From positions 1 through 64,000 of the forward strand of contig NZ_JAAEDI010000015.1 of the NCBI RefSeq assembly GCF_018129025.1: a stretch of DNA of 64,000 nucleotides, given 5' to 3'. Source of the stretch: Neoroseomonas terrae. GTDB lineage: Bacteria; Pseudomonadota; Alphaproteobacteria; Acetobacterales; Acetobacteraceae. The position numbers were made by a program, and so were the translations under genes. Below the pieces are notes generated by a model. The model worked only from the letters and a program-made list of their open reading frames with translations. It searched no databases and had not been told where the DNA came from. This document shows positions 1-64,000 of this stretch, in pieces. Numbering within the stretch: position 1 is the stretch's first letter; every line of letters starts with the position of its first letter.

Positions 1-707
1 GGCCGGCCCGCAGCGGCCCGGCGCCCGCCCTGCCGCGCGGTGCGCTGACGGAGGGCGAGGCGAAGCGGCTGCTCGCCGCCTATGGCATCCCTGTCACGCG
101 GGAGGAGAGTGCGGCGACGGCGGATGATGCCGTCGCCGCGGCGAAGCGCATCGGCTTTCCGGTCGTGCTGAAGGGTGTCAGCCGCGCGGTGGTGCACAAG
201 TCGGACCTAGGCCTCGTGCGGCTGAACCTGCGCGACGAGGCGGCGGTGCGCGGCGCCTTCGCGGAGGTCGCCGCTGCGCTCGACCGCGCCGCGCCGGGCA
301 GCGGCGAGGGCTGCGTGATCCAGGAATTGGCGCGCGGCGAGGCGGAGCTGTTCCTCGGCGCCACCCACGACCCGCAATTCGGCCCGATGGTGCTGGCGGG
401 CGCCGGCGGTGTGCTGGTGGAGTTCCTGAAGGATGTGGCGACGGCACCCGCTCCGCTCTCGCTCGCGGATGCGCGGGCGCTGATCGCCGGGCTGCGCGTC
501 GCGCCGCTGTTGGGTGGCCTGCGTGGGCGACCCGCCGCGGACATCGATGCCGCGGCCGATGCGCTGATGCGCCTGTCCTGGCTCGCGGCCGATCTCGGCC
601 CGCGCCTCGCCGAGCTTGACATCAACCCCCTGATCCTGCGCGCGGCCGGGCAGGGGGCGATTGCCGTAGATGCCCGCGCCACTCTGACGGAGGAAACGAC
701 GCCATGA
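1..707 (+). CDS. ADP-forming acyl-CoA synthetase, ATP-grasp half (5' partial)
   Basis: The gene is cut by the window edge; the frame opens at base 3 and gives 234 residues before TGA. It matches the C-terminal ATP-grasp domain of NDP-forming acetyl/acyl-CoA synthetases: an entry segment with LTEGEAKRLLAAYGIPVTRE, then GFPVVLKGVSRAVVHKSDLG and, near the end, LAELDINPLIL. The family makes acyl-CoA from a carboxylic acid, CoA and ATP with release of ADP and phosphate, in the cytoplasm. The CoA-binding half must lie upstream of the window, or be a separate subunit. The stop overlaps the ATG of the next gene (ATGA at 704-707), so it is translationally coupled to the receptor gene and heads an acyl-CoA operon. 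Substrate unknown. Confidence 0.9.
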   Translation, partial: PARSGPAPALPRGALTEGEAKRLLAAYGIPVTREESAATADDAVAAAKRIGFPVVLKGVSRAVVHKSDLGLVRLNLRDEAAVRGAFAEVAAALDRAAPGSGEGCVIQELARGEAELFLGATHDPQFGPMVLAGAGGVLVEFLKDVATAPAPLSLADARALIAGLRVAPLLGGLRGRPAADIDAAADALMRLSWLAADLGPRLAELDINPLILRAAGQGAIAVDARATLTEETTP

Positions 708-1666
708 CGGTCCGCCTGTCGCGCCGCGTACTCGGCGCAACCCTGTTGGCCCCGGCCCTGGCCCGGGCGCAGGAGGTCTGGCCCACGCGACAGGTCGTGC
801 TGGTCGTCCCCTATCCGCCCGGCGGCAGCACGGATAACGTCGCGCGACCGCTGATGCAGGAATGGTCGAAGATCATCGGCCAGACCATCATTATCGAGAA
901 CCGGGGTGGTGCCGGCGGCACGATCGGCGCCGAATACGTCGTCCGCTCGCGGCCGGACGGCTACACGCTGCTGCTGTTCCCGACGGCGATCTTCACGATC
1001 AGCCCGACGATGATGCGGCCGCCCTACGATACCGACAAGGATCTTGTCCCGATCGCCCGCGCGGCTGCCTCGGATGCCTTCGTCGTGGTCAACCCGAACG
1101 TGCCGGTGCGCAGCATCCAGGAACTTGTCGCCTACGCGAAGGCGCATCCGGGAACGCTGCGGTTCGGCTCCGCCGGCAACGGCACCATCACCCAGCTTCA
1201 GTGCGAGATCTTCGGGGACCATGCCGGCGTGCGGCTGGAGCATGTGCCCTATCGTGGCTCGGGTCTCGCGGTGAATGATCTGGTCGCCGGCCATATCCAG
1301 ATGATGTGCGACCCGGCGACCCTTCCCATGGTGCGGCAGGGCCAGTTACGGCCGCTCGCGACCTTCGGCGAGCAGCGGCATCCCGAGTTCCCGAACGTCC
1401 CGACGCTGATGGAATCCGGCCTCGCCGATCGCGGCGCGATGTCCTGGTTCGGCATCGCCGCGCCGGCCGGGACGCCGCTGCCGGTGCGCGAGCGGATTGC
1501 CGCTACGCTGGAGCAGGCGCTGAAGTCCGAGGATGTCGCGCGCGGTCTCGCACTCGGCGGGCTGCGGCCGGCCTTCGAGCAGGGCGAGGCCTTCGCCAAC
1601 CGCATCACCGGCGATCGCGCCATCTTCGCCGAGATCATTCGTCGTACCGGAGCAGGAGTGAACTGA
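704..1666 (+). CDS. Bug/TctC-family periplasmic solute receptor
   Basis: 320 residues. An N-terminal signal with RR at residues 7-8 and a likely cleavage after ARA (about 22) is followed by the family hallmarks PYPPGGSTD (36-44) and IENRGGAGG (64-72), the loops that grip a carboxylate ligand. Bug proteins are periplasmic binding proteins of tripartite tricarboxylate transporters, but most are orphan receptors; no TctA/TctB membrane genes are seen here. It overlaps the acyl-CoA synthetase stop and is followed 1 bp later by an enoyl-CoA hydratase, so its ligand is probably a carboxylic acid degraded by this operon. The ligand cannot be told from sequence. Confidence 0.93.
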   Translation: MTVRLSRRVLGATLLAPALARAQEVWPTRQVVLVVPYPPGGSTDNVARPLMQEWSKIIGQTIIIENRGGAGGTIGAEYVVRSRPDGYTLLLFPTAIFTISPTMMRPPYDTDKDLVPIARAAASDAFVVVNPNVPVRSIQELVAYAKAHPGTLRFGSAGNGTITQLQCEIFGDHAGVRLEHVPYRGSGLAVNDLVAGHIQMMCDPATLPMVRQGQLRPLATFGEQRHPEFPNVPTLMESGLADRGAMSWFGIAAPAGTPLPVRERIAATLEQALKSEDVARGLALGGLRPAFEQGEAFANRITGDRAIFAEIIRRTGAGVN

Positions 1667-1667
1667 C

Positions 1668-2408
1668 GTGGAATTGGTGAAGGTCTCGGACGAGGGTCCA
1701 ATCCGCATCGTCTCGCTGAACAACCCGGCCAAGGGCAACGCCATCAGCAAGCCCATGGCCGAGCAGTTGCAGCGCGCGATGCAGGAATTCGAGCAGCGGG
1801 CCGATCTGCGCGTCGCCATCATCACCGCCGAGGGCACGCGCGCCTTCACCTTCGGGGCTGATGTCAGCGACCCGCCGGAGCTGTGGCGGGCGATCCCGAC
1901 CGTCGGCTTCAAGCCGCTGAAGCCGGTGATCTGCGCGGTGGAAGGGTGGTGCGTCGGCGGCGGCATCGTGCTCGCCATGATGTGCGACCTGATGGTCTGC
2001 GGTGCGAGTGCGAAGTTCTACTACCCGGAGGCGAAACTTGGCCTGACAGGCGGCATGATCGCCGGCCTGGTCAGCCGCATTCCGCACAAGATCGCCATGG
2101 AGATCGCGCTGCTGTGCCGCACTATCGACGCGCAGCGCGCCGAGCGCGTGGGGCTGGTGAACGAGGTGGTGCCGGAGGGCGAGGCGCTGGCCAAGGCGAA
2201 GGAGTGGGCGACCGACCTGCTCGGCATGGCGCCGATGGTACTGGGCGAGATCAAGCGCATGGTGACGGAGGAGATCATCCCGCGCGGCCCCTCCGAGCAG
2301 ATGGCGATCCATGGGCAGCGCATGGCCGCCATCCGCAACTCGGAGGACTTCAAGGAAGGCGTCGCGGCCTTCCGCGAGAAGCGGCCGCCGAACTTCGACG
2401 GGCGCTGA
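1668..2408 (+). CDS. Enoyl-CoA hydratase/isomerase (crotonase) family protein
   Basis: 246 residues from a GTG start with GGAGTG just upstream. Crotonase fold: oxyanion-hole segments TFGADVS (61-67) and EGWCVGGGIVLAMMCDL (92-108). Both glutamates used by enoyl-CoA hydratases appear to be kept, E121 (PEAKLGLTGG) and E145 (AMEIALL), so hydration of a 2-enoyl-CoA is plausible. It lies between a Bug receptor and a CoA-transferase/racemase, all on the plus strand with gaps of 1-3 bp. Expected role is hydration in beta-oxidation-like breakdown of the operon's substrate. Other crotonase reactions (isomerase, hydrolase) cannot be excluded. Confidence 0.92.
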   Translation: MELVKVSDEGPIRIVSLNNPAKGNAISKPMAEQLQRAMQEFEQRADLRVAIITAEGTRAFTFGADVSDPPELWRAIPTVGFKPLKPVICAVEGWCVGGGIVLAMMCDLMVCGASAKFYYPEAKLGLTGGMIAGLVSRIPHKIAMEIALLCRTIDAQRAERVGLVNEVVPEGEALAKAKEWATDLLGMAPMVLGEIKRMVTEEIIPRGPSEQMAIHGQRMAAIRNSEDFKEGVAAFREKRPPNFDGR

Positions 2409-2411
2409 GCG

Positions 2412-3533
2412 GTGCCCGGACCGCTCGCCGGCCTGCGCGTGCTGGAATTGGCGGGGATCGGGCCGGGCCCGTTCTGCTGCATGATGCTGGCGGATCTGGG
2501 CGCGGAGGTGCTGCGCATCGACCGCCCGGACGGGCCGCCGGGCGGGCATCCGGCGGATGTGCTCGGGCGCGGGCGGCGCAGCGTGGCGATGAACCTGAAG
2601 TCGCCGGCCGCCATCGCCGCGGTGCTCGGGCTGGTCGGGCGCGCGGATGTGCTGGTGGAAGGCTTCCGTCCCGGCGTGATGGAGCGGCTCGGACTGGGGC
2701 CGGCGGCGTGCCACGCGCGCAATCCGCGCCTCGTCTATGGGCGCATGACCGGCTGGGGACAGGACGGCCCGCTCGCCCAGGCGGCGGGGCACGACATCAC
2801 CTACATCGCGCTGACCGGCGCGCTGTGGTCGATGGGCCGCGCGGGCGAACGGCCGGTGCCGCCGCTGAACCTGGTAGGCGATTTCGGCGGCGGCGGGATG
2901 CTGCTTGCCTACGGCATCATGGCCGCGCTGTTCGAGGCCGGGCGGAGCGGGCAGGGCCAGGTGGTGGATGCGGCGATGACGGACGGGTCCGCCACGTTGA
3001 TGGGCGGATTCTTCGGGCTGCTGGCCCAGGGGCGCTGGCGGAACGCGCGCGAGAGCAACATGCTCGACGGCGCCTGCCCTTACTACGACACCTATGAATG
3101 CGCTGACGGGAAGTTCGTCGCGGTCGGCGCGCTGGAGCCGCAGTTCTTCGCGCTGCTGCTGGACGGGCTTGGCCTCGATGCCGCGCGCTTCGCCGACCGT
3201 ACCGATCCGGCACGCTGGCCGGCGATGCGCGACGAATTCGCCGCTATCTTCCGCACGCGGCCGCGTGACGAATGGGCGGCCGCGTTCGACGGTACGGATG
3301 CCTGCGTGGTGCCGGTCCTCGACCTCGAGGAAGCACCGCGCCACCCGCACAATGCGGCGCGCGGCACCTTCCTCGCGCGCGGCGGAGCGATGCAGCCGGC
3401 GCCGAGCCCGCGCTTCTCCCGCACGCCAGCGGCGATGCCGGCCCCGGCGCCGGCTCGCGGGAGTGGCGGCGATGCTGCGCTCGCCGACTGGGGCCTGTCC
3501 GCCGAGGTGATCGCGGCCCTTCGCGGCGGCTGA
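2412..3533 (+). CDS. CoA-transferase family III / alpha-methylacyl-CoA racemase-like protein
   Basis: 373 residues from GTG, 3 bp after the hydratase stop. The first 160 residues resemble alpha-methylacyl-CoA racemase rather than plain Cai[18 protein letters not shown] and [13 protein letters not shown] carry the racemase catalytic pair His127 and Asp157, which fall almost exactly where mycobacterial MCR has His126/Asp156. Such enzymes invert the C2 centre of 2-methylacyl-CoAs by 1,1-proton transfer, letting both stereoisomers enter beta-oxidation. With hydratase and acyl-CoA dehydrogenase neighbours this suggests a branched-chain acyl-CoA pathway. A CoA-transfer role is the alternative. A short hairpin (CTCGCC/GGCGAG, 3558-3575) precedes the next gene. 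Confidence 0.9.
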
Positions 3534-3584
3534 CAAGCCGACCGACCGCACGGTAGGCTCGCCGGAACAGGCGAGGAAACGATC

Positions 3585-4745
<1,161 letters not shown>

Positions 4746-4768
4746 GTCACCAGGGAGGAACAACAAGA

Positions 4769-5734
4769 ATGACCATCACCCGACGCGGCGCCATCGGCGC
4801 CGCCCTGGCCGTGCCCTTCATCCGCGGTGCCGCGGCGCAGGAGCGTTTCCCAAACCGGCCCATCACCATCCTCGTGCCCTTCACGCCGGGCGGTGCGACC
4901 GATGTGCAGATGCGCGCCCTGGCGGAAGCCGCGACGCGGCATTTCGGTCAGACCGTGCTGGTCGAGAACCGGCCCGGCGCGGGCAGCACGCTTGGCGCCG
5001 CCGCGGTCGCGCGGGCACGGCCCGATGGCTATCTCGTCGCGCAGATCACGCTGCCGGTGCTGCGCCTGCCGCATATGCAGCGCATGCCCTACGACGCGAC
5101 CAAGGACTTCACGCCGATCATCCACCTGACCGGCTACCTGTTCGGCGTGCTGGTCTCCGTCAACAGCCCCTACATGACCTGGCAGGATCTGGTCGCGGAT
5201 GCGCGGCGCCGCCCGGGGCAGGTGCGCGTCGGTAATACGGGCGCGAACGGCACGCCGCATTTGACCATGGTCGACCTGGCGGCGCGCGAGAACATCGAGT
5301 TCATCCACGTCCCCTTCCGCGGTGAGTCGGAGGCCGCGCCGCAACTCATGGGTGGCCATATCGAAGCCCAGGCCGCCGGCTCCGGAATCGGCGCGCTGGT
5401 CGATGAAGGCAAGCTGCGCATGCTGAACGTCTGGGTGCGGGAACGCTCGCCGCGCTGGCCCACCGTCCCGACGCTGATCGAACTCGGCTACCGGGACATG
5501 GTGGTGACCTCGCCTTACGGGCTCGCCGCGCCGGCGGGGCTCGACCCCGCGGTGCGCGCCGCGCTGCATGATGGCTTCAAGGCGGCGCTCTACGACCCGT
5601 CGCATCTCGCCGTGCTGCGGCGGCTCGACCAGCCGGTGGAGTACCTCAACGCCGAGGATTACGGGCGCAACCTGCTCCAGGTCTATGAGGAGGAGCGGCA
5701 GCGCGTGGAGCGGCTCGGACTCAGGACGGGGTGA
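4769..5734 (+). CDS. Bug/TctC-family periplasmic solute receptor
   Basis: 321 residues. An upstream in-frame TTG at 4742 exists, but ATG 4769 has a strong GGGAGGAA 8 bases before it and starts directly with a twin-arginine-like signal (MTITRRGAIGAALAVPF, cleavage near AAAQ). Family loops PFTPGGATD and VENRPGAGSTLG are present. It ends with the usual EEERQRVERLGL tail. It closes the acyl-CoA operon and runs into the convergent ligase gene, the two coding ends overlapping by 14 bp, so there is no room for a terminator between them. Ligand unknown; presumably an organic acid. Confidence 0.93.
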   Translation: MTITRRGAIGAALAVPFIRGAAAQERFPNRPITILVPFTPGGATDVQMRALAEAATRHFGQTVLVENRPGAGSTLGAAAVARARPDGYLVAQITLPVLRLPHMQRMPYDATKDFTPIIHLTGYLFGVLVSVNSPYMTWQDLVADARRRPGQVRVGNTGANGTPHLTMVDLAARENIEFIHVPFRGESEAAPQLMGGHIEAQAAGSGIGALVDEGKLRMLNVWVRERSPRWPTVPTLIELGYRDMVVTSPYGLAAPAGLDPAVRAALHDGFKAALYDPSHLAVLRRLDQPVEYLNAEDYGRNLLQVYEEERQRVERLGLRTG

Positions 5735-7262
5735 GGTAGCGTTCCTTGAGGATGCGGCGCAGCAGCTTGCCCGCTTCGCTGCGCGGCAGTTCCTCGGCGA
5801 ATTCCCAGGAGCGCGGGCGCTTCGGCCCGGCGAGCAGGTCGCGGCACAGCGCGTCGAGTTCCGCGCGCAGTACCGCCTGGTTGGCGCGCGGGTCGCGCGG
5901 GACCACGACCGCATGCACCTGCTCGCCGAAATCGTCGTTGGGGATGCCGACCACGGCGACCTCGGCGACGGCGGGATGGCGGGTGATCGCCGCCTCGATC
6001 TCCGCCGGGTAGAGATTCACGCCGCCTGACAGGATCAGGTCGGCGCGGCGGTCGGAGAGGAATAGCCAACCTTCGTCATCCACGCGGCCGAGATCGCCGA
6101 GGCTCGCCCAACCCTGCGCGGTGTACGCGGCGGCGGTCTTCTCGGGCGCGTTGTGGTAAGCGAAGCGCGGCGCGCCTTCGAAGCAGATGCGCCCGACCTG
6201 GCCCGCTGGCAGTTCCCTGCCATCATCGTCGCAGATGTGCAGCGCGACACCGTTCACCGGCCGCCCGACGGTGCCGGGACGCGCCAGCCAGTCCTGCGGG
6301 GCGGCGACCGTCGTCCCGACGCCTTCCGACCCAGCATAGTACTCCCACAGGATCGGCCCCCACCAATCCATCATCCGCTGCTTGACTGCGACGGGGCACG
6401 GGGCCGCGGCATGGATCGCACAGCGGTGGGATGAGAGGTCGAAGCGCGCCCGCTCTTCGCCCGGCAATGCCAGCAGGCGGGCGAACATGGTGGGCACCCA
6501 CTGGCTGTGGGTCACGCTGTATGAGTCGATCAGCGACAGCGCCCGCAGCGGGTCGAACTTTGCCATGATTACCGCCGTGCCGCCTTCCCCGATCGTGCGG
6601 CGGATCGCGTAGCCATGCGGCGCGGCGTGATAGAGCGGCGCCGGCGAGAGATAGACTGTGTCCTCGTCGAAGCCGTAAAGCGACTTCCACGTCATGTCCC
6701 AGTCAGGCGCGTCGCGCTTTTCCCACTCCAGCATCGGCCGCTTGATGCCCTTGGGCAGGCCGGTCGTGCCGGAGGAATAGAGGAATTCGCGCCCCACCGG
6801 CCGGGGCGGCAGGTCGGCCGGTGCGGGATAGGCGGCGAGGGCCGCTTCGAAGCCCGCATAGCCATCGAGGCCTTCGCCGACGGCGAAGCGCGGCATCGCG
6901 CCGATCGAGCCTTCGCGCAGCAGTGACGTCGCCAGTTCCGCGAGGCCGGGGGAGACGATGATCGCCTTCGCGGCCGCATCGCCGAGCATGTAGGCGACTT
7001 CGGCCGGGCGCAGATGCACCGACAGCGGCGTGTAGTAGAGGCCGGCGCGCCGGCAGGCATAGACCAGCTCGATGAATTCGGGGCGGTTGTCCATCAGCAT
7101 GGCGATGCCCTCGCCGGGCCGCAGGCCCAGGCCGATCAGCCATTGCGCGATGCGGTTGGCCCGGGCGTCCAACTCGCCGAAGGTGATGGCGATGCCGCGA
7201 TCGGGGAAATGCGCGGCGACCTTGTCGGGAAACTTCGCCGCCCAGCGCGCGATCTGCGCCAT
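5721..7262 (-). CDS. AMP-forming acyl-CoA synthetase/ligase
   Basis: 513 residues from ATG with GGGAGGAA upstream. ANL-superfamily adenylating enzyme: N-terminal MAQIARWAAKFPDKVAAHF, the P-loop FLYSSGTTGLPKGIKRP, the YAGSEGVG adenylate-binding segment, the hinge YLFLSDRRADLILSGGVNLYPAEIE-type motif (read here as WLFLSDRRADLIL then GGVNLYPAEIE), and a C-terminal catalytic Lys in RSEAGKLLRRIL. It forms an acyl-adenylate and then the CoA thioester in the cytoplasm. Convergent with the preceding Bug gene and divergent from the NUDIX gene, so it has its own promoter in the 7263-7362 gap. Likely the activating step for an acid used by the adjacent acyl-CoA genes. Confidence 0.94.
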   Translation of the reverse strand: MAQIARWAAKFPDKVAAHFPDRGIAITFGELDARANRIAQWLIGLGLRPGEGIAMLMDNRPEFIELVYACRRAGLYYTPLSVHLRPAEVAYMLGDAAAKAIIVSPGLAELATSLLREGSIGAMPRFAVGEGLDGYAGFEAALAAYPAPADLPPRPVGREFLYSSGTTGLPKGIKRPMLEWEKRDAPDWDMTWKSLYGFDEDTVYLSPAPLYHAAPHGYAIRRTIGEGGTAVIMAKFDPLRALSLIDSYSVTHSQWVPTMFARLLALPGEERARFDLSSHRCAIHAAAPCPVAVKQRMMDWWGPILWEYYAGSEGVGTTVAAPQDWLARPGTVGRPVNGVALHICDDDGRELPAGQVGRICFEGAPRFAYHNAPEKTAAAYTAQGWASLGDLGRVDDEGWLFLSDRRADLILSGGVNLYPAEIEAAITRHPAVAEVAVVGIPNDDFGEQVHAVVVPRDPRANQAVLRAELDALCRDLLAGPKRPRSWEFAEELPRSEAGKLLRRILKERYLTPS

Positions 7263-7362
7263 GCCTGTTCCTCCCTTGTTTTCTTCGGCGCAAGCCTGCT
7301 GTGCGTCCCCTGTGGCGTCAACGCGCCTTGCCGCCGGGCTGCGGTCGCGCTGCAATGGGCAG

Positions 7363-8070
7363 ATGTCCGAACCTGTGCCTGCCCGTCCTGCCTCCACCGT
7401 CCTGCTGCTCCGCGACGGGGTGCAGGGGCTCGAAGTATTCATGGTGGTGCGCCACCACCAGATCGACTTTGCCTCGGGCGCGCTGGTGTTTCCCGGCGGC
7501 CGCGTGGAGGCGTCGGACCAAGTGCTCGCCGGCGGCGATGCCGAAGCCGCCTTCCGCGTCGCCGCCATCCGCGAGACCTGGGAAGAATGCGGTGTCCTGC
7601 TCGCGGCGCCGGGCACGGCGCCGGCCGCTGAAGGGGCCTTCGCCACGATGCTGGCCGAGCGCGGCCTGGTGCCGGACAGCGCCTGCCTGGCGCATTTCGC
7701 GCATTGGATCACGCCGGTGCGGGTGCCGAAGCGCTTCGACACGCATTTCTTCCTCGCGGCTGCGCCATCGGACCAGGATGCGCTTCATGACGGGCAGGAA
7801 GCGGTGGATAGCGTCTGGATCCGCCCCGCCGATGCGCTGGCCGAGGCCGAGGCGGGTACGAAGAAGATCGTCTTCCCGACGCGGATGAACCTGACGAAGC
7901 TCGCGCGCAGCAACAGCGTTGCGGAGGCCTTCGCCGCAGCCCGCGCGAAGCCCGTGGTGACGGTGCAGCCGATCCAGCGCGATGCGCCGGAAGGCCGCTA
8001 TCTCAGGCTGCCGATCGAAGCCGATTACGGCGGCGAGGAATTCCTGGCCGGCGACCCGCCATCGATCTGA
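7363..8070 (+). CDS. NUDIX hydrolase (NUDT19-like)
   Basis: 235 residues from ATG 7363; the frame is open further upstream, but the conserved part begins with ARPASTVLLLRDG at residue 7. The NUDIX box is split as in NUDT7/NUDT19-type CoA diphosphatases: GGRVEASD (45-52), then an insertion and REtwEEcGVLL (70-80) with metal-binding R70, E71, E74 and E75. Eukaryotic relatives cleave CoA and acyl-CoA to 3',5'-ADP and phosphopantetheine derivatives. A role in acyl-CoA turnover beside a CoA ligase fits but is inference. It is divergent from the ligase and 33 bp upstream of a flavin monooxygenase on the same strand. Confidence 0.88.
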   Translation: MSEPVPARPASTVLLLRDGVQGLEVFMVVRHHQIDFASGALVFPGGRVEASDQVLAGGDAEAAFRVAAIRETWEECGVLLAAPGTAPAAEGAFATMLAERGLVPDSACLAHFAHWITPVRVPKRFDTHFFLAAAPSDQDALHDGQEAVDSVWIRPADALAEAEAGTKKIVFPTRMNLTKLARSNSVAEAFAAARAKPVVTVQPIQRDAPEGRYLRLPIEADYGGEEFLAGDPPSI

Positions 8071-8103
8071 CGGCGCGGCCGGCCCCAGCAGAAGGAAACG
8101 TCC

Positions 8104-9312
8104 ATGGCTGCGCGTCGCCTCCGCTTCGGCATCTTTCTGGCCCCGTTTCATCGCGTCGGCGACAATCCGACGCTCGCCATGGATCGCGACATGGCGCTGA
8201 TCCAGTGGCTGGATTCCCTCGGCTATGACGAGGCCTGGATCGGCGAGCATCATTCCGCCGGCTGGGAACTGATCGCGAGCCCCGAGATCATGATCGGCGC
8301 GCTGGCCGAGAAAACGCGGCACATCACACTGGCGACCGGCGTCACCAGCCTGCCGTACCATCACCCCTTTCTCGTGGCACAGCGCTTCGTGCAGCTCGAT
8401 CACATGACGAAGGGGCGCGTCATCCTCGGCTGCGGGCCGGGCGCGCTGGTGTCGGACGCCTTCATGATGGGCATCGACCCGGCACATCAGCGGCGGCGCA
8501 TGGATGAATCGCTGACCGCGATCATGAAGCTCCTGGCCTGCGAGGAGCCGGTCAGCATGGAGACGGACTGGTTCACGCTGCGCGAGGCGCGGCTGCACAT
8601 GGCGCCGTATTCCGAGCCGCGCTTTCCGGTGACCGTCGCATCATCCACCACGCCGTCGGGCGCTCTCGCCGCGGGCAAGCATGGGGTGGGGCTGCTGTCG
8701 CTGGGTGCGGGGCTGCATGGTGGACCGAAGATGCTCGCCGAGCAGTGGCGCATGGCCGAAGCCGAGGCCGCGAAGAACGGCAAGACCATGGATCGCAGGA
8801 ACTGGCGGCTGGTCGTGAACATGCACTGCGCCGAGGATGACGAGCGCGCGCTGCGCGAGGTGCGCCATGGCGAGGCGCTGGAGACGCTGACCTATTTCTC
8901 CGAGACGCTCGGCCGGCCGCCGATGCGGTCGGAGGACCCGCTGCGTGACGGGTTGGCGCAGGGATCGACGCTGGTGGGCTCGCCGGAGACCGTCGCCGCC
9001 GGCATTGAACGCCTGCTGTCCTACACCGATGGCGGGACGGGCGGCATCCTGTTCCGCGCGCATGAGTGGGCGGATCGCGAGGCGACCTGGCGGTCGTTCG
9101 AGTTGTTCGCGCGCTGGGTGATGCCGCGCTTCCAAGCGACGCTCGCCATGCCGCAACAGTCGCGCGACTGGGTCAGCGCGAACCGCGAGACGATCCTGGC
9201 ACCCAACATCGCGGCGCTGAAGCAGGCATTCCGGGATGCCGGGCAGGACGCACCGGACTTCGTGCGGCTGCAACTGCATACGGGGAAGGTGGAGATGCCC
9301 GGGGGCGGGTGA
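8104..9312 (+). CDS. LLM-class flavin-dependent oxidoreductase
   Basis: 402 residues, ATG preceded by AAGGAAACG. Luciferase-like monooxygenase fold: RFGIFLAPFH at the N-terminus, DEAWIGEHHSAGWE (about 41-54), ITLATGVTSLPYHHPF and GRVILGCGPGALVSDA. These enzymes use FMNH2 and oxygen to oxidise small organic molecules; the sequence style recalls limonene/alkane-type members, but no substrate can be assigned. FMNH2 would come from a separate flavin reductase; one lies in the window at 31.4-32.0 kb but not adjacent. A two-hairpin repeat begins 23 bases after the stop. Confidence 0.92.
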   Translation: MAARRLRFGIFLAPFHRVGDNPTLAMDRDMALIQWLDSLGYDEAWIGEHHSAGWELIASPEIMIGALAEKTRHITLATGVTSLPYHHPFLVAQRFVQLDHMTKGRVILGCGPGALVSDAFMMGIDPAHQRRRMDESLTAIMKLLACEEPVSMETDWFTLREARLHMAPYSEPRFPVTVASSTTPSGALAAGKHGVGLLSLGAGLHGGPKMLAEQWRMAEAEAAKNGKTMDRRNWRLVVNMHCAEDDERALREVRHGEALETLTYFSETLGRPPMRSEDPLRDGLAQGSTLVGSPETVAAGIERLLSYTDGGTGGILFRAHEWADREATWRSFELFARWVMPRFQATLAMPQQSRDWVSANRETILAPNIAALKQAFRDAGQDAPDFVRLQLHTGKVEMPGGG

Positions 9313-9334
9313 GGGTGTCAACGGGCGGAACCGA

Positions 9335-9410
9335 GAGGGGCTCTGCCCCTCCCGGACCCTCCCCGCCAAAGGCCGAAGGGCCTTTGGAAACCTTGACCTG
9401 GTGTTGGGCA
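9335..9410 (+). repeat. Two-hairpin dispersed repeat, copy A
   Basis: Starts 23 bases after the oxidoreductase stop. Module 1 is a GC hairpin with arms GAGGGGC/GCCCCTC (9335-9351). Module 2 is a perfect 9-bp hairpin, arms CCAAAGGCC/GGCCTTTGG with loop GAAG (9366-9387). Module 3 is the tail AAACC-N4-ACCTGGTG-N3-GGC. No T-run follows. Copy B faces it 100 bp downstream. Same-strand position after a stop codon suggests an RNA 3'-end or terminator function. Confidence 0.9.
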
Positions 9411-9510
9411 GAGCGCGCTGGTCGTTGACGGTTTAGGTCGCGTTGCGCCCGGCAGCGAGATTTTTCTCCGGCGGCCGGCGCAACGGTCCGTTCAAGCGAT
9501 CCGAACGCTT

Positions 9511-9593
9511 GGCCCCAGCACCAGTTGGAGGTTTCCAAAGGCCCTTCGGCCTTTGGTGGGGAGAGGTTCGGAGAGGGGCAAAGCCCCTCTCCG
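9511..9593 (-). repeat. Two-hairpin dispersed repeat, copy B
   Basis: Inverted relative to copy A. Reading the minus strand, module 1 is an 11-bp hairpin CGGAGAGGGGC/GCCCCTCTCCG (9569-9593), module 2 the perfect CCAAAGGCC/GGCCTTTGG hairpin (9535-9556), then AAACC and CTGGTG. It begins 13 bases past the stop of the minus-strand Bug gene. Copies A and B together fill most of the 293-bp convergent gap 9313-9605, which holds no gene. Confidence 0.9.
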
Positions 9594-9605
9594 ATGCGCA
9601 GAGCG

Positions 9606-10577
9606 TCAGTTGATCCGCAGGTTCAGCCGCCGGATCATCGTCCCTTCCTCTTCCATCACCTGCCCGACATAGGCCGTGTAATCCGCACTGTTCTTGTAGA
9701 TGACGGGCATGTCGTAGCGCGCCAGCACCTCCGCATGCGCAGGGTCCATCAGGGCGGCCTTGAAGGCATCGTGCAGTGCGCGCACCACGCCGGGGTCCAT
9801 GCCCTTCGGGCCGGCGAGGCCGTAGGGCGAGGCTGAGACGATGTTGATCCCGACCTCGCGCAGCGTCGGCACGTCGGGGAAGCGGGCGGCGCGGTTCTCG
9901 CCCCAGGTGACGAGCAGGCGGAGCTGTCCGGCTTCGACCAGCGGCGCCCAGCCGGTGGAATCCGCATTTGCCTGGGTCTGGCCCGACAGGACGGCCTGGA
10001 TGTTGTCGGCCCCGCCGCGGAAGGGCACGTGCAGCCAATCGATGCCGTTCTCGGCTGCGATGCGTTCCATGGTGATGTGCAGGGTGGAGCCGACGCCGGG
10101 CGAGCCATAGGCGACCTTGCCCGGGTTCGCCTTGGCGTACGCCATGAATTCCTGCCAGGTCCGCCACGGGCTGTCGGCCTTCACCACGACACCGAACAGG
10201 TAGCCGGTGAGGTGGATGACGTATGTGAAGTCCTTCATCGGGTCCCAGCCAGGACGCGAGGTCATCATCGGCATGCGGAAGGCGGTGATCGGCAACTGGC
10301 CGACCAGATAGCCGTCGCCGCGCTGCTCCGCCGCCATCATCTGTGCGCCGAGCGTACCAGACACGCCGCTGCGGTTCTCAATGATCACGGGTTGGCCGAG
10401 ATGTCGCTGCGCGATGTCGGCGAGGGAGCGCAGTTGCCCATCGGTGGAGCCCCCGGGGGGCCAGGGTACGATCAGCCGGATGGGGCGGTTGGGAAAGCCG
10501 GCCTGCGCAACGGCGGGTGCTGCGAGCAACGCGCCGCCGGCCGCCAGTAGCGCACGGCGGGATGCCGTGATGATCAT
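9606..10577 (-). CDS. Bug/TctC-family periplasmic solute receptor
   Basis: 323 residues; ATG with GGGAGGAA upstream on the minus strand. Signal peptide with RR in ASRRALLAAGG and cleavage near AVAQ (about residue 25). Hallmarks PWPPGGSTDGQ and IENRSGVSGTLG are present and the tail reads EEEGTMIRRLNLRIN. It is the last gene of a minus-strand group with the thiolase/OB-fold pair, 72 bp downstream of the thiolase, suggesting the receptor delivers an acid processed to a beta-ketoacyl-CoA. Ligand unknown. Confidence 0.93.
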   Translation of the reverse strand: MIITASRRALLAAGGALLAAPAVAQAGFPNRPIRLIVPWPPGGSTDGQLRSLADIAQRHLGQPVIIENRSGVSGTLGAQMMAAEQRGDGYLVGQLPITAFRMPMMTSRPGWDPMKDFTYVIHLTGYLFGVVVKADSPWRTWQEFMAYAKANPGKVAYGSPGVGSTLHITMERIAAENGIDWLHVPFRGGADNIQAVLSGQTQANADSTGWAPLVEAGQLRLLVTWGENRAARFPDVPTLREVGINIVSASPYGLAGPKGMDPGVVRALHDAFKAALMDPAHAEVLARYDMPVIYKNSADYTAYVGQVMEEEGTMIRRLNLRIN

Positions 10578-10649
10578 CTTGTTGTTCCTCCCTGCATTGT
10601 ATCGGTCTTGCGGCCCCGCGGTCGTTGCCGCGGGGCCGGTCGCGCGACG

Positions 10650-11801
10650 TTACGGCCGCTGGTTCGAGAAGACGACGGTGCCGGAGGCGGAGAACATGCC
10701 GCCCACGCCATGCGCCACGCTGATGGTCACATCCGGCACCTGGGCGGGGGCGATGCCGCGCACCTGGCGGACGCTCTCCTGCAGGGCGAACATGCCGTAC
10801 ATGCCGGTGTGGGTGTAGGACAGGCCGCCGCCATTGGTGTTCAGCGGCAGCTTGCCGCCGGGGCGGGTATTGCCTTCCCAGATGAAGTCCTTCGCCTCGC
10901 CACGCTGAACGAAGCCGAGGTCTTCAAGCCCGTACATCGGCAGATGCGCGAAGGCGTCGTAGATCATCAGGTGATCGACATCGCCATGCTTGATGCCCGC
11001 CATGCGGAAGGCTTCCGGCCCGGCCACGCGGAAGGCGCGGGAGGAGGTGAAATCCTCCATCTGGCTGACCATCGTCGTCTCGACGGATTCACCGCTGCCG
11101 AGGATGTAGACCGGCTTCTGCGGGAAATCCTTGGCACGATCGGCCGAGGTCAGGATCAGCGCGCCGCCGCCATCCGTCACCAGGCAGCATTGCAGCAGGC
11201 GGAACGGATAGGCGATCATGCGGGAGTTCAGCACGTCCGCGACGGTGATCGGGTCGCGGAACGCCGCGCGCGGGTTCTTCGCCGCCCATTCCCGCTGCAC
11301 GACGGCGACCTGCGCCATCTGCTCATGCGACACGCCGTACTTCTTCATGTAGCGCAGCACGGGGATCGGGAAGAGCGTCGGCGGGCCCATCGGGCCGAAC
11401 GGTGCCTCGAACTGGCCGTTCAGCGATTGCGGCTCGGGCGGGCGCGGGGTCGCGTTGATGCGCGACTTGCCGCTCTCGCCATGGGTGATGAGGATGGTCT
11501 TGGCATAGCCCGCATGGATGGCCGCCGCGGCGTGGCGGACATGCAGCATGAAGGAACAGCCGCCGACACCGGTGCCGTCCACCCATTTCGGCGTGATGCC
11601 GAGGTAATGCGCGATCTGCTGCGGCATCATCGGGCCGACGCAGGCCACGCCGTCGATGTCGGCGGGCTTCAGCCCCGCGTCTTTCATCGCGTTCAGCGCC
11701 GCATCCGCATGCAGCATGATCTGCGCCATCTCCGGCACGGTGCCGATGCGCGTGGATTCCGCGGCACCGACGATGGCGATCTCGCCCGGCTTGATCGTCA
11801 T
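10650..11801 (-). CDS. Thiolase-fold acetyl-CoA acetyltransferase (SCP2-thiolase-like)
   Basis: 383 residues, the length of non-classical SCP-x-type thiolases. The nucleophile loop is GTGVGGCSF with Cys82; later TNGGGLSYTHTGMYG supplies the family His, and AHGVGGMFSASG lies near the C-terminus. Expected reaction is CoA-dependent cleavage of a beta-ketoacyl-CoA, or an acyl transfer. The OB-fold partner gene ends 4 bp upstream on the same strand; in steroid side-chain degradation and related systems such thiolases work in complex with a DUF35 OB-fold protein, so a complex is likely here too. Substrate is not determinable from sequence. Confidence 0.9.
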   Translation of the reverse strand: MTIKPGEIAIVGAAESTRIGTVPEMAQIMLHADAALNAMKDAGLKPADIDGVACVGPMMPQQIAHYLGITPKWVDGTGVGGCSFMLHVRHAAAAIHAGYAKTILITHGESGKSRINATPRPPEPQSLNGQFEAPFGPMGPPTLFPIPVLRYMKKYGVSHEQMAQVAVVQREWAAKNPRAAFRDPITVADVLNSRMIAYPFRLLQCCLVTDGGGALILTSADRAKDFPQKPVYILGSGESVETTMVSQMEDFTSSRAFRVAGPEAFRMAGIKHGDVDHLMIYDAFAHLPMYGLEDLGFVQRGEAKDFIWEGNTRPGGKLPLNTNGGGLSYTHTGMYGMFALQESVRQVRGIAPAQVPDVTISVAHGVGGMFSASGTVVFSNQRP

Positions 11802-11805
11802 GGCG

Positions 11806-12222
11806 TCAGGCTCCCTTCGCGGGGCGGAACAGCGGCAGGGTGATGTCGTCGTCCATCTTGGTGAAGGCGACTTCCACCGGCATGTCGAGCACCAGCGCCT
11901 CGGGCGTTTGCGGGCAATCGACGATGTTCGTCATCATGCGCGGGCCTTCCTCCAGCTCGACCACGGCGATCGCATAGGGCGGCTTGAAGCCCGGCACGGG
12001 GCGATGGTGGATGACGTAGGAATGCAGCGTCGCCTTGCCCGAGGCCTCGAACACCTCGACATTGCGCGTGCCGGTGTAGGGGCTGAAGGGGCGGGGCGGG
12101 AAATACGCCTTGCCGGTGTCGGTGCAGCGCTGCAGCAGCAGCTTGCCGTTGCGGGTGCCGTCCCAGAAATGCTTGGTCTCGGGCGTCGGTTCGGGCCGCG
12201 GGCGGCCTGGTTCGAGCGTCAT
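11806..12222 (-). CDS. OB-fold DUF35 protein, thiolase partner, with degenerate zinc ribbon
   Basis: 138 residues; ATG 12222 is preferred over an in-frame ATG 33 bases upstream because AGGAGG lies 10 bases before it. The family has an N-terminal rubredoxin-like zinc ribbon and a C-terminal OB fold that contact a thiolase or dehydratase. Here the ribbon reads LLLQRCTDTGKAYFPPRPFS, keeping only Cys33; the other three expected cysteines are Thr36, Ser47 and Thr50, so zinc binding is probably lost. The OB part (TLHSYVIHHRPVPGFKPPYAIAVVEL) is intact. Directly upstream of the thiolase and probably its subunit. Confidence 0.9.
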   Translation of the reverse strand: MTLEPGRPRPEPTPETKHFWDGTRNGKLLLQRCTDTGKAYFPPRPFSPYTGTRNVEVFEASGKATLHSYVIHHRPVPGFKPPYAIAVVELEEGPRMMTNIVDCPQTPEALVLDMPVEVAFTKMDDDITLPLFRPAKGA

Positions 12223-12288
12223 GCTATCGCATCCTCCTGCATGGATTGGCGGCATGTTCGCCCGCCTCGCGGCGGCTGGAAAGGGGGC

Positions 12289-12304
12289 CCGACCGCCCGG
12301 TCGG
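12289..12304 (-). terminator. Possible terminator hairpin of the glycosyltransferase operon
   Basis: CCGACC/GGTCGG with a 4-base loop, in the 160-bp gap after the last minus-strand glycosyltransferase and before the OB-fold gene. GC-rich, with no clear T-run, so weak. Confidence 0.3.
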
Positions 12305-12382
12305 CCGGGATGGTGCCGCTGCCCTGCAGGCTGCCCGGAGGCTGCTGCGCGCGTGGTCCGACCCGGGCGGCCTTGTGCGGCC

Positions 12383-13243
12383 CTACAATTCCAGGATGCG
12401 TTCCGGTGCCGCGCGGCCGCGCAGCAGATCCCACAAGCCCAGCATGTTGCCGCGGAAGCGACCCCGGCGATCCGCCCAGGGTTCCGGCTTCACGGAGCGC
12501 ACGAGGTTGATCAGGCAGTGCCGCGCGGCGCTCGGGATGGCGTGGCTCCAGGGGAAGGTGCCTTTGCGCGCGAGATAGACCGGGTTGACCACCTGCGAGT
12601 AGCCGAGACGCAGCTGCGTCACGCGGCCGGACTTGGACCCCAGATGCACGCCGCGCGCGCCGGCGAGGCGAAGGATGGTGCCGTGCACGCCGAGCTGGCG
12701 CGAGACGTCGATATCCTCATACCAGCCGTAAAGCGGCAGACGTTCGTCGACGCGGATACCGTGCTCGCGCACCGTCGCCATACGGAAGGCCATGTTGCAG
12801 CCGTAGCCGTTGAAGTGCGGAGCGCTGGCGGTGGGGTCGGCGGGCGGGGTGTCGGCGGCGAGCAGCGCGGCGCCTTCCTCAAGCGAATATCCCGGCCCAT
12901 TCGCGCCATCCGCGACGACCGTGCCGGTCGCGACGACCATGTCGGGATGCGCGACGAAGGCCGCTTCCAGCACCGCGAGGAAATCCGGCGCGCAGAGGAA
13001 ATCGTCATCGAGGAACAGCACCACGTCGCAATCCGTCGCGGCATCTAGGATCGCGTTGCGCTGGCGCGGCAGGCCGGCCGGGGCGGTGATGAACTCGGCG
13101 CGGGTGCAGCCCGTGACGTCATCCGGCGTTACGTGGCACACGATGATGCGGTCGGGCTGGCGGGTCTGCCGACGCAGGTCCTCCAGCACGCCGGCCAGGA
13201 TCGCCGGGCGCCCGCGCGTCGGGATGCCGATGGCGATGCGCAT
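12383..13243 (-). CDS. Glycosyltransferase family 2
   Basis: 286 residues. ATG 13243 overlaps the stop of the upstream glycosyltransferase (TGATG); a GTG one codon earlier is an alternative. GT-A fold: MRIAIGIPTRGRPAILAGVLEDL, DVVLFLDDDFLCAPDFL with the DDD metal/nucleotide-sugar motif near residue 95, then FNGYGCNMAFR and YGWYEDIDVSRQL with the acidic ED acceptor-side motif. No signal or strong membrane helix; cytoplasmic. It is the last gene of a five-gene minus-strand overlapping run (flippase to here) that builds and exports a surface glycan. Donor and acceptor sugars unknown. Confidence 0.9.
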   Translation of the reverse strand: MRIAIGIPTRGRPAILAGVLEDLRRQTRQPDRIIVCHVTPDDVTGCTRAEFITAPAGLPRQRNAILDAATDCDVVLFLDDDFLCAPDFLAVLEAAFVAHPDMVVATGTVVADGANGPGYSLEEGAALLAADTPPADPTASAPHFNGYGCNMAFRMATVREHGIRVDERLPLYGWYEDIDVSRQLGVHGTILRLAGARGVHLGSKSGRVTQLRLGYSQVVNPVYLARKGTFPWSHAIPSAARHCLINLVRSVKPEPWADRRGRFRGNMLGLWDLLRGRAAPERILEL

Positions 13244-14118
13244 CACTCGATGTCCGTCAGCGGTGCGAGCACGGCGGGCTGGCGCGCTTCCGGCGCCATC
13301 ATGCCGGCGAGCCGGCCGCGGAAGGTCATCCAGTAGTACCCGGCATTGTGCATCCGCCCGCGCAGCAGGCTGGCGGCGACGCCGCCGAGCGGGCGCATGA
13401 GGAAGGTCATGCGCGCACCGAGCGGCGCACCGTTCCGTTGCAGCGCGAAGCCAAGGCCGCGCCCGTAGCGTTCGGCGCGCTCGACCGCGACATCGGACAG
13501 CCGCTTGTCGGGATGGATGATGCGCAGCGCCGCGTCGTAGCGGGCGCCGAGACCCCGGGCCAGCGCGCGGCAGACCAGGTCGTTGCCCTCGGCGGATCCG
13601 AAGGGGCTGCCCGGCCCCATGCCTTCATCGAAGCCGCCCAGGGCCAGCGCCGTCTCGCCGCGCAGGAAGATGTTGAACTCGATGACGCTGGTCCAGACGG
13701 TCACGAGGTCGATCGGCCCGGTCTCCTCGCGCCAGCGGCCCGATCCAAGCCCGCCCTTCGGCGAGGCCGCCGGCCCGGTCAGCACATGCAGCTTGGGATC
13801 GGCGGTGAACGCTGCGTCCACGCTGTCCAGCACGCCCGGCGGATACAGGCAGTCATCGTCGGGAAAGGTGACGATCTCGCCACGCGCGTGGCGCAGGCCG
13901 AGGTTCCGCGCATGGTTCGCGTTGCGCACGGACGACCGCAGCCGCCGAAGCGTAACGCGCGAAGCATACGCCGCTTCGATCGGTCCCAGCCGGTCGTCGT
14001 CATTCTGATCGACGAGGATGACCTCGAAGTCCAACCGCCCCTGCGCCAGCAGTGTGTCCAGCAGTGCCGCGATATCCGCGTCACGTCCCAGCGTGGCGAC
14101 GACGAGCGAGAACCTCAT
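13243..14118 (-). CDS. Glycosyltransferase family 2
   Basis: 291 residues from ATG 14118, which overlaps the upstream stop (ATGA); longer in-frame starts add only unconserved arginine-rich sequence. GT-A features: MRFSLVVATLGRDADIAALLDTL, VILVDQNDDDRLGP, NHARNLGLRHARGEIVTFPDDDCLYPPG with the DDD motif near residue 90. C-terminal region lacks obvious long membrane helices. Coupled to glycosyltransferase genes on both sides, so it should add one sugar of the same repeat unit. Specificity unknown. Confidence 0.9.
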   Translation of the reverse strand: MRFSLVVATLGRDADIAALLDTLLAQGRLDFEVILVDQNDDDRLGPIEAAYASRVTLRRLRSSVRNANHARNLGLRHARGEIVTFPDDDCLYPPGVLDSVDAAFTADPKLHVLTGPAASPKGGLGSGRWREETGPIDLVTVWTSVIEFNIFLRGETALALGGFDEGMGPGSPFGSAEGNDLVCRALARGLGARYDAALRIIHPDKRLSDVAVERAERYGRGLGFALQRNGAPLGARMTFLMRPLGGVAASLLRGRMHNAGYYWMTFRGRLAGMMAPEARQPAVLAPLTDIE

Positions 14119-15215
14119 CGCCGCGCATCCTCGACCACGCGGCGCATCGCTGCGCGGAAGGCGGCGTGGCTGAAGCGTTCGGCATTGGCGCGGCACTCGG
14201 CGGGGGAGACCGCCAGCGCGTCGAAGGCGTTCACCGCGGTGATGATGGAATCGGCCGTCTGTTCCTCGAAGAACAGGCCGGTCTGGCCGGGCAGGATGAT
14301 GTCGCGCGCGCCACCCTTGCCGAAGGCGATGACCGGCGTGCCGCAGGCCTGCGCCTCGACGGTCGCGATGCCGAAATCCTCCTCGGCGGCGAAGACGCAG
14401 GCGCGGGCGGTTTGGGTCAGGCGCACCAATTCCTCGGTGCCGAGGCGGCCGCGCAACTCGATATTCGCCGCGCCATTCGCTGCCGCGCGCACCTGCGGCG
14501 CATTCGGCCCGTCGCCGACGATGACCAGCCTGCGCTCCGGCATCCGGCGGAAGGCCTCGGCGATCAGCTCGATGCGCTTGTACGGAACCATGCGCGACGC
14601 GACGAGGAAGAAATCCTCCTTCGCCTCATGCAGCGCGAAGCGGTCCACATCGACCGGCGGATGCACGACGATGCTGTCGCGTCGCCACGCTTTGCGGATG
14701 CGCTCCCCGATATAGCTGGAATTCGCCACCACCACGTCCGGGTTCAGCGCGCTGGCGCGATCCCACAGGCGCATCCGATGCAGCAGGCGGCGGGTGTAGA
14801 GGCCCTTCAGCCCCGTCTCCATGCCCGCTTCGCGCAGATACTGGTGCTGCAAATCCCACGCATAGCGCATCGGGCTGTGCACGTAGCTGACATGAAGCTG
14901 TCCCGGCCCGGTCAGCACGCCTTTCGCGACAGCATGGGACGACGTCAGCACCAAATCGTAGCCGGACAGGTCCAATTGCTCGATCGCCAGCGGCATCAGC
15001 CCAAGGAACTTGCGGAAATGCTTCCGCGCGAAGGGCAGGCGCTGGATGAAGGTGGTCGTCACGGGCCTGCCGCGCAGGAAGCCGCGCTCGCCTTCCGCCA
15101 TGAAGTCGCAGACGGCGAAGAGGTCCGCCTCCGGCCATTCGGCGATCAGCTGCTCGACGACACGCTCGGACCCCGCATAGGTGTCGAGCCATTCATGGAC
15201 GATGGCGACCTTCAT
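14115..15215 (-). CDS. Glycosyltransferase family 4
   Basis: 366 residues from ATG 15215 in an ATGA overlap; in-frame sequence further upstream is antisense to the neighbouring gene and unconserved. GT-B fold: MKVAIVHEWLDTYAGSERVV at the N-terminus (glycine loop), VVANSSYIGERIRKAW mid-protein, and the C-terminal donor-binding EX7E region EEDFGIATVEAQACGTPVIAFGKGG. This is a retaining sugar transferase acting at the cytoplasmic face of the inner membrane, probably in assembly of a lipid-linked oligosaccharide. Third gene from the 3' end of the overlapping glycan operon. Confidence 0.93.
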   Translation of the reverse strand: MKVAIVHEWLDTYAGSERVVEQLIAEWPEADLFAVCDFMAEGERGFLRGRPVTTTFIQRLPFARKHFRKFLGLMPLAIEQLDLSGYDLVLTSSHAVAKGVLTGPGQLHVSYVHSPMRYAWDLQHQYLREAGMETGLKGLYTRRLLHRMRLWDRASALNPDVVVANSSYIGERIRKAWRRDSIVVHPPVDVDRFALHEAKEDFFLVASRMVPYKRIELIAEAFRRMPERRLVIVGDGPNAPQVRAAANGAANIELRGRLGTEELVRLTQTARACVFAAEEDFGIATVEAQACGTPVIAFGKGGARDIILPGQTGLFFEEQTADSIITAVNAFDALAVSPAECRANAERFSHAAFRAAMRRVVEDARR

Positions 15216-16282
15216 GCGCGCAGCCCCTGGATTTCCGCGAGCAACGCACGCGCCGCCGCATCCCAGGTGAAGCCCCGGGCGCGCTTCAGCCCGGCGTCTC
15301 GCATGCCATCGCGCAAGCCAGTCTCCTCGATCAGTCGCAACAGGGCGTCGCGCAGCGTCTCGGGCCGCGCGGGGTCGAACCACAGGGCGGCCTCGCCGCA
15401 GACTTCCGGCACCGCGCCGGCATGGGCCGCCACCACGGCGCAGCCGCAGGTCATCGCCTCCAGCGGCGGCAGGCCGAAGCCTTCGTAGCGGGACGGGAAG
15501 ATCAGGCAGAGCGCGTTCTCGTAGAGCGTCCGCAACTCCGCGTCGGTCACGCGGCCGAGCACGCGCGCCGCCTCCGCAGCCACGCCCCCGCCGGCGCGGA
15601 ACACCGCCGGGTCTGCGGCGCCGGCGACCGCGAGCGTCAACCCGTGTTCCCCCAACGCCTCCGCCGCGGCCGTCAGCGCCGACAAATTCTTGTGCGCCGC
15701 CGGATTGCCGACGACGAGCGCATAGCGCCCCGGTTCCAGCCCGTGCTTGCCGAGCACCGCGCCGTCTGCGGGGATGCGCAGCACATGCTCGCCGCCTTCC
15801 GGCAGCACGCCGATGCGCGCCGCATCGATGCCGAGCGCCGCCGCGATCCGGCCGCGCGAGAACTCCGACACCGTCAGGATACGCGCGCCGCCGCGCGCCA
15901 GCCGCTTCTGCAGCAGCCGGTACCAGGTGCGGAAGGCCAAGGAGTATGATTCCGGCGTGTCGAAGGCGCCGGCGTCATGGATGACCACGGCCTGCCGCGC
16001 GCGGGCGAAGACCGGCGCGGTGTTCCCAAGGTTCAGCAGCACATCGCCCGCCAGCGCGCGCGGCAGGTCGATCTGTTCCCAGGCCTGCCCGCCGCGGCGG
16101 CCGACCGCCTCAGCATGGAAGGATGCCAGCCCGGCATCGCGCGCCCCGGCGGGATGCAGCACCCGCGCCGCCGGCCAATCGCCCCGCGCGGCCAGCGCAT
16201 CCGCCGCCGCGACGATCTCCGTCGCGAAGCGCTGCACGCCCGTCATGCCCTGGGTGAGATACCGTCCGTTGATCGCAATCAT
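15212..16282 (-). CDS. Glycosyltransferase family 4
   Basis: 356 residues from ATG 16282, overlapping the flippase stop by ATGA. N-terminus MIAINGRYLTQGMTGVQRFATEI is typical of mannosyltransferase-like GT4 enzymes of exopolysaccharide clusters; the donor-binding motif is PSRYEGFGLPPLEAMTCGCAVVAA with E...E spacing, then GAVPEVCGEAALWFDP. Cytoplasmic/peripheral membrane. It sits between the flippase and another GT4 in the same operon; mannose transfer is a family-based guess only. Confidence 0.93.
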   Translation of the reverse strand: MIAINGRYLTQGMTGVQRFATEIVAAADALAARGDWPAARVLHPAGARDAGLASFHAEAVGRRGGQAWEQIDLPRALAGDVLLNLGNTAPVFARARQAVVIHDAGAFDTPESYSLAFRTWYRLLQKRLARGGARILTVSEFSRGRIAAALGIDAARIGVLPEGGEHVLRIPADGAVLGKHGLEPGRYALVVGNPAAHKNLSALTAAAEALGEHGLTLAVAGAADPAVFRAGGGVAAEAARVLGRVTDAELRTLYENALCLIFPSRYEGFGLPPLEAMTCGCAVVAAHAGAVPEVCGEAALWFDPARPETLRDALLRLIEETGLRDGMRDAGLKRARGFTWDAAARALLAEIQGLRA

Positions 16283-17784
16283 GCCAGCCGCACCCGCCGT
16301 AGCAGCATGGTGCGATCCTCCTCCGGCGCGATGCGCCAGCCCAGCAGGGCCACAGCGCCGAAGGTCGCGACCCCCAGCAGGATCGGCAGCACATAGCCCG
16401 GCGAGACCACCATAAGCGCCAGCCCCGCACCGGCCACCGCCAGGAGCGGGAGCAGCGATCGCCCGGCCTCGGCCGCGGGCGGGTAATACCGCGCCGCCAG
16501 CAGGAACCGCCCCGCGCAATCCGTCGCCGCGCGCGCTACCCAGGCGATCGCCGCGCCCTCGATCCCGATCACCAGCAACAGCGCCGCGCCCAACGGCAGG
16601 AACACCGCCGCCTGGATCAGCGAGAAGGTCGCCGTCACCTCCGGCTTCCCGATCGCGTCCAGCAAGATGCCTGGCACGAAGGCGAGGCAGGAGAAGAAGA
16701 TCCCGACGCCGAGAATCCGCAGCACCAGCCCGCCGCCATCCGCGAAGGCGGTGCCGAGCCACAGCCACAGCAGCCAATGTGCCAGCGCGACGAGCACCAG
16801 GCAGGCGGGCAGCACCAGCCCCGCCACGATCAGCGCGCCGCGGCGCAGCAGCAGCACGGTGCGCTCGGGCGAGGAGCGGTAGGACGACGCGATGGCCGGC
16901 ATCAGCGCCTGCGCCACCGCCACGGGCAGGATCCACATGCGCATGACGAGGTCGAGCGGTGTCGCATAGAAGGCCACCGCCGTCAGCCCGATCAGCGCCC
17001 CGATCAGGAAGCGATCCGCATACAGAAGCATCTGGGTCAGCGCGCCCGACAGGCTCATCCACCCGCCCTGGCGCAGCAGCGGCCGCAGCAGCCCGAAGCG
17101 GGGCCGCGCCAGCCCCAACCCCGGCACATCCCGCCACGCCAGCGCGGCATAGGCCAGCCCGCTGACGAGGCGCACCAGCACCAGCGCCACCATCACGCCG
17201 ACCAGGCTGTCCCACGCCATCAGCGCCAGCACCGGGCCGAGATAGTAGAAGACGCTCACCGGCATGTTGACGATGTTCGCCGCCCGGAACCGCTGCCATG
17301 CGGCGAGCACGCCCCACAGCGCCGCGTTCAGCACCACCAGCGGCGCGGCGGCCGCCAACACGCGGAACGCCGCCAGCGCCTCGGCTTCCAACCCCGGCGG
17401 CACAATTAGTATCCGTCCGATCAGCAGCGGCATGAAGGTGTAGGCGAGGGCGGCCATGATCGAGGACAATCCCAGCAGCGCCCAGATCGTGGCGCCCACC
17501 AGGGCCGGCGCGTCACGTCCGCGCCCTTCGCCGATCGCCTCCGACACCGCCCGCGTCAGCGCCATGCCGAGGCCCAGGTCGAACACCCCAAAGATGCCCA
17601 CCATGGCCAGCGCGAGGGTGAACAACCCCCAGCGATCCGTGCCCAGCAGATGCACCAGCACCGGCGTAATCGCCAGCGCGACGATCAGCGGAACGCCGCG
17701 CCCCAACGCGTTCCACACCACCCCGGAAACGAGGCGGCGTCCGCCGGCCCGGTCTTCCGGGCCCTCGGACGCCGTAGCGGTCAT
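16279..17784 (-). CDS. Polysaccharide flippase (Wzx/MATE-like)
   Basis: 501 residues, almost wholly hydrophobic with about 12-14 predicted helices, opening with a short basic N-terminus and GVVWNALGRGVPLIVALAITPVLVHLLGTDRWGLFTLAL, characteristic of oligosaccharide flippases. Such proteins move undecaprenyl-PP-linked repeat units across the inner membrane. First gene of the overlapping glycosyltransferase operon; 30 bp upstream on the same strand lies the priming sugar transferase. No Wzy polymerase, Wza or Wzc is visible in the window, so the export route is incomplete here. Confidence 0.92.
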   Translation of the reverse strand: MTATASEGPEDRAGGRRLVSGVVWNALGRGVPLIVALAITPVLVHLLGTDRWGLFTLALAMVGIFGVFDLGLGMALTRAVSEAIGEGRGRDAPALVGATIWALLGLSSIMAALAYTFMPLLIGRILIVPPGLEAEALAAFRVLAAAAPLVVLNAALWGVLAAWQRFRAANIVNMPVSVFYYLGPVLALMAWDSLVGVMVALVLVRLVSGLAYAALAWRDVPGLGLARPRFGLLRPLLRQGGWMSLSGALTQMLLYADRFLIGALIGLTAVAFYATPLDLVMRMWILPVAVAQALMPAIASSYRSSPERTVLLLRRGALIVAGLVLPACLVLVALAHWLLWLWLGTAFADGGGLVLRILGVGIFFSCLAFVPGILLDAIGKPEVTATFSLIQAAVFLPLGAALLLVIGIEGAAIAWVARAATDCAGRFLLAARYYPPAAEAGRSLLPLLAVAGAGLALMVVSPGYVLPILLGVATFGAVALLGWRIAPEEDRTMLLRRVRLA

Positions 17785-17814
17785 CGAATGGAACCCCTGG
17801 TTAGCCCCGGGGGA

Positions 17815-18507
17815 TTAGCACGCACCGCGGCGGGACAGCACCGCCACCGGAGTCTTGATCAGGATCCGCATGTCCGCCATCAGCGACGGCTGCGAGACAT
17901 AGGCCACATCAAGCGCGACGCGCTGGTCGTAGGAAGTCTCGGAGCGGCCCGACACCTGCCACAGGCCGGTGATGCCCGGGCGGACCGTCACGTAGTGCGC
18001 GGCAGCCGCGCCGTAGTAGCTGTCCAGCTCCGACTGCGTGACCGGGCGAGGGCCGACGATCGCCATCTCGCCAAGCAGCACGTTGATCAGCTGCGGCAGC
18101 TCGTCCAGCGAGGTGGCGCGCAGGAAGCGCCCGGTGCGGGTGATGCGCGGGTCGTTCTTCAGCTTGCGCGTCGTCTCCCATTCCTCCCGTGCCGCGGGGT
18201 CGGAGGCGAGCAGCGCTTCGAGCCGCGCTTGGCTGTCCACGACCATCGAGCGGAACTTGAGGCAGCCGAAGATACGGCCGTCCCGACCGACGCGGGGATG
18301 CGCATAGAACGCCGGACCGCCATCGGCCCGTACCAGCAGGGAGACGACTAGGAAGAAGGGGGCGGCGAAGAGCAGCGCGGCCGCGGCGATCGCGACATCC
18401 GCCGCGCGCTTCACGACCGGCGTGAAGCCGATGACGGGACGGACGCCCGAAACGACGCCGGCGACGGCGCCATGGGGGGGGAGGGGACCAACCGGAACGC
18501 TGGACAT
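17815..18507 (-). CDS. Priming sugar-phosphate transferase (undecaprenyl-phosphate, ExoY/WcaJ type)
   Basis: 230 residues from ATG 18507; a longer in-frame start (18555) adds 16 unconserved residues. After a Pro/Val-rich N-terminus there is one hydrophobic hairpin (VKRAADVAIAAAALLFAAPFFLVVSLL), then the catalytic domain: GRIFGCLKFRSMV, KLKNDPRITRTGRFLR, SLDELPQLINVLLGEMAIVGPRPV and RPGITGLWQVSGRS. It transfers a sugar-1-phosphate from a UDP-sugar to undecaprenyl phosphate, the first committed step for the glycan made by the downstream glycosyltransferases. Short form without the extra helices of WbaP. Confidence 0.95.
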   Translation of the reverse strand: MSSVPVGPLPPHGAVAGVVSGVRPVIGFTPVVKRAADVAIAAAALLFAAPFFLVVSLLVRADGGPAFYAHPRVGRDGRIFGCLKFRSMVVDSQARLEALLASDPAAREEWETTRKLKNDPRITRTGRFLRATSLDELPQLINVLLGEMAIVGPRPVTQSELDSYYGAAAAHYVTVRPGITGLWQVSGRSETSYDQRVALDVAYVSQPSLMADMRILIKTPVAVLSRRGAC

Positions 18508-18865
18508 CGGTGTCAGCAACCTTCTGGATGTCGCGCCGCCGGCGGGGGCCGGCAACGACCAAGGTGGATCACTCGGGGTCGGGCGCCGTTCCCCCTACGG
18601 GAAGACGACAAAACCGGCCCTTCGGTTCACCGTGAAAGTGACCCTTGGCGCTGTCGGATTTGGGACGTGGTTGCGGCGCAATTGTGGCGACGCAGCATCC
18701 GGATGCGGGATTTTCTGCTGGAATTTCAGGGGGTCAGCCGGCGTTGTCCGGCTGCCTGCCCCCGTTGCGGCTCATTCGCCCTGTCGGCAAGCGCTCGGTA
18801 GCCATTGATTTTGCGCGCATCGTCGCGCATCGCGATGGCGTCGGCCCGATTGCGGAGTACGAATC
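18508..18865. promoter_or_regulatory. Divergent intergenic region
   Basis: About 360 bp between the minus-strand sugar transferase and the plus-strand DUF6311 gene. No conserved ORF. It must hold promoters for both directions. A perfect palindrome CATCGCGATG lies at 18828-18837, next to a tandem GCGCATCG pair; either could bind a regulator. No clear -35/-10 pair was found. Confidence 0.4.
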
Positions 18866-18910
18866 CTGACCCCCAAGCTCGACGCCGTCCTGTCATACGC
18901 CTTCGCCGCA

Positions 18911-20485
18911 TTGCTCGGCGCGACGCTGGTCGCCACGACCTTCCCGCCGGACTTCCTGCTGCCCCGGGCGGGCGGCCCCTGGGCGCCGCAGGGCGATGCC
19001 GCGCAGCACGCCATCGCGCAGCGCTACTTCATCGGCGATGCGTGGCGCTGGCCGTTGCTGCAGGTGGGCAACATGCTGCCGCCCGACGGCTTCAACCTCG
19101 CCTTCGCCGATGGCATCCCGTTGCTTGCCTTGCCGCTCAAGCTGCTGCGCAGCGTGCTGCCGGAGGGATTCCACGGCATCGGCCTCTGGTATGGCATTGC
19201 CTGGCTGATGCAGCCCGTCGCCGCGGTGTGGTGCCTGCGGGGGGCCGGCGAGAAGCGGCTGGTGCCGGCCATCGGGGTTGCGCTCGCGGCCTCCGCCATG
19301 CCGGCCTTCATCAACCGCTACGGCCACGCCGCGCTGACAGGGCATTTCACGTTGCTGGTCGGGCTCGGGCTGTATCTGCGCCTTGTCCGCGCAGGTTCAT
19401 GGTGGCTGTGGATGGCGGCGGTGCTGGCATCGGCCGCGACGCTGCTGATCCATCCTTATCTGGCGGCCATGGTGCTCGCGCTGCTCGGTGCCGTGCCGCT
19501 GACGGTTCTGCTGCGCGGGGATCGCGGCTGGTTCGTCGCCGGACTCGGCGTCCTCGCCTGCGCCGCGGCTGTCGGGGCGTCCATGGCGGCGCTCGGCTAT
19601 CTCGGCGCGGCGGGGGATGGCGGGTATGGGTCATACGCGCTGAATGTGCTCTCGCCGGTCTGGCCTTATCGGTCGCTGGTCCTCGGTGGGTTCGCGGGGC
19701 AGGAGATCGATGCGACCGGGCACGGCGGTTGGGAGGGCTACAATTGGCTCGGCCTGGGCCTGCTCGTGGGTCTCGTTGCCGCGCTGCTGCTGGCGCCACG
19801 GGATCTGTTGCGCATGCTGCGCCGTCATGCCGGGCTTGCGATCGTCCTGGCCGGGCTGACGCTGCTCGCTGTCTCATTTCGCGTCGGGCTCGGTGACGCC
19901 ATCGTGCTCGACCTCGGCACGCCGCCGGGGTTCCTCGAGCAGTTCCGCGCTTCCGGGCGCTTCTTCTGGCCGGTGGGCACCGCGCTGCTGGTCGGCACGG
20001 TCGCGCTGCTGGCGCGGTTGCGGCCGCCGCGCCTCGCGGCCTTTGCCGTGCTGGGGCTAGGGCTGCTGCAATTCGCCGATGCCCAGCCGAACCGCACCGC
20101 GATCCGTGACTGGGCCCAGGCCCGCACGCCATGGACCGTCGATGCACCCGCCCTGCGCCGGCTGCTTGCCGAGGCCGACCGCCTGACTTTGCTCCCGACT
20201 TGGCTCTGCGTGCCGAAGCCGGACGTACGCGACGATCACGCGCGGCAACTGCAGGTGCTGAGCCTCGCCGCGGAACGGCCAGTGCCGGCGAACACCATGT
20301 ATCTGGCGCGCTGGCGCGGTGACCGGCCGCGCTGCGACGACACGGCAGCGATCGCGGCGCCGCTCGCCCCCGGCGAGTTGCGCGTCATCCTGCCCGGTGC
20401 GCGTGAGGCGGCGCTGGCGGGGATGCCCGAAGCGGCGACGGCCTGCGCCGATGTGGGCGAATTGCTCGTTTGTCGGAGACGGTGA
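18911..20485 (+). CDS. DUF6311-like multi-spanning membrane protein
   Basis: 524 residues from TTG 18911, the only ATG/GTG/TTG before the frame's upstream stop. However the preceding codons (CTG 18866 on) read LTPKLDAVLSYAFAA and complete the first membrane helix, so translation may begin at a non-standard CTG near 18866. About 10 membrane helices alternate with short loops; a periplasmic-type loop after helix 1 contains GDAAQHAIAQRYF, resembling the acidic first loop of GT-C glycosyltransferases. The C-terminal 100 residues are soluble. Possibly transfers or polymerises lipid-linked sugars for the adjacent glycan operon; this is inference. Confidence 0.8.
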   Translation: MLGATLVATTFPPDFLLPRAGGPWAPQGDAAQHAIAQRYFIGDAWRWPLLQVGNMLPPDGFNLAFADGIPLLALPLKLLRSVLPEGFHGIGLWYGIAWLMQPVAAVWCLRGAGEKRLVPAIGVALAASAMPAFINRYGHAALTGHFTLLVGLGLYLRLVRAGSWWLWMAAVLASAATLLIHPYLAAMVLALLGAVPLTVLLRGDRGWFVAGLGVLACAAAVGASMAALGYLGAAGDGGYGSYALNVLSPVWPYRSLVLGGFAGQEIDATGHGGWEGYNWLGLGLLVGLVAALLLAPRDLLRMLRRHAGLAIVLAGLTLLAVSFRVGLGDAIVLDLGTPPGFLEQFRASGRFFWPVGTALLVGTVALLARLRPPRLAAFAVLGLGLLQFADAQPNRTAIRDWAQARTPWTVDAPALRRLLAEADRLTLLPTWLCVPKPDVRDDHARQLQVLSLAAERPVPANTMYLARWRGDRPRCDDTAAIAAPLAPGELRVILPGAREAALAGMPEAATACADVGELLVCRRR

Positions 20486-20490
20486 TCGGG

Positions 20491-20566
20491 AAGGGGCGCC
20501 GCCGCATCCCGAACCCTACCCCGCCAAAGACCGAAGGGCCTTTGGAAACCCGGCCTTGGTGCTCGG
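20491..20566 (+). repeat. Two-hairpin dispersed repeat, copy C (inside a gene end)
   Basis: Starts 6 bases after the DUF6311 stop. Module 2 lies at 20524-20545 with one mismatch (CCAAAGACC arm); module 1 is degenerate; module 3 reads AAACCCGGCCTTGGTGCTCGGC. Read on the minus strand it encodes the last residues of the next gene (GFPKALRSLAG) and its TAG stop, so the repeat has become coding sequence. Confidence 0.85.
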
Positions 20567-21550
20567 CGCCGCGGGCGGACCTGATGATCCGACCCCGTCC
20601 ATCCGGCTCGGCGCATACCGCTCCGTGAAGTACAGCGGCCGCTGCTTCGTCTCGTTGAAGATGCGCCCGAGATACTCTCCGATGATCCCCAGCATCATCA
20701 TCTGCACCCCGCCGAGGAACAGCACGACGGCCAGAAGGCTGGGATAGCCGGCGACCGGGTTCCCGAAGAAAAAGGTGCGGAACAGAAGCTGCGCGAGATA
20801 AGCCACCGCGGCCACGGACGTGACGAGCCCGACATAGGTCGCCACCTTCAATGGCGCGACCGTGAAGGAGGTGATCCCCTCCAGCGAGAAGTTCCACAGC
20901 TTCCAGTAGTTCCACTTCGTCGTGCCGGCCGCGCGCGGCGCGCGGTCATAGCGCACGGCCCTGGATGGGAATCCGATCCAGGCGAAGAGCCCCTTCATGA
21001 AGCGGTGCTGCTCGCGCAGCTTCAACAGGGCATCGATGGCCCGCCGGGACATCAGGCGGAAGTCGCCGGTGTCGGGCGGCAGCTGCACCTTCCCGCCCAG
21101 GCGTTGCATCAGGCGGTAGAAGCCGGCGGCCGTCGCCTTCTTCACCCAGGTCTCGCCCTCGCGCGTGTTGCGCTGGGCATAGACGACGTCGAAGCCCTCC
21201 CGCCAGGTCTCGATCAGCGCCGGGATCAGCTCGGGCGGGTCCTGCAGGTCGGCGTCGATGACGACGATCGCCTCACTGCCGCGCGCATGGTCCAGCCCCG
21301 CGGTCAGCGCGATCTCCTTCCCGAAGTTGCGGGAAAGATTGACGATGGCGACGCGCGGGTCGGCCGCCTGCAGCCCGGTCATCACCGACAGCGTGGTGTC
21401 GCGGGAGCCATCGTTCACATAGACGACCTCCCACTCCATGCCGATGGCGACCAGCGCTTCGGCCAGGCGGCGATGGAACTCGGGCAGGACCTCCTGCTCG
21501 TTGTAGGCTGGGACGACGACGGACAGGGCAGGCGCGGCTTCACTCATCAT
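20516..21550 (-). CDS. Glycosyltransferase family 2, polyprenyl-phosphate sugar transferase (GtrB/DPM1-like)
   Basis: 344 residues from the first of two tandem ATGs (21550); longer starts add unconserved sequence. N-terminal GT-A domain: LSVVVPAYNEQEVLPEFHRR, VVYVNDGSRDTTLSVM, VNLSRNFGKEIALTAGLDHA, VVIDADLQDPPELIP, then QRNTREGETWVKK and TGDFRLMSRRAID. Two membrane helices follow (about residues 230-300; PLKVATYVGLVTSVAAVAYL and AGYPSLLAVVLFLGGVQMMML). Such enzymes load a sugar onto undecaprenyl phosphate for later periplasmic transfer, a natural partner for the adjacent GT-C-like DUF6311 protein. The last about 25 residues lie in a dispersed repeat and are probably not functional. Confidence 0.93.
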   Translation of the reverse strand: MMSEAAPALSVVVPAYNEQEVLPEFHRRLAEALVAIGMEWEVVYVNDGSRDTTLSVMTGLQAADPRVAIVNLSRNFGKEIALTAGLDHARGSEAIVVIDADLQDPPELIPALIETWREGFDVVYAQRNTREGETWVKKATAAGFYRLMQRLGGKVQLPPDTGDFRLMSRRAIDALLKLREQHRFMKGLFAWIGFPSRAVRYDRAPRAAGTTKWNYWKLWNFSLEGITSFTVAPLKVATYVGLVTSVAAVAYLAQLLFRTFFFGNPVAGYPSLLAVVLFLGGVQMMMLGIIGEYLGRIFNETKQRPLYFTERYAPSRMDGVGSSGPPAAPSTKAGFPKALRSLAG

Positions 21551-21704
21551 GGGGCATCCCGGTGGGCCGATGGCTGGCCCGCATGAAGGCACGAGGAACA
21601 GCACTCATCGGGCCGAATCAAGGCATTGATCCCCCCGCCGTCGCCAATCCGGGCGAAACCGCGTAAGCCCGCGGGTAAGTGCCGCAACGGAATATGGAGG
21701 AAGC

Positions 21705-22517
21705 GTGCTCGATCTCACAGGCAAGGCCGCCATCGTGACGGGGGCGGGTTCGGTCGGTCCGGGCTGGGGCAATGGCAAGGCTGCAGCCGTGCTGCTGGCG
21801 CGCCAGGGTGCCGCCGTCTTCTGCATCGACAACAACCCCGAGGCGGTTGCCGAGACGGTCGGCATCATCGCCAAGGAGGGCAATCGCGCCGTTGCCCACA
21901 CGGCCGACGTGACCGACAGCGACGCGGTGAAGGCCGCCATCGAGGCCGCGGTCGCCGCCTTCGGCCGGCTCGACATCCTTGTGAACAATGTCGGCGGCTC
22001 CGCGCCGGGCAGCGCCGAATCCATGAGCGAGGAGGTCTGGGACCGCCAGTTCGACATCAACCTGCGCAGCGCGTTTCTCGGCTGCAAGCACGCCATGCCG
22101 CATTTGCGGGCGCAGAAGACGGCGGCGATCGTCAACATCGCCTCGATCGCCGCGCTGAGGATGTCCGGCGACCGGCCGCACATCGCCTATTCCGCGTCCA
22201 AGATGGGCATCATCGGGCTGTCGAAGTCGGTCGCCATGGACCAGGCCCGGCACGGCGTCCGCTGCAACACCGTCATCCCCGGGCTGATGAACACGCCGTT
22301 GGTGGAGAACCGGCTGCTGCGCCAGCTCGGCGCCAATGACGCGGCGACGCTGATCGCGAAGCGCGACGCGCAGGTGCCCACCGGCAAGATGGGCACCGGC
22401 TGGGACGTGGCGCATGCGGTGCTGTTCCTCGCCTCGGACGAGGCCGCCTACATCACCGGGACCGAGATCATCGTCGATGGCGGGATGTCCGCCATGATGC
22501 CGGGAGCTTCCGCATGA
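21705..22517 (+). CDS. SDR-family NAD(P)-dependent oxidoreductase
   Basis: 270 residues from GTG with TGGAGGAA 6 bases before it. Cofactor motif TGAGSVGPGWGNG near residue 11, NNVGG at about 90, catalytic Ser in NIASIAALRM and Tyr-Lys in YSASKMGI, and C-terminal YITGTEIIVDGGMSAM. All classical SDR catalytic residues are present. Its stop overlaps the ATG of a carboxymuconolactone decarboxylase-family gene, and a Bug receptor follows: a three-gene catabolic unit for an unidentified acid or alcohol. Confidence 0.94.
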   Translation: MLDLTGKAAIVTGAGSVGPGWGNGKAAAVLLARQGAAVFCIDNNPEAVAETVGIIAKEGNRAVAHTADVTDSDAVKAAIEAAVAAFGRLDILVNNVGGSAPGSAESMSEEVWDRQFDINLRSAFLGCKHAMPHLRAQKTAAIVNIASIAALRMSGDRPHIAYSASKMGIIGLSKSVAMDQARHGVRCNTVIPGLMNTPLVENRLLRQLGANDAATLIAKRDAQVPTGKMGTGWDVAHAVLFLASDEAAYITGTEIIVDGGMSAMMPGASA

Positions 22518-23068
22518 GCACGCGCTTTCCCCCCATTCCGCGCGAGCAACTCGACGACGCGCAGCGGGCGGTGTTCGACGCCATCGTGTCCGGCCCGCGC
22601 GGCCAGGTCTCGGGGCCCTTCAACGTACTGCTGCGCGCGCCGGTCGCGGGCGATGCCGCGCAGCGGCTCGGCGCCAGCCTGCGCTTCTCCGGCCTGCTGG
22701 ACGACCGGTTGCGGGAAATCGCGATCTGCACCGTCTCCCGCCGCTGGTCGGCGCAGTATGAATGGTTCGCCCACCACCCGATCGCGGTGAAGGCGGGCGT
22801 CGATCCGGCGGCGCTGGAACGGCTGCGCCAGGGCGAGGACCCGCGCTTCGCCGATGCGGCCGAACAACTCGTCTGGCGCCTGTCGCGCACGGTGCTGGAG
22901 CACGGACGACTGAACGACGCCGAGTTCGCCGAAGGGCGGGAGGCGCTGGGCGAGGCGCGGCTTGTCGAGCTGCTGGTCGTGCTCGGCTACTACACGCTGC
23001 TCTCCTTCGTGCTCAATGTCGGGGAGGTGCCGGTGCCTGACCCGAGGCCCTTCCCCGAAGCGACCTGA
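22514..23068 (+). CDS. Carboxymuconolactone decarboxylase-family protein
   Basis: 184 residues, starting in an ATGA overlap with the SDR gene. All-helical CMD/AhpD-like fold: LREIAICTVSRRWSAQYEWFAHHPIAVKAGV covers the usual conserved region. The redox CXXC of AhpD is absent, so it is not a peroxidase-type member; it resembles the larger CMD proteins of aromatic or lactone catabolic operons. Actual reaction unknown. Cytoplasmic, no signal sequence. Followed 31 bp later by a Bug receptor gene. Confidence 0.88.
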   Translation: MSTRFPPIPREQLDDAQRAVFDAIVSGPRGQVSGPFNVLLRAPVAGDAAQRLGASLRFSGLLDDRLREIAICTVSRRWSAQYEWFAHHPIAVKAGVDPAALERLRQGEDPRFADAAEQLVWRLSRTVLEHGRLNDAEFAEGREALGEARLVELLVVLGYYTLLSFVLNVGEVPVPDPRPFPEAT

Positions 23069-23099
23069 ACTGAACGATGCGTCACCGGAGGAAACGACA

Positions 23100-24083
23100 A
23101 TGAACATCCAGCTATCGCGCCGGTCGCTGCTCGGCGCTGGGGTTGGCACGCTCGCCGCGCCGGGCATCGCCTGGGCTCAGGGCAGCCTGGCGGGTAAGAC
23201 CATCACGCTCGTCGTGCCGTCGCCGGCCGGCGGCGGCACGGATTTCTCGGCCCGCCTGGTCGCCGAGCCCTTCGGCCGCGCGCTCGGCGCGACGATGGTG
23301 GTCGAGAACCGGCCGGGCGGGAACGACGTGGTCGGGCTGCAATCCGTGCTGCGCGCGCCGGCGGACGGTACGACATTGCTCTGCGGCTACTGCGCCACCA
23401 TGACGGCGCGGCCCGCGATCGGCGGCATCGGGGAGATCCAGCCGATCCGCGACTTCCAGGCGGTCGGGCAGATCACCGACACGCCGCAGCTGTTCGTCAC
23501 CCATCCCTCGGTGCCGGCAACCGACCTGCGGTCCTTCATCGCGCTGGCCAAGCAACGGCCGGGGCAGTTGAACTATGCCTCGGCCGGCAGCGGGTCGATG
23601 CACCACATGGGCACGGAGTATCTGAAGCATCGCGCCGGGATCGACCTGGTCCATGTGCCCTATCGCGGCACCGGAGAGACGATCCGCGACCTGATCGCGG
23701 GACGCATCCAGTTCTACATGAACTCGCCGCCGCCGCTGACGCCGCTGGTGCGCGACGGGCAGTTGCGTGCCCTCTGCGTCAGTTCGAACGAGCGGCATCC
23801 GGGCCTCCCGGACGTGCCCTCCGCGGCTGAGCAGGGCATGCCGGATCTGGGGCTGAATGTGTGGTTCGCGGTGTTCGCCCCGCGCGGCGTGCCGGCGGGA
23901 CAGGTGGCGATGCTGTCGGAGAAGCTGCGCGAGGTGCTGGCGGACCAGGGCATCCGCGATCGCGCCTTCGCCGCCGGCGCGCTTGTCGCACCGAGCACTG
24001 CCGAGGCGCTCGCAGACCGGGTGGCACGGGAGACGGAGAGCTGGCGGCAGATCGCTCGGACGGCGAACATCACGGCAGGGTAG
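23100..24083 (+). CDS. Bug/TctC-family periplasmic solute receptor
   Basis: 327 residues from ATG 23100 with GGAGGAAAC upstream. Twin-arginine-like signal (QLSRRSLLGAGVGTLAAPG, cleavage near AWAQ). Binding loops PSPAGGGTD and VENRPGGNDVVG are present. An unusual Cys-rich stretch LLCGYCATM lies at about residue 100. Last gene of the SDR-CMD-receptor unit and followed by a strong hairpin terminator. Ligand unknown. Confidence 0.93.
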   Translation: MNIQLSRRSLLGAGVGTLAAPGIAWAQGSLAGKTITLVVPSPAGGGTDFSARLVAEPFGRALGATMVVENRPGGNDVVGLQSVLRAPADGTTLLCGYCATMTARPAIGGIGEIQPIRDFQAVGQITDTPQLFVTHPSVPATDLRSFIALAKQRPGQLNYASAGSGSMHHMGTEYLKHRAGIDLVHVPYRGTGETIRDLIAGRIQFYMNSPPPLTPLVRDGQLRALCVSSNERHPGLPDVPSAAEQGMPDLGLNVWFAVFAPRGVPAGQVAMLSEKLREVLADQGIRDRAFAAGALVAPSTAEALADRVARETESWRQIARTANITAG

Positions 24084-24112
24084 ACGCCGTCACCTTCTGC
24101 CCGCGAAGAGGA

Positions 24113-24140
24113 GCGGCCCGGGGCTTCTGCCTCGGGCCGC
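24113..24140 (+). terminator. Hairpin terminator between convergent genes
   Basis: 12-bp stem with one G-U pair on the plus strand: arms GCGGCCCGGGGC and GCCTCGGGCCGC, loop TTCT, 30 bases after the Bug stop and before the minus-strand porin end. No T-run. Almost the same hairpin occurs at 50076-50098 on the other strand. Confidence 0.65.
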
Positions 24141-24217
24141 AAGGCTCGAGTGTGGTCACACGGCCAGTCGCCGCCGGTGCCACGACGCGAAAGCCGCGGC
24201 GCCGGCACCGAGATCAG

Positions 24218-24955
24218 CTAGAACGTCCAGCTTACCGAGGCGATGAAGCGGTTGTCGCAGATCTTTAGCCCGCCGCATTCCGCTTCGCTGATGTTCGTGC
24301 CGTAGAACCCGACGGCCGCCGAGAAGCCGAGCGCGATCGGCACGGTGGCGTAGATGCTGTAGGCGAAGTAGTCGGGCGCGCCGAAGCGGGCGTTCCGCTC
24401 GATCCACTGGTAGCCCACGCGGCCTGACAGCGTGATGTCGAGGATCGGGAGCTTCACGTCGAGGCCCGTTTCGAGCCACCAGCCGGTGCCGGAGGAGCCG
24501 AAGAAGTCCGGCGACCAGGCGGCGGTGCCGACGAAGGTCACCGGCTCCAGCTCATACTTCAGCTTTAGGATGGTTTCGAAGAAGGCGATGTCGTACTGGC
24601 CCGGCTGCGCGGTGTAGCCCGGGTAGCTGTAGTAGACGGCGCCGACGTCGAAGCTGAAGCTGTCGATGGTGTGGCGGAAGCCGCCGATGGCATCGACCTC
24701 TTGCCGCGCATTGGTGTTCGGGAAGGCGACGTTGCTCGCGAAGGTGCCGATGTAGAAGCCGGACTCGTGTGACAGTTCCAGGGCACCCTGGATGGCCGGC
24801 CGGCTGCGTGTCTGGCTGATGTTGCGGAACACGTAGTCGCTGGTGGCGGTGGCGGTTCCGGTGATGGAGAAGCCCGCGCCGAGGTCGACCTGTGCGGCGG
24901 CCGGGCTGGCCAGCAGGCCAAGCCCCAGGGCGAGGGTGGCGATCTTCCTGAACAT
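24218..24955 (-). CDS. TorF-family putative porin
   Basis: 245 residues from ATG 24955 with GAAGG upstream; 36 further in-frame codons upstream are arginine/serine-rich and unlikely. Signal peptide MFRKIATLALGLGLLASPAAAQ. The mature protein is a run of amphipathic strands rich in Tyr, Phe, Gly and Ser (SDYVFRNISQT, GAVYYSYPGYT, WWLETGLDVKLP) and ends in Phe (SVSWTF), the outer-membrane beta-barrel sorting signature. Matches the Gcw_chp/TorF family of alphaproteobacterial porin-like proteins. Transported solute unknown. Confidence 0.9.
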   Translation of the reverse strand: MFRKIATLALGLGLLASPAAAQVDLGAGFSITGTATATSDYVFRNISQTRSRPAIQGALELSHESGFYIGTFASNVAFPNTNARQEVDAIGGFRHTIDSFSFDVGAVYYSYPGYTAQPGQYDIAFFETILKLKYELEPVTFVGTAAWSPDFFGSSGTGWWLETGLDVKLPILDITLSGRVGYQWIERNARFGAPDYFAYSIYATVPIALGFSAAVGFYGTNISEAECGGLKICDNRFIASVSWTF

Positions 24956-25246
24956 GAACCTTCGGTTCCTTCTCTGCGCCCGTGGCGATGGCCGGCGCCG
25001 TGATGGCGACGGGACGCGTAACGGTTCAGCAAGCCCTGTGCCGCTGTGGAGCGAGCTGATCACCGGATGGGCAATGTGTTGCGAAAATACTACGGCGGCC
25101 CGGCGCCACCGGATGCGGGGCTGGCCGCGCGCGGCATCGGGCAGCAGCGCGTAGAGCCGCCATGGGCGATTGGCGGCTGCGGCGCAAAGACGAAGGGCGG
25201 CGCCGGTGCCCCGGGGCCGCCCTTCGAATGGGTCGATGCGCCGCCG

Positions 25247-26923
25247 TCAGGCCGGCAGCGGCATGGCCCGCTTGCGCCAGGCCGAGGCCTGTACCGCCGA
25301 GGACTTCACATGCACGACGACGGGGCGGTCCGTCACGGCGAAGGCCGCGGCCAGCATCGGCTCGATGTCGTCCTCGCTTTGGATGTCGAAGGCCGCGGCG
25401 CCGAAGGACTTGGCCCAGGCGACGAAATCCGGGTTCACCAGGCTGATCGCCCTGTCGTAGGAGCGCCCCGGGTAGCGGACCTCATGGTGCATGCCGATCG
25501 TGCCGTAGTGCGAGTTGTCCGACAGGATGATCACCGGCGCGACGCCTTCCCGCATGGCGGTTGCGATCTCGTTGCCGGTCATCAGGATCCCGCCGTCGCC
25601 GACGAAGGCGACCGCCCGCTTGCCGGTGCGCCGCAGCGCCGCCGCCACCGCCATCGGCACCGCGGAGCCCATGGCGCCTACATTTGAGGCAAGGAACATG
25701 TGGCTCTGCTTGAACGGGAAGTAGCGGTGCAGGAAGGAGGAGAAGTTGCCGGCGTCCGAGGTGACGGCCGCATCGGCCGGGATGTGGCGGGACATGGCGG
25801 CGCAGACGGCGCCGAAATTGACGCCATCCTCCATCTTGTCCCATTCTGGGGCCAGCAGGCCGCGATGGATGGTGTTCAGCCCCTTCACCCACGCCTTGCG
25901 CGCTTCGCTCGCCTCCGGCGCGTTGCGCGCCAGCAGGGCACGGATCACGGCATGCGGATCGGCCGCGATGGGCAGGTCGACGCGCCAGACGCGGCCGATC
26001 TCGTTGGCGTCCGGCCACACCTGCACCAGCGGGAGCTGCGGCTGCGGCGCGGCAGGGAAGGTATAGGACTGGCTGATGCTGTCCGAGAGGCGCTCGCCCA
26101 GGCAGATCATCAGGTCCGACTTCTTCATCTCGTCCAGCAGCGGCTTGGGCACGCGGATGCCCATGTAGCCGCCGTAGTTGGGATGGTTGGCGTCGAACAG
26201 ATGCGGGCGGCGATGCGTCGGGCTGATCGGCAGGGTCCAGGCCTCGGCGAGGCGCGTGAGGTCCGCCAGCGCCTGGTCCCCGCCGGCAGCCATCGCACCG
26301 CCGACCAGCACCAGCGGGCGCTCGGCATTGGCGAGCATCTCGGCGAGCTGGTCGAGGTCGTCGCTGCGCGGCCCCGCCTTCGGCAGGGGGGAGGGCTTCA
26401 CCACCGGCCCCTCGGCGGGCAGATCGAAGATGTCCTCGGGCAGGATGACGGCGACCGGGCCCGGCGTCCCGGACTGCGCGAGGTGGAAGGCGCGGGCGAT
26501 CACCTCGCTCGCCTGGATCGGCTGCATGACCTCGAGCACGCCCTTGGTCACGTCGGACAGCAGGCGGGCGTAGTTCTGTTCCTGCAGCGCGCCGCGGCCG
26601 ACGTCCTTGCGCTCGACATGGCCGATCAGTGCAACCAGCGGCGTTGCGTCGTGATAGGCAGTGTGCAGCGCGATCATCGCGTTGGTCACGCCGGGCCCGC
26701 GGGAGACGAGCACGACGCCGGCGCGCCCGTCGCGCATCCGCCCGTCGGCGGCGGCCATGAAGCCCGCGCCGCCCTCATGCCGGCAGACCACGAGGCGGAT
26801 GCTCGGCACGTCGGTCAGCGCATCGGTCAGGCCGAGATAGGATTCGCCCGGCACGCAGTAGATGATGTCGACATCGTGTGCGGCGAGGCTCTCGGCCAGG
26901 AGGCGGCCGACGGTGCGGGTCAT
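25247..26923 (-). CDS. Acetolactate synthase-like ThDP-dependent enzyme
   Basis: 558 residues from ATG 26923 with AAGGAA upstream. Three-domain ThDP fold: the N-terminal Pyr domain has IYCVPGESYLGL with the catalytic cofactor-activating Glu27; the central domain carries LVLVGGAMAAGG; the C-terminal PP domain carries GDGG at 442 and an N-rich segment about 30 residues later (SDNSHYGTIG), the Mg/ThDP motif. Reactions in the family include acetolactate, glyoxylate and oxalyl-CoA chemistry; no regulatory subunit gene is adjacent, so a catabolic 2-oxoacid role is more likely than branched-chain amino acid synthesis. Two Bug receptor genes lie just upstream on the same strand. Confidence 0.92.
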   Translation of the reverse strand: MTRTVGRLLAESLAAHDVDIIYCVPGESYLGLTDALTDVPSIRLVVCRHEGGAGFMAAADGRMRDGRAGVVLVSRGPGVTNAMIALHTAYHDATPLVALIGHVERKDVGRGALQEQNYARLLSDVTKGVLEVMQPIQASEVIARAFHLAQSGTPGPVAVILPEDIFDLPAEGPVVKPSPLPKAGPRSDDLDQLAEMLANAERPLVLVGGAMAAGGDQALADLTRLAEAWTLPISPTHRRPHLFDANHPNYGGYMGIRVPKPLLDEMKKSDLMICLGERLSDSISQSYTFPAAPQPQLPLVQVWPDANEIGRVWRVDLPIAADPHAVIRALLARNAPEASEARKAWVKGLNTIHRGLLAPEWDKMEDGVNFGAVCAAMSRHIPADAAVTSDAGNFSSFLHRYFPFKQSHMFLASNVGAMGSAVPMAVAAALRRTGKRAVAFVGDGGILMTGNEIATAMREGVAPVIILSDNSHYGTIGMHHEVRYPGRSYDRAISLVNPDFVAWAKSFGAAAFDIQSEDDIEPMLAAAFAVTDRPVVVHVKSSAVQASAWRKRAMPLPA

Positions 26924-26933
26924 GGGGCGTTCC

Positions 26934-27896
26934 TTATTGCGGTTGGAGACCGGCGGCGCGGACCAGCGGCGCGAAGGCCGCGAGTTCGTCACGGATGAAG
27001 GCAGTGTAGCTTTCGGGCGTGGTGTCGGGCGGCGCGCCGCCCAGTTCCTCGAGCCGCGCGCGCGTCGGCGGATCGTTCAGCACGGCGCGCAACTCGGTCG
27101 ACAGGCGCTGCACGACCGGCGCAGGCAGGCCGGCGGGCCCGGAAATGCCGAACCAGGCATAGGAGACGACGTCGAGCCCACCCTCGCGCAGCGTCGGCAG
27201 TTCGGCGAAGCTGTCGGCGCGTTCGGCGCCGCTGACGGCCAGCGCCCGGAGCGCGCCCGAGCGCACATGCGGCCCGCAGGAGGGCAGGCTGTCGAGCATC
27301 GCCGGCACCACGCCGCCCATCAGGTCGGTCAGCGCCGGGCCGGCGCCGCGATACGGGATGCTTTCCGTCCGCACGCCGAGCGCCATGGCGAGGCGCACGC
27401 CCGCGAGATGGGACGAGGTGCCGACGCCGGCGACGGCGAAGCGGATCTCGCCGGCCGTCCGGGCCGCCGCGGCGAAATCCCCGAGGTTCCGATACGGGCT
27501 GGCCGGGTTGACCAGCAGCACGGAAGGCGAGCGCGCGATCATTCCGACATGGGTGAAGTCGCGGAGCGCGTCATACGGAATGTTCGGATAGAGCGCGGGG
27601 GAGACCCCGTGCGAGGTGGAGGAGGAGACGAGCAGCGTCAGCCCGTCCGGTTCGGCGCGCGCGACCTGCTGCGCGCCGAGCGTCGCACCGGCGCCCGCCC
27701 GGTTCTCCGTGACGACCGGCTGGCCGAGCCGCGCGCCGAGCCTTTCCGCGACGATGCGACCGACGACGTCGGTGGTGCCGCCCGGTGCGAAGGGGACGAT
27801 CAGGCGGACCGGCCGCGCGGGCCATGGTGTCTGCGCAATGGCGGGGCGCACCAGCAGCGGCAGGGTGGCCAGCGCGAGGTGACGACGGGCGATCAT
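26934..27896 (-). CDS. Bug/TctC-family periplasmic solute receptor
   Basis: 320 residues from ATG 27896. Signal MIARRHLALATLPLLVRPAIAQ. Binding loops PFAPGGTTD and TENRAGAGATLG are present. Its stop is 10 bp from the ThDP enzyme start, so the two are co-transcribed and the receptor may bind that enzyme's substrate, possibly a 2-oxo or hydroxy acid. A second receptor of the same family is immediately upstream. Confidence 0.93.
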   Translation of the reverse strand: MIARRHLALATLPLLVRPAIAQTPWPARPVRLIVPFAPGGTTDVVGRIVAERLGARLGQPVVTENRAGAGATLGAQQVARAEPDGLTLLVSSSTSHGVSPALYPNIPYDALRDFTHVGMIARSPSVLLVNPASPYRNLGDFAAAARTAGEIRFAVAGVGTSSHLAGVRLAMALGVRTESIPYRGAGPALTDLMGGVVPAMLDSLPSCGPHVRSGALRALAVSGAERADSFAELPTLREGGLDVVSYAWFGISGPAGLPAPVVQRLSTELRAVLNDPPTRARLEELGGAPPDTTPESYTAFIRDELAAFAPLVRAAGLQPQ

Positions 27897-27960
27897 GGAT
27901 AGGCGTTCCTCAGTCCCTGGCACGCATCCTGCCGCATCCCGCCGTCACCGCAAGCCAGCC

Positions 27961-28944
27961 TCACTCGATACTGACACCCGCGCGACGCACCACCGGTTCC
28001 CACCGCGCCGCGTCCTCGGCGACGAAGCGCGCGAAGGCGGCGGGGCTTTCGCTCGGCTCGACGTCGATGCCTCCATCCTCGAGCTTGCGGCGGATCTCGG
28101 GGTCGCTGATCGTCGCAGACAGCGCCTCGAACAGCCGCTGCACACGGTCGGGCGGGGTGCCGCCGGTGGTCAGCAGCGCATACCAGGTCGCCGCCTGGAT
28201 GTCGGGGAAGCCTGCCTCGCCGGTCGTCGGCACATCGGGCAGCGCGGCGTTGCGGCGCGTGCCGGCGATCGCGAGCGGACGCACCGTGCCCGCCTGGATC
28301 TGAGACTGCATCGGCGCGAGTGCGTTGGTGAAGACCTGTATGCGTCCCGCCACGACATCGTTCATCGCGGGGCCGGTGCCGCGATACGGCACGTGCTCCA
28401 TCTCGGCGCCGAGCACCTGGGTGATCAGCGCACCGGCCGCGTGGCCCGTGCTGCCGACGCCGGGGGAGGCGTAGTTCAGCGGCGGGCTCGCGCCGCGCGC
28501 GGCGGCCTGCAGTTCGCGCAAATTCGTCGCACGCACAGACGGATGCACGACGATGACATTCGCGCCGCTACCGATCATCCCGACCGGGGCGAAGGCCGTG
28601 GCCGGATCGTAGGGCAGGCGCTTGCGGACGAGCTGGTTGATCGTGAGGCTGCCCGAACCGCCGAGCAGCAGCGTGTAGCCATCGGGTGCCGACTTCGCGA
28701 CGACCTCGGCGCCCAGCGCGCCGCCGGCGCCGCCGCGATTCTCGATGACGACGGGCTGGCCCAGGCGATGCGACAGACCGTCCGAGACGAGGCGCCCGAC
28801 GATGTCGTTGGTGCCGCCCGGCGGCCAGGGGATGACGAAGCGCAGCGGCCGGTCAGGATAGGCCTGAGCGAGGGCAGGGACGGGCAGGCCGGCGGCAGCG
28901 GCAAGCAGCAGCACGCTGCGCCGCGACTGGCGCGGTCGGGTCAT
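27961..28944 (-). CDS. Bug/TctC-family periplasmic solute receptor
   Basis: 327 residues from ATG 28944; the longer frame adds an unconserved proline-rich leader. Twin-arginine-like signal (MTRPRQSRRSVLLLAAAAG, cleavage near ALAQ). Loops PWPPGGTNDIVG and IENRGGAGGALG are canonical. It sits 64 bp upstream of another Bug gene on the same strand; the two differ clearly in sequence (for example GSGSLTINQ against SSSTSHGVSP), so this is an old duplication or independent recruitment, not a recent tandem copy. Confidence 0.93.
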   Translation of the reverse strand: MTRPRQSRRSVLLLAAAAGLPVPALAQAYPDRPLRFVIPWPPGGTNDIVGRLVSDGLSHRLGQPVVIENRGGAGGALGAEVVAKSAPDGYTLLLGGSGSLTINQLVRKRLPYDPATAFAPVGMIGSGANVIVVHPSVRATNLRELQAAARGASPPLNYASPGVGSTGHAAGALITQVLGAEMEHVPYRGTGPAMNDVVAGRIQVFTNALAPMQSQIQAGTVRPLAIAGTRRNAALPDVPTTGEAGFPDIQAATWYALLTTGGTPPDRVQRLFEALSATISDPEIRRKLEDGGIDVEPSESPAAFARFVAEDAARWEPVVRRAGVSIE

Positions 28945-29026
28945 GGACGTTCTCTCCGGCGCGGCCGGTTCGCCGGGCCGCGGTTTCATGATTCAGGCTG
29001 GACGCTGCGCGTCGCCCTGTCCAGCC

Positions 29027-30343
29027 TCAGCCGGCCTGCTTCTCCACCCGGCGCTGCCGCAGGCCGAGCCAGACGCTGAGCACGGCCCAGGCAATGCAGA
29101 CAGGGACGGTGGCCGCGGCGATGCCGGTGAGCGTGAGGCCGAGCGCGAGCAGGCCGGCGTAGCTCCAGGCGGCCACTTGGTCGCCGCCGCGATAGACCAC
29201 GGTATCGATGAAGTTCTTCGCCTTGTAGCGGTCCTCGCGCGGAACGGCGGTGAACAGCACTTCCCTCGACGGACGGGCGAGGGCGAAGTTGGACACGCGC
29301 CGCGCCACCTGCACCACGACGAACACCGCAACCGTCGGCCAGCTTGCGAGGGCCGCGAAGCCGAAGATGCTCAGCGCCGGCAGGACGGTCAGCATCACCG
29401 CGACGCCGAGCCACGCCGTCAGCCGCCCCGTCAGGAACAGTTGGAAGCCGAGCGTCAGCACGTTCACCCAGAAGTCGATGTTCGCGAAGAACGCGGTGCG
29501 GGCCGCGCGGCCCGGGAAGTTCGCTTCGGCGATGGAGGCCTGCTGGAAGTAGAGCACCGTGGAAGTGATCGAATAGAGCAGGATGAAGCCGGCGATGCCG
29601 AGCAGGTAGGGCGAGCGCAGCGTATGCGTCAGGCCCGCGAAGATGCCGCCGCCGAGCGGGCGGTGCGGATCATCCCCCTGCACGGATCCCTGGAAGGCGT
29701 CGGTGATGCGGGACAGTCGCCGCACGGCGAAGACCGCGACCTCCAGCAGTACGATCGAGGCGAGCAGCAGCCAGTTCTGCCCGAGATGCTCGACGAAACC
29801 CGAGGTCAGCGCGGAGCCGGCGATGCCGCCCAGCGTCGCGCCTGCGGCGAGGAAGCCGAAGAGCCGCTTGCCCTGGTCCGAGTCGAACACGTCGACGATG
29901 AAGGACCAGAAGATGGAGACCACGAAAAGGTTGAAGACGGAGGTCCAGATGAAGAAGGCGCGGCCGATCCACACATGCTGTTCCGGCGTCGCCACCATCA
30001 GCAGGACCATGAAGACCAGCAGGTTCAGCATGAAGAAGCGGTAGGCGATGGCGATGAAGGTCTCGCGCGGCCAGCGCCGCACCGCATAGGCAAACAGCGG
30101 ATTGGCCGCGAGCATCGCCAGCAGCGTGCCGGTGAACAGCCAGGGCAGGTTGCGCACGCCGCCCGCGACGCCGAGCTCGTCGCGGATCGGGCGCAGGACG
30201 TAGTAGGCGAGGAACAGTGCGAAGACGTAGAGCCAGGACCAGGCCAGCGCGCGCGCCTCGCCGGGGCGGATGTCGATCACCCGCCGCAGCAAGCCGTGCA
30301 GGACCCCATCCGCCGGAACGGCGGCGGCGGCCTCAGAGGCCAT
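29027..30343 (-). CDS. NTP/NDP exchange transporter-like MFS membrane protein
   Basis: 438 residues with about 12 membrane helices. The N-terminal third (RALAWSWLYVFALFLAYYVLRPIRDELGVAGGV) is the hallmark of the ATP/ADP translocase-related group of MFS proteins found in many free-living proteobacteria; the YYxLRPIRDE motif lies at about residue 47. Unlike obligate parasites, such bacteria do not need host ATP, and the substrate of these homologues is unknown. It overlaps the end of the aldo/keto reductase gene by 11 bp on the same strand, so the two are expressed together. Confidence 0.8.
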   Translation of the reverse strand: MASEAAAAVPADGVLHGLLRRVIDIRPGEARALAWSWLYVFALFLAYYVLRPIRDELGVAGGVRNLPWLFTGTLLAMLAANPLFAYAVRRWPRETFIAIAYRFFMLNLLVFMVLLMVATPEQHVWIGRAFFIWTSVFNLFVVSIFWSFIVDVFDSDQGKRLFGFLAAGATLGGIAGSALTSGFVEHLGQNWLLLASIVLLEVAVFAVRRLSRITDAFQGSVQGDDPHRPLGGGIFAGLTHTLRSPYLLGIAGFILLYSITSTVLYFQQASIAEANFPGRAARTAFFANIDFWVNVLTLGFQLFLTGRLTAWLGVAVMLTVLPALSIFGFAALASWPTVAVFVVVQVARRVSNFALARPSREVLFTAVPREDRYKAKNFIDTVVYRGGDQVAAWSYAGLLALGLTLTGIAAATVPVCIAWAVLSVWLGLRQRRVEKQAG

Positions 30344-31238
30344 CGATGAACTGCTCCATCCGGCGGCGCATCGCGGCGTCGGGCATGCGCCCCTGCGCGG
30401 CCTTCAGGTTGTCGTCCACGTAGCGCGCCTGCGCCATGCCCGGCACCGCGCAGGTCACGGCGGGGTGCGAGACGAGGTACTTCAGCATGAGCTGCGCCCA
30501 GGTCGTCACGTCGATCTCGGCCGCCCAGTCGGGCAGGGGCTTGCCCTGGGTCGCGCGGAACACGCTGCCGCGGCCGAAGGGCAGGTTGATGAAGACCGCC
30601 ATGCCGCGTTCGGCGGCGAGGGGGATGATGCGTTCGGCGGCGTTGCGGTTGTCGAGCGCGTAGTCGATCTGGATCGCATCCAGCGTCTCGCGCCGCATCA
30701 TCTGCTCGAAGGCTTCGTATTGCCGGTCGAAGGACGTCGTTGCGCCGACATAGCGGACGCGGCCAGCCTGCTTCAGCTCGCGCAAATAGGCGAGCTCGTT
30801 CGTGATGTCGCGCAAGTTGTGGACGGCCAGCAGATCGATCCGGTCGGTGCGGAGCTTGCGGAAGGATTCCGCAATCTGGGCGCGGCCCTGCTCGATGTTG
30901 TCGACGCCGACCTTGGTGCCGATGAACAGGTCCCGGCGGATGTTCAGGCTGGCGATGATGTCGCCCATGATGGCTTCGGCGTTGCCGTAGGACGGCGCCG
31001 TGTCCACCACCGTCCCGCCGAGTTCGTGGAAGCGGCGGAAGGTGTCGCGCAGCGGTGCCATGTCGGCCTCGGTGCTCGCTTCCTCATACCGGCGGGCGGA
31101 GCCGAGGCCGATGATCGGGATCAGCTCCCCGCTGCTGGGAATCGGCTTCTTCAGGAGCGGCGCGGCCTGGGCGAGGGCGGCTGGGGCCGCGGCGCCGGCC
31201 GCGAGGCCGGCAAGCAGGGTGCGACGGGGCAGGGTCAT
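30333..31238 (-). CDS. Exported aldo/keto reductase
   Basis: 301 residues from ATG 31238; the frame is open for 90 further codons but these are unconserved. A twin-arginine-type signal (MTLPRRTLLAGLAAGAAAPAALAQ) suggests export folded with NADPH, or a lipid-side role; this is unusual for an AKR. The catalytic tetrad is complete: Asp79, Tyr84, Lys109, His140 (VVDTAPSYG, GTKVG, LLAVHN). C-terminal KYLVSHPAVTCAVPGMAQARYVDDNL binds NADP in the family. Followed by the transporter-like gene in an 11-bp overlap. Confidence 0.9.
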   Translation of the reverse strand: MTLPRRTLLAGLAAGAAAPAALAQAAPLLKKPIPSSGELIPIIGLGSARRYEEASTEADMAPLRDTFRRFHELGGTVVDTAPSYGNAEAIMGDIIASLNIRRDLFIGTKVGVDNIEQGRAQIAESFRKLRTDRIDLLAVHNLRDITNELAYLRELKQAGRVRYVGATTSFDRQYEAFEQMMRRETLDAIQIDYALDNRNAAERIIPLAAERGMAVFINLPFGRGSVFRATQGKPLPDWAAEIDVTTWAQLMLKYLVSHPAVTCAVPGMAQARYVDDNLKAAQGRMPDAAMRRRMEQFIDGL

Positions 31239-31368
31239 GTCTCGTCCTCTCGGCACGCTGATGTCGTTGGCACGGGCGAGGCGGACCGGCCCGCACCTGC
31301 CGAGTGTGAGCCAGGCGCGGGCGATTTCAAGTGGCTCCCGGACGCGGAGCCGGCTTGTTACTTGGCAG

Positions 31369-32001
31369 TTACTTTTTGCGCGATTCCCAATCCGCCAGCG
31401 GGATGCGCGGAATCTCGACGCGATCGGTGGTACGGGCATACCAGCCGCGCCCATGCATGCGCCCGACGAGTTCGAGCTTCGGCGTGTCGAGATAGAACTT
31501 CGCCGCATCCAGCACGCAGTCGTCGCGGATGTACTGCGCGATGACCTTGCCCATGACGATGGTGTGCTTGCCGGCGGGGACGAACTGGAACACCTCGCAT
31601 TCCAGCGCGACCGGGCTTTCGGCGATGCGCGGCACCTTCACGCGAAGGCTCGGCGCGGTGGTGAGGCCGGCCTCGTCCAGTTCGTTCACGCCGTGCGGGA
31701 AGTCGATGGCGGTGACGTTCATCTGTTCGGCATTCGCGGCGGAAACCAGGTTCACCACGAACTGGCCGGTCGCCTCGATATTGGCGAGCGTGTCCTTCAC
31801 CGCGCCGGGCGGGCGGCGGCCGCAGCCGATGCCGACCACGACGGGATTGTCGGAGAACGCATTGAAGAAGGAGTAGGGCGCGGCGTTGATGCGCCCCTCG
31901 CGGTCCTGGCTGACCACCCAGGCGACCGGCCGCGGCACGACGGAGGCGACGACGAGCTTGTAGGCCTGTTCGTGCGGAATGGTGGTGAAGTCGAAATGCA
32001 T
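31369..32001 (-). CDS. Flavin reductase family protein
   Basis: 210 residues from ATG 32001; longer in-frame sequence is unconserved. FMN-binding split-barrel: MHFDFTTIPHEQAYKLVVASVVPRPVAWV, INAAPYSFFNAFSDNPVVVGIG and VKDTLANIEATGQFVVNLV. The family uses NAD(P)H to reduce FMN, often feeding FMNH2 to a luciferase-like monooxygenase, and one such gene is in the window at 8.1 kb though far away. Some close relatives are not reductases. It lies 19 bp downstream of a 2-hydroxyacid dehydrogenase gene on the same strand. Confidence 0.9.
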   Translation of the reverse strand: MHFDFTTIPHEQAYKLVVASVVPRPVAWVVSQDREGRINAAPYSFFNAFSDNPVVVGIGCGRRPPGAVKDTLANIEATGQFVVNLVSAANAEQMNVTAIDFPHGVNELDEAGLTTAPSLRVKVPRIAESPVALECEVFQFVPAGKHTIVMGKVIAQYIRDDCVLDAAKFYLDTPKLELVGRMHGRGWYARTTDRVEIPRIPLADWESRKK

Positions 32002-32020
32002 CTGTGGGTGGTCCTTGGCT

Positions 32021-32998
32021 TCAGGCGGCGCGGTGCGGCGGGTTCTGGCCCTTGAGCAGCAGGGCTTCGAGGTTCTCGATGCAGCGATTGCCCATCGCGT
32101 CGCGCGTCTCGATGGTGGCCGAGCCCAGATGCGGCAGCAGCGCGACATTCTCGAGCGTCATGTAGCCCGGGTCGATCTTCGGTTCGGCGGTATAGACGTC
32201 GAGGCCGGCGGCGCGGATCTGGCCGGATTTCAGCGCGGCGACCAGCGCCTCATCATCCACCGACGGGCCGCGGCCGGTGTTGATGACGATGGCGCCCTTC
32301 TTCATCTTCGCGAGCCGCGCCGCGTTCAGCCATTTGCGCGTGGCGTCGCCGCCCGGGACGTGCATCGAGATCACGTCGATCGCGCCGAGGAAGCTGTCCT
32401 CATCGGCGTGGAAGGTCGCACCCTTTTCCAGTTCCGCCGACAGGCGCTGGACGTCGTGGTAGTGGATCTTCATCTGCATCCCGCGCGCCATGTCCGCGAG
32501 TTCCCGCCCGATACGGCCGAAGCCGAGCACGCCGAGCGTCTTGCCCTGCAGCGTGACGCCCATCAGCTGGGTCGGTGCCCAGCCCTCCCACTTGCCTGCG
32601 CGGACCATGCGCTCGCCTTCACCGGCGCGCCGGGCGGCCATCAGCATTAGGGTGAAGGCGGTCTCGGCGGTGGCGAAGGACAGCACCTCCGGCGTGTGCG
32701 TCACGGCGATGCCGCGCGCCTTGCAGGCATCGAGAGCGACATGGTCGACGCCGACGCTGAAGGTGGTGACGATCTTCACGCTGTCGGGCAGGGCGCCGAT
32801 GGTCTGCGCGTTCATCGGATCGCCGGCGGCGCAGAGCACGCCGGCCGCGCCCACCTCCGTCGCGCGCTTCGCGATCGCCGCGCCGTCGCGGAACCAGGGC
32901 TCGTCATTCGGATTCAGCCGCGCATCGAACAGGGACGTCAGCCGCGCCTCGATGTGGTCGGGCAGCTTGCGGGTGACGAGGATGACCGGCTTTGCCAT
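32021..32998 (-). CDS. D-isomer-specific 2-hydroxyacid dehydrogenase (glyoxylate/hydroxypyruvate reductase type)
   Basis: 325 residues from ATG 32998; earlier in-frame codons are unconserved. N-terminal MAKPVILVTRKLPDHIEARL, Rossmann motif LGVLGFGRIGRELAD, and the catalytic Arg-Glu-His set: Arg in NTGRGPSVDDEAL, Glu in TAEPKIDP, His in LLPHLGSATIE. Reduces a 2-oxoacid such as glyoxylate with NAD(P)H in the cytoplasm. The order on the minus strand is this gene, then the flavin reductase. Divergent from an SDR gene. Confidence 0.93.
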   Translation of the reverse strand: MAKPVILVTRKLPDHIEARLTSLFDARLNPNDEPWFRDGAAIAKRATEVGAAGVLCAAGDPMNAQTIGALPDSVKIVTTFSVGVDHVALDACKARGIAVTHTPEVLSFATAETAFTLMLMAARRAGEGERMVRAGKWEGWAPTQLMGVTLQGKTLGVLGFGRIGRELADMARGMQMKIHYHDVQRLSAELEKGATFHADEDSFLGAIDVISMHVPGGDATRKWLNAARLAKMKKGAIVINTGRGPSVDDEALVAALKSGQIRAAGLDVYTAEPKIDPGYMTLENVALLPHLGSATIETRDAMGNRCIENLEALLLKGQNPPHRAA

Positions 32999-33126
32999 GG
33001 GACGCTTCCTGCCTGGAGTGACGGGTTGGGCGCGCACCATGGCGCGACGGGGGCCGTCTTGCCAGGGGGCGGGGGAGGAGGCAGGGTCCGCACCCATTTC
33101 CACAGTCGATTTTCGGGAGGGTGAGC

Positions 33127-33918
33127 ATGGATCTCGGTCTGAAGGGCAAGCGCGCGCTGGTCATGGGCGGCGCGAAGGGGCTCGGGCGGTCGATCGCCGA
33201 TGCGCTGGCGGCCGAAGGCACGGTGCTGACGATCAGCGGCCGCGACGTCGCCGCGATGGAGAAGGCGGCGGCTGACCTGAAGGCGCTCGGCGCGCCGTCG
33301 GTGTCCGTGGTGCAGGCGGATGTTTCGAGCAGCGCCGAGATGGACAAGCTGGCCGATGCCGCGGTGAAGGCGATGGGCGGCGTGGACATCCTGGTGCTGA
33401 ACCATGGCGGCCCGCCGGTCTGCACGGCCTCGGAGATGACCGAGGAGAACCTGACGAAGTGGTTCCAGAACATCGTCGTCTCGCCGATCCGCATCACCAT
33501 GAAGCTGATGCCGGCGATGCGGGCGCAGAAGTTCGGCCGCGTGATCGTGGTGGGGTCGTCGGGAATGCACCACCCGATCCCGACGCTGGCGCTGTCCAAT
33601 ACGCTGCGCGCCTCCATCTGGGCCTGGCTCAAGACGCTGTCCGCTGAAGTGGCGGCCGATGGCGTGACGATGAACATCCTCGCGCCGGGCTCGATCCGCA
33701 CCGACCGCATTACCCAGACCGCCGCGGTGCGCGCCGAGAAGGCCGGCACCACCGTGGATGAGGAGATCGCGCGCGCCGGCAAGGAAGTGCCGATGGGCCG
33801 CGTTGGCGAGGCGAGCGAATACGGCCCGATGGGCGCGTTCCTCGCGGGCAAGACCGGCACCTACATCACCGGCACGATGGTCCGCGTGGATGGCGGGCGC
33901 GTGCGGTCGATGCTGTAG
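33127..33918 (+). CDS. Divergent SDR-family protein lacking the catalytic Tyr-Lys
   Basis: 263 residues. ATG 33127 is 6 bases after GGGAGG; a GTG at 33121 is less well spaced. Rossmann motif is MGGAKGLG (13-20) instead of TGxxxGxG, and NHGGP replaces NNAG. Around the active site it reads VVGSSGMHHPIPTLALSNTLRASI: Ser is kept but no Tyr lies in the YxxxK position, where LSNTLR is found. This is a known-looking divergent SDR subgroup; reduction by the standard mechanism is unlikely, so it may act differently or only bind cofactor. C-terminal YITGTMVRVDGGRV is normal. Followed by a repeat-rich gap. Confidence 0.9.
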   Translation: MDLGLKGKRALVMGGAKGLGRSIADALAAEGTVLTISGRDVAAMEKAAADLKALGAPSVSVVQADVSSSAEMDKLADAAVKAMGGVDILVLNHGGPPVCTASEMTEENLTKWFQNIVVSPIRITMKLMPAMRAQKFGRVIVVGSSGMHHPIPTLALSNTLRASIWAWLKTLSAEVAADGVTMNILAPGSIRTDRITQTAAVRAEKAGTTVDEEIARAGKEVPMGRVGEASEYGPMGAFLAGKTGTYITGTMVRVDGGRVRSML

Positions 33919-34004
33919 TATCCGATGACCGAAGGGCGCAGGCGCCGCGAGGCGCCGAGCACCCGGAGGTCTGGATAGGAAAGGCGTTGCGGTTGCAGAC
34001 GTCA

Positions 34005-34079
34005 GAGGGGCTTTGCCCCTCCGACACCACCCCACCAAAGGCCGAAGGGCCTTTGGAAACCTCGACCTGGTGCCTGGCA
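34005..34079 (+). repeat. Two-hairpin dispersed repeat, copy D
   Basis: Starts 87 bases after the SDR stop. Module 1 GAGGGGC/GCCCCTC with loop TTT (34005-34021); module 2 perfect CCAAAGGCC/GGCCTTTGG with loop GAAG (34035-34056); module 3 AAACCTCGACCTGGTGCCTGGC. The whole 358-bp gap 33919-34276 has no gene; it is filled by copy D and the variant facing it. Confidence 0.9.
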
Positions 34080-34174
34080 TCGTTGTCGGGATGCCCCGCC
34101 GAGACGCGCTCTCGCGCCCGAAGCGTGCGTAGTGGCCTGCGGGCCTGTGATGCCCGGCGCCAACAGATTGTGGT

Positions 34175-34232
34175 CCAGGGGCTCCAAGCCCCTGGCGGGT
34201 GGAGGTTCGGAGGAGGGCAGGGCCCTCCTCCG
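34175..34232 (-). repeat. Variant of the two-hairpin repeat (D')
   Basis: On the minus strand: an 11-bp hairpin CGGAGGAGGGC/GCCCTCCTCCG (34208-34232), a spacer like that of copy B (CCGAACCTCCACCC), then a 9-bp hairpin CCAGGGGCT/AGCCCCTGG (34175-34195). Layout matches the repeat but the second hairpin has a different sequence, so it is a structural variant facing copy D, as B faces A. Confidence 0.6.
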
Positions 34233-34276
34233 ATCGTCCCGAGCGGAATCAAGACAATCATCAAGAAAGGCCGCCC

Positions 34277-35542
34277 ATGCTGCCGAACCTGACGCCGGAC
34301 ATCGATCTGGCCGACGAACTCTTCACCGGCCTCAGGGCCGGCAGCACCGATGGCGAGGGCGTGACGCGCGAGGCCTACGGCCCCGGTGAGCGCATGGCGC
34401 ATGCCCTCGTCCGCGCCGCGGCGGAGAAGATCGGGCTGGAATGCTCGACCGACGTCGCGGGCAACATGTACATGACGCTGCCCGGCACCGACCGCGCGGC
34501 GAAGCGCATCATCATCGGTAGCCATCTCGATTCCGTCCAACAGGGCGGGAATTACGATGGCGCGGCGGGCGTGCTCGCGGGGATGGCGGCGGTGGCGGGG
34601 ATGAAGCGCGCGGGCTTCGTGCCGGGCCGCGACATCACCGTTATGGCGATCCGGGCTGAGGAGGCGGGCGCCTGGTTTCCGGTGTCCTATCCCGGTTCGC
34701 GGATGGCGCTCGGGCTGTTCAAGGCGGATGGGCTCGCCATTCCGCGCAACGACAGCGGCCGCAGCCTTGCGGATCACATGCGTGAGGAAGGCTTCGACCC
34801 CGATGCCGTCGCACGGGGCGACCATGCGCTCGGCCCGCACAACGTTGCCGGCTTCCTGGAACTGCATATCGAACAGGGTCCGGTGCTGGAGGCGGAGCAG
34901 GTGCCGATCGCCATCGTCACGGGCATTCCCGGCAGCCGCAGGCTGCGGCAGGGGCGGGTGATCGGGGAATACAACCACTCGGGCGCGACGCCGCGGAAAT
35001 ACCGTCGGGACGCGGCAGCGGCTCTGGCGGAACTCGTGCACCGCATGGACGAGGAATGGTGCCGGCTCGATGCGGTGGGTCAGGTGCTGGTTTGCACCTT
35101 CTGCACCATGGCGACCACGGCCGATGCGGGCTTCACCAAGATCGCCGGGGAGGCGACCTTCCAGCTCGATGTCCGCAGCGTCTCCCCGCATGCCTGCGAC
35201 CTGATGTTCGAGGCATTGCACCGCTTCATGGCCGGGATCGAGGCACGCCACGGCGTACGCTTCGAGTGCGGCCCGGAAACCGGCAGCCGCGCCGCGATCA
35301 TGGATGAGGGGATCCGCGACGGCCTGGCGCGCGCGGCGGACGGCCTCGGCATCGCGCATATCGCGATGTCGTCCGGTGCCGGCCATGACGCGGCCTCCTT
35401 CGCCGAGGCGAAGATCCCGTCGAGCATGCTGTTCGTGCGCAACCAGAACGGCAGCCACAATCCGCATGAGGCGATGCGGATGGAGGATTTCGCAAAGGCC
35501 TGTGCGGTGGTGCAGCGCTGGGCTGCCGAGGCTTCGCTTTGA
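34277..35542 (+). CDS. Zn-dependent amidohydrolase, N-carbamoyl-L-amino acid hydrolase/allantoate amidohydrolase family (M20)
   Basis: 421 residues from ATG 34277 with AAGAAAGG upstream. Dinuclear-metal M20 fold: metal ligands in GSHLDSV (about 79), YDGAAGV (about 92), the EEA pair in AIRAEEAGAW (about 126), ELHIEQG and the late NGSHNPHE. The GxPxSRR-type segment IPGSRRLRQGRVIGEYNHSGATP is typical of the carbamoylase/ureidoglycolate branch rather than peptidases. Likely hydrolyses an N-carbamoyl amino acid or ureido compound to amine, CO2 and ammonia. The gene is bracketed by oppositely oriented dispersed repeats and followed by a LysR regulator and Hyu genes, fitting hydantoin-like catabolism. 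Confidence 0.9.
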   Translation: MLPNLTPDIDLADELFTGLRAGSTDGEGVTREAYGPGERMAHALVRAAAEKIGLECSTDVAGNMYMTLPGTDRAAKRIIIGSHLDSVQQGGNYDGAAGVLAGMAAVAGMKRAGFVPGRDITVMAIRAEEAGAWFPVSYPGSRMALGLFKADGLAIPRNDSGRSLADHMREEGFDPDAVARGDHALGPHNVAGFLELHIEQGPVLEAEQVPIAIVTGIPGSRRLRQGRVIGEYNHSGATPRKYRRDAAAALAELVHRMDEEWCRLDAVGQVLVCTFCTMATTADAGFTKIAGEATFQLDVRSVSPHACDLMFEALHRFMAGIEARHGVRFECGPETGSRAAIMDEGIRDGLARAADGLGIAHIAMSSGAGHDAASFAEAKIPSSMLFVRNQNGSHNPHEAMRMEDFAKACAVVQRWAAEASL

Positions 35543-35550
35543 CAGCCGCG

Positions 35551-35628
35551 CCCGGCACCAAGTAACGGTTTCCAAAGGCCCTTCGGCCTTTGGCGGGGTG
35601 AGCCCGCGAGGGGCGGCGCCCCTCTCGG
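35551..35628 (-). repeat. Two-hairpin dispersed repeat, copy E
   Basis: Lies between the amidohydrolase stop and the LysR ATG, in minus orientation. Module 1 GAGGGGC/GCCCCTC with loop GGC (35608-35624); module 2 perfect CCAAAGGCC/GGCCTTTGG hairpin (35572-35593); module 3 AAACCGTTACTTGGTGCCGGGC. It ends 6 bases before the LysR start, so it forms that gene's leader. Confidence 0.9.
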
Positions 35629-35634
35629 AATCCC

Positions 35635-36522
35635 ATGCGCGACCTCCGCTCGCTCGAGACCGTCATCTGGATCGCCCGCCTCGGCGGCTTCCGCGCGGCC
35701 GCGGCGCGACTGAACACCACCCAGTCAGCCATCTCGGCGCGCGTCGCGCAGCTCGAACAGGAACTCGGCATCCGCATCTTCCAGCGCGGCGCGCGCGTGA
35801 CGCTGACCGCCGAGGGCACCGCCCTGCTGCGTTACGCCGAGCAGATGGTCGATCTGCGCGAGGAGATGCTGCGGGCCATCGCCGACCCGGCGGCGATGCG
35901 CGGCCTGCTGCGCATCGGCATTTCAGAGACGCTGGCGCATACGCTGCTGCCGCGCCTGGTGCAGCGCATCGGCGCGACGCATCCGGGGATCGTACTGGAC
36001 ATGGTCGTCGACATCACGCCGGCGCTGCGGCAATCCCTGGCTGCCGGGCAGATCGACATCGCCATGCTGGCCGGCACGGTGGAGGACCCGCGCGCGGTGA
36101 ACCAGCCGCTGTGTTCCTACCCGCTCGGCTGGCTGGCGAGCCCGGCGCTCGGCCTGCCGGACCGGCCGTTGCGCCTGGCGGAGCTGACACGGTGGCCGAT
36201 CCTGTCCTTCTCGCATGATACTGAGGTCTCGGCGGCGCTGCGGGCGCTGTTCGACCAGGCCGGCGCGCCGGGGGTCCGGCTTTGGGGAAGCACCTCGATC
36301 GCGACGATGGCGGAGCTGGCCCGGGCCGGGGTCTGCGTCAGCGTCATGCAGATGGTGGCGGCCGATCGCGAATTGGCGTCGGGAGCGCTGCGTCGGCTCC
36401 AGGTCTCGGATGTCGAACTGCCGGATATTCCCTTCCATGTGGCCTATCTCCGCCAGCCGGACAGCCATGTGGCCGCGACCATCGCGGCGCTGGCCCGGGA
36501 GATTGCGGGGGCATCCGATTAG
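35635..36522 (+). CDS. LysR-family transcriptional regulator
   Basis: 295 residues. Winged helix-turn-helix at residues 1-60: LETVIWIARLGGFRAAAARLNTTQSAISARVAQLEQELGIRIFQR, then a substrate-binding domain starting LLRIGISETLAHTLLPRL. The start has no good ribosome site (only GGAA in the repeat's edge), so translation may depend on the hairpin leader. It is followed by DUF1445 and HyuA/HyuB genes on the same strand and probably controls them; an inverted repeat GATCG-CGC-CGATC at 36530-36542 in the next gap is a possible operator. Inducer unknown. Confidence 0.93.
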   Translation: MRDLRSLETVIWIARLGGFRAAAARLNTTQSAISARVAQLEQELGIRIFQRGARVTLTAEGTALLRYAEQMVDLREEMLRAIADPAAMRGLLRIGISETLAHTLLPRLVQRIGATHPGIVLDMVVDITPALRQSLAAGQIDIAMLAGTVEDPRAVNQPLCSYPLGWLASPALGLPDRPLRLAELTRWPILSFSHDTEVSAALRALFDQAGAPGVRLWGSTSIATMAELARAGVCVSVMQMVAADRELASGALRRLQVSDVELPDIPFHVAYLRQPDSHVAATIAALAREIAGASD

Positions 36523-36612
36523 AATTTTCGATCGCGCCGATCCAGATTTCGCGTTCGACAGGGCCCGCTTTCGGGTCTGAACTGTGACAGGCAACCCCGA
36601 GGAGGCATCCGC

Positions 36613-37410
36613 ATGGACCACAGTGCCGCTCTGCGCGAGACGGGGTGGGAGGTGCGCCAGCGCATCCGCCGCGGGGAATGGACGCGGCCGACGGGTGGCA
36701 TGGCGCCGGGCTATGTTCAGGCGAACCTCGCCATCCTGCCGCGGGACCTCGCCGCCGATTTCCAGCGTTTCTGTGCGCTGAACCCGAAGCCCTGCCCCCT
36801 GCTGGCGTCCTCGGAACCCGGCGACCCGTCGCTGCCGAGCCTTGGGCGCGACATCGACATCCGCACCGATATCGGCACCTACCGCGTCTGGCGCGACGGC
36901 GTGATGGTGCAGGAAGTCCACGACATCACCGAACTCTGGCGGGATGACCTTGTCGCCTTCCTGCTCGGCTGCTCCCATTCCTTCGAGGAAGCGCTGCTCG
37001 CCGATGGGCTGAAGCTGCGGCATTTCGATGAGGGCAAGGCGGTGCCCGTCTACACCACCGACGTGCCGACCGTGCCGGCCGGTCCCTTCCATGGCCCGCT
37101 CGTCGTGTCGATGCGCCCTTTCACGCCGGCCGAGGCGATCCGCGCCATCCAGATCACCTCACGCTTCCCGTCCGTGCATGGCGCGCCGGTGCATATCGGC
37201 AAGCCGGAGATGATCGGCATCCATGACATGTCGAAGGTCGATGCCGGCGACGCGGTGACCGTCGCCGAGGATGAGTTGCCGCTATTCTGGGCCTGCGGCG
37301 TCACCCCGCAGGCCGTCGTCGCCGCCAGCAAGCCACCCTTCTGCATCACCCACGCACCGGGCTGCATGCTGGTGACGGACCTGATGAATTCCCGTCTGGC
37401 GGTCTTCTGA
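36613..37410 (+). CDS. DUF1445/YcsI family protein (putative D-glutamate cyclase / hydro-lyase)
   Basis: 265 residues, ATG after GAGGAGGCATCCGC. Family signatures: [29 protein letters not shown] near the start, [15 protein letters not shown] at about 115, [10 protein letters not shown] and CGVTPQAV with [13 protein letters not shown] at the end. The mammalian mitochondrial homologue DGLUCY is a D-glutamate cyclase forming 5-oxo-D-proline, and Bacillus ycsI lies in the kip/pxp 5-oxoprolinase operon. Here it precedes HyuA and HyuB, whose superfamily includes ATP-dependent 5-oxoprolinase, so a pyroglutamate link is plausible. Exact reaction not proven by sequence. Confidence 0.9.
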
Positions 37411-37470
37411 TCGCCGCTGGCGCGGGGTATGCATGCCCCGCGCATCACCCTCCCGATCTTCCAGGACAGC

Positions 37471-39546
37471 ATGACCAAAGCACGCCTTGCCGTCGATATC
37501 GGCGGCACATTTACCGACCTTGCCATCGAAAAGGGCGATCAGCGCTGGACCGCCAAGGTCCTGACCACGCCCGCCGCGCCGGAGAAGGGCGTGCTGGAGG
37601 GTGTCACCCAGGTGCTCGGCAAGGCCGGCATGGCGGCGAGCGATCTAGACCTCGTCATCCACGGCACCACGCTCGCGACGAATGCGATCATTGAGCGCAA
37701 GGGCGCGAAGACGGCGCTGATCACGACGGAGGGCTTCCGCGACGTCCTCGCCCTGGCCAATGAGGCCCGCTACGACCAATACGACCTGAACATCGAACTG
37801 CCGCAGCCGCTGGTGCGCCGCCGCTGGCGCGTCGCGGTGCCGGAACGGCTGGACAATACCGGCAAGGTGCTGGTGCCACTCGATGAGGCCGCGCTGCGTG
37901 AGCAGGTTGAGTTCCTGAAGGGCGAGGGGATCGAGAGCCTCGCCATCGGTTTCCTGCATGCCTTCGTGAATCCCGCGCATGAACGCCGCGCGGCGGAGAT
38001 CGTGAAGGAGATGTGGCCCGGGATGGCAGTGTCGCTGTCCTCGGAAGTCTCGCCCGAGATGCGCGAATGGGAGCGGTTCTCCACCACCGTCGCGAACGCC
38101 TATGTGCAGCCGCTGATGGCCTCCTATCTCGGTCGGCTGGAGGTCGGGCTGCGCGCGGCGGGCGTGTCCTGCCCGCTGTTCCTGATGCTGTCGGGCGGTG
38201 GGCTGACGACGATCGAGACCGCTTCGCGCTTCCCGATCCGTCTGGTGGAATCCGGCCCGGCGGGCGGCGCGATCTTCTCCGCCTTCGTCGCCAAGCAGCG
38301 CGGCTTCGACAAGGTGCTGTCCTTCGACATGGGCGGCACCACGGCGAAGGTCTGCCTGATCGACAGCTTCCAGCCGCAGGCGTCGCGCACCTTCGAGGTC
38401 GCCCGCGTCGGGCGCTTCAAGAAGGGCTCCGGCCTGCCGCTGCGCATTCCCGTCATCGAGATGGTGGAGATCGGCGCGGGTGGCGGCTCCATCGCTCAGG
38501 TGGACAGCATGGGCCGCATCCAGGTGGGGCCGGAATCGGCTGGCGCCGATCCGGGCCCGGCCTGTTACGGCCGCGGCGGCACGCATCCGGCGGTGACGGA
38601 TGCGAACCTCTCGCTCGGCCGCTATGAGCCGTCGCTGTTCGCCGGCGGTTCGCTGCCGCTGAAGCCGGAACTGTCGGTCGCCGCGCTGGCGGAGCATGTC
38701 GGCGGCAAGCTCGCGCTGTCGGGTGAGATGGCAGGCCTCGGCGTCGTCGAGATGGTCGACGAGAACATGGCGAACGCCGCCCGCGTCCACGCCATCGAAA
38801 GCGGCAAGGGCTATGAGGGCCGTTTCGTCATCGCCTTCGGCGGCGGCGGGCCGGTCCATGGCTATCGCGTCTGCGAAAAGATCGGCGTGAAGCGCATGCT
38901 GGTGCCGTCGGGCGCCGGCGTCGGTTCCGCCATCGGCTTCCTGCGCGCGCCGGTCGCCTATGAGGTGGTGAAGTCGCTCTACCAGCGCTTCGGCACCTTC
39001 GACATCGCGGCGGTGAACGGGCTGCTGTCCTCGATGTCCGAGGAAGCCCGGAAGGTCGTCTCCGAAGGCGCCTTTGGCGCCGAGGTCGAGGAGACCCGCA
39101 TCGCCTACATGCGCTACGTCGGCCAGGGCCACGAGATCGCCGTCGCCCTGCCGGCGCGTGCGCTGACGGCCGAGGACGTCGCCGCGATCCGCGCTGACTA
39201 CGACGCCGAATACACCCGCTTCTACGACCGCCCGGTGCCGGGGTCGGATGTGGAGATCCTGTCCTTCGCCGTTACCGTGCGCACCGTGGTGCCGCATGTC
39301 GCACCCGCCGCCGCGGTGGCAGACGCCGCCGCGCCCAAGCCGATCCGCGTGCAGATGGTGCGCGACACGGCGAACGGCACGGTCAGCGAATGGCCGGTGT
39401 ATGACCGCGAGCACCTGGTGCCCGGCGCGACAGTCAAAGGCCCCGCCATCGTGGCGGAGACGGAGACCAGCACCCTGATCGGCCCGTCCTGGACATGCCG
39501 GATGGATGGGCTCGGATACCTCGACCTGACGCAGGAGGCCGCGTGA
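37471..39546 (+). CDS. Hydantoinase/oxoprolinase subunit A (HyuA-like)
   Basis: 691 residues from ATG 37471 (AGGA upstream), which starts right before the family N-terminus TKARLAVDIGGTFTDLAIEKG; an earlier in-frame ATG at 37429 adds 14 unconserved residues. ASKHA-type ATP-binding motifs DIGGTFTD (about 9-16) and DMGGTTAKVCLID (about 285); also HGTTLATNAIIERKGAKTAL. With HyuB it forms an ATP-dependent amidohydrolase opening cyclic amides such as 5-oxoproline or N-methylhydantoin, or in some members an acetophenone/acetone-type carboxylase. Its stop overlaps the HyuB start by one base. Confidence 0.93.
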   Translation: MTKARLAVDIGGTFTDLAIEKGDQRWTAKVLTTPAAPEKGVLEGVTQVLGKAGMAASDLDLVIHGTTLATNAIIERKGAKTALITTEGFRDVLALANEARYDQYDLNIELPQPLVRRRWRVAVPERLDNTGKVLVPLDEAALREQVEFLKGEGIESLAIGFLHAFVNPAHERRAAEIVKEMWPGMAVSLSSEVSPEMREWERFSTTVANAYVQPLMASYLGRLEVGLRAAGVSCPLFLMLSGGGLTTIETASRFPIRLVESGPAGGAIFSAFVAKQRGFDKVLSFDMGGTTAKVCLIDSFQPQASRTFEVARVGRFKKGSGLPLRIPVIEMVEIGAGGGSIAQVDSMGRIQVGPESAGADPGPACYGRGGTHPAVTDANLSLGRYEPSLFAGGSLPLKPELSVAALAEHVGGKLALSGEMAGLGVVEMVDENMANAARVHAIESGKGYEGRFVIAFGGGGPVHGYRVCEKIGVKRMLVPSGAGVGSAIGFLRAPVAYEVVKSLYQRFGTFDIAAVNGLLSSMSEEARKVVSEGAFGAEVEETRIAYMRYVGQGHEIAVALPARALTAEDVAAIRADYDAEYTRFYDRPVPGSDVEILSFAVTVRTVVPHVAPAAAVADAAAPKPIRVQMVRDTANGTVSEWPVYDREHLVPGATVKGPAIVAETETSTLIGPSWTCRMDGLGYLDLTQEAA

Positions 39547-41222
39547 TGAGCAAGGAAACCGGCGCGCTGGCCACCATCCAGCGCCAGATCCAGTGGAACC
39601 GCCTGATCGCGGTGGTCGAGGAACAGGCGCAGACCATGATCCGCACCGCCTTCAGCACCACGGTGCGCGAGGCGGGCGACCTTTCGGCCGGCATCTTCGA
39701 CCTGGAAGGGCGCATGCTGGCCCAGGCCGTGACCGGCACGCCGGGCCATGTGAATTCCATGGCGGAATCGGTCGGGCACTTCCTGAAGAAGTTCCCGCCG
39801 CACGGCATGAACCCCGGCGACCACTACATCACCAACGATCCGTGGCTCGGCACGGGGCACCTGCACGACCTGACGGTCGTCACGCCCGCCTTCCGCAACG
39901 GCAAGATCGTCGGGCTGTTCGCGAACACCGCGCACATCATCGACATCGGCGGGCTCGGCATGGGGCCGGAGGGTCGGAGCGTCTTCGAGGAAGGCCTCTA
40001 TATCCCCATCGTGAAGTGCTTCGACCGCAACATGGCGAACGAGACGTTCTTCGATTTCCTGCGTGCGGGCTCCCGTACGCCGGTGGAACTCGAAGGCGAC
40101 GTCTACTCGCTGTGCGCCTGCAACGATGCCGGCGCGAAGCGGCTCGTCGAGATGCTCGACGAGTTCGACATGGACACGCTGGACGACCTCGCGGGCTATA
40201 TCTTCGAGGCGAGCACGCGGGCGACGCTGGCCGAGATCGCGAAGCTGCCGCGCGGCACCTACAGCGCGTCGATCAAGTCGGACGGGTATGAATCCGAGGT
40301 CACGCTCAACGCGGCGATGACTACGCATGCCGATCGCATCGTGGTGGATTTCGCCGGCACCTCCGGCCTGTCCAACCGCGGCATCAACGTGCCGCCGGCC
40401 TATTGCCGCGCCTATGCCTGCTTCGGGATCAAATGCGTCGTCGCGCCCGAGGTTCCGAACAACTGGGCGTCGCTGCTGCCGTTCCAGATGGAGATCCCCG
40501 AGGGCTGCATCCTCAACGCGCCGCGGCCCTATCCGGTGTCGGTGCGCCACATCGTCGGCCAGCTTCTGCCGGACCTGATGATGGGCTGCCTGCATCAGGC
40601 GGTGCCGGGGCGCGTCAATGCCGAAGGCTCCTCCGCGCTCTGGAACCCGCCGCTGCGCGGTGGCTCGCAGGTTTCCGGCCAGGCGGCGGAGACCGAGGAT
40701 TTCGAGATCATCACCTTCAACTCGGGCGGCACGGGCGCGCGGCCAGGCAAGGACGGGCTGGACGGCACGGCCTTCCCCTCGGGCGTGCGCACGATGCCGG
40801 TGGAAGCGACAGAGAACGTCGCGCCGGTGATCTTCTGGCAGAAGCAGCTTCGCCCCGATTCGGCCGGCGCCGGCCGCACCCGCGGCGGCTTCGGCCAGGT
40901 GATGGAGATCGGGGCGAAGGGCGATGCCGAATTCGCCGTGAACGCCATCTTCGATCGCGTTGCCAACGCGCCGAAGGGGCGCGAGGGCGGCGGGGAAGGG
41001 GCCACCGGCTGGGTCGGGCTGAACGATTCGAACGGCACCGTGTTGCGCACCAAGGGCTTCCAGATCGTGCCCAAGGGCCGGCGCCTGCTGCTCAAGCTGC
41101 CCGGCGGCGGCGGCATGGGCAACCCGAAGGACCGCGACCCTGAACTGGTGCAGCGGGATGTCGAGGACGGGTTGGTCAGCCCGGAGGCGGCGCGCCGTGT
41201 CTATGGCGTTCGCGGCGGCTGA
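39546..41222 (+). CDS. Hydantoinase/oxoprolinase subunit B (HyuB-like)
   Basis: 558 residues from ATG 39546 in a TGATG overlap with HyuA; earlier in-frame codons are part of HyuA. Conserved blocks: FSTTVREAGDLSAGIFDLEGRMLAQA, NDPWLGTGHLHDLTVVTP, a mid-protein IKCVVAPEVPNNWASLLPF, and the Gly-rich C-terminal GGGGMGNPKDR. Normal B-subunit length. Completes the two-subunit ATP-dependent enzyme; substrate suggested by neighbours is an N-carbamoyl or pyroglutamate-like compound. The operon ends here with a strong hairpin at 41254. Confidence 0.93.
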   Translation: MSKETGALATIQRQIQWNRLIAVVEEQAQTMIRTAFSTTVREAGDLSAGIFDLEGRMLAQAVTGTPGHVNSMAESVGHFLKKFPPHGMNPGDHYITNDPWLGTGHLHDLTVVTPAFRNGKIVGLFANTAHIIDIGGLGMGPEGRSVFEEGLYIPIVKCFDRNMANETFFDFLRAGSRTPVELEGDVYSLCACNDAGAKRLVEMLDEFDMDTLDDLAGYIFEASTRATLAEIAKLPRGTYSASIKSDGYESEVTLNAAMTTHADRIVVDFAGTSGLSNRGINVPPAYCRAYACFGIKCVVAPEVPNNWASLLPFQMEIPEGCILNAPRPYPVSVRHIVGQLLPDLMMGCLHQAVPGRVNAEGSSALWNPPLRGGSQVSGQAAETEDFEIITFNSGGTGARPGKDGLDGTAFPSGVRTMPVEATENVAPVIFWQKQLRPDSAGAGRTRGGFGQVMEIGAKGDAEFAVNAIFDRVANAPKGREGGGEGATGWVGLNDSNGTVLRTKGFQIVPKGRRLLLKLPGGGGMGNPKDRDPELVQRDVEDGLVSPEAARRVYGVRGG

Positions 41223-41253
41223 CGCCTAACCGCGCCGCGTCCTCGAGAATGGC

Positions 41254-41280
41254 AACGGCGGACAGGTTCTGTCCGCCGTT
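41254..41280 (+). terminator. Terminator of the Hyu operon
   Basis: Perfect 12-bp hairpin, arms AACGGCGGACAG/CTGTCCGCCGTT with loop GTT, 31 bases after the HyuB stop. Only two T residues follow, so termination may be partly Rho-dependent. The rest of the gap 41281-41596 holds no conserved gene. Confidence 0.7.
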
Positions 41281-41596
41281 GAGTCGCCCAGACGCGCCGG
41301 GAAGTGGTCGGCCGGATTCCTTAATCCGCGCGCCGGGTCGGCTTCCGCCGGGATGAGCGCTTCGACCTTGACAGCCGCGAGCGACAACTTGATGTCCTCG
41401 CTCGCGCCGCGGCAGCGCTGGTAGACGTCTTTCGCCCTGTATTCGGCTCCTGGTCCATCCGGTCGCTTCGCGAGGTCGGACAGCGGGCCGGTGTGGGTTT
41501 GGTTCTGTGACTTCCTTGGCGAGGTCGTCCGCACGGCGCCATGTCGGCGCATGCGCGCAGGCGGTGTGCGTCCTGTCGGTTGGAAGGGCAAGTTGG

Positions 41597-42343
41597 ATGA
41601 CATTGCTGGTCAGCGCGGGCGTCTTCGTCATCACCCTCGTCGCCGGGCTGATCGGGCTCGGCCTGCATGGCCGCCTGCCCGAGCACCATCGCGGCAATGA
41701 ATCGAAGGATGTCGTGCGCCTCGTGCAGGCGCTCATCGCGTCGATCGCGACGCTGGTGCTCAGCCTGCTCATCGCTTCGGCCAGCAGTCATTTCCGCGAC
41801 CAGGCGGACAGCGTCTCGGTGCTGGCGGCCGACATCCTCGTACTCGATGCTGCACTGGCGCAGGCGGGGCCCGATGCGGACAGGGCTCGCAGCGCGCTGC
41901 GCGGCATGGTCGCCGCGGCGGTCGATGGGCATGCCATAGACCGGCGGTTCGATGGCACGCCCATCGAGCCCGCCACCATGGACGCCTTCTACAACGCCAT
42001 CGCGGCGCTACAGACGACGAATGCGGCGCAGCATGCGGCACAGCAGCAGGCGCTGGGCATGGCGGGGCGGCTGGTCCAGGCGCGTGCGACGCTGATGGTT
42101 CGCAGCCTGACCGACGGGACGCAGTGGCCGTTCCTCACGGTGCTCGTCGCGTGGCTGTGCATCCTGTTCCTCGCCATGGGCCTGTTCGTGCGGGCGAACA
42201 CCATGGTCGTCCTCGCACTGGCGGCCGGTGCGATTGCCGTGGCCGGGGCGATCTTCCTCATCCTGGAGCTGGGGGATCCGCATGCGGGCCTGCTGCGCAT
42301 CTCGGATGCGCCGCTGCGCCTTGCGCTGCGGTATCTGAACTGA
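41597..42343 (+). CDS. DUF4239-like (bestrophin-like) membrane protein
   Basis: 248 residues from ATG 41597 with GGAAGG upstream; in-frame codons before it are unconserved. Two helices at the N-terminus (LLVSAGVFVITLVAGLIGLGL and LVQALIASIATLVLSLLIASA), a soluble helical domain of about 100 residues with many Ala/Gln, and two C-terminal helices (FLTVLVAWLCILFLAMGLFV, MVVLALAAGAIAVAGAIFLIL). This fits the DUF4239 family of unknown function. It stands alone on the plus strand, converging on motA with a 4-bp gap. Confidence 0.8.
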   Translation: MTLLVSAGVFVITLVAGLIGLGLHGRLPEHHRGNESKDVVRLVQALIASIATLVLSLLIASASSHFRDQADSVSVLAADILVLDAALAQAGPDADRARSALRGMVAAAVDGHAIDRRFDGTPIEPATMDAFYNAIAALQTTNAAQHAAQQQALGMAGRLVQARATLMVRSLTDGTQWPFLTVLVAWLCILFLAMGLFVRANTMVVLALAAGAIAVAGAIFLILELGDPHAGLLRISDAPLRLALRYLN

Positions 42344-42347
42344 TCGA

Positions 42348-43214
42348 TCAGGCGATCTGCAGGCCCTGCAACGACTCCTCCAGTTCCTGAAAGCTCGGCA
42401 TCAGGCCGGAGGGGACCATCTTGCGGCCGGTCTCCACCGCCACCTGCGGCGCATTCCCGTGCAGATGCGCCACTAGCACGGCGCGGATCACCTCGAAGAA
42501 TTTGCTTTCCTCATCCACCACGCCCTTCAGCCGCGCCGCGAAAGGCCCCATCAACCCATAGGCCAGCAGCACGCCCAGGAAGGTGCCGACCAGCGCGCCG
42601 CCGATCATCTTCCCGAGCACCGCCGGCGGCTCGTCGATCGATCCCATGGTCTTGATCACGCCCATCACGGCCGCGACGATACCGAGCGCGGGCAGCGCAT
42701 CCGCCATCGACTGCATGGCGTGGGAGGGGTGCATCTCCTCCTCCTTCATCTTCTTCAGCTCCCGCGCCATCACATCCTCGATCTGGTGCGGGTCGTCGGC
42801 ATTCATGCCGACCATCCGCAGGTAGTCGCAGATCAGGTGGACGACGTGGTGGTCGCCGGCGATGCGCGGGAACCTGTTGAAGGCCGCACTTTCCTCCGGC
42901 TTCTCGATATGCGGCTCCAGCGCCATCGGCCCCTTGGTCTGTGCGAGGCGCACCAGGTAGTAGAGGAGGCCCAGCAGGTCCATGTAGTCCTGCCGCGTGT
43001 ATCGCGATCCTTTCAGCAGCTTCCCGAAGCCGCCGCCGACATGCTTCAGGTCGGCCACGCTGTTCGCCATGACCAGCGTGCCGATCGCCGCGCCGCCGAT
43101 GATGGCGAATTCGAAGGGCAACGCTTTCAGGATGATGTCCAGCTTCCCGCCGGCCGCGATGTAGCCGCCGAACACGCAGGCGAGCAGGAAGCCGAATCCG
43201 GCGAGCGAGATCAT
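42348..43214 (-). CDS. motA: Flagellar motor stator protein MotA
   Basis: 288 residues. Four-helix inner-membrane proton-channel subunit: MISLAGFGFLLACVFGGYIAAGGKLDIIL, the cytoplasmic domain with charged residues (ARELKKMKEEEMHPSHAM), and the helix 3-4 segment ADALPALGIVAAVMGVIKTMGSIDEPPAVLGKMIGGALVGTFLGVLLAYGL. With MotB it forms the stator that couples proton flow to flagellar rotation. ATG overlaps the motB stop (ATGA); minus-strand order is motB then motA, the reverse of the enteric order. No other flagellar genes are in the window. Confidence 0.97.
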   Translation of the reverse strand: MISLAGFGFLLACVFGGYIAAGGKLDIILKALPFEFAIIGGAAIGTLVMANSVADLKHVGGGFGKLLKGSRYTRQDYMDLLGLLYYLVRLAQTKGPMALEPHIEKPEESAAFNRFPRIAGDHHVVHLICDYLRMVGMNADDPHQIEDVMARELKKMKEEEMHPSHAMQSMADALPALGIVAAVMGVIKTMGSIDEPPAVLGKMIGGALVGTFLGVLLAYGLMGPFAARLKGVVDEESKFFEVIRAVLVAHLHGNAPQVAVETGRKMVPSGLMPSFQELEESLQGLQIA

Positions 43215-44263
43215 GGCGGGGTGTCCGGATTCTGCCGCAGCACGGTGATGGAGACGCGCCGGTTGGCCGCGGCGTTCGGTGCGTCCGGCAAAAGCAACTC
43301 ACGTTCGGCGTGGCCCGAGACGCTGCGGACGCGCACCTCGGGCAGCCCGGCCTCGACCAGCAGGCGGCGCGTGACGTTGGCGCGCTCGGCGGAGAGGTCC
43401 CAGTTGCTGCGGTCCCCGCCGCCGCGGAAGGGGGTCGCATCGGTGTGGCCGGCGATGGCGATGGGGTTCGGCAGGCGCTGCGCCGCCTGCGCGACGCGCG
43501 CGAGCAGCGCCCGCGCGCGGTCGTTCGGGGCGCTGCCGCCCAGGGCGAACATCGGCTGGCGGTCGGCGTCGATCAGCTGGATGCGCAGCCCTTCGGGCGT
43601 CTGTTCCACCAGCATCTGACGGGCCAGGTCGGCCAGCGCGGGATCGGCGGCGACCGCCTCGCGGATCTGGGCGGCCACGGCTTCGAAGGCCTCCCCTTCG
43701 CGGCGGGCCAGCTCGCGGCGCAACTCGGCCTCGCCGATCGCCTCGGGGCGGGCCTCCGACACGGCGGTTTCCGCCGGGCCGCCGCGGGGCGGTTCGGGGC
43801 CGGCATGGGTGCCCGGCGGGCTCGCCTGGGCGGTGCGGGGGTGCTCGGCCTCCTCAGGGCCCTCGGGCCCGTCGCGGCGGGTCATGGGCCGGGCGGGTGT
43901 GTCTGTGTCGTCCTCCTCGATGTCCATCACCAACGGCAGCCGGCCGGGCTGGATGGTCATGGCACCCTGGGTCGAGGTGACGTTGCCGTCGTCATTCGGG
44001 GTCTGGCCGCCGAAGGGCTGGCCGGAGCCGGAAACCGAACGCGCCAGGAGGTTGGTCGGCGCGAAATAGTCGGCGAGGCCGCGGCGCTGTTCCTCGGTGG
44101 TGGCGTTCAGCAGCCACATCAGCAGGAAGAAGGCCATCATCGCCGTGACGAAATCGGCATAGGCGACCTTCCAGGCGCCGCCATGGTGGCCGGCCTCCCC
44201 GCTTTCCTCGCGCCTGATGACGATGGTGCCGCCGCCCCGCGGCGCTTTTGCCTTGCCGGACAT
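43211..44263 (-). CDS. motB: Flagellar motor stator protein MotB
   Basis: 350 residues from ATG 44263; an earlier start adds 15 unconserved residues. Single membrane helix AWKVAYADFVTAMMAFFLLMWLL (30-52) containing the essential proton-binding Asp37, a plug-like segment after it, a long acidic Pro/Glu-rich linker (about 110-190), and a C-terminal OmpA-like peptidoglycan-binding domain with IAIAGHTDATPF and LSAERANVTRRLLVEAG. The linker is longer than in enteric MotB. Forms the stator with MotA and anchors it to peptidoglycan. Confidence 0.97.
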   Translation of the reverse strand: MSGKAKAPRGGGTIVIRREESGEAGHHGGAWKVAYADFVTAMMAFFLLMWLLNATTEEQRRGLADYFAPTNLLARSVSGSGQPFGGQTPNDDGNVTSTQGAMTIQPGRLPLVMDIEEDDTDTPARPMTRRDGPEGPEEAEHPRTAQASPPGTHAGPEPPRGGPAETAVSEARPEAIGEAELRRELARREGEAFEAVAAQIREAVAADPALADLARQMLVEQTPEGLRIQLIDADRQPMFALGGSAPNDRARALLARVAQAAQRLPNPIAIAGHTDATPFRGGGDRSNWDLSAERANVTRRLLVEAGLPEVRVRSVSGHAERELLLPDAPNAAANRRVSITVLRQNPDTPP

Positions 44264-44343
44264 GGGTCCGGACAGTGCGCAGGGGGTGCTGACCAATCCC
44301 CTAACCATGGCGCGGAATTGCGGAACTATGCCTGTCGCGTGAC

Positions 44344-45255
44344 ATGAACGGGGCGCTATGGTTTGGTCGTTCGCTCATGGACCTTCCCGCCCACGCCCTG
44401 GCAGCGCCGGCCGAGACCGCGCCCTTCGTGATCTCCCGCCCGGCGCGGCAGACGATGCCGGTCGTCTTCGCGTCCCCGCATTCGGGGCAGGCCTATCCGG
44501 CGCAGCTCGTGGCCGAGGCGCGACTCGCGCCGCTCGCGCTTCGCCGAAGCGAGGATTCCTTCGTCGACGAGCTGTTTGCCGCCGCCCCCGCCCATGGCGC
44601 GCCCCTTCTGGCCGCAACCTTCCCGCGCGTGTGGTGCGACGTGAATCGGGAACCCTGGGAACTCGACCCCGGCATGTTCGACGGGCCGCTGCCGCCCTGG
44701 GTGAATACGTCCAGCCCCCGGGTCGGAGCCGGGCTCGGCACCATCGCCCGCATCGTCGCGACGGGGGAGGCCGTGTATCGCCGTCGCCTGTCCTTCGCCG
44801 AGGCGGAGGCCCGCATCCGCAGTTGCTGGGAACCGTATCACGCCGCGCTTGCCCAACTGATTGCCGAGACGCGGGCCCGGTTCGGCTACTGCCTGCTGAT
44901 CGACTGCCATTCCATGCCGGCGCACCCCGCGCAGACCGCGAACCCGCCGGACGTGGTGCTGGGAGATGCGCACGGCACCGCCTGCGCGCCGCGCGCGACC
45001 CGGCTGGTCGAAGAAGTGCTGCTCGGGCTCGGATATCGCGTCCGGCGCAATGATCCCTATGCCGGTGGTTTCGTCACCCGGCACTACGGCCGGCCGAGGG
45101 AGGCGACACACGCCCTGCAGATCGAGCTTGCTCGCTCACTCTACATGGATGAGGCGCGGATCGAGCGCGGCGCGGGCCTGACGGCGCTGCAGCGCGACCT
45201 CAATACCCTGATGCGCCATCTGGCGGAGACGGAGTGGACGTTTCTGCGCGCCTGA
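44344..45255 (+). CDS. N-formylglutamate amidohydrolase
   Basis: 303 residues from ATG 44344; ATG 44377 (MDLPAHALAA) is an alternative, neither with a strong ribosome site. Conserved zinc-hydrolase blocks VVFASPHSGQAYP (about 40), FVDELF, NREPWELDP, LIDCHSMPAHP and GGFVTRHYGRP match the FGase family. It hydrolyses N-formyl-glutamate to formate and glutamate, the last step of one histidine route; no hut genes adjoin, so it may act on another formyl or acyl amino acid. Divergent from motB; a candidate small RNA follows. Confidence 0.9.
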   Translation: MNGALWFGRSLMDLPAHALAAPAETAPFVISRPARQTMPVVFASPHSGQAYPAQLVAEARLAPLALRRSEDSFVDELFAAAPAHGAPLLAATFPRVWCDVNREPWELDPGMFDGPLPPWVNTSSPRVGAGLGTIARIVATGEAVYRRRLSFAEAEARIRSCWEPYHAALAQLIAETRARFGYCLLIDCHSMPAHPAQTANPPDVVLGDAHGTACAPRATRLVEEVLLGLGYRVRRNDPYAGGFVTRHYGRPREATHALQIELARSLYMDEARIERGAGLTALQRDLNTLMRHLAETEWTFLRA

Positions 45256-45329
45256 TGCGCCGCAGCATGACGGAGAATGATCATCTCCTTGTGGAGAAGA
45301 TTGTGCTCCTGCCTGGCAGAAAAAAGAAA

Positions 45330-45351
45330 GGCGGTGCCCGAGGGCACCGCC
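45330..45351 (-). terminator. Minus-strand intrinsic terminator-like hairpin
   Basis: 9-10 bp stem GGCGGTGCCC/GGGCACCGCC; on the minus strand it is followed by a T-rich run (TTTCTTTTTT). No minus-strand gene is known to feed it. On the plus strand the same hairpin is the likely 5' stem of the candidate small RNA. Confidence 0.55.
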
Positions 45352-45428
45352 AAGTTTAGGGAGGAAACGTCCAAGAAAGACAGCGAGCGGCTAGGCCAAC
45401 CCGCTGCCTGGCGACTATTTATGATGCT

Positions 45429-45454
45429 CCCCTTGCCGGCGCAAGGGGTTTTTT
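45429..45454 (+). terminator. Intrinsic terminator
   Basis: 8-bp stem CCCCTTGC/GCAAGGGG, loop CGGC, directly followed by six T. The best Rho-independent terminator in the window; ends the candidate small RNA and read-through from the amidohydrolase gene. Confidence 0.9.
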
Positions 45455-45533
45455 GCGATGCAGCATAAATGACGCAATGCAGCATGACGGCGCGCATGAA
45501 ATTGCGTGGCATGGGCCTTGCGCATTCGCTGGC

Positions 45534-46346
45534 ATGTGGAATCGCCTCTCCGCCCTGCCGTGGCTGGTCGCGCTGCTCTCCCTGACGGGATTCGGCAGCA
45601 GCGGCCAAGCCCAGTCCTCGCCCGACCCCGGGGCCGCCTGTCGTGCCGCCATCGCGACCGCCGAGCGCGAGCGGGCCATTCCCGCGGGCCTGCTGCAAGC
45701 GATCGGACGGGTTGAATCAGGCCGCCGCAACCCGGCGACCGGTGCGTTCTCCCCCTGGCCCTGGACGATCAATGCCGAGGGGCGCGGCATGTTCTTCCCC
45801 AGTGCGGCGGCAGCGATTGCCGAGGCGCGGCAACTCCAGGCCCGCGGCGTGCGCCTGATCGACACCGGCTGCATGCAGGTGAACCTTCACCACCACCCAA
45901 ACGCCTTCCCAAGCCTGGAACAGGCCTTCGACCCGCTCGCGAACGCCCGTTACGCCGCGCAGTTCCTGTCCGAGCTGCACGCGGCGAGCGGGGATTGGGC
46001 GCGTGCGGCCGGCCACTATCATTCCCACACGCCGGAGCGCGCGGAACCTTATCGCGCGCGGGTGCTTGCGGCCTGGGCCGGCGAGCAGGGGCGCCCGCCG
46101 AGCGACCCGGCCGCGGAGGCCGAGCTGCTGGCGCGCTTCGCAGCGGGGGGGGCGGGGCCGCTGAGCCTGGCCAATCGGGCGGAGAGGGCTCAGGTGATCC
46201 CGTTGGCCCGTAGCTCGGCCGGGCAGGGCAGGGGGCTCGATGCCTACCGCGCGGCGCCGATCATGGCGATCGGGCGGGCAGTGCCGGCACCGCCCCCCGT
46301 GGAGGGGCCGCCGGCGCGAGTCCCGTTCTTCCGGCGGCCGACGTGA
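45534..46346 (+). CDS. Lytic transglycosylase (SLT domain), exported
   Basis: 270 residues from ATG 45534 (MWNRLSALPWLVALLSLTGFGSSGQAQ signal peptide); the upstream frame adds unconserved residues. SLT core: GLLQAIGRVESGRRNP with catalytic Glu near residue 63, then GRGMFFPSAAAAIAEARQL, GCMQVNLHHHPNAFPSLEQAFDPLANARYAAQFL and WARAAGHYHS. Cuts peptidoglycan glycan strands, leaving 1,6-anhydro-MurNAc, in the periplasm. The tail from about 200 is low-complexity and proline-rich. Close to motAB, so a flagellar or secretion-channel wall opening role is possible. Confidence 0.93.
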   Translation: MWNRLSALPWLVALLSLTGFGSSGQAQSSPDPGAACRAAIATAERERAIPAGLLQAIGRVESGRRNPATGAFSPWPWTINAEGRGMFFPSAAAAIAEARQLQARGVRLIDTGCMQVNLHHHPNAFPSLEQAFDPLANARYAAQFLSELHAASGDWARAAGHYHSHTPERAEPYRARVLAAWAGEQGRPPSDPAAEAELLARFAAGGAGPLSLANRAERAQVIPLARSSAGQGRGLDAYRAAPIMAIGRAVPAPPPVEGPPARVPFFRRPT

Positions 46347-46354
46347 CGACTGGT

Positions 46355-46368
46355 GGGGGCTGGCCCCC
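46355..46368. terminator. Possible bidirectional terminator
   Basis: GGGGG-CTGG-CCCCC hairpin in the 26-bp gap between the convergent transglycosylase and CoA-transferase genes. Short and without a T-run on the plus strand. Confidence 0.4.
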
Positions 46369-46372
46369 CTTC

Positions 46373-47506
46373 CTAGGCAGCAAACTCCGCCCGGATCTTC
46401 GCGCTGTGCTCCCCAAGTGAGGGAACCGCACCGAACGGCCGCTCGCCGTCCGACAGCCGCGCCGCGGGCAGGGCGATCAGCACCGGACCCTTCTCGGTCT
46501 GCACCGGCTTGCGCTTCAGTACCGGGTGCTCCTTGAGCCCGCCGCAATCGTTCACGAAGCCGTAGGCGGTATTCGCCTTGCGCAGCTTCGCGGCGCATTC
46601 GTCGCGGGTCAGGGTCGAGAACATCGCCTGGATATGCGCATCCACCATCGGGCGGTGGGCGACGCGGTCGTTGTTCACCGTGAAGCCGGGCTTCTGCGGC
46701 AGGTCGGGCTCATCCATGAAATGCGCGGAGAAGGACGCCCATTCGCGCTCATTCTGGATGGCGATCAGCACGTCGTGACCGTCCTTGGTCTGGAACGCGC
46801 CGTAAGGGCAGATCGACGGGTGCGCGAGGCCGATCCGAGGCGGATTCTTGCCCGTGCCTTCGTATTGCAGCAGCGGCACGGACATCCAGTCGGCCATGCC
46901 GTCGAACAGGGAGACGGCGATGCCGCGGCCCTTGCCGGTGATGCCGCGCGACAGCAGCGCCTCCAGCACCGCGGCGTAGGCGTGCATGCCGCAGCCGATG
47001 TCGCAGGCAGAGACGCCGACGCGGCCCGGGCCTTCCGCGCGGCCGGTGACGTAGGCCAGGCCCGATTCAGCCTGCACCAGCAGGTCATAGGCCTTCATGG
47101 TGGCGTAGTCGCCTTCCTCGCCATAGCCGGAGATGTCGACCGTGATCAGGCGCGGGTGCTTCGCACGCAGTTCCGCGCTGCCGAAGCCGGCGCGCTTCAT
47201 AGCGCCGGGGGCGAGGTTCTGGATGAACACGTCGGCCTTGGCGATCAGCCGTTCCAGCAGCGCCTTGTCATCGGGCTTCTTGATGTCGAGGCAGATGCTT
47301 TCCTTCCCGCGATTCAGCCAGACGAAGTAGGAGGACATGCCGTTGGCGACGGCGTCGTAGCCGCGGGCGAAGTCGCCTTCCGGTCGCTCGACCTTGATCA
47401 CCCGCGCACCGGCGTCGGCAAGGCGCGAAGCGCAGTAGGGTGCGGCCACCGCCTGGTCCATCGCGACGACGAGAAGGCCCTCGAGGGGCAAGTTCGGCTG
47501 GATCAT
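46373..47506 (-). CDS. CoA-transferase family III (CaiB/BaiF) protein
   Basis: 377 residues from ATG 47506, inside an ATGA overlap with the upstream secreted-protein gene. CaiB fold: LEGLLVVAMDQAVAAPYCASRLADAGARVIKVERPEGD at the N-terminus, FVWLNRGKESICLDIKKPDD, and YDLLVQAESGLAYVTG where the family's catalytic Asp lies. Unlike the racemase-like protein at 2.4 kb it lacks GHDI/GDFGGG, so true CoA transfer between acids is more likely. Last gene of a four-gene minus-strand unit headed by an acyl-CoA dehydrogenase; donor and acceptor unknown. Confidence 0.92.
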   Translation of the reverse strand: MIQPNLPLEGLLVVAMDQAVAAPYCASRLADAGARVIKVERPEGDFARGYDAVANGMSSYFVWLNRGKESICLDIKKPDDKALLERLIAKADVFIQNLAPGAMKRAGFGSAELRAKHPRLITVDISGYGEEGDYATMKAYDLLVQAESGLAYVTGRAEGPGRVGVSACDIGCGMHAYAAVLEALLSRGITGKGRGIAVSLFDGMADWMSVPLLQYEGTGKNPPRIGLAHPSICPYGAFQTKDGHDVLIAIQNEREWASFSAHFMDEPDLPQKPGFTVNNDRVAHRPMVDAHIQAMFSTLTRDECAAKLRKANTAYGFVNDCGGLKEHPVLKRKPVQTEKGPVLIALPAARLSDGERPFGAVPSLGEHSAKIRAEFAA

Positions 47507-47997
47507 GGACGTTCGTTCTCTTGCTCGGTCGGGCAGGGGCCTTCCCGCGCGGCGGCCAGCGGCAGCAACGCGTCGGGCCAGGGGTTGGGAAACGGATAGA
47601 CGGGGACGGTGACGCGCCGGGCCTCGCAGATGCGGCGCCCGTCGGCGCCGATGGCGATGCGCTGCGTCAGCCGCGCGCCGGAGACCGCGCCGCCGCTGAC
47701 ATAGGCGAAGCGCGGGCGGCCCTGGGCGTCGAAATAGGTCTCGGCGGTGAAGGCGCTGTCCTCGCCGCCCGAGCGCAGCGAGGCGCGGCGCAGTACGCCT
47801 TCCGCGTCGCGCCATTCGGTGACGGCCGCACCCAGCGGCGGGCAATCCGGATAGTCGCGCCGCAGCGGCGCGCGGCCGCGCGCGGCGTCGATTGCAGCGG
47901 TGCGATACGCCTCGGCGGCGGCGAGCGGCGCCGCGCAATCCTCCGCGCGGAGCGGCGTGGCGGTGAGCAGCAACATCATGCAGGCCGCGGCGCGCAT
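47503..47997 (-). CDS. Secreted hypothetical protein
   Basis: 164 residues from ATG 47997 in a TGATG overlap with the HAD gene. Signal peptide MRAAACMMLLLTATPLRAE; mature protein has four cysteines (DCAAP, DCPPL, ICEARR, PCPTE), perhaps two disulfides, and strand-like segments such as ASLRSGGEDSAFTAETYFDAQGRPRFAYVSGG. No family recognised. Its tight fit between HAD and CoA-transferase genes suggests co-expression rather than a shared function. Confidence 0.75.
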   Translation of the reverse strand: MRAAACMMLLLTATPLRAEDCAAPLAAAEAYRTAAIDAARGRAPLRRDYPDCPPLGAAVTEWRDAEGVLRRASLRSGGEDSAFTAETYFDAQGRPRFAYVSGGAVSGARLTQRIAIGADGRRICEARRVTVPVYPFPNPWPDALLPLAAAREGPCPTEQENERP

Positions 47998-48827
47998 CAG
48001 GCCCGGCGCACCCGCTCGCGCGCGGCGAGAAGGTCGAGCACGGCGAAGACCCGCTGCTCGACCTCGCTGCCCTCGCTGTAGTCGGCGGGAACGGCGCAAT
48101 GGACGCGGCCTTCCTTGATCAGCTTGCGGGTGCGTGCGGCGCGACCTTCGTCGCCGGCGGGGAAGACGGCGATGGAATGCCCGCCCTGTTCCTTCACCGT
48201 TCGGAAGCAGGGAATGTCGGTGTCGCCGTCGCCGATGAAGATGATGTTGGTGAAGGGCACGCGCCGCTGGTCCTGCGGCTGATATGCGTTTACCGCGGTG
48301 TTGTCGGCGAGATCGAGCGCATGCTTGTTGATGCGGAACAGATACTGCGTCTTCGTGGTGTAGTTCACGGCGATGGCCGGCGCGATCGCCGCACCGGACG
48401 CGTTGTAGAGGAAGCCCGAGGCGAACACCGCGCGGAAATGCCGTCGGATCGGCGTCCCATCGATCAGTTCGCGCAGGCCGGAGGAGATGACGTAGTGTTC
48501 GATCGCCAGCCCGCGTTCGGACGCTGCCGCATTCACCCGATCGAACCAGCTCTCGACGCCGGGAAACAGGGTGATGCCGGCGCCATGCGCCGCCCAGTCC
48601 TCGCGCCGCATCGGGATGTCGGCATGCGCGGCCTCTACCAGCATGCGATGCATGTAGGTGAGGATCGGGTCGCCCTGCTGCTCCTCGGCTAGCAGGTTCG
48701 ACCGTTCCCAGAAGGCCCGCACATTCAGGCCGAGCTTCGGCAGGAACACATGTTCCTGCATGTTGCCCGGTGCCAGCGTGCCATCGAAGTCGTAGGCGAT
48801 GGCCACCGGCACCGGATCTCGCGCCAC
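47997..48827 (-). CDS. HAD-superfamily hydrolase
   Basis: 276 residues from GTG 48827 (GGAG upstream), 2 bp after the dehydrogenase stop. HAD motifs: VAIAYDFDGTLAPG with nucleophile and acid Asp (motif I, about residue 13), YVISSGLRELIDGT (motif II Ser), KTQYLFRINK (motif III Lys) and IIFIGDGDTDIPCF (motif IV). A phosphatase of the phosphoserine-phosphatase-like type; substrate unknown. Context of acyl-CoA genes gives no clear clue. Confidence 0.9.
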   Translation of the reverse strand: MARDPVPVAIAYDFDGTLAPGNMQEHVFLPKLGLNVRAFWERSNLLAEEQQGDPILTYMHRMLVEAAHADIPMRREDWAAHGAGITLFPGVESWFDRVNAAASERGLAIEHYVISSGLRELIDGTPIRRHFRAVFASGFLYNASGAAIAPAIAVNYTTKTQYLFRINKHALDLADNTAVNAYQPQDQRRVPFTNIIFIGDGDTDIPCFRTVKEQGGHSIAVFPAGDEGRAARTRKLIKEGRVHCAVPADYSEGSEVEQRVFAVLDLLAARERVRRA

Positions 48828-48829
48828 GC

Positions 48830-49999
<1,170 letters not shown>

Positions 50000-50075
50000 G
50001 GGTTCTCTCCCGCTGTGCTTGGGATTAGTGCCGGGGGGTCAGGCTGGCAAGGTGATGGTGGTGCCACGCGCGTGC

Positions 50076-50098
50076 GGCCCGAGGCTGAGCCCCGGGCC
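50076..50098 (-). terminator. Hairpin terminator of the split ThDP decarboxylase operon
   Basis: On the minus strand GGCCCGGGGC/GCCTCGGGCC with loop TCA, one G-U pair, 40 bases after the stop at 50138. Nearly the same sequence as the hairpin at 24113-24140. Confidence 0.6.
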
Positions 50099-50137
50099 GA
50101 TCGTAGAACGACGATGAAATCGGTTCCGTTGGCGCGA

Positions 50138-50719
50138 TCAGGCGGCAACCCCCAGCGCGGCCTGCATCCGGCCACGGACATAGGCGCCGTCGCGGGATGG
50201 CAGAACGCGCGGCGCCTCCGCCGGGTCGATCTCGATCACCGCGACGCGCGGCCCGCTGCCGGGCTTCGTGATCGCGGTGGCGAGTGTCTCGACGCCCGCC
50301 ATGTCGGCGATGCGCGACGCCTCGGCGATCCCACAGCTCCGCGCCACGGCGGCGAGATCGACGCCGCGGCCGGTATGGCTCTGCTGCCCGCCCGTCTCGC
50401 CATACAGCCCGTTGTCGAGCACGACGACCGTCAGGTTCGCCGGCGCCTGCAACGCGATGGTCGCGAAGCCGCCGAGGCCCATGAGCTGCTCGCCATCGCC
50501 CGTGACGACGACGACCGGCTTCTCCGGCTGCGCCAGCGCCAGCCCGAGCCCCATCAGCGCCGCCCCGCCCATCGCGCCCCAGAGGTAGAAGTTGCGCGCA
50601 TCGTCACCGGCCGCCGCCACGTCATAGGTCGCGGCGCCGAGCCCCGTGACGACCATCGTCTCGCCGCGATTGGCCAGCAACCGCGCGACCACATCCCGCC
50701 TGTCGAGCATGGTTCCCAT
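50138..50719 (-). CDS. ThDP-binding decarboxylase subunit, C-terminal/PP-domain half (sulfopyruvate/phosphonopyruvate decarboxylase beta-like)
   Basis: 193 residues from ATG 50719 with GAGGGGG upstream. Only the ThDP PP domain is present: NFYLWGAMGGAALMGLGLALAQ, VVVVTGDGEQLMGLGGFATIALQAPANLTVVVLDNGLYGETGGQQSH, with GDGE and NGLYG as the Mg/diphosphate motif. The partner Pyr-domain gene ends 5 bp upstream, so together they form a two-subunit 2-oxoacid decarboxylase like ComDE. Substrate could be sulfopyruvate, phosphonopyruvate or another 3-substituted pyruvate; no sulfonate or phosphonate genes adjoin. Confidence 0.9.
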   Translation of the reverse strand: MGTMLDRRDVVARLLANRGETMVVTGLGAATYDVAAAGDDARNFYLWGAMGGAALMGLGLALAQPEKPVVVVTGDGEQLMGLGGFATIALQAPANLTVVVLDNGLYGETGGQQSHTGRGVDLAAVARSCGIAEASRIADMAGVETLATAITKPGSGPRVAVIEIDPAEAPRVLPSRDGAYVRGRMQAALGVAA

Positions 50720-50724
50720 CCCCC

Positions 50725-51261
50725 TCAGAATACCTTGGCGCCGATCAGGCGCTGGCCGAGCAGCACGGCGACCGCGCTGCCGCCCTCAAACACCATGCGC
50801 GCCGCGGCGTTCACCGTGTCCGCCACGTCCTCGACGCGGTCGGCGCGGCGCGTCTCGACGCCCATCAGCTTGAAGGCCGCCTCGGTGGTCGAACCCATCG
50901 GCACCTGCCACGGGTTGAACTCGCCCCATTCGCCCCGCATCGTGACCAGCGCGAGGAACGGGAAGCCGCAGGTCTTCACCAGCGACAGCATGTTCACGCA
51001 ATTCCCGACGCCCGAGGACTGCATGAGCATCACGCCCCGCTGCCCGCCGAGCGCGGCGCCGGACAGTACCGCGATGCCTTCCTCCTCGGTCGTCAGGGGG
51101 ATCGCGCGCATGGACGGCTCGGCATGGATGCTGCGGATCAGCCGCGCATGGCCGCCATCGGGCACATAGACGACCTGGCGCACCTGCCACTGCCGCAGGG
51201 CGGCGAAGATCGCATCGGGCCAGGCGACGGCCTCGGCCGAAACACTTCCATCCATGGACAT
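50725..51261 (-). CDS. ThDP-binding decarboxylase subunit, N-terminal/Pyr-domain half (sulfopyruvate/phosphonopyruvate decarboxylase alpha-like)
   Basis: 178 residues from ATG 51261 with GGAG upstream. Pyr domain: WQVRQVVYVPDGGHARLIR, TTEEEGIAVLSGAALGGQRGVMLMQSSGVGNCVNMLSLV with the EEEG cofactor-activating Glu (about residue 60), and FLALVTMRGEWGEFNPWQVPMGS. First gene of the two-subunit decarboxylase; divergent from a LysR regulator 99 bp away which probably controls it. Confidence 0.9.
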   Translation of the reverse strand: MSMDGSVSAEAVAWPDAIFAALRQWQVRQVVYVPDGGHARLIRSIHAEPSMRAIPLTTEEEGIAVLSGAALGGQRGVMLMQSSGVGNCVNMLSLVKTCGFPFLALVTMRGEWGEFNPWQVPMGSTTEAAFKLMGVETRRADRVEDVADTVNAAARMVFEGGSAVAVLLGQRLIGAKVF

Positions 51262-51336
51262 AACTCCAGCATCGGATGGCCGGCGTTATGCGATTGTCAC
51301 GGACTTCGCGGAATTCGAAATCAGGGATAGAAGCCA

Positions 51337-51349
51337 TCGCAGAATGCGA
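51337..51349 (+). promoter_or_regulatory. Candidate LysR operator (T-N11-A)
   Basis: Perfect inverted repeat TCGCA-GAA-TGCGA, exactly T-N11-A, ending 11 bases before the lysR ATG in the divergent gap. A further half-site TGCGA lies at 51289-51293. Expected to serve autorepression and control of the ThDP pair. Confidence 0.55.
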
Positions 51350-51360
51350 AGGGATGCGCG

Positions 51361-52281
51361 ATGGATTTGCGGCAGCTCCGCACCTTCCGGGAGATCGCCG
51401 AGGCCGGCTCGCTGAGCCGCGCCGCCGACCGGCTGCGCATCGCCCAGCCTGCGCTGTCCCGCCAGATGCGGCTGCTGGAGGCGGAAGCCGGCATGCCGCT
51501 GTTCACGCGCCACGGCCGCGGCATGTCGTTGACGGAGGCGGGGCGGGAATTGCTGGCGCGCGTGCTCGGCCCCATGCGGCAGCTGGAACATGCCGTCGCC
51601 GAGGTCCGCGCCCTGGCCGGGACCGTCGCCGGGCAGGTGGCGCTGGGCATGATGCCGACGGTCGCGGCGGTCCTGGCCGGCCCGCTGTCCCGTCGCGTTG
51701 CGCAGCGCCATCCGCAGGTCTCGCTGCGCGTGGTCGAGGGCTACACCGGCCACCTGATCGAATGGGTGCAGCGCGGTGCGACGGATGCGACGCTGCTCTA
51801 TGGTCGCACGACCGATTTCCATATGCCGGTGCGCGACCTGTTCGTGGAAGGGCTGGTGCTGGCCGGGCCGCCGGGCAGCGGGCTGTCGCCGGAAACGCCT
51901 GTGACCCTCGCCGCCGCGGCGCAGCACCCCCTGGTGCTGCCCAGCCGCCCGCACGGTCTGCGCGCCATCGTCGATGCCGCCGCCGGCCGGGCCCGGATCA
52001 CGCTGAACCTGCGGCATGAGGCGGATTCCTTCCTTGTGCTGAAGGACCTGGTGGAATGCGGGCTGGGCTTCGCCATCCTGCCGCGCTCCGCCATCCGGCG
52101 GGAGGAAGCGGAAGGCCGCATGACCGTCGCGCCGCTGGTCCGGCCCGTGATCCGCCGCCAGGTGGTGTTGGCCCTGCCACCGGACCGCCCGCCAGGCCGG
52201 GCGACGGAGGCGGTGCTCGCGCTGCTGGCCGAGGAGGTCGCCGCGCGCGCCGCGGAAGGGGATTGGCGAGTCAGCACTTGA
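51361..52281 (+). CDS. LysR-family transcriptional regulator
   Basis: 306 residues. Helix-turn-helix in residues 1-60: MDLRQLRTFREIAEAGSLSRAADRLRIAQPALSRQMRLLEAEAGMPLFTRHGRGM, then the inducer-binding domain (GQVALGMMPTVAAVLAGPL onward) with a C-terminal AILPRSAIRREEAEGRMTVAPLVRP typical of the CbbR/NAC-like branch. Divergently transcribed from the split decarboxylase, the classical LysR arrangement, with an inverted repeat next to its start. Inducer probably the decarboxylase substrate or product. Confidence 0.93.
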   Translation: MDLRQLRTFREIAEAGSLSRAADRLRIAQPALSRQMRLLEAEAGMPLFTRHGRGMSLTEAGRELLARVLGPMRQLEHAVAEVRALAGTVAGQVALGMMPTVAAVLAGPLSRRVAQRHPQVSLRVVEGYTGHLIEWVQRGATDATLLYGRTTDFHMPVRDLFVEGLVLAGPPGSGLSPETPVTLAAAAQHPLVLPSRPHGLRAIVDAAAGRARITLNLRHEADSFLVLKDLVECGLGFAILPRSAIRREEAEGRMTVAPLVRPVIRRQVVLALPPDRPPGRATEAVLALLAEEVAARAAEGDWRVST

Positions 52282-52313
52282 ATGAGGCAATGATTGGTCG
52301 GTAGATTTCTACC
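52278..52313 (+). promoter_or_regulatory. Candidate leaderless promoter overlapping an inverted repeat
   Basis: TTGAAT (52278-52283) and TAGATT (52302-52307) are 18 bases apart; transcription would then start at or next to the ATG at 52314, which has no ribosome site. An inverted repeat GGTAGA-TT-TCTACC (52300-52313) covers the -10 box and abuts the start codon. Confidence 0.35.
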
Positions 52314-52658
52314 ATGAGTAGAATTCTGGCGATGATCGCGCTGCTGTCCGGTGCTTCCGCGCCGGCCCTCGCGCAGACCGGCAGCCTGGTCGTGCCGCCG
52401 GGCAGCACCGTCGTCATCGGTCCACGCAGCCAGCCCGCGCCGCGTCCGCATCTGGCGCCCGCGCGGCCGCAGCAGCAACGCATGGTCGTTGTCTCGCCGC
52501 AGGGCGAAACGCTGTCCGGCCCCGCCGGCTGGGTCGCCGCTGGGATGGCAGCGGCGGCGCTCGCCGCCGTGCTGTTCGCCGGCGGTTCGGGCGGGGGAGG
52601 GGGCGGGAGCAGCGGCGGGTCGGCCACCGGCAGCGCGAGCGGCACCGTCGGCCGCTGA
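52314..52658 (+). CDS. Small exported Gly-rich hypothetical protein
   Basis: 114 residues. Signal peptide MSRILAMIALLSGASAPALAQ, a short proline-rich middle (GPRSQPAPRPHLAPARPQQQ), one membrane helix GWVAAGMAAAALAAVLFAGG (about 72-91) and a Gly/Ser-rich tail. No recognised family. The start is immediately preceded by an inverted repeat and lacks a ribosome site, so a leaderless mRNA is likely. Stands alone between a LysR gene and a dehydrogenase gene on the same strand. Confidence 0.7.
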   Translation: MSRILAMIALLSGASAPALAQTGSLVVPPGSTVVIGPRSQPAPRPHLAPARPQQQRMVVVSPQGETLSGPAGWVAAGMAAAALAAVLFAGGSGGGGGGSSGGSATGSASGTVGR

Positions 52659-52724
52659 CACCCCCCTTGCGCGGCGACGGGGCCGCGGCCAGGGTCGCGC
52701 CGGACCTGAATCCGGAGACCATCA

Positions 52725-53693
52725 ATGCTGCCGCCGAGCGATCAACTCACTGTCCTCTTCGCCCATGTCGCCTATCGCTTCGGTGATCGCTTCGCTCCGC
52801 GCAACACCGGCATCCGCTTCATCGAGGCGCGCTCGCGCGAGGAACTCGACGCCAACCTGCCGCATTCGGATGTGCTGGTCTGTTCCGGTATGTGGCGCAA
52901 CGACATCCCGGCGATCGCACCGAAGCTGCGTTTCATCCAGTCCTGCTCGGCGGGCACCGACCAGTATGATCGGGAGGTCCTGAAGAAGGCCGGCATCCGG
53001 CTGGCGAGCGGGCAGGGGATCAACGCCAACGCCGTGTCCGAGCATGCCATCGCGCTGATGCTTGCTCTGCTGCGCCGCATCCCGGAAGCGCGCGACAACC
53101 AGGCGAAGCGCATCTGGCGCGGCATGCAGGGCGATTTCGCGAAGCGCGAGGACGAGGCCGGCGGCAAGACCGCGGTCGTCGTCGGGCTGGGTCGCATCGG
53201 CGGGCGCATCGCGCGGCTGTGCAAGGCGCTCGGCATGAAGGTCGTGGGCGTCCGGCAGAACGTCGCCGGTGGGCCGGAAGGCGCGGATGAGGTGCATTCC
53301 TTCCGCGACCTGAAGTCGCTGCTGCCGCGCGCGGATTTCCTGATCCTGTCCTGCCCGCTGACGGATGAGACGCGCAACCTGGTGGATGCGGCGGCCCTCG
53401 CGGCGATGAAGTCGACCGCGCAGATCATCAACGTGGCCCGAGGTCGCGTCATCGACGAGCCAGCGTTGATCGCGGCGTTGCAGGCCGGGAAGATCGTCGG
53501 CGCCGCGCTCGATGTGACGGCGGATGAGCCGCTGCCGGCCGACAGCCCGCTCTGGGCGATGCCGAACGTGCTGGTCACGCCGCATACCGGTGGCGAGACG
53601 CATATGTACGAGGACAATGTGCTCGACTTCATGGTCGAGAACATCGCCCGGCTGCAGCGGGGCGAGGCGGCGCTGGTCAATCAGATCGTCTGA
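52725..53693 (+). CDS. D-isomer-specific 2-hydroxyacid dehydrogenase
   Basis: 322 residues. Rossmann motif VVVGLGRIGGRIARLCKALG, catalytic Arg in NVARGRVIDEPAL, acidic residue in LDVTADEPLPADSPLW, and His in VTPHTGGETHMYED. Substrate-domain start LTVLFAHVAYRF. NAD(P)-dependent reduction of a 2-oxoacid or oxidation of a D-2-hydroxyacid; a second such enzyme lies at 32.0 kb with limited similarity. Ends facing a DUF1330 gene, with a GC hairpin between them. Confidence 0.93.
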   Translation: MLPPSDQLTVLFAHVAYRFGDRFAPRNTGIRFIEARSREELDANLPHSDVLVCSGMWRNDIPAIAPKLRFIQSCSAGTDQYDREVLKKAGIRLASGQGINANAVSEHAIALMLALLRRIPEARDNQAKRIWRGMQGDFAKREDEAGGKTAVVVGLGRIGGRIARLCKALGMKVVGVRQNVAGGPEGADEVHSFRDLKSLLPRADFLILSCPLTDETRNLVDAAALAAMKSTAQIINVARGRVIDEPALIAALQAGKIVGAALDVTADEPLPADSPLWAMPNVLVTPHTGGETHMYEDNVLDFMVENIARLQRGEAALVNQIV

Positions 53694-53711
53694 CTGAGCG
53701 CGCCGCGAACG

Positions 53712-53731
53712 GTCCCCGCCACGGCGGGGAC
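53712..53731. terminator. Bidirectional hairpin terminator
   Basis: GTCCCCGC/GCGGGGAC, 8-9 bp stem, in the gap between the convergent dehydrogenase and DUF1330 genes; its last base touches the DUF1330 stop codon. Confidence 0.55.
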
Positions 53732-54033
53732 TACCCTTCCGCGTAGCCCTCGACGAAGGCCACGTTCGAGCGCGTGGTCTCGGACCGTAGCTTCAGCAGC
53801 GGCGCATATTCGGGACTGTCGTAGAAGGCGCGTGCGGCTTCCATCGACGGGAACTCGATCACCACGAAGCGGTCGAAGCCGAGATCGCCTTCGAGCGGAT
53901 GGACAGTTCCGGCGCGGACGTGGAAGCGCCCGCCAAATTGTTCGACGACTGCGGGGACCTTGGCGCGATAGGGCGGAAACCGCTCGGGATCGGTTACGGT
54001 GATGTTTGCGACGAGGTAGGCGGTCATAGCCAT
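53731..54033 (-). CDS. DUF1330 family protein
   Basis: 100 residues, the usual length for this ferredoxin-like dimeric family. Signature ITVTDPERFPPYRAKVPAVVEQFGGRFHVRAG and FVVIEFPSMEAARAFYDSPEYAPLLKLR. ATG 54033 or the ATG two codons later may be used. Function of DUF1330 is unknown; some relatives are small monooxygenase-like folds without cofactor. Isolated on the minus strand. Confidence 0.9.
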   Translation of the reverse strand: MAMTAYLVANITVTDPERFPPYRAKVPAVVEQFGGRFHVRAGTVHPLEGDLGFDRFVVIEFPSMEAARAFYDSPEYAPLLKLRSETTRSNVAFVEGYAEG

Positions 54034-54191
54034 GCCCTCCGTGGATCCGTGACCCGGCGCGTCGCATTACCACAACCCCCCGCCGGCGGAGATAAATTGT
54101 TCCGGCTTCGACAGGAGGGGCTTTGCGCTTCGGCGCAAGCCGGCTTACGGGTGCGGGATCGAACGATCCTGCCGGATGCATGGAGTAGACA

Positions 54192-55580
54192 ATGCCCACG
54201 CGTGAAGCCGCCCTGTCCCGCGCCGCCTCCTTCTTCGACGATGGCGGCTTCAAGTCGCTGCTCTCCGACCTCGTCGCCATTCCCTCGACGGCGCAGGAGG
54301 AAGGGCGCGAGGCCGATCTCGATCGCTACCTGAATGGCGCGATCCGGCCCTGGCTGGAACGCCTCGGCTTCGCCGTCCAGGTGCGGCCGAACCCGCGCGA
54401 GGGCTTCGGCCCGATCCTCACCGGCATCCGCATCGAGGACGCCTCCCGCCCCACGGTTCTCTTGTACGGCCACGGTGATACCGTCCGCGGCCTCGACGAC
54501 CAGTGGCGCGCGGGCCTTGAGCCCTGGAAGCTGATCGAGGAAGACGGCCGCTGGTACGGCCGCGGCACCGCGGACAACAAGGGCCAGCACGCGCTGAACA
54601 TCGCGGCGCTGGAGGCGGTGATCGCCGAACGCGGCGGCAAGCTCGGCTTCAACGTGAAGGTCGTGCTGGAGATGGCCGAGGAGCGCGGCTCCACCGGCCT
54701 GCGTGAGTTCATCGCGGCCAATGCCGAGGAGCTGAAGGCCGACGTCCTGATCGCCTCCGACGGTCCGCGGGTCGAACCCGAGATCCCGACCATCGCGACC
54801 GGCACCCGCGGCACCTTCCACTTCGACCTGGTGCTGAAGCTCCGCCCGGGCGGCGTGCATTCCGGCCACTGGGGCGGGCTGACGCGCGACCCGGCGATCC
54901 TACTGGCCCATGCGCTGTCCACCATGATGGATCGTAACGGAAAGGTGCTGGTTCGTGGCATCCTGCCACCATCCCTGTCCAATTCCGTCCGCTCGGTGCT
55001 GGACGGCTGCCCGGTCGGCGGCGGAGACGGTGCCGCGACCATCGACGAGGGCTGGGGCGAGCCCGGCCTGTCCTCCGCCGAGAAGATCTACGGCTGGAAC
55101 AGCCTGATCGTGCTGGCGATGATCTCCGGCCGGCCGGAGAACCCGGTGAACGCCGTCGCCCCCGAGGCGCGCGCGCACATGCAGGTGCGCTACACGGTGG
55201 ACAGCGACCCGGCGACCTTCGCCAAGGCGGTGCGGGACCATTTGGACGCCCATGGCTTCCAGGACATCGCGGTCGAGAAGGCGGGGCTGCGCATGCCGGC
55301 GTCCCGCACCGATCCCGACCACCCCTGGGTGCGCTGGGCGCAGGCGTCGATGCAGAAGTCGCTGGGCAAGAAGGTGCAGATCATCCCGAATTCCTCGGGC
55401 GGACTGCCGGGCGATGTCTTCGTGGACCATCTCCGCGTGCCGCTGGTCTGGGTGCCGCACAGCTACAATGGCTGCAAGCAGCACGGCCCGGATGAGCATT
55501 ACCTCATCGCTCCGGCGCGCGAGGGCATCCTGGGCTTCGCCGGAATGTGGTGGGATCTGGGCGAGCCCGGCACACCCTGA
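54192..55580 (+). CDS. M20-family metallopeptidase / amidohydrolase
   Basis: 462 residues. Zinc ligands in LLYGHGDTVRG (about 95), GRGTADNKGQH (about 127), the EERGS pair (about 162) and IPNSSGGLPGD and HGPDEHYLIAP near the end; the dimerisation lid domain lies between. Hydrolyses an amide or peptide bond at a free carboxylate; close in layout to dipeptidase/acylase members with no assigned substrate. A UUCG-type hairpin TTGCGC-TTCG-GCGCAA (54123-54138) lies in the 5' leader, 53 bases before the ATG. Confidence 0.92.
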   Translation: MPTREAALSRAASFFDDGGFKSLLSDLVAIPSTAQEEGREADLDRYLNGAIRPWLERLGFAVQVRPNPREGFGPILTGIRIEDASRPTVLLYGHGDTVRGLDDQWRAGLEPWKLIEEDGRWYGRGTADNKGQHALNIAALEAVIAERGGKLGFNVKVVLEMAEERGSTGLREFIAANAEELKADVLIASDGPRVEPEIPTIATGTRGTFHFDLVLKLRPGGVHSGHWGGLTRDPAILLAHALSTMMDRNGKVLVRGILPPSLSNSVRSVLDGCPVGGGDGAATIDEGWGEPGLSSAEKIYGWNSLIVLAMISGRPENPVNAVAPEARAHMQVRYTVDSDPATFAKAVRDHLDAHGFQDIAVEKAGLRMPASRTDPDHPWVRWAQASMQKSLGKKVQIIPNSSGGLPGDVFVDHLRVPLVWVPHSYNGCKQHGPDEHYLIAPAREGILGFAGMWWDLGEPGTP

Positions 55581-55699
55581 CCACGGTTGCGTTACCCTTC
55601 CTCACCCGTTCGGGCATGCCCCGCAATGCCGGCGTTACAGAGCGGGCGCAGTTTTCCGATCAGCGGCGCAAGGCCGCCGGAAGAAAGGGGACTGAGATC

Positions 55700-56320
55700 A
55701 TGAGGAAGACGACAATCGCGGCGCTGAGTGCGGTGGTTCTGGCGGGCGGCATCGGCCTCGCCGTGGCGCAGCCCACCCCGGGCGCCCCCGCCACGCCGGC
55801 AGCGCCCGGCGCAACGGCGGAACGGCAGCATGCCGGCCCGCCGGGCCATCGCGGTGGTCCGCACCATGGCGGCCCGCGCGGCGCCGGAAGCTTCGCGATG
55901 GGCGAGGCCTTCGCCCGTGCCGACACCAACAACGACGGCAAGGTCAGCCGCGAGGAAGCGATGACGTGGGTGCAGGCTCGCTTCACCGAGATCGACGTGA
56001 ACCGTGATGGCGCGACGATCGAGGAGTTCCGCGCTTTCGTGGACGCGCAGCGTCCGCAGGGCCGCCGCGGTCCGCCCCCGGGCGCGCGGCAGGGCATGCA
56101 GCAGCGCGGCGCGGCGATGTTCCGCTTCGTGGACGTCAACATGGACGGCCGCGTGACGATGGATGAGCTGCGCCCGATGGTCGAAGCGGCTTTCCGTGCC
56201 GCCGACCGCGACGGCGACGGTTCCCTGTCGCGGGAGGAAGTGCGCTTCCGCAATGGCCCCGGCCCGCGCCGCGGCGCGCCGGCGGCGCCGGCCCAGCCGG
56301 CCCCCGCCACGCCGCGCTGA
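55700..56320 (+). CDS. Exported EF-hand calcium-binding protein
   Basis: 206 residues from ATG 55700 with AAAGGGG upstream; a longer frame adds unconserved sequence. Signal peptide MRKTTIAALSAVVLAGGIGLAVAQ, a Pro/Ala/Gly/His-rich linker (GPPGHRGGPHHGGPRG), then four EF-hand-like loops: DTNNDGKVSREE, DVNRDGATIEE (shortened), DVNMDGRVTMDE and DRDGDGSLSREE. Periplasmic or cell-surface, calcium-binding, function unknown; the His-rich linker might also bind metal. Followed by two tandem hairpins. Confidence 0.9.
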   Translation: MRKTTIAALSAVVLAGGIGLAVAQPTPGAPATPAAPGATAERQHAGPPGHRGGPHHGGPRGAGSFAMGEAFARADTNNDGKVSREEAMTWVQARFTEIDVNRDGATIEEFRAFVDAQRPQGRRGPPPGARQGMQQRGAAMFRFVDVNMDGRVTMDELRPMVEAAFRAADRDGDGSLSREEVRFRNGPGPRRGAPAAPAQPAPATPR

Positions 56321-56327
56321 TCCTGAT

Positions 56328-56353
56328 CCGGGGCGGCTGTCTCGCCGCCCCGG
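56328..56353 (+). terminator. Terminator hairpin after the EF-hand gene
   Basis: Perfect 10-bp stem CCGGGGCGGC/GCCGCCCCGG, loop TGTCTC, 7 bases after the stop; extendable by three pairs. No T-run. Confidence 0.65.
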
Positions 56354-56365
56354 GTCACCATGCAG

Positions 56366-56393
56366 GGCCGTCGCGGAACGCTCCGCGACGGCC
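56366..56393 (+). terminator. Second tandem hairpin
   Basis: Perfect 11-bp stem GGCCGTCGCGG/CCGCGACGGCC, loop AACGCT, followed by TTCG. Lies 84 bases before the next GTG start, so it could be a second terminator or a leader structure of the dehydrogenase mRNA. Confidence 0.55.
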
Positions 56394-56476
56394 TTCGCGT
56401 GTCCGCCATCCGCATTGACCCCCCGGACATGCTCGCGCAGTTTCCCGCCGTCAGGACGGTATCGGGGGAAGCGGTC

Positions 56477-57643
56477 GTGCAGTTCGCGTTGACGGAAGAC
56501 CAGGAGGAACTGCGCACCCAGGTGCTGCGTCTCTGCGCGCGGTTCGATGACGATTACTGGCTTGCCCGCGACCGCGACGGCGTCTTCCCGCACGAATTCC
56601 ACGCCGCCATGGCCGAGGGCGGCTGGCTCGGCATCGCCATGCCGGAGGAATTCGGCGGCGGCGGCCTCGGCATGATGGAAGCCACCATCATGATGCGCGC
56701 GGTGGCCGAAAGCGGCGCCTGCATGACGGGCGCCTCGGCCATCCACATGAACATCTTCGGGCTGAACCCGGTTGTGGTGTTCGGCACGGAAGAACAGAAG
56801 CAGCGCTTCCTGCCGCCGCTGATCGCCGGTCGCGAGAAGGCGTGCTTCGGCGTGACCGAGCCGAATGCCGGGCTGAACACCACCGAGCTCAGGACCCGCG
56901 CCGAGAAGCGCGGCGACCGCTATGTCGTGAACGGGCAGAAGATCTGGATCTCCACGGCCCAGGTCGCCGACCGCATCCTGCTGCTGGCCCGCACCACGCC
57001 GATCGAGGAGGTGAAGCGCAAGACGGACGGGCTGACCCTGTTCTACACGGCGCTCGATCGCACGAAGGTCGAGGTGCGGCTGATCGAGAAGATGGGCCGC
57101 CACGCCGTCGATTCGAACATGCTGTTCTTCGACGGGTTGGAAATCCCGGAGGAAGACCGCATCGGCCCCGAGGGTGCCGGCTTCAAGCAGATCCTGCACG
57201 GGATGAACCCCGAGCGCATGCTGATCGCTGCCGAGGCTGTGGGCATCGGCCACGCCGCGCTGAACCGCGCGGCGACCTATGCGAAGGAGCGCATCGTCTT
57301 CAACCGCCCGATCGGCAAGAACCAGGCGATCCAGCATCCGCTCGCACGCTGCTGGGCGAATCTCGAAGCCGCCTGGCTGATGACGATGAAGGCTGCCGCG
57401 CTCTACGACGCCGGCAAGGAGTGCGGTGCCGAGGCGAATGCTGGAAAGTACCTCGCCGCCGAAGCAGGCTTCACCGCCGCCGAGACGGCGGTGATGACCC
57501 ATGGCGGCATGGGCTACGCCCAGGAATACCATGTCGAGCGGTACCTGCGCGAAAGCCTGATCCCGCGCATCGCCCCGGTCAGCCGGGAACTGATCCTGAG
57601 CCACCTGGCCGAACGGGTGCTCGGCCTGCCGAAATCGTACTGA
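56477..57643 (+). CDS. Acyl-CoA dehydrogenase
   Basis: 388 residues from GTG 56477, six bases after GGGGGAA; the longer frame covers the hairpin region and is unconserved. Motifs: FGVTEPNAGLNTTELRT, VVNGQKIWISTAQVADRILLLA, helix-G Glu in GMNPERMLIAAEA, MTHGGMGYAQEYHVERYLRE and C-terminal LILSHLAERVLGLPKSY. Paralogue of the dehydrogenase at 48.8 kb. Single-gene unit with its own promoter; substrate unknown. Confidence 0.95.
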   Translation: MQFALTEDQEELRTQVLRLCARFDDDYWLARDRDGVFPHEFHAAMAEGGWLGIAMPEEFGGGGLGMMEATIMMRAVAESGACMTGASAIHMNIFGLNPVVVFGTEEQKQRFLPPLIAGREKACFGVTEPNAGLNTTELRTRAEKRGDRYVVNGQKIWISTAQVADRILLLARTTPIEEVKRKTDGLTLFYTALDRTKVEVRLIEKMGRHAVDSNMLFFDGLEIPEEDRIGPEGAGFKQILHGMNPERMLIAAEAVGIGHAALNRAATYAKERIVFNRPIGKNQAIQHPLARCWANLEAAWLMTMKAAALYDAGKECGAEANAGKYLAAEAGFTAAETAVMTHGGMGYAQEYHVERYLRESLIPRIAPVSRELILSHLAERVLGLPKSY

Positions 57644-57692
57644 CGGGGCCGTTCCGGCCGGCTGCGATACCGACCGGATACGCCGTTGCCGG

Positions 57693-58229
57693 TCAGGGCG
57701 TCGTGGCGGCGACCGGCGGCGTGCCAAGGCGCGGCGTGTGGCCGGTAACATCCTTCCGCAGCATGCCGTCGGGGATGCCCCACATGAACAGGCTGTTGAA
57801 GTCCGCGATCGACATGCGGCTGTCCGGCGCGCGTTCCGGGTCGTGGATGATCACCTCCTGCGAGGCGTCGTCCACGCCGATCAGCGCGGAGCAATGCCCG
57901 TAGGTCGCGCCGTTGTGCGTCTTGGTCCAGGAGATGAGCTGCGGGCCGTATTTGTTGAGCAGGTCCGCGAGGCCGGAGATCGTCCAGTCGTTCATCGGAT
58001 ACTGGACCTCAACGAGGTGCTCGTTCTGCTGCAGGTTCGTGCTGTCCGAGATCACCTCGTGGCCTTGTGGCGTCCACAGGGTCGGGTCGCCGAGCCGCGG
58101 ACCAACCTCGAAGTAGTAGCCCAGCATGCAGGCGCTGGCGTACCAGCAGCCGGTGGGGTCATCGATCGTGCCGTTCTGCCCGTATCCGAGCTGGGTGATG
58201 AAAGGGACGTCGAGATAGATGCTGGCCAT
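57693..58229 (-). CDS. Papain-like cysteine protease family protein
   Basis: 178 residues. Catalytic triad in papain order: Cys28 in DDPTGCWYASACMLGYYF, His112 in YGHCSALIGVDD, Asp130 in VIIHDPE; the oxyanion Gln is probably Gln13 (FITQLGYGQNG). It resembles the C39/C70-type small papain-fold peptidases that include the secreted effector AvrRpt2. No signal peptide or transmembrane segment, so any secretion would need a dedicated system. C-terminal tail TPRLGTPPVAATTP is disordered. tRNA-Val lies upstream on the same strand. A cleavage target is not predictable. Confidence 0.8.
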   Translation of the reverse strand: MASIYLDVPFITQLGYGQNGTIDDPTGCWYASACMLGYYFEVGPRLGDPTLWTPQGHEVISDSTNLQQNEHLVEVQYPMNDWTISGLADLLNKYGPQLISWTKTHNGATYGHCSALIGVDDASQEVIIHDPERAPDSRMSIADFNSLFMWGIPDGMLRKDVTGHTPRLGTPPVAATTP

Positions 58230-58343
58230 TGGGGGGTGCCTCCGCAGCGAACGCTGCGTGGACGCTACTCCGGCGATGGCCGGCGCGCTCGCAACGAATT
58301 CGCGACAGTGTGCGCCGGATCACAGGCTGAGGCAGGCTTGGGA

Positions 58344-58418
58344 TGGTGGGCGCGACAGGGATTGAACCTGTGACCCTTCGCGTGTGAAGCGAATGCTCTA
58401 CCGCTGAGCTACGCGCCC
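58344..58418 (-). tRNA. tRNA-Val (anticodon CAC)
   Basis: Complete 75-base cloverleaf with encoded CCA: 7-bp acceptor GGGCGCG/CGCGCCC, D arm GCTC/GAGC, anticodon stem TTCGC/GCGAA with loop TTCACAC (anticodon CAC), and T loop TTCAATC. Reads GUG, a very frequent codon in this GC-rich genome. Confidence 0.97.
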
Positions 58419-58511
58419 ATCCTGCGGGGAGCGCGGACATAGAAGGCGTGGGGTGGGGGTGTCAAGCGCCCGCCCTCTTGTTCCGGCGAAAGGAACGACC
58501 ATTCTCCTGAT

Positions 58512-59294
58512 ATGACCCCGCGCCTCGCCGCCGCGCTGCTGGTTGCTGCTGCCCTGCCGGGCGGCGCGCGCCCCGCGACGGCTGCGCCGTTCGAAGCGCA
58601 CTACTCCGTCTATCAATCCGGCCTGCCGGTGATGGATGTGCAGCTTGCACTGCATCTCACCGACGCGTCCTACCGCCTGTCCAGCATATCCCGCGCCCGG
58701 GGGATTGCCCGGCTGTTCCTGCCGAGCGAGCAGCGCGCCGAGGTGCAGGGCGGGCTGGCCGGTCGGGACGTGCGGCCGCAGCGCTACACGGCCGAGGGCA
58801 ACTGGCGCAGCGGCACGCGGCGCACGGTGATGGACTTCCTGGCCGGAACGCCGCGCCTGTCGGTGCTGGAGCCGCCCGAGGGCCCCGACCGGATCCCGGT
58901 GACGCCTGACCAGATGCGGGGCACGATCGACACGCTTTCGGCGCTGGTCCGGCTGTCCCTCGCCGCGGCGGCAACGGGGCGCTGCGACCTGGATGGCTCG
59001 GTGTTCGACGGGCGGCGGCGGCTCGAATGGTCGTCGCGCACGCTCGGCGTGGGGCCGTCGCCGCTCGACGGCGTATCGGCCCAGGCGCTGCGGTGCCGGC
59101 TGGAGAGCCGCCTCGTCGCCGGTTTCCGTCGCGGCGACGACCCCGTCCAGGCCGGCCGCCCGCGTGAAGCGGAAGCCTGGATCGCCGCCCTTGGTCCCGG
59201 ACTGCCGCCGATGCCGCTGCGAGTGGAATTCCCGTCGACCTTCGTCGGCTCGCTGCGGCTCGACCTGGTTAGGGTCAACCGCTCAGGCGAATAG
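58512..59294 (+). CDS. DUF3108 domain exported protein
   Basis: 260 residues. Signal peptide MTPRLAAALLVAAALPGGARPATA, then the DUF3108 pattern: FEAHYSVYQSGLPVMDVQLALHLTDASYRLSS, RDVRPQRYTAEGNWRSGTRRTVMDF and DTLSALVRLSL, ending PLRVEFPSTFVGSLRLDLV. Periplasmic beta-rich protein of unknown function, widespread in proteobacteria. Two cysteines (RCDLDG, LRCRLES) may form a disulfide. Its end overlaps the convergent gph gene by 12 bp. Confidence 0.85.
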   Translation: MTPRLAAALLVAAALPGGARPATAAPFEAHYSVYQSGLPVMDVQLALHLTDASYRLSSISRARGIARLFLPSEQRAEVQGGLAGRDVRPQRYTAEGNWRSGTRRTVMDFLAGTPRLSVLEPPEGPDRIPVTPDQMRGTIDTLSALVRLSLAAAATGRCDLDGSVFDGRRRLEWSSRTLGVGPSPLDGVSAQALRCRLESRLVAGFRRGDDPVQAGRPREAEAWIAALGPGLPPMPLRVEFPSTFVGSLRLDLVRVNRSGE

Positions 59295-59930
59295 CCCCGC
59301 AATCATCCGCGGCAGCTCGCCCGGCGCGGTAGCGACGGGCGCGCCATCGGCCATGGCGACCGGCCCGTAGCCCCAGCCGGCGAAGATGCAGGGTACGCCG
59401 GCGCCGGAGGCCGCCTGCACATCATTGCGGTGGTCGCCGATCATCACCGCCCCCGCCGCGCTGCTCGCGGCCGCGGCCAGGGTCGCCAGCAGGTGCTGCG
59501 GGTCGGGCTTCCGCACCGGGAAGGAATCCCCGCAGCCGAGCGTGACGAACCGATCCGTGAGGCCAAGTTCGTTCAGCAGCACCCGCGTCGCCTCGGCCGG
59601 CTTGTTGGTGCAGACGGCAAGCCGCCAACCCTGGGCGGCGAGCGCGTCGAGGACCTCGGGAATGCCCTCGAAGGGCCGGGTCAGGACGGTGGCCTGGGCG
59701 GTGTAGTCATCGACGAAGCGCGCCAGCACCGCCTCGTCCAGCGGCCGCCCGCGGGCGGCCAGCGCCTTGGTCATCAGGGCGCGCACCCCGTCGCCGATCA
59801 TCGCGACCACCTCGGCGCGGCTGAAGCCCGGCAGGCCGAGCCCGGCCATCGCCCGGTCCAGCGAGACGTGGATGTCGGCCGCGCTGTCCACCAGCGTGCC
59901 ATCGAGGTCGAAGACGGCGATCCTGTCCAT
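59283..59930 (-). CDS. gph: Phosphoglycolate phosphatase
   Basis: 215 residues from ATG 59930; a longer start adds 19 unconserved residues. HAD motifs MDRIAVFDLDGTLVDSAADI (I), AVCTNKPAE (II), Lys in FPVRKPDP (III) and VMIGDHRNDVQAA (IV), with the helical cap between. Dephosphorylates 2-phosphoglycolate, a by-product of DNA repair or oxygenase reactions. Divergent from glmU with about 114 bp between starts. The symbol follows the family; another HAD-IA substrate is possible. Confidence 0.9.
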   Translation of the reverse strand: MDRIAVFDLDGTLVDSAADIHVSLDRAMAGLGLPGFSRAEVVAMIGDGVRALMTKALAARGRPLDEAVLARFVDDYTAQATVLTRPFEGIPEVLDALAAQGWRLAVCTNKPAEATRVLLNELGLTDRFVTLGCGDSFPVRKPDPQHLLATLAAAASSAAGAVMIGDHRNDVQAASGAGVPCIFAGWGYGPVAMADGAPVATAPGELPRMIAGLFA

Positions 59931-60044
59931 GGGATGGGCGTACGCAGGCCACGCGCGGCCCGCAAGGGGGTGCGACACACGCGGCAAACCAACTTGACCA
60001 CGAGCGCGCTGGACGCGGCGCGCCCTGACTTGTTACCGGGAGGC

Positions 60045-61361
60045 ATGTCAGCTGCCGCCATCATCCTCGCTGCCGGCCTGGGCACCCGCATGCGGTCCGC
60101 CAGGCCCAAGGTTATGCACCCGCTCGCCGGCAGGCCGATGATTCGGCATCTGCTCGCGGCCTGTGAGGCGCAATTCGAGCGCATCGTGATCGTCGTCGGC
60201 CCGGACATGCCGGATCTCGAGAAGGCGGTCGCGCCGCACCAGGTGGTGGTGCAGCACGAACGGCTCGGTACCGGGCATGCGGCGCTGCAGGCGCGGTCGC
60301 TGCTCGGCGGATACAACGGCGATGTCGCGGTCCTCTATGGCGACAACCCGCTGGTCACGCCGGAGACGATCGGGCGCTTGCTCGCGGCACGGCGGGAGGG
60401 CGGCATCCTCGCGCTGCTGGCCATGCGCCCGGCCGATCCGGGCCGCTACGGCCGGGTGATCCAGGATGCGGATGGGTCGGTGACGCGCATCGTCGAATGG
60501 GCCGATGCGACGGAGCAGGAGCGCGCTGTGCCGCTGTGCAATGCAGGCGTCGTCTGCGCGCCGGCGCAGGATCTGTTCGACTGGCTCGGCCGCGTGAAGA
60601 ACGACAATGCCAAGGGCGAGTACTACCTGACCGACGTCGTCGCCATGGGTTACCGCTCGCCGACCGGCACCCGTCGCGTGGTGGCGGTCGAGGCCCCGGA
60701 GGCCGAACTTCGCGGCATCAACAGCAAGGCGGAACTCGCCGCCGCCGAGGCCGAGCTGCAATCGCGCCTGCGCGTTGCGGCGCTTGATGCCGGCGTGACC
60801 ATGACGGCGCCGGAGACCGTGTTCCTGTCCCACGACACGGCGCTGGCGGCGGATGTGGTGATCGAGCCGCATGTCGTCTTCGCCCCGGGCGTCATTGTCG
60901 AAGCGGGCGCGACCATCCGCGCTTTCAGCCATCTGGAAGGCTGCGTGGTGAAACGCGACGCCGTCATCGGCCCCTATGCGCGGCTGCGCCCGGGCACGGT
61001 GGTCGAGCCGCGCGCCCATGTCGGCAATTTCGTGGAGCTGAAGGCGACGACGCTGGGCGAGGGCGCCAAGGCGAACCACCTGGCCTATCTGGGCGACGCC
61101 AGCATCGGTGCGGGGGCGAATATCGGCGCCGGCACCATCACCTGCAATTATGACGGCGTGCACAAGCACCGGACGGCGATCGGGCAGGGCGCCTTCATCG
61201 GCAGCAACACCGCCCTGGTCGCCCCGGTACAGGTGGGCGATCGCGCGCTGGTGGGCGCGGGCAGCGTCATCACCGCCGACGTGCCGGACGATGCGCTGGC
61301 GATCGCGCGCGGGCAGCAGGCGGTGAAGCCGGGGCGTGGCTTCAAGGGCAAGAAGGGGTAG
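60045..61361 (+). CDS. glmU: Bifunctional N-acetylglucosamine-1-phosphate uridyltransferase / glucosamine-1-phosphate acetyltransferase
   Basis: 438 residues from ATG 60045 with CGGGAGGC; longer frames upstream are unconserved. N-terminal pyrophosphorylase: AIILAAGLGTRMRSARPKVMHPLAG (LxxGxGTxM and the substrate Lys), YGDNPLVTPETI, NAGVVC. C-terminal left-handed beta-helix of hexapeptide repeats from about residue 245 (VIEPHVVFAPGVIVEAGATI, HLAYLGDASIGAGANIGAGTI, FIGSNTALVAPVQVG). Makes UDP-GlcNAc from glucosamine-1-P for peptidoglycan, lipid A and surface glycans. Directly upstream of glmS. Confidence 0.97.
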   Translation: MSAAAIILAAGLGTRMRSARPKVMHPLAGRPMIRHLLAACEAQFERIVIVVGPDMPDLEKAVAPHQVVVQHERLGTGHAALQARSLLGGYNGDVAVLYGDNPLVTPETIGRLLAARREGGILALLAMRPADPGRYGRVIQDADGSVTRIVEWADATEQERAVPLCNAGVVCAPAQDLFDWLGRVKNDNAKGEYYLTDVVAMGYRSPTGTRRVVAVEAPEAELRGINSKAELAAAEAELQSRLRVAALDAGVTMTAPETVFLSHDTALAADVVIEPHVVFAPGVIVEAGATIRAFSHLEGCVVKRDAVIGPYARLRPGTVVEPRAHVGNFVELKATTLGEGAKANHLAYLGDASIGAGANIGAGTITCNYDGVHKHRTAIGQGAFIGSNTALVAPVQVGDRALVGAGSVITADVPDDALAIARGQQAVKPGRGFKGKKG

Positions 61362-61367
61362 CACGGC

Positions 61368-63191
<1,824 letters not shown>

Positions 63192-63195
63192 GGCG

Positions 63196-63510
63196 ATGGA
63201 AGTACGTCTGGTGCCGGGTGAGGCGGCGCAACTGATCGAGCCGACCGACCTGCGGCGGTTCAGCGTGACCGTCGCGGGTACGCCGGAGGCACTGCCGGTG
63301 CTGGCGGAGGGGCTTCGCGGCATCGTGGATTTCGAGGGCAGCGAGCATGCCTGGGTGTCGGTGGCTTGGCTGCTGGAAGCGTCGAACCGCGCCGACTGGG
63401 CGGATTGGCGGTACGAGTTCGCCAACATGATGAAGTACGCGGAAAGCAAAGGGTGGACGCGGTCCGACCCGGATGCGATCCGCGGGCATGTGGTGTGGGT
63501 GCCGGCCTGA
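63196..63510 (+). CDS. Hypothetical protein downstream of glmS
   Basis: 104 residues, starting 4 bp after the glmS stop and so co-transcribed. Mixed alpha/beta content, acidic, with a Trp-rich second half (WVSVAWLLEASNRADWADWRYEF and GHVVWVPA). No signal peptide or membrane helix. No family recognised; co-transcription with glmU-glmS is the only functional clue. Confidence 0.75.
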   Translation: MEVRLVPGEAAQLIEPTDLRRFSVTVAGTPEALPVLAEGLRGIVDFEGSEHAWVSVAWLLEASNRADWADWRYEFANMMKYAESKGWTRSDPDAIRGHVVWVPA

Positions 63511-63698
63511 CTGTCGGGCCCGGTGGAGCGCTGCTCTTCCTACTTTCTCACACGCGCGGCCCGAATCGGAGCGATGGCGGGGACAGGGCTGCTTCCATTC
63601 GCGCCGGCGCGGCTTCGACTTCGGCCCCCGTTCGCCGAGCATCACCATCCGACGACGTGATGCCGCTCGATCGGTACCTTGTAGCGCCTGCTTGTAAG

Positions 63699-63974
63699 CT
63701 ACTTGGTGTAAAAGATGCTGCCTGGACAGGCAGCGAGGACGGCGAAGTTGAAGACGATGATCGCCACGCCGATCTTCAAGGCGACACCCACAGCCGGATC
63801 AGCGAAGCGTGCCCGAGCCTCCGGATCCGATGTGCTGATCCGCTCGCGATTGTTGAACACATGATAGAGGAATTGCCCGAGGCTCATGTCTGGCTTTCGA
63901 CGCCACCAGATTGCAACGGAGGCGACGAATAGAACCAGGAATGACAAGGCAATCACTATCCAGCCGTCATGCAC
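63699..63974 (-). CDS. Small two-helix membrane protein
   Basis: 91 residues with an N-terminal helix (WIVIALSFLVLFVASVAIWW), a charged, mainly cytoplasmic-type middle (RRKPDMSLGQFLYHVFNNRERISTSDPEARARF) and a second helix (VALKIGVAIIVFNFAVLAACP). No family recognised. Base composition is visibly less GC-rich than in the neighbouring genes, hinting at acquired DNA. The region 63511-63698 upstream of its end holds no gene. Confidence 0.6.
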   Translation of the reverse strand: MHDGWIVIALSFLVLFVASVAIWWRRKPDMSLGQFLYHVFNNRERISTSDPEARARFADPAVGVALKIGVAIIVFNFAVLAACPGSIFYTK

Positions 63975-64000
63975 GTAAAGCCCGCAGACCGCCTCCCCCA

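Follow-up and report, generated by a model that had tools for sequence, protein, structure and literature searches.

Mirrored third strands in a two-armed gene-end repeat of Acetobacterales: candidate intrastrand DNA triplexes

Copies of the repeat in the window and in the genome

The window, i.e. the whole 64-kb stretch of DNA that was analysed, carries several copies of a dispersed repeat in which each half is built, in this order, of a hairpin 1, a linker, a hairpin 2 and a tail. A complete two-armed unit, A+B (9331..9594), lies between two convergent genes, a luciferase-like monooxygenase gene on the plus strand and a TctC receptor gene on the minus strand. Half A, on the plus strand, is composed of hairpin 1 (9331..9355), which shows arm covariation, a linker, CCCTCCCC (9357..9364), which is the putative third strand of hairpin 1, hairpin 2 with arms CCAAAGGCC/GGCCTTTGG (9366..9387) and the start of the tail, AAACC (9388..9392), the putative third strand of hairpin 2. 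Half B has the corresponding parts on the minus strand: hairpin 1 (9568..9594), the linker or putative third strand 1, CCTCTCCCC (9558..9566), hairpin 2 (9535..9556) and the putative third strand 2, AAACC (9530..9534).

The complete unit D (34001..34233) is found between two codirectional plus-strand genes, encoding an SDR and an M20 peptidase. Its left half (34001..34061, plus strand) comprises hairpin 1 (34001-34025), the linker CCACCCC (34027-34033), hairpin 2 (34035-34056) and AAACC (34057-34061). Its right half (34172..34233, minus strand) comprises hairpin 1 (34207-34233, with a TCGGAGGAGGGC arm), the linker CCTCCACCC (34197-34205), hairpin 2 (CCAGGGGCT/AGCCCCTGG, 34175-34195) and ACC (34172-34174); this sixth half, which has a different hairpin-2 sequence, had escaped the earlier note, and its detection makes D a complete two-armed unit like A+B. 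Half C (20486..20550, plus strand), with a hairpin 1 whose 3' arm is decayed, the linker CCCTACCCC, hairpin 2 and AAACC, overlaps the 3' end of a glycosyltransferase ORF on the minus strand (20516-21604). Half E (35567..35629, minus strand) consists of hairpin 1 (35603-35629), the linker CTCACCCC (35595-35602), hairpin 2 (35572-35593) and AAACC (35567-35571). No partner half was found for either C or E.

All five copies that the earlier note had listed were recovered in their places, each with the three modules in the shared order, and A to D each sit 3' of a gene in their own orientation, as that note had described. Half E differs in that its hairpin 1 is turned towards the beginning of the following gene, though E is still 3' of the preceding one. 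When up to 3 mismatches were allowed, the hairpin-2 core gave 5 matches in the window and none in 100 shuffles, and a 25-nt core gave 283 matches in the genome (5.77 Mb, 67 contigs) and none in the reversed control, in agreement with the many further copies that had been expected.

Most copies represent one half of a unit, mostly of 220-265 bp, with two inward-facing halves: in the searched part of this genome, pairs of halves are inward-facing in 32 cases and outward-facing in none. The inward two-armed units have similar lengths and some have homologous centres, while pairwise global identity among the 32 units compared never exceeds 0.89. A second family, unrelated in sequence, has the same build and the same inward pairing. 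With Rfam at gathering scores, the element was unmatched in the whole window, where the only matches, a tRNA and suhB/mmgR, lie elsewhere.

Hairpin covariation and mirrored third strands

Across 91 halves from this genome, 96.9% of the hairpin cells pair as compared to 80.4% after shuffling, both sides vary in 16 of 19 pairs and the covariation score is 0.428, versus 0.134 for shuffled and at most 0.136 for slid alignments. A set of 94 distinct rows, mostly from other species and genera, agrees in 17 of 19 pairs, so that the covarying arms for which the earlier note had proposed to look occur here and in a mostly foreign set. G-U cells in the stems number 8 versus 53 non-standard cells in the 91 halves and 6 versus 40 in the 94-row set. 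Free-ranging hairpin parses, however, gave 41 G-T and T-G cells versus 59 A-C and C-A cells (A-C 37+16, C-A 5+1, G-T 17+2, T-G 19+3), a difference small enough to make the wobble argument against RNA a weak one.

The linker mirrors the purine tract of hairpin 1 and the tail that of hairpin 2, so that AAACC is a mirror of the hairpin-2 tract and not the free module that it had been taken for. From 238 model hits, 18 lacking a parsable hairpin 2 and 35 duplicates were dropped, which left 185 distinct halves; tracts were too short in 21 of these for hairpin 1 (164 left) and in 18 for hairpin 2 (167 left). A perfect fit was obtained for 140 of the 164 linkers (shuffles: mean 43.2, maximum 57) and 118 of the 167 tails (shuffled maximum 74), shuffle counts which overstate significance since related copies are counted together and hits were accepted down to E = 0.001. 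Counted as distinct combinations, 75 of 98 are perfect (shuffled maximum 29). The other registers 0, 2, 3 and 4 yielded only 0, 2, 1 and 0 perfect linkers, and the perfect ones come both from this genome (69/76) and from other genomes (71/88). Opposite G the linker has C in 970 of 993 cells; opposite A it has A in 88, T in 138, G in 3 and C in 7, so that A or T fills 226 of the 236 cells, the genome having 69% GC. Covariation of the third strand with the hairpin extends over 29 tract sequences, keeps to a single register and obeys the purine-motif code. Imperfect matches occur in 24/164 linkers and 49/167 tails, and the fit of the hairpin-2 subtypes AGGGGG and AGGA is only partial. For the loci of another proteobacterial family (f197) and some others, a separate parse gave a perfect tail in 30 of 98 distinct hairpins seen from both strands (shuffled maximum 26), a weakly supportive result.

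Where the two arms disagree, the third strand agrees with the 3' arm in 39 versus 6 cases for hairpin 1 (counted only where the hairpin closes with C-G and its 3' arm contains GCCC) and in 15 versus 4 for hairpin 2 (only halves with CA at positions 2-3), which speaks for the template-side strand. A private variant present in one copy, GGGGGAAG, is matched by CCCCCTTC outward from the loop in all three strands. Since no polymerase can template a mirror copy, the pattern, as read from the sequences, suggests that an intrastrand DNA triplex is under selection. Pairing between the two arms of a unit was considered as a cause of linker conservation and rejected because the halves of one unit often differ in linker and each still matches its own hairpin; a Rho site in the C-rich linker was likewise rejected, as no base-by-base mirroring would be expected of it. 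From the earlier proposal of selection on RNA structure, the part that stands is selection on a folded nucleic acid; RNA is the weaker half, given the few G-U stem pairs, the DNA-triplex code of linker and tail and a third strand that tracks the 3' arm.

A scan that used no model of the repeat detected 91 class I/III motifs and no class II/IV motif in 1.255 Mb (0.33 of each kind in block shuffles), 88 being intergenic and 3 genic. These potential intrastrand triplexes have a purine, a complementary pyrimidine and a code-matching third tract on one strand, separated by short loops. The scanner recovered the published E. coli pattern as a control, while the class II order of BoxC/TM_ECO, CCCTCNCCC N3-6 GGGNGAGGG N3 GGGNGAGGG, was found 0 times in the same 1.255 Mb.

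Position, turnover and known repeats

In the searched part of this genome, a half is present in 28 of 160 convergent, 28 of 554 codirectional and 1 of 171 divergent intergenic regions (evaluated by Fisher tests), with hairpin 1 starting at a median of 23 nt past the stop codon (n=66). Forty stretches of other genomes gave 26/103, 27/331 and 2/100, respectively, and a median of 10 nt (n=54). The gene-end placement suggested by the earlier note is therefore borne out, with halves lying 3' of genes and nearly missing from divergent regions. A U-tract follows the hairpin in none of 55 intergenic regions (20-600 bp) with the element, which indicates that the repeat is not a canonical intrinsic terminator. 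U-tract terminators are few in this genome.

In the GTDB family (order Acetobacterales), 178 of the 299 genomes have matches, Neoroseomonas alba being one of the carriers, and within the genus the number of core matches is patchy, from 0 to 361 per genome. Among 16 orthologous junctions read for site A/B, the full unit exists only in this genome; its modules are rearranged in one relative (G001) and elsewhere have shrunk to a single hairpin or nothing. Site D shows its unit in one of 16 orthologous intergenic regions, the other 15 lacking it, so that both sites display the insertion polymorphism between relatives that is used to recognise MITEs. The REP-like dispersal that had been put forward is supported as well. 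Y1 (RAYT-type) transposases (PF01797) gave no match in this genome (98.27% complete, 67 contigs) and were detected in 5 of 14 control genomes, which argues against a RAYT-type REP. In the 23 of 32 units with usable ends, the best target-site duplication counts, at k=3 (4) and k=4 (3), equal the maxima of 300 shuffles and none was seen at k=6 or k=7. No inward pair of consecutive halves 400-5000 bp apart, as expected of an autonomous parent, occurs within the 1.255 Mb covered.

MITEs and rhizobial intergenic mosaic elements (RIME) are dispersed, non-coding elements of about 100-300 bp with a palindrome in each module. The repeat resembles them in all these respects, the likeness to RIME being one of description only, but differs from MITEs in having no clear target-site duplication and no parent transposon in the 1.255 Mb. 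It shares with intrinsic (Rho-independent) terminators a GC hairpin right after the stop codon, and departs from them in its lack of a U-tract. As in REP/BIME elements (e.g. PMC3733652, PMC12306157), short extragenic palindromes occur in inverted pairs 3' of genes in hundreds of copies; unlike REPs, this genome offers no Y1 transposase, and third strands are outside the REP definition, the word "triplex" being absent from the available text of both papers. According to the available part of PMC12306157, Lichenicola cladoniae, of the same order, has thousands of predicted REPs, among which there may be elements of the present kind, and CGTC-tagged repeats are described as missing in Acetobacteraceae in that of PMC3733652.

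Intrastrand-triplex repeats have been described in E. coli and other bacteria as PIT, BoxC or TM_ECO (Hoyne and Maher, as cited; Holder et al. 2015, PMC4666352, available text). The present repeat has in common with them an intergenic G/C-rich hairpin with a mirrored third strand, many copies, a patchy occurrence between relatives and closely spaced inverted pairs (five cases in MG1655). The E. coli motif is of class II (pyrimidine, purine, third strand), 37 nt long, with 23 copies in MG1655 and no preferred distance to genes (PMC4666352), whereas the repeat described here is of class I on the complementary strand, has two tandem triplex hairpins per half and usually two halves per unit, lies at a median of 10-23 nt past stops and occurs in hundreds of copies with third-strand covariation across species.

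A possible gene-end barrier and its alternatives

The best reading is that the units are mobile and BIME-like and that their tandem triplex hairpins serve as barriers at gene ends. Each of the two hairpins in a half, together with the mirror that follows it, would form on the complement of the written strand, i.e. the template strand of the gene for a half located after its stop codon, a purine-motif class I intrastrand triplex in the order third strand, purine arm, pyrimidine arm. Units may have spread to, or survived at, sites just past stops, chiefly between converging genes. When transcription or replication exposes the strand, the triplex hairpins would constitute a two-way barrier and gene-end marker that stops polymerases and fixes transcript 3' ends where hairpin-plus-U-tract terminators are rare. 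We give this whole explanation, including the view of the repeat as a BIME/MITE-like element dispersed in a family of Acetobacterales, an even chance of being correct. By analogy, the E. coli repeat would speak against the barrier, since earlier work cited in the available text of PMC4666352 reports a block of DNA polymerase in vitro and no promoter or terminator activity.

That the repeat is purely selfish seems unlikely, yet has some weight. The folded strand would then be the substrate of a transposition or replication enzyme, gene ends would be the sites of least harm, and only well-folded copies would be mobilised, which suits the full unit being confined to this genome among 16 junctions at each of two sites, the similar lengths and partly homologous centres of inward units, the patchy copy number and the near absence from divergent regions. 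It fits less well with diverged single copies whose private changes are matched in three strands, as these look like selection on individual copies, with the missing Y1 transposase and clear target-site duplication, with the limited identity between units, or with a second, unrelated family of the same build and pairing. An RNA element, whose two stable hairpins would end or protect mRNA 3' ends (as trimmed Rho-dependent ends or as ribosome or exonuclease barriers) next to mirror tracts that are incidental C-rich Rho-loading sequence, is a decidedly unlikely reading: a Rho site has no need to correspond to the adjacent hairpin at every base, in a single register and with either A or T standing for A, G-U cells are few, and it is not the 5' arm that the third strand tracks. 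The location just past stops, the GC-rich stems, the scarcity of U-tract terminators and other GC hairpins at orthologous junctions of several relatives do favour it.

It is very improbable that the structure is simply an instability hot spot, in which triplexes provoke breaks and rearrangement and species turnover results from the structure rather than from transposition or gene-end function. The published tie of triplex motifs to instability (available text of PMC4666352, which proposes this link for the E. coli motif and not a role in gene expression) and the rearranged or reduced modules at site A/B agree with it. After-stop placement, inward pairing and the upkeep of matched third strands are left unexplained by it. 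Template switching can make hairpin arms match without selection, and the mirror symmetry might be a functionless by-product of template switching or slippage; but template switching copies antiparallel strands and could not make a parallel-running mirror, A positions read as A or T despite the high GC content, and scan motifs are almost never genic, which renders this origin hardly credible.

For two decades, triplex-prone repeats have been tallied in the genomes of bacteria, and tests of the E. coli repeat gave no effect on expression (PMC4666352, available text). No precedent for such third-strand covariation turned up in the literature searched; it is the type of evidence that established RNA helices, here applied to a DNA triple helix, and it makes natural compensatory variants available for direct tests, so that the old question of triplex DNA in living bacteria becomes testable. 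More tentatively, and with somewhat less than an even chance, selection may, throughout a bacterial family, keep template-strand DNA triplexes at hundreds of gene ends as polymerase barriers replacing U-tract terminators, with other sequences serving in at least one further proteobacterial class. If true, this would provide evolutionary evidence for intrastrand DNA triplexes as functional units in bacteria. The repeat also points to a way in which high-GC genomes poor in U-tract terminators may mark the ends of their genes.

Copies and anatomy of the repeat

The five copies described in the earlier note (A to E, starting at 9335, 9511, 20491, 34005 and 35551) were found in place and their three modules align. 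The 25-nt core of hairpin 2, allowing up to 3 mismatches, has 5 matches in the window against none in 100 shuffles, and 283 genome-wide against 0 for a reversed control, in line with the note's expectation of further copies. The window and 60 fetched stretches, 1.255 Mb together, were searched with a structural descriptor combined with one short linker motif; it marked 67 places, 66 of them this element by eye, and brought out hairpin-2 variants that have a common stem but differing letters (CCAAAGGCC, GCAAAGGCC, CCAGGATGC, CCAGGGGGT, CCAGGTGCT and CCAAATGAT). It also gave a sixth half (hairpin 1, linker, hairpin 2, tail) in the window, and copy D is therefore a full unit of two inward-facing halves (34001..34233). 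A covariance model of one half detected 91 halves in the 1.255 Mb (E up to 3e-6) and at least 150 in the whole genome; scaling the 91 by the core counts (63 in the 1.255 Mb, 283 genome-wide) suggests ca. 400.

Inward-facing pairs number 32 and account for 64 of the 91 halves; none pair outward, and the other 27 have no partner at the E threshold used. Paired units span 214-369 bp, most of them (27 of 32) within 220-265 bp. Conservation is weak in their centres, where 26 of 245 pairwise comparisons score above all shuffled ones, and identity between whole units goes up to 0.89. The hairpin arms covary, as had been anticipated, with strong support both in this genome and in a second set of 110 rows (94 distinct, some loci having been fetched twice) drawn mostly from other species and genera but also containing the six halves of the window and two loci from beyond the family. 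Few G-U cells occur in the hairpins (8 and 6, respectively).

A mirror rule and the strand that would fold

If the purine tract of hairpin 1 is followed outward from the loop and the linker backward from hairpin 2, the two match: G faces C, and A faces either A or T. In 5' to 3' notation, tract GGAGAGGGG occurs with linker CCTC[A/T]CCCC, GGGAAGGG with CCCATCCC, GAGGAGGG with CTCCTCCC and GAAGGGGG with CTTCCCCC. The test set, with hits down to E = 0.001, comprised 88 distinct halves of this genome and 97 of others, 185 in all. A usable tract (at least 5) was present in 164, and 140 of their linkers are perfect in one register versus 0, 2, 1 and 0 in four others, and shuffled partners gave a mean of 43.2 and a maximum of 57. 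The fit holds for distinct tract/linker combinations (75/98; shuffled maximum 29) and by origin (69/76 in this genome, 71/88 in others), and in 226 of 236 cells an A position faces A or T. The same rule holds for the tail that follows hairpin 2 (118/167 perfect, against no more than 74 when shuffled and no more than 2 in any of five other registers), AAAGG going with AAACC, AAGGG with AACCC and AGAGG with ACACC; only two subtypes fit partially, AGGGGG with ACCGCA and AGGA with ACCG.

If the written strand formed the triplex, the linker would lie against the 5' arm in the pyrimidine motif; if the complementary strand did, it would lie against the complement of the 3' arm in the purine motif. 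A opposite A is non-standard in the former, and the latter accepts both A and T opposite A (classes after PMC4666352). Where the arms disagree, the linker agrees with the 3' arm 39 times and with the 5' arm 6 times, and the tail 15 versus 4 times, counts that come from related copies and are not independent events. Because linker and tail follow the 3' arm, the complementary strand, which is the template strand of the gene preceding the half, is the better candidate.

A model-free scan (perfect 7-bp purine/pyrimidine hairpin plus third tract, one mismatch allowed) yielded 91 motifs of class I/III (in class I, third strand, purine arm, pyrimidine arm) and none of the class II/IV orders in the 1.255 Mb, block shuffles giving 0.33 of each; as a control, the scanner recovered a published class II pattern. 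Of these motifs 88 are intergenic, 2 of them in divergent regions. A separate count looked at each hairpin from either strand: of 184 intergenic views, 88 had a third strand, so that nearly all of the ca. 92 hairpins possess a third strand on one side. In 40 stretches selected around model hits in other genomes, the scan returned 99 motifs of class I/III and 1 of class II/IV, with 0 in one shuffle of each. Seventeen of the 91 motifs lie outside the model's halves, 16 being intergenic, and ten of these make up another family with its own sequence (GGGGGAG...CTCCCCC...CCCCCTC), eight of them arranged as four inward-facing pairs where the flanking genes are codirectional or convergent (C1 34592/34675, C1 214579/214809, C4 78557/78642 and C5 134577/134664 of the stitched stretches L060-L119). 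This family is unrelated in sequence to the main repeat and has the same hairpin-plus-mirror build.

Gene ends, distribution and turnover

With genes called by our own simple codon-usage caller, 2 of the 91 halves lie inside genes. The proposed placement at gene ends was borne out, halves occurring in 28/160 convergent, 28/554 codirectional and 1/171 divergent regions (convergent versus divergent, p = 8e-9), with hairpin 1 starting a median of 23 nt past the stop codon for the 66 halves with a same-strand upstream gene. Forty stretches from the genomes of other members of the genus and family gave 26/103, 27/331 and 2/100, respectively, and a median of 10 nt (n = 54). A hairpin followed by a U-tract was found in 0 of 55 element-bearing regions of 20-600 bp and in 13 of 615 element-free ones. 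Half C (20486..20550, plus strand) overlaps, at 20516-20570, the 3' end of a minus-strand glycosyltransferase ORF, for which it appears to provide the last residues and stop codon. The window also contains a suhB/mmgR small RNA (45315-45388, minus strand; Rfam RF00519, 60.7 bits).

At E up to 0.001, the model matches 178 of 299 genomes in the GTDB family, counting this one, and 65 of its 102 genera. A draw from the class gave 3/385 (E up to 1e-4), namely this genome and two others whose single copies, by eye, lie after a stop codon and obey the mirror rule with one mismatch per tail. A wider model matched 23 of 398 genomes of the phylum, 16 of them from one proteobacterial family outside Alphaproteobacteria in which other sequences broadly follow the rule, with weak statistics. 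Stretches from that family (L279-L307) hold many CCAGGGGC..GCCCCTGGACCCC-type hairpin/mirror units in two genera, some in tandem arrays. An exact pattern occurs in named genomes of Siccirubricoccus, Paracraurococcus, Neoroseomonas and Belnapia (47 stretches, perhaps not covering the window's own genome); Siccirubricoccus phaeus is placed by NCBI in Roseomonadaceae, order Acetobacterales.

Across the genus, core matches range from 0 (6 of 34 relatives) to 361. At site D, between plus-strand SDR and M20 peptidase genes, 16 junctions were read out of 34 matching genomes, and of these only the one in this genome has the unit; the other 15 measure 12-179 bp, most with a different GC-rich hairpin by eye. 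Directly 3' of the SDR gene lies a distinct hairpin element of ca. 62 nt (33919-33980; ATCCGATGACC...GGTCTGGATAGGA), with unit D just beyond its 3' end. This ca. 62-nt element is in the same place in two relatives (G001 and G011) and by eye absent from the 13 others read. At site A/B (9331..9594), where 35 genomes match and 16 junctions were read, the full unit occurs in this genome. The modules are rearranged in G001; G003 carries an unrelated sequence of about the same length; G020 and G021 have 26 bp with a single hairpin; in five genomes the genes overlap, and six have other gaps of 32-122 bp. Gene ends thus gain, lose and swap hairpins, this unit being one source.

Possible roles of the unit

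Intrastrand triplex repeats are already known as a kind (PMC4666352), and the accessible parts of PMC3733652, PMC12306157 and PMC4060949 hold no description of this element, nor did a literature search, with subscription journals mostly outside its reach, return a recognisable one. The palindrome counts for Lichenicola cladoniae in PMC12306157 may take in relatives of this element.

Most likely, the tandem triplex hairpins would act as a two-way barrier at gene ends, borne by a dispersing unit. The strongest evidence against such a barrier is the E. coli triplex repeat, which had no terminator activity; unlike the repeat here, it is of another class and has no preferred distance to genes (PMC4666352). 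Instability, which the same source proposes for its own triplex motif, is a rival reading; here site D favours insertion rather than loss through instability. A purely selfish element is another rival. No clear target-site duplication was seen at the units and no Y1 transposase was found in this genome. Action as RNA is a further rival; according to PMC4666352, RNA cannot form purine-motif triplexes.

By eye, the orthologous intergenic regions at sites A/B and D often hold their own GC-rich hairpin, varying by species across the genus, as if gene ends needed some hairpin, and no particular one.
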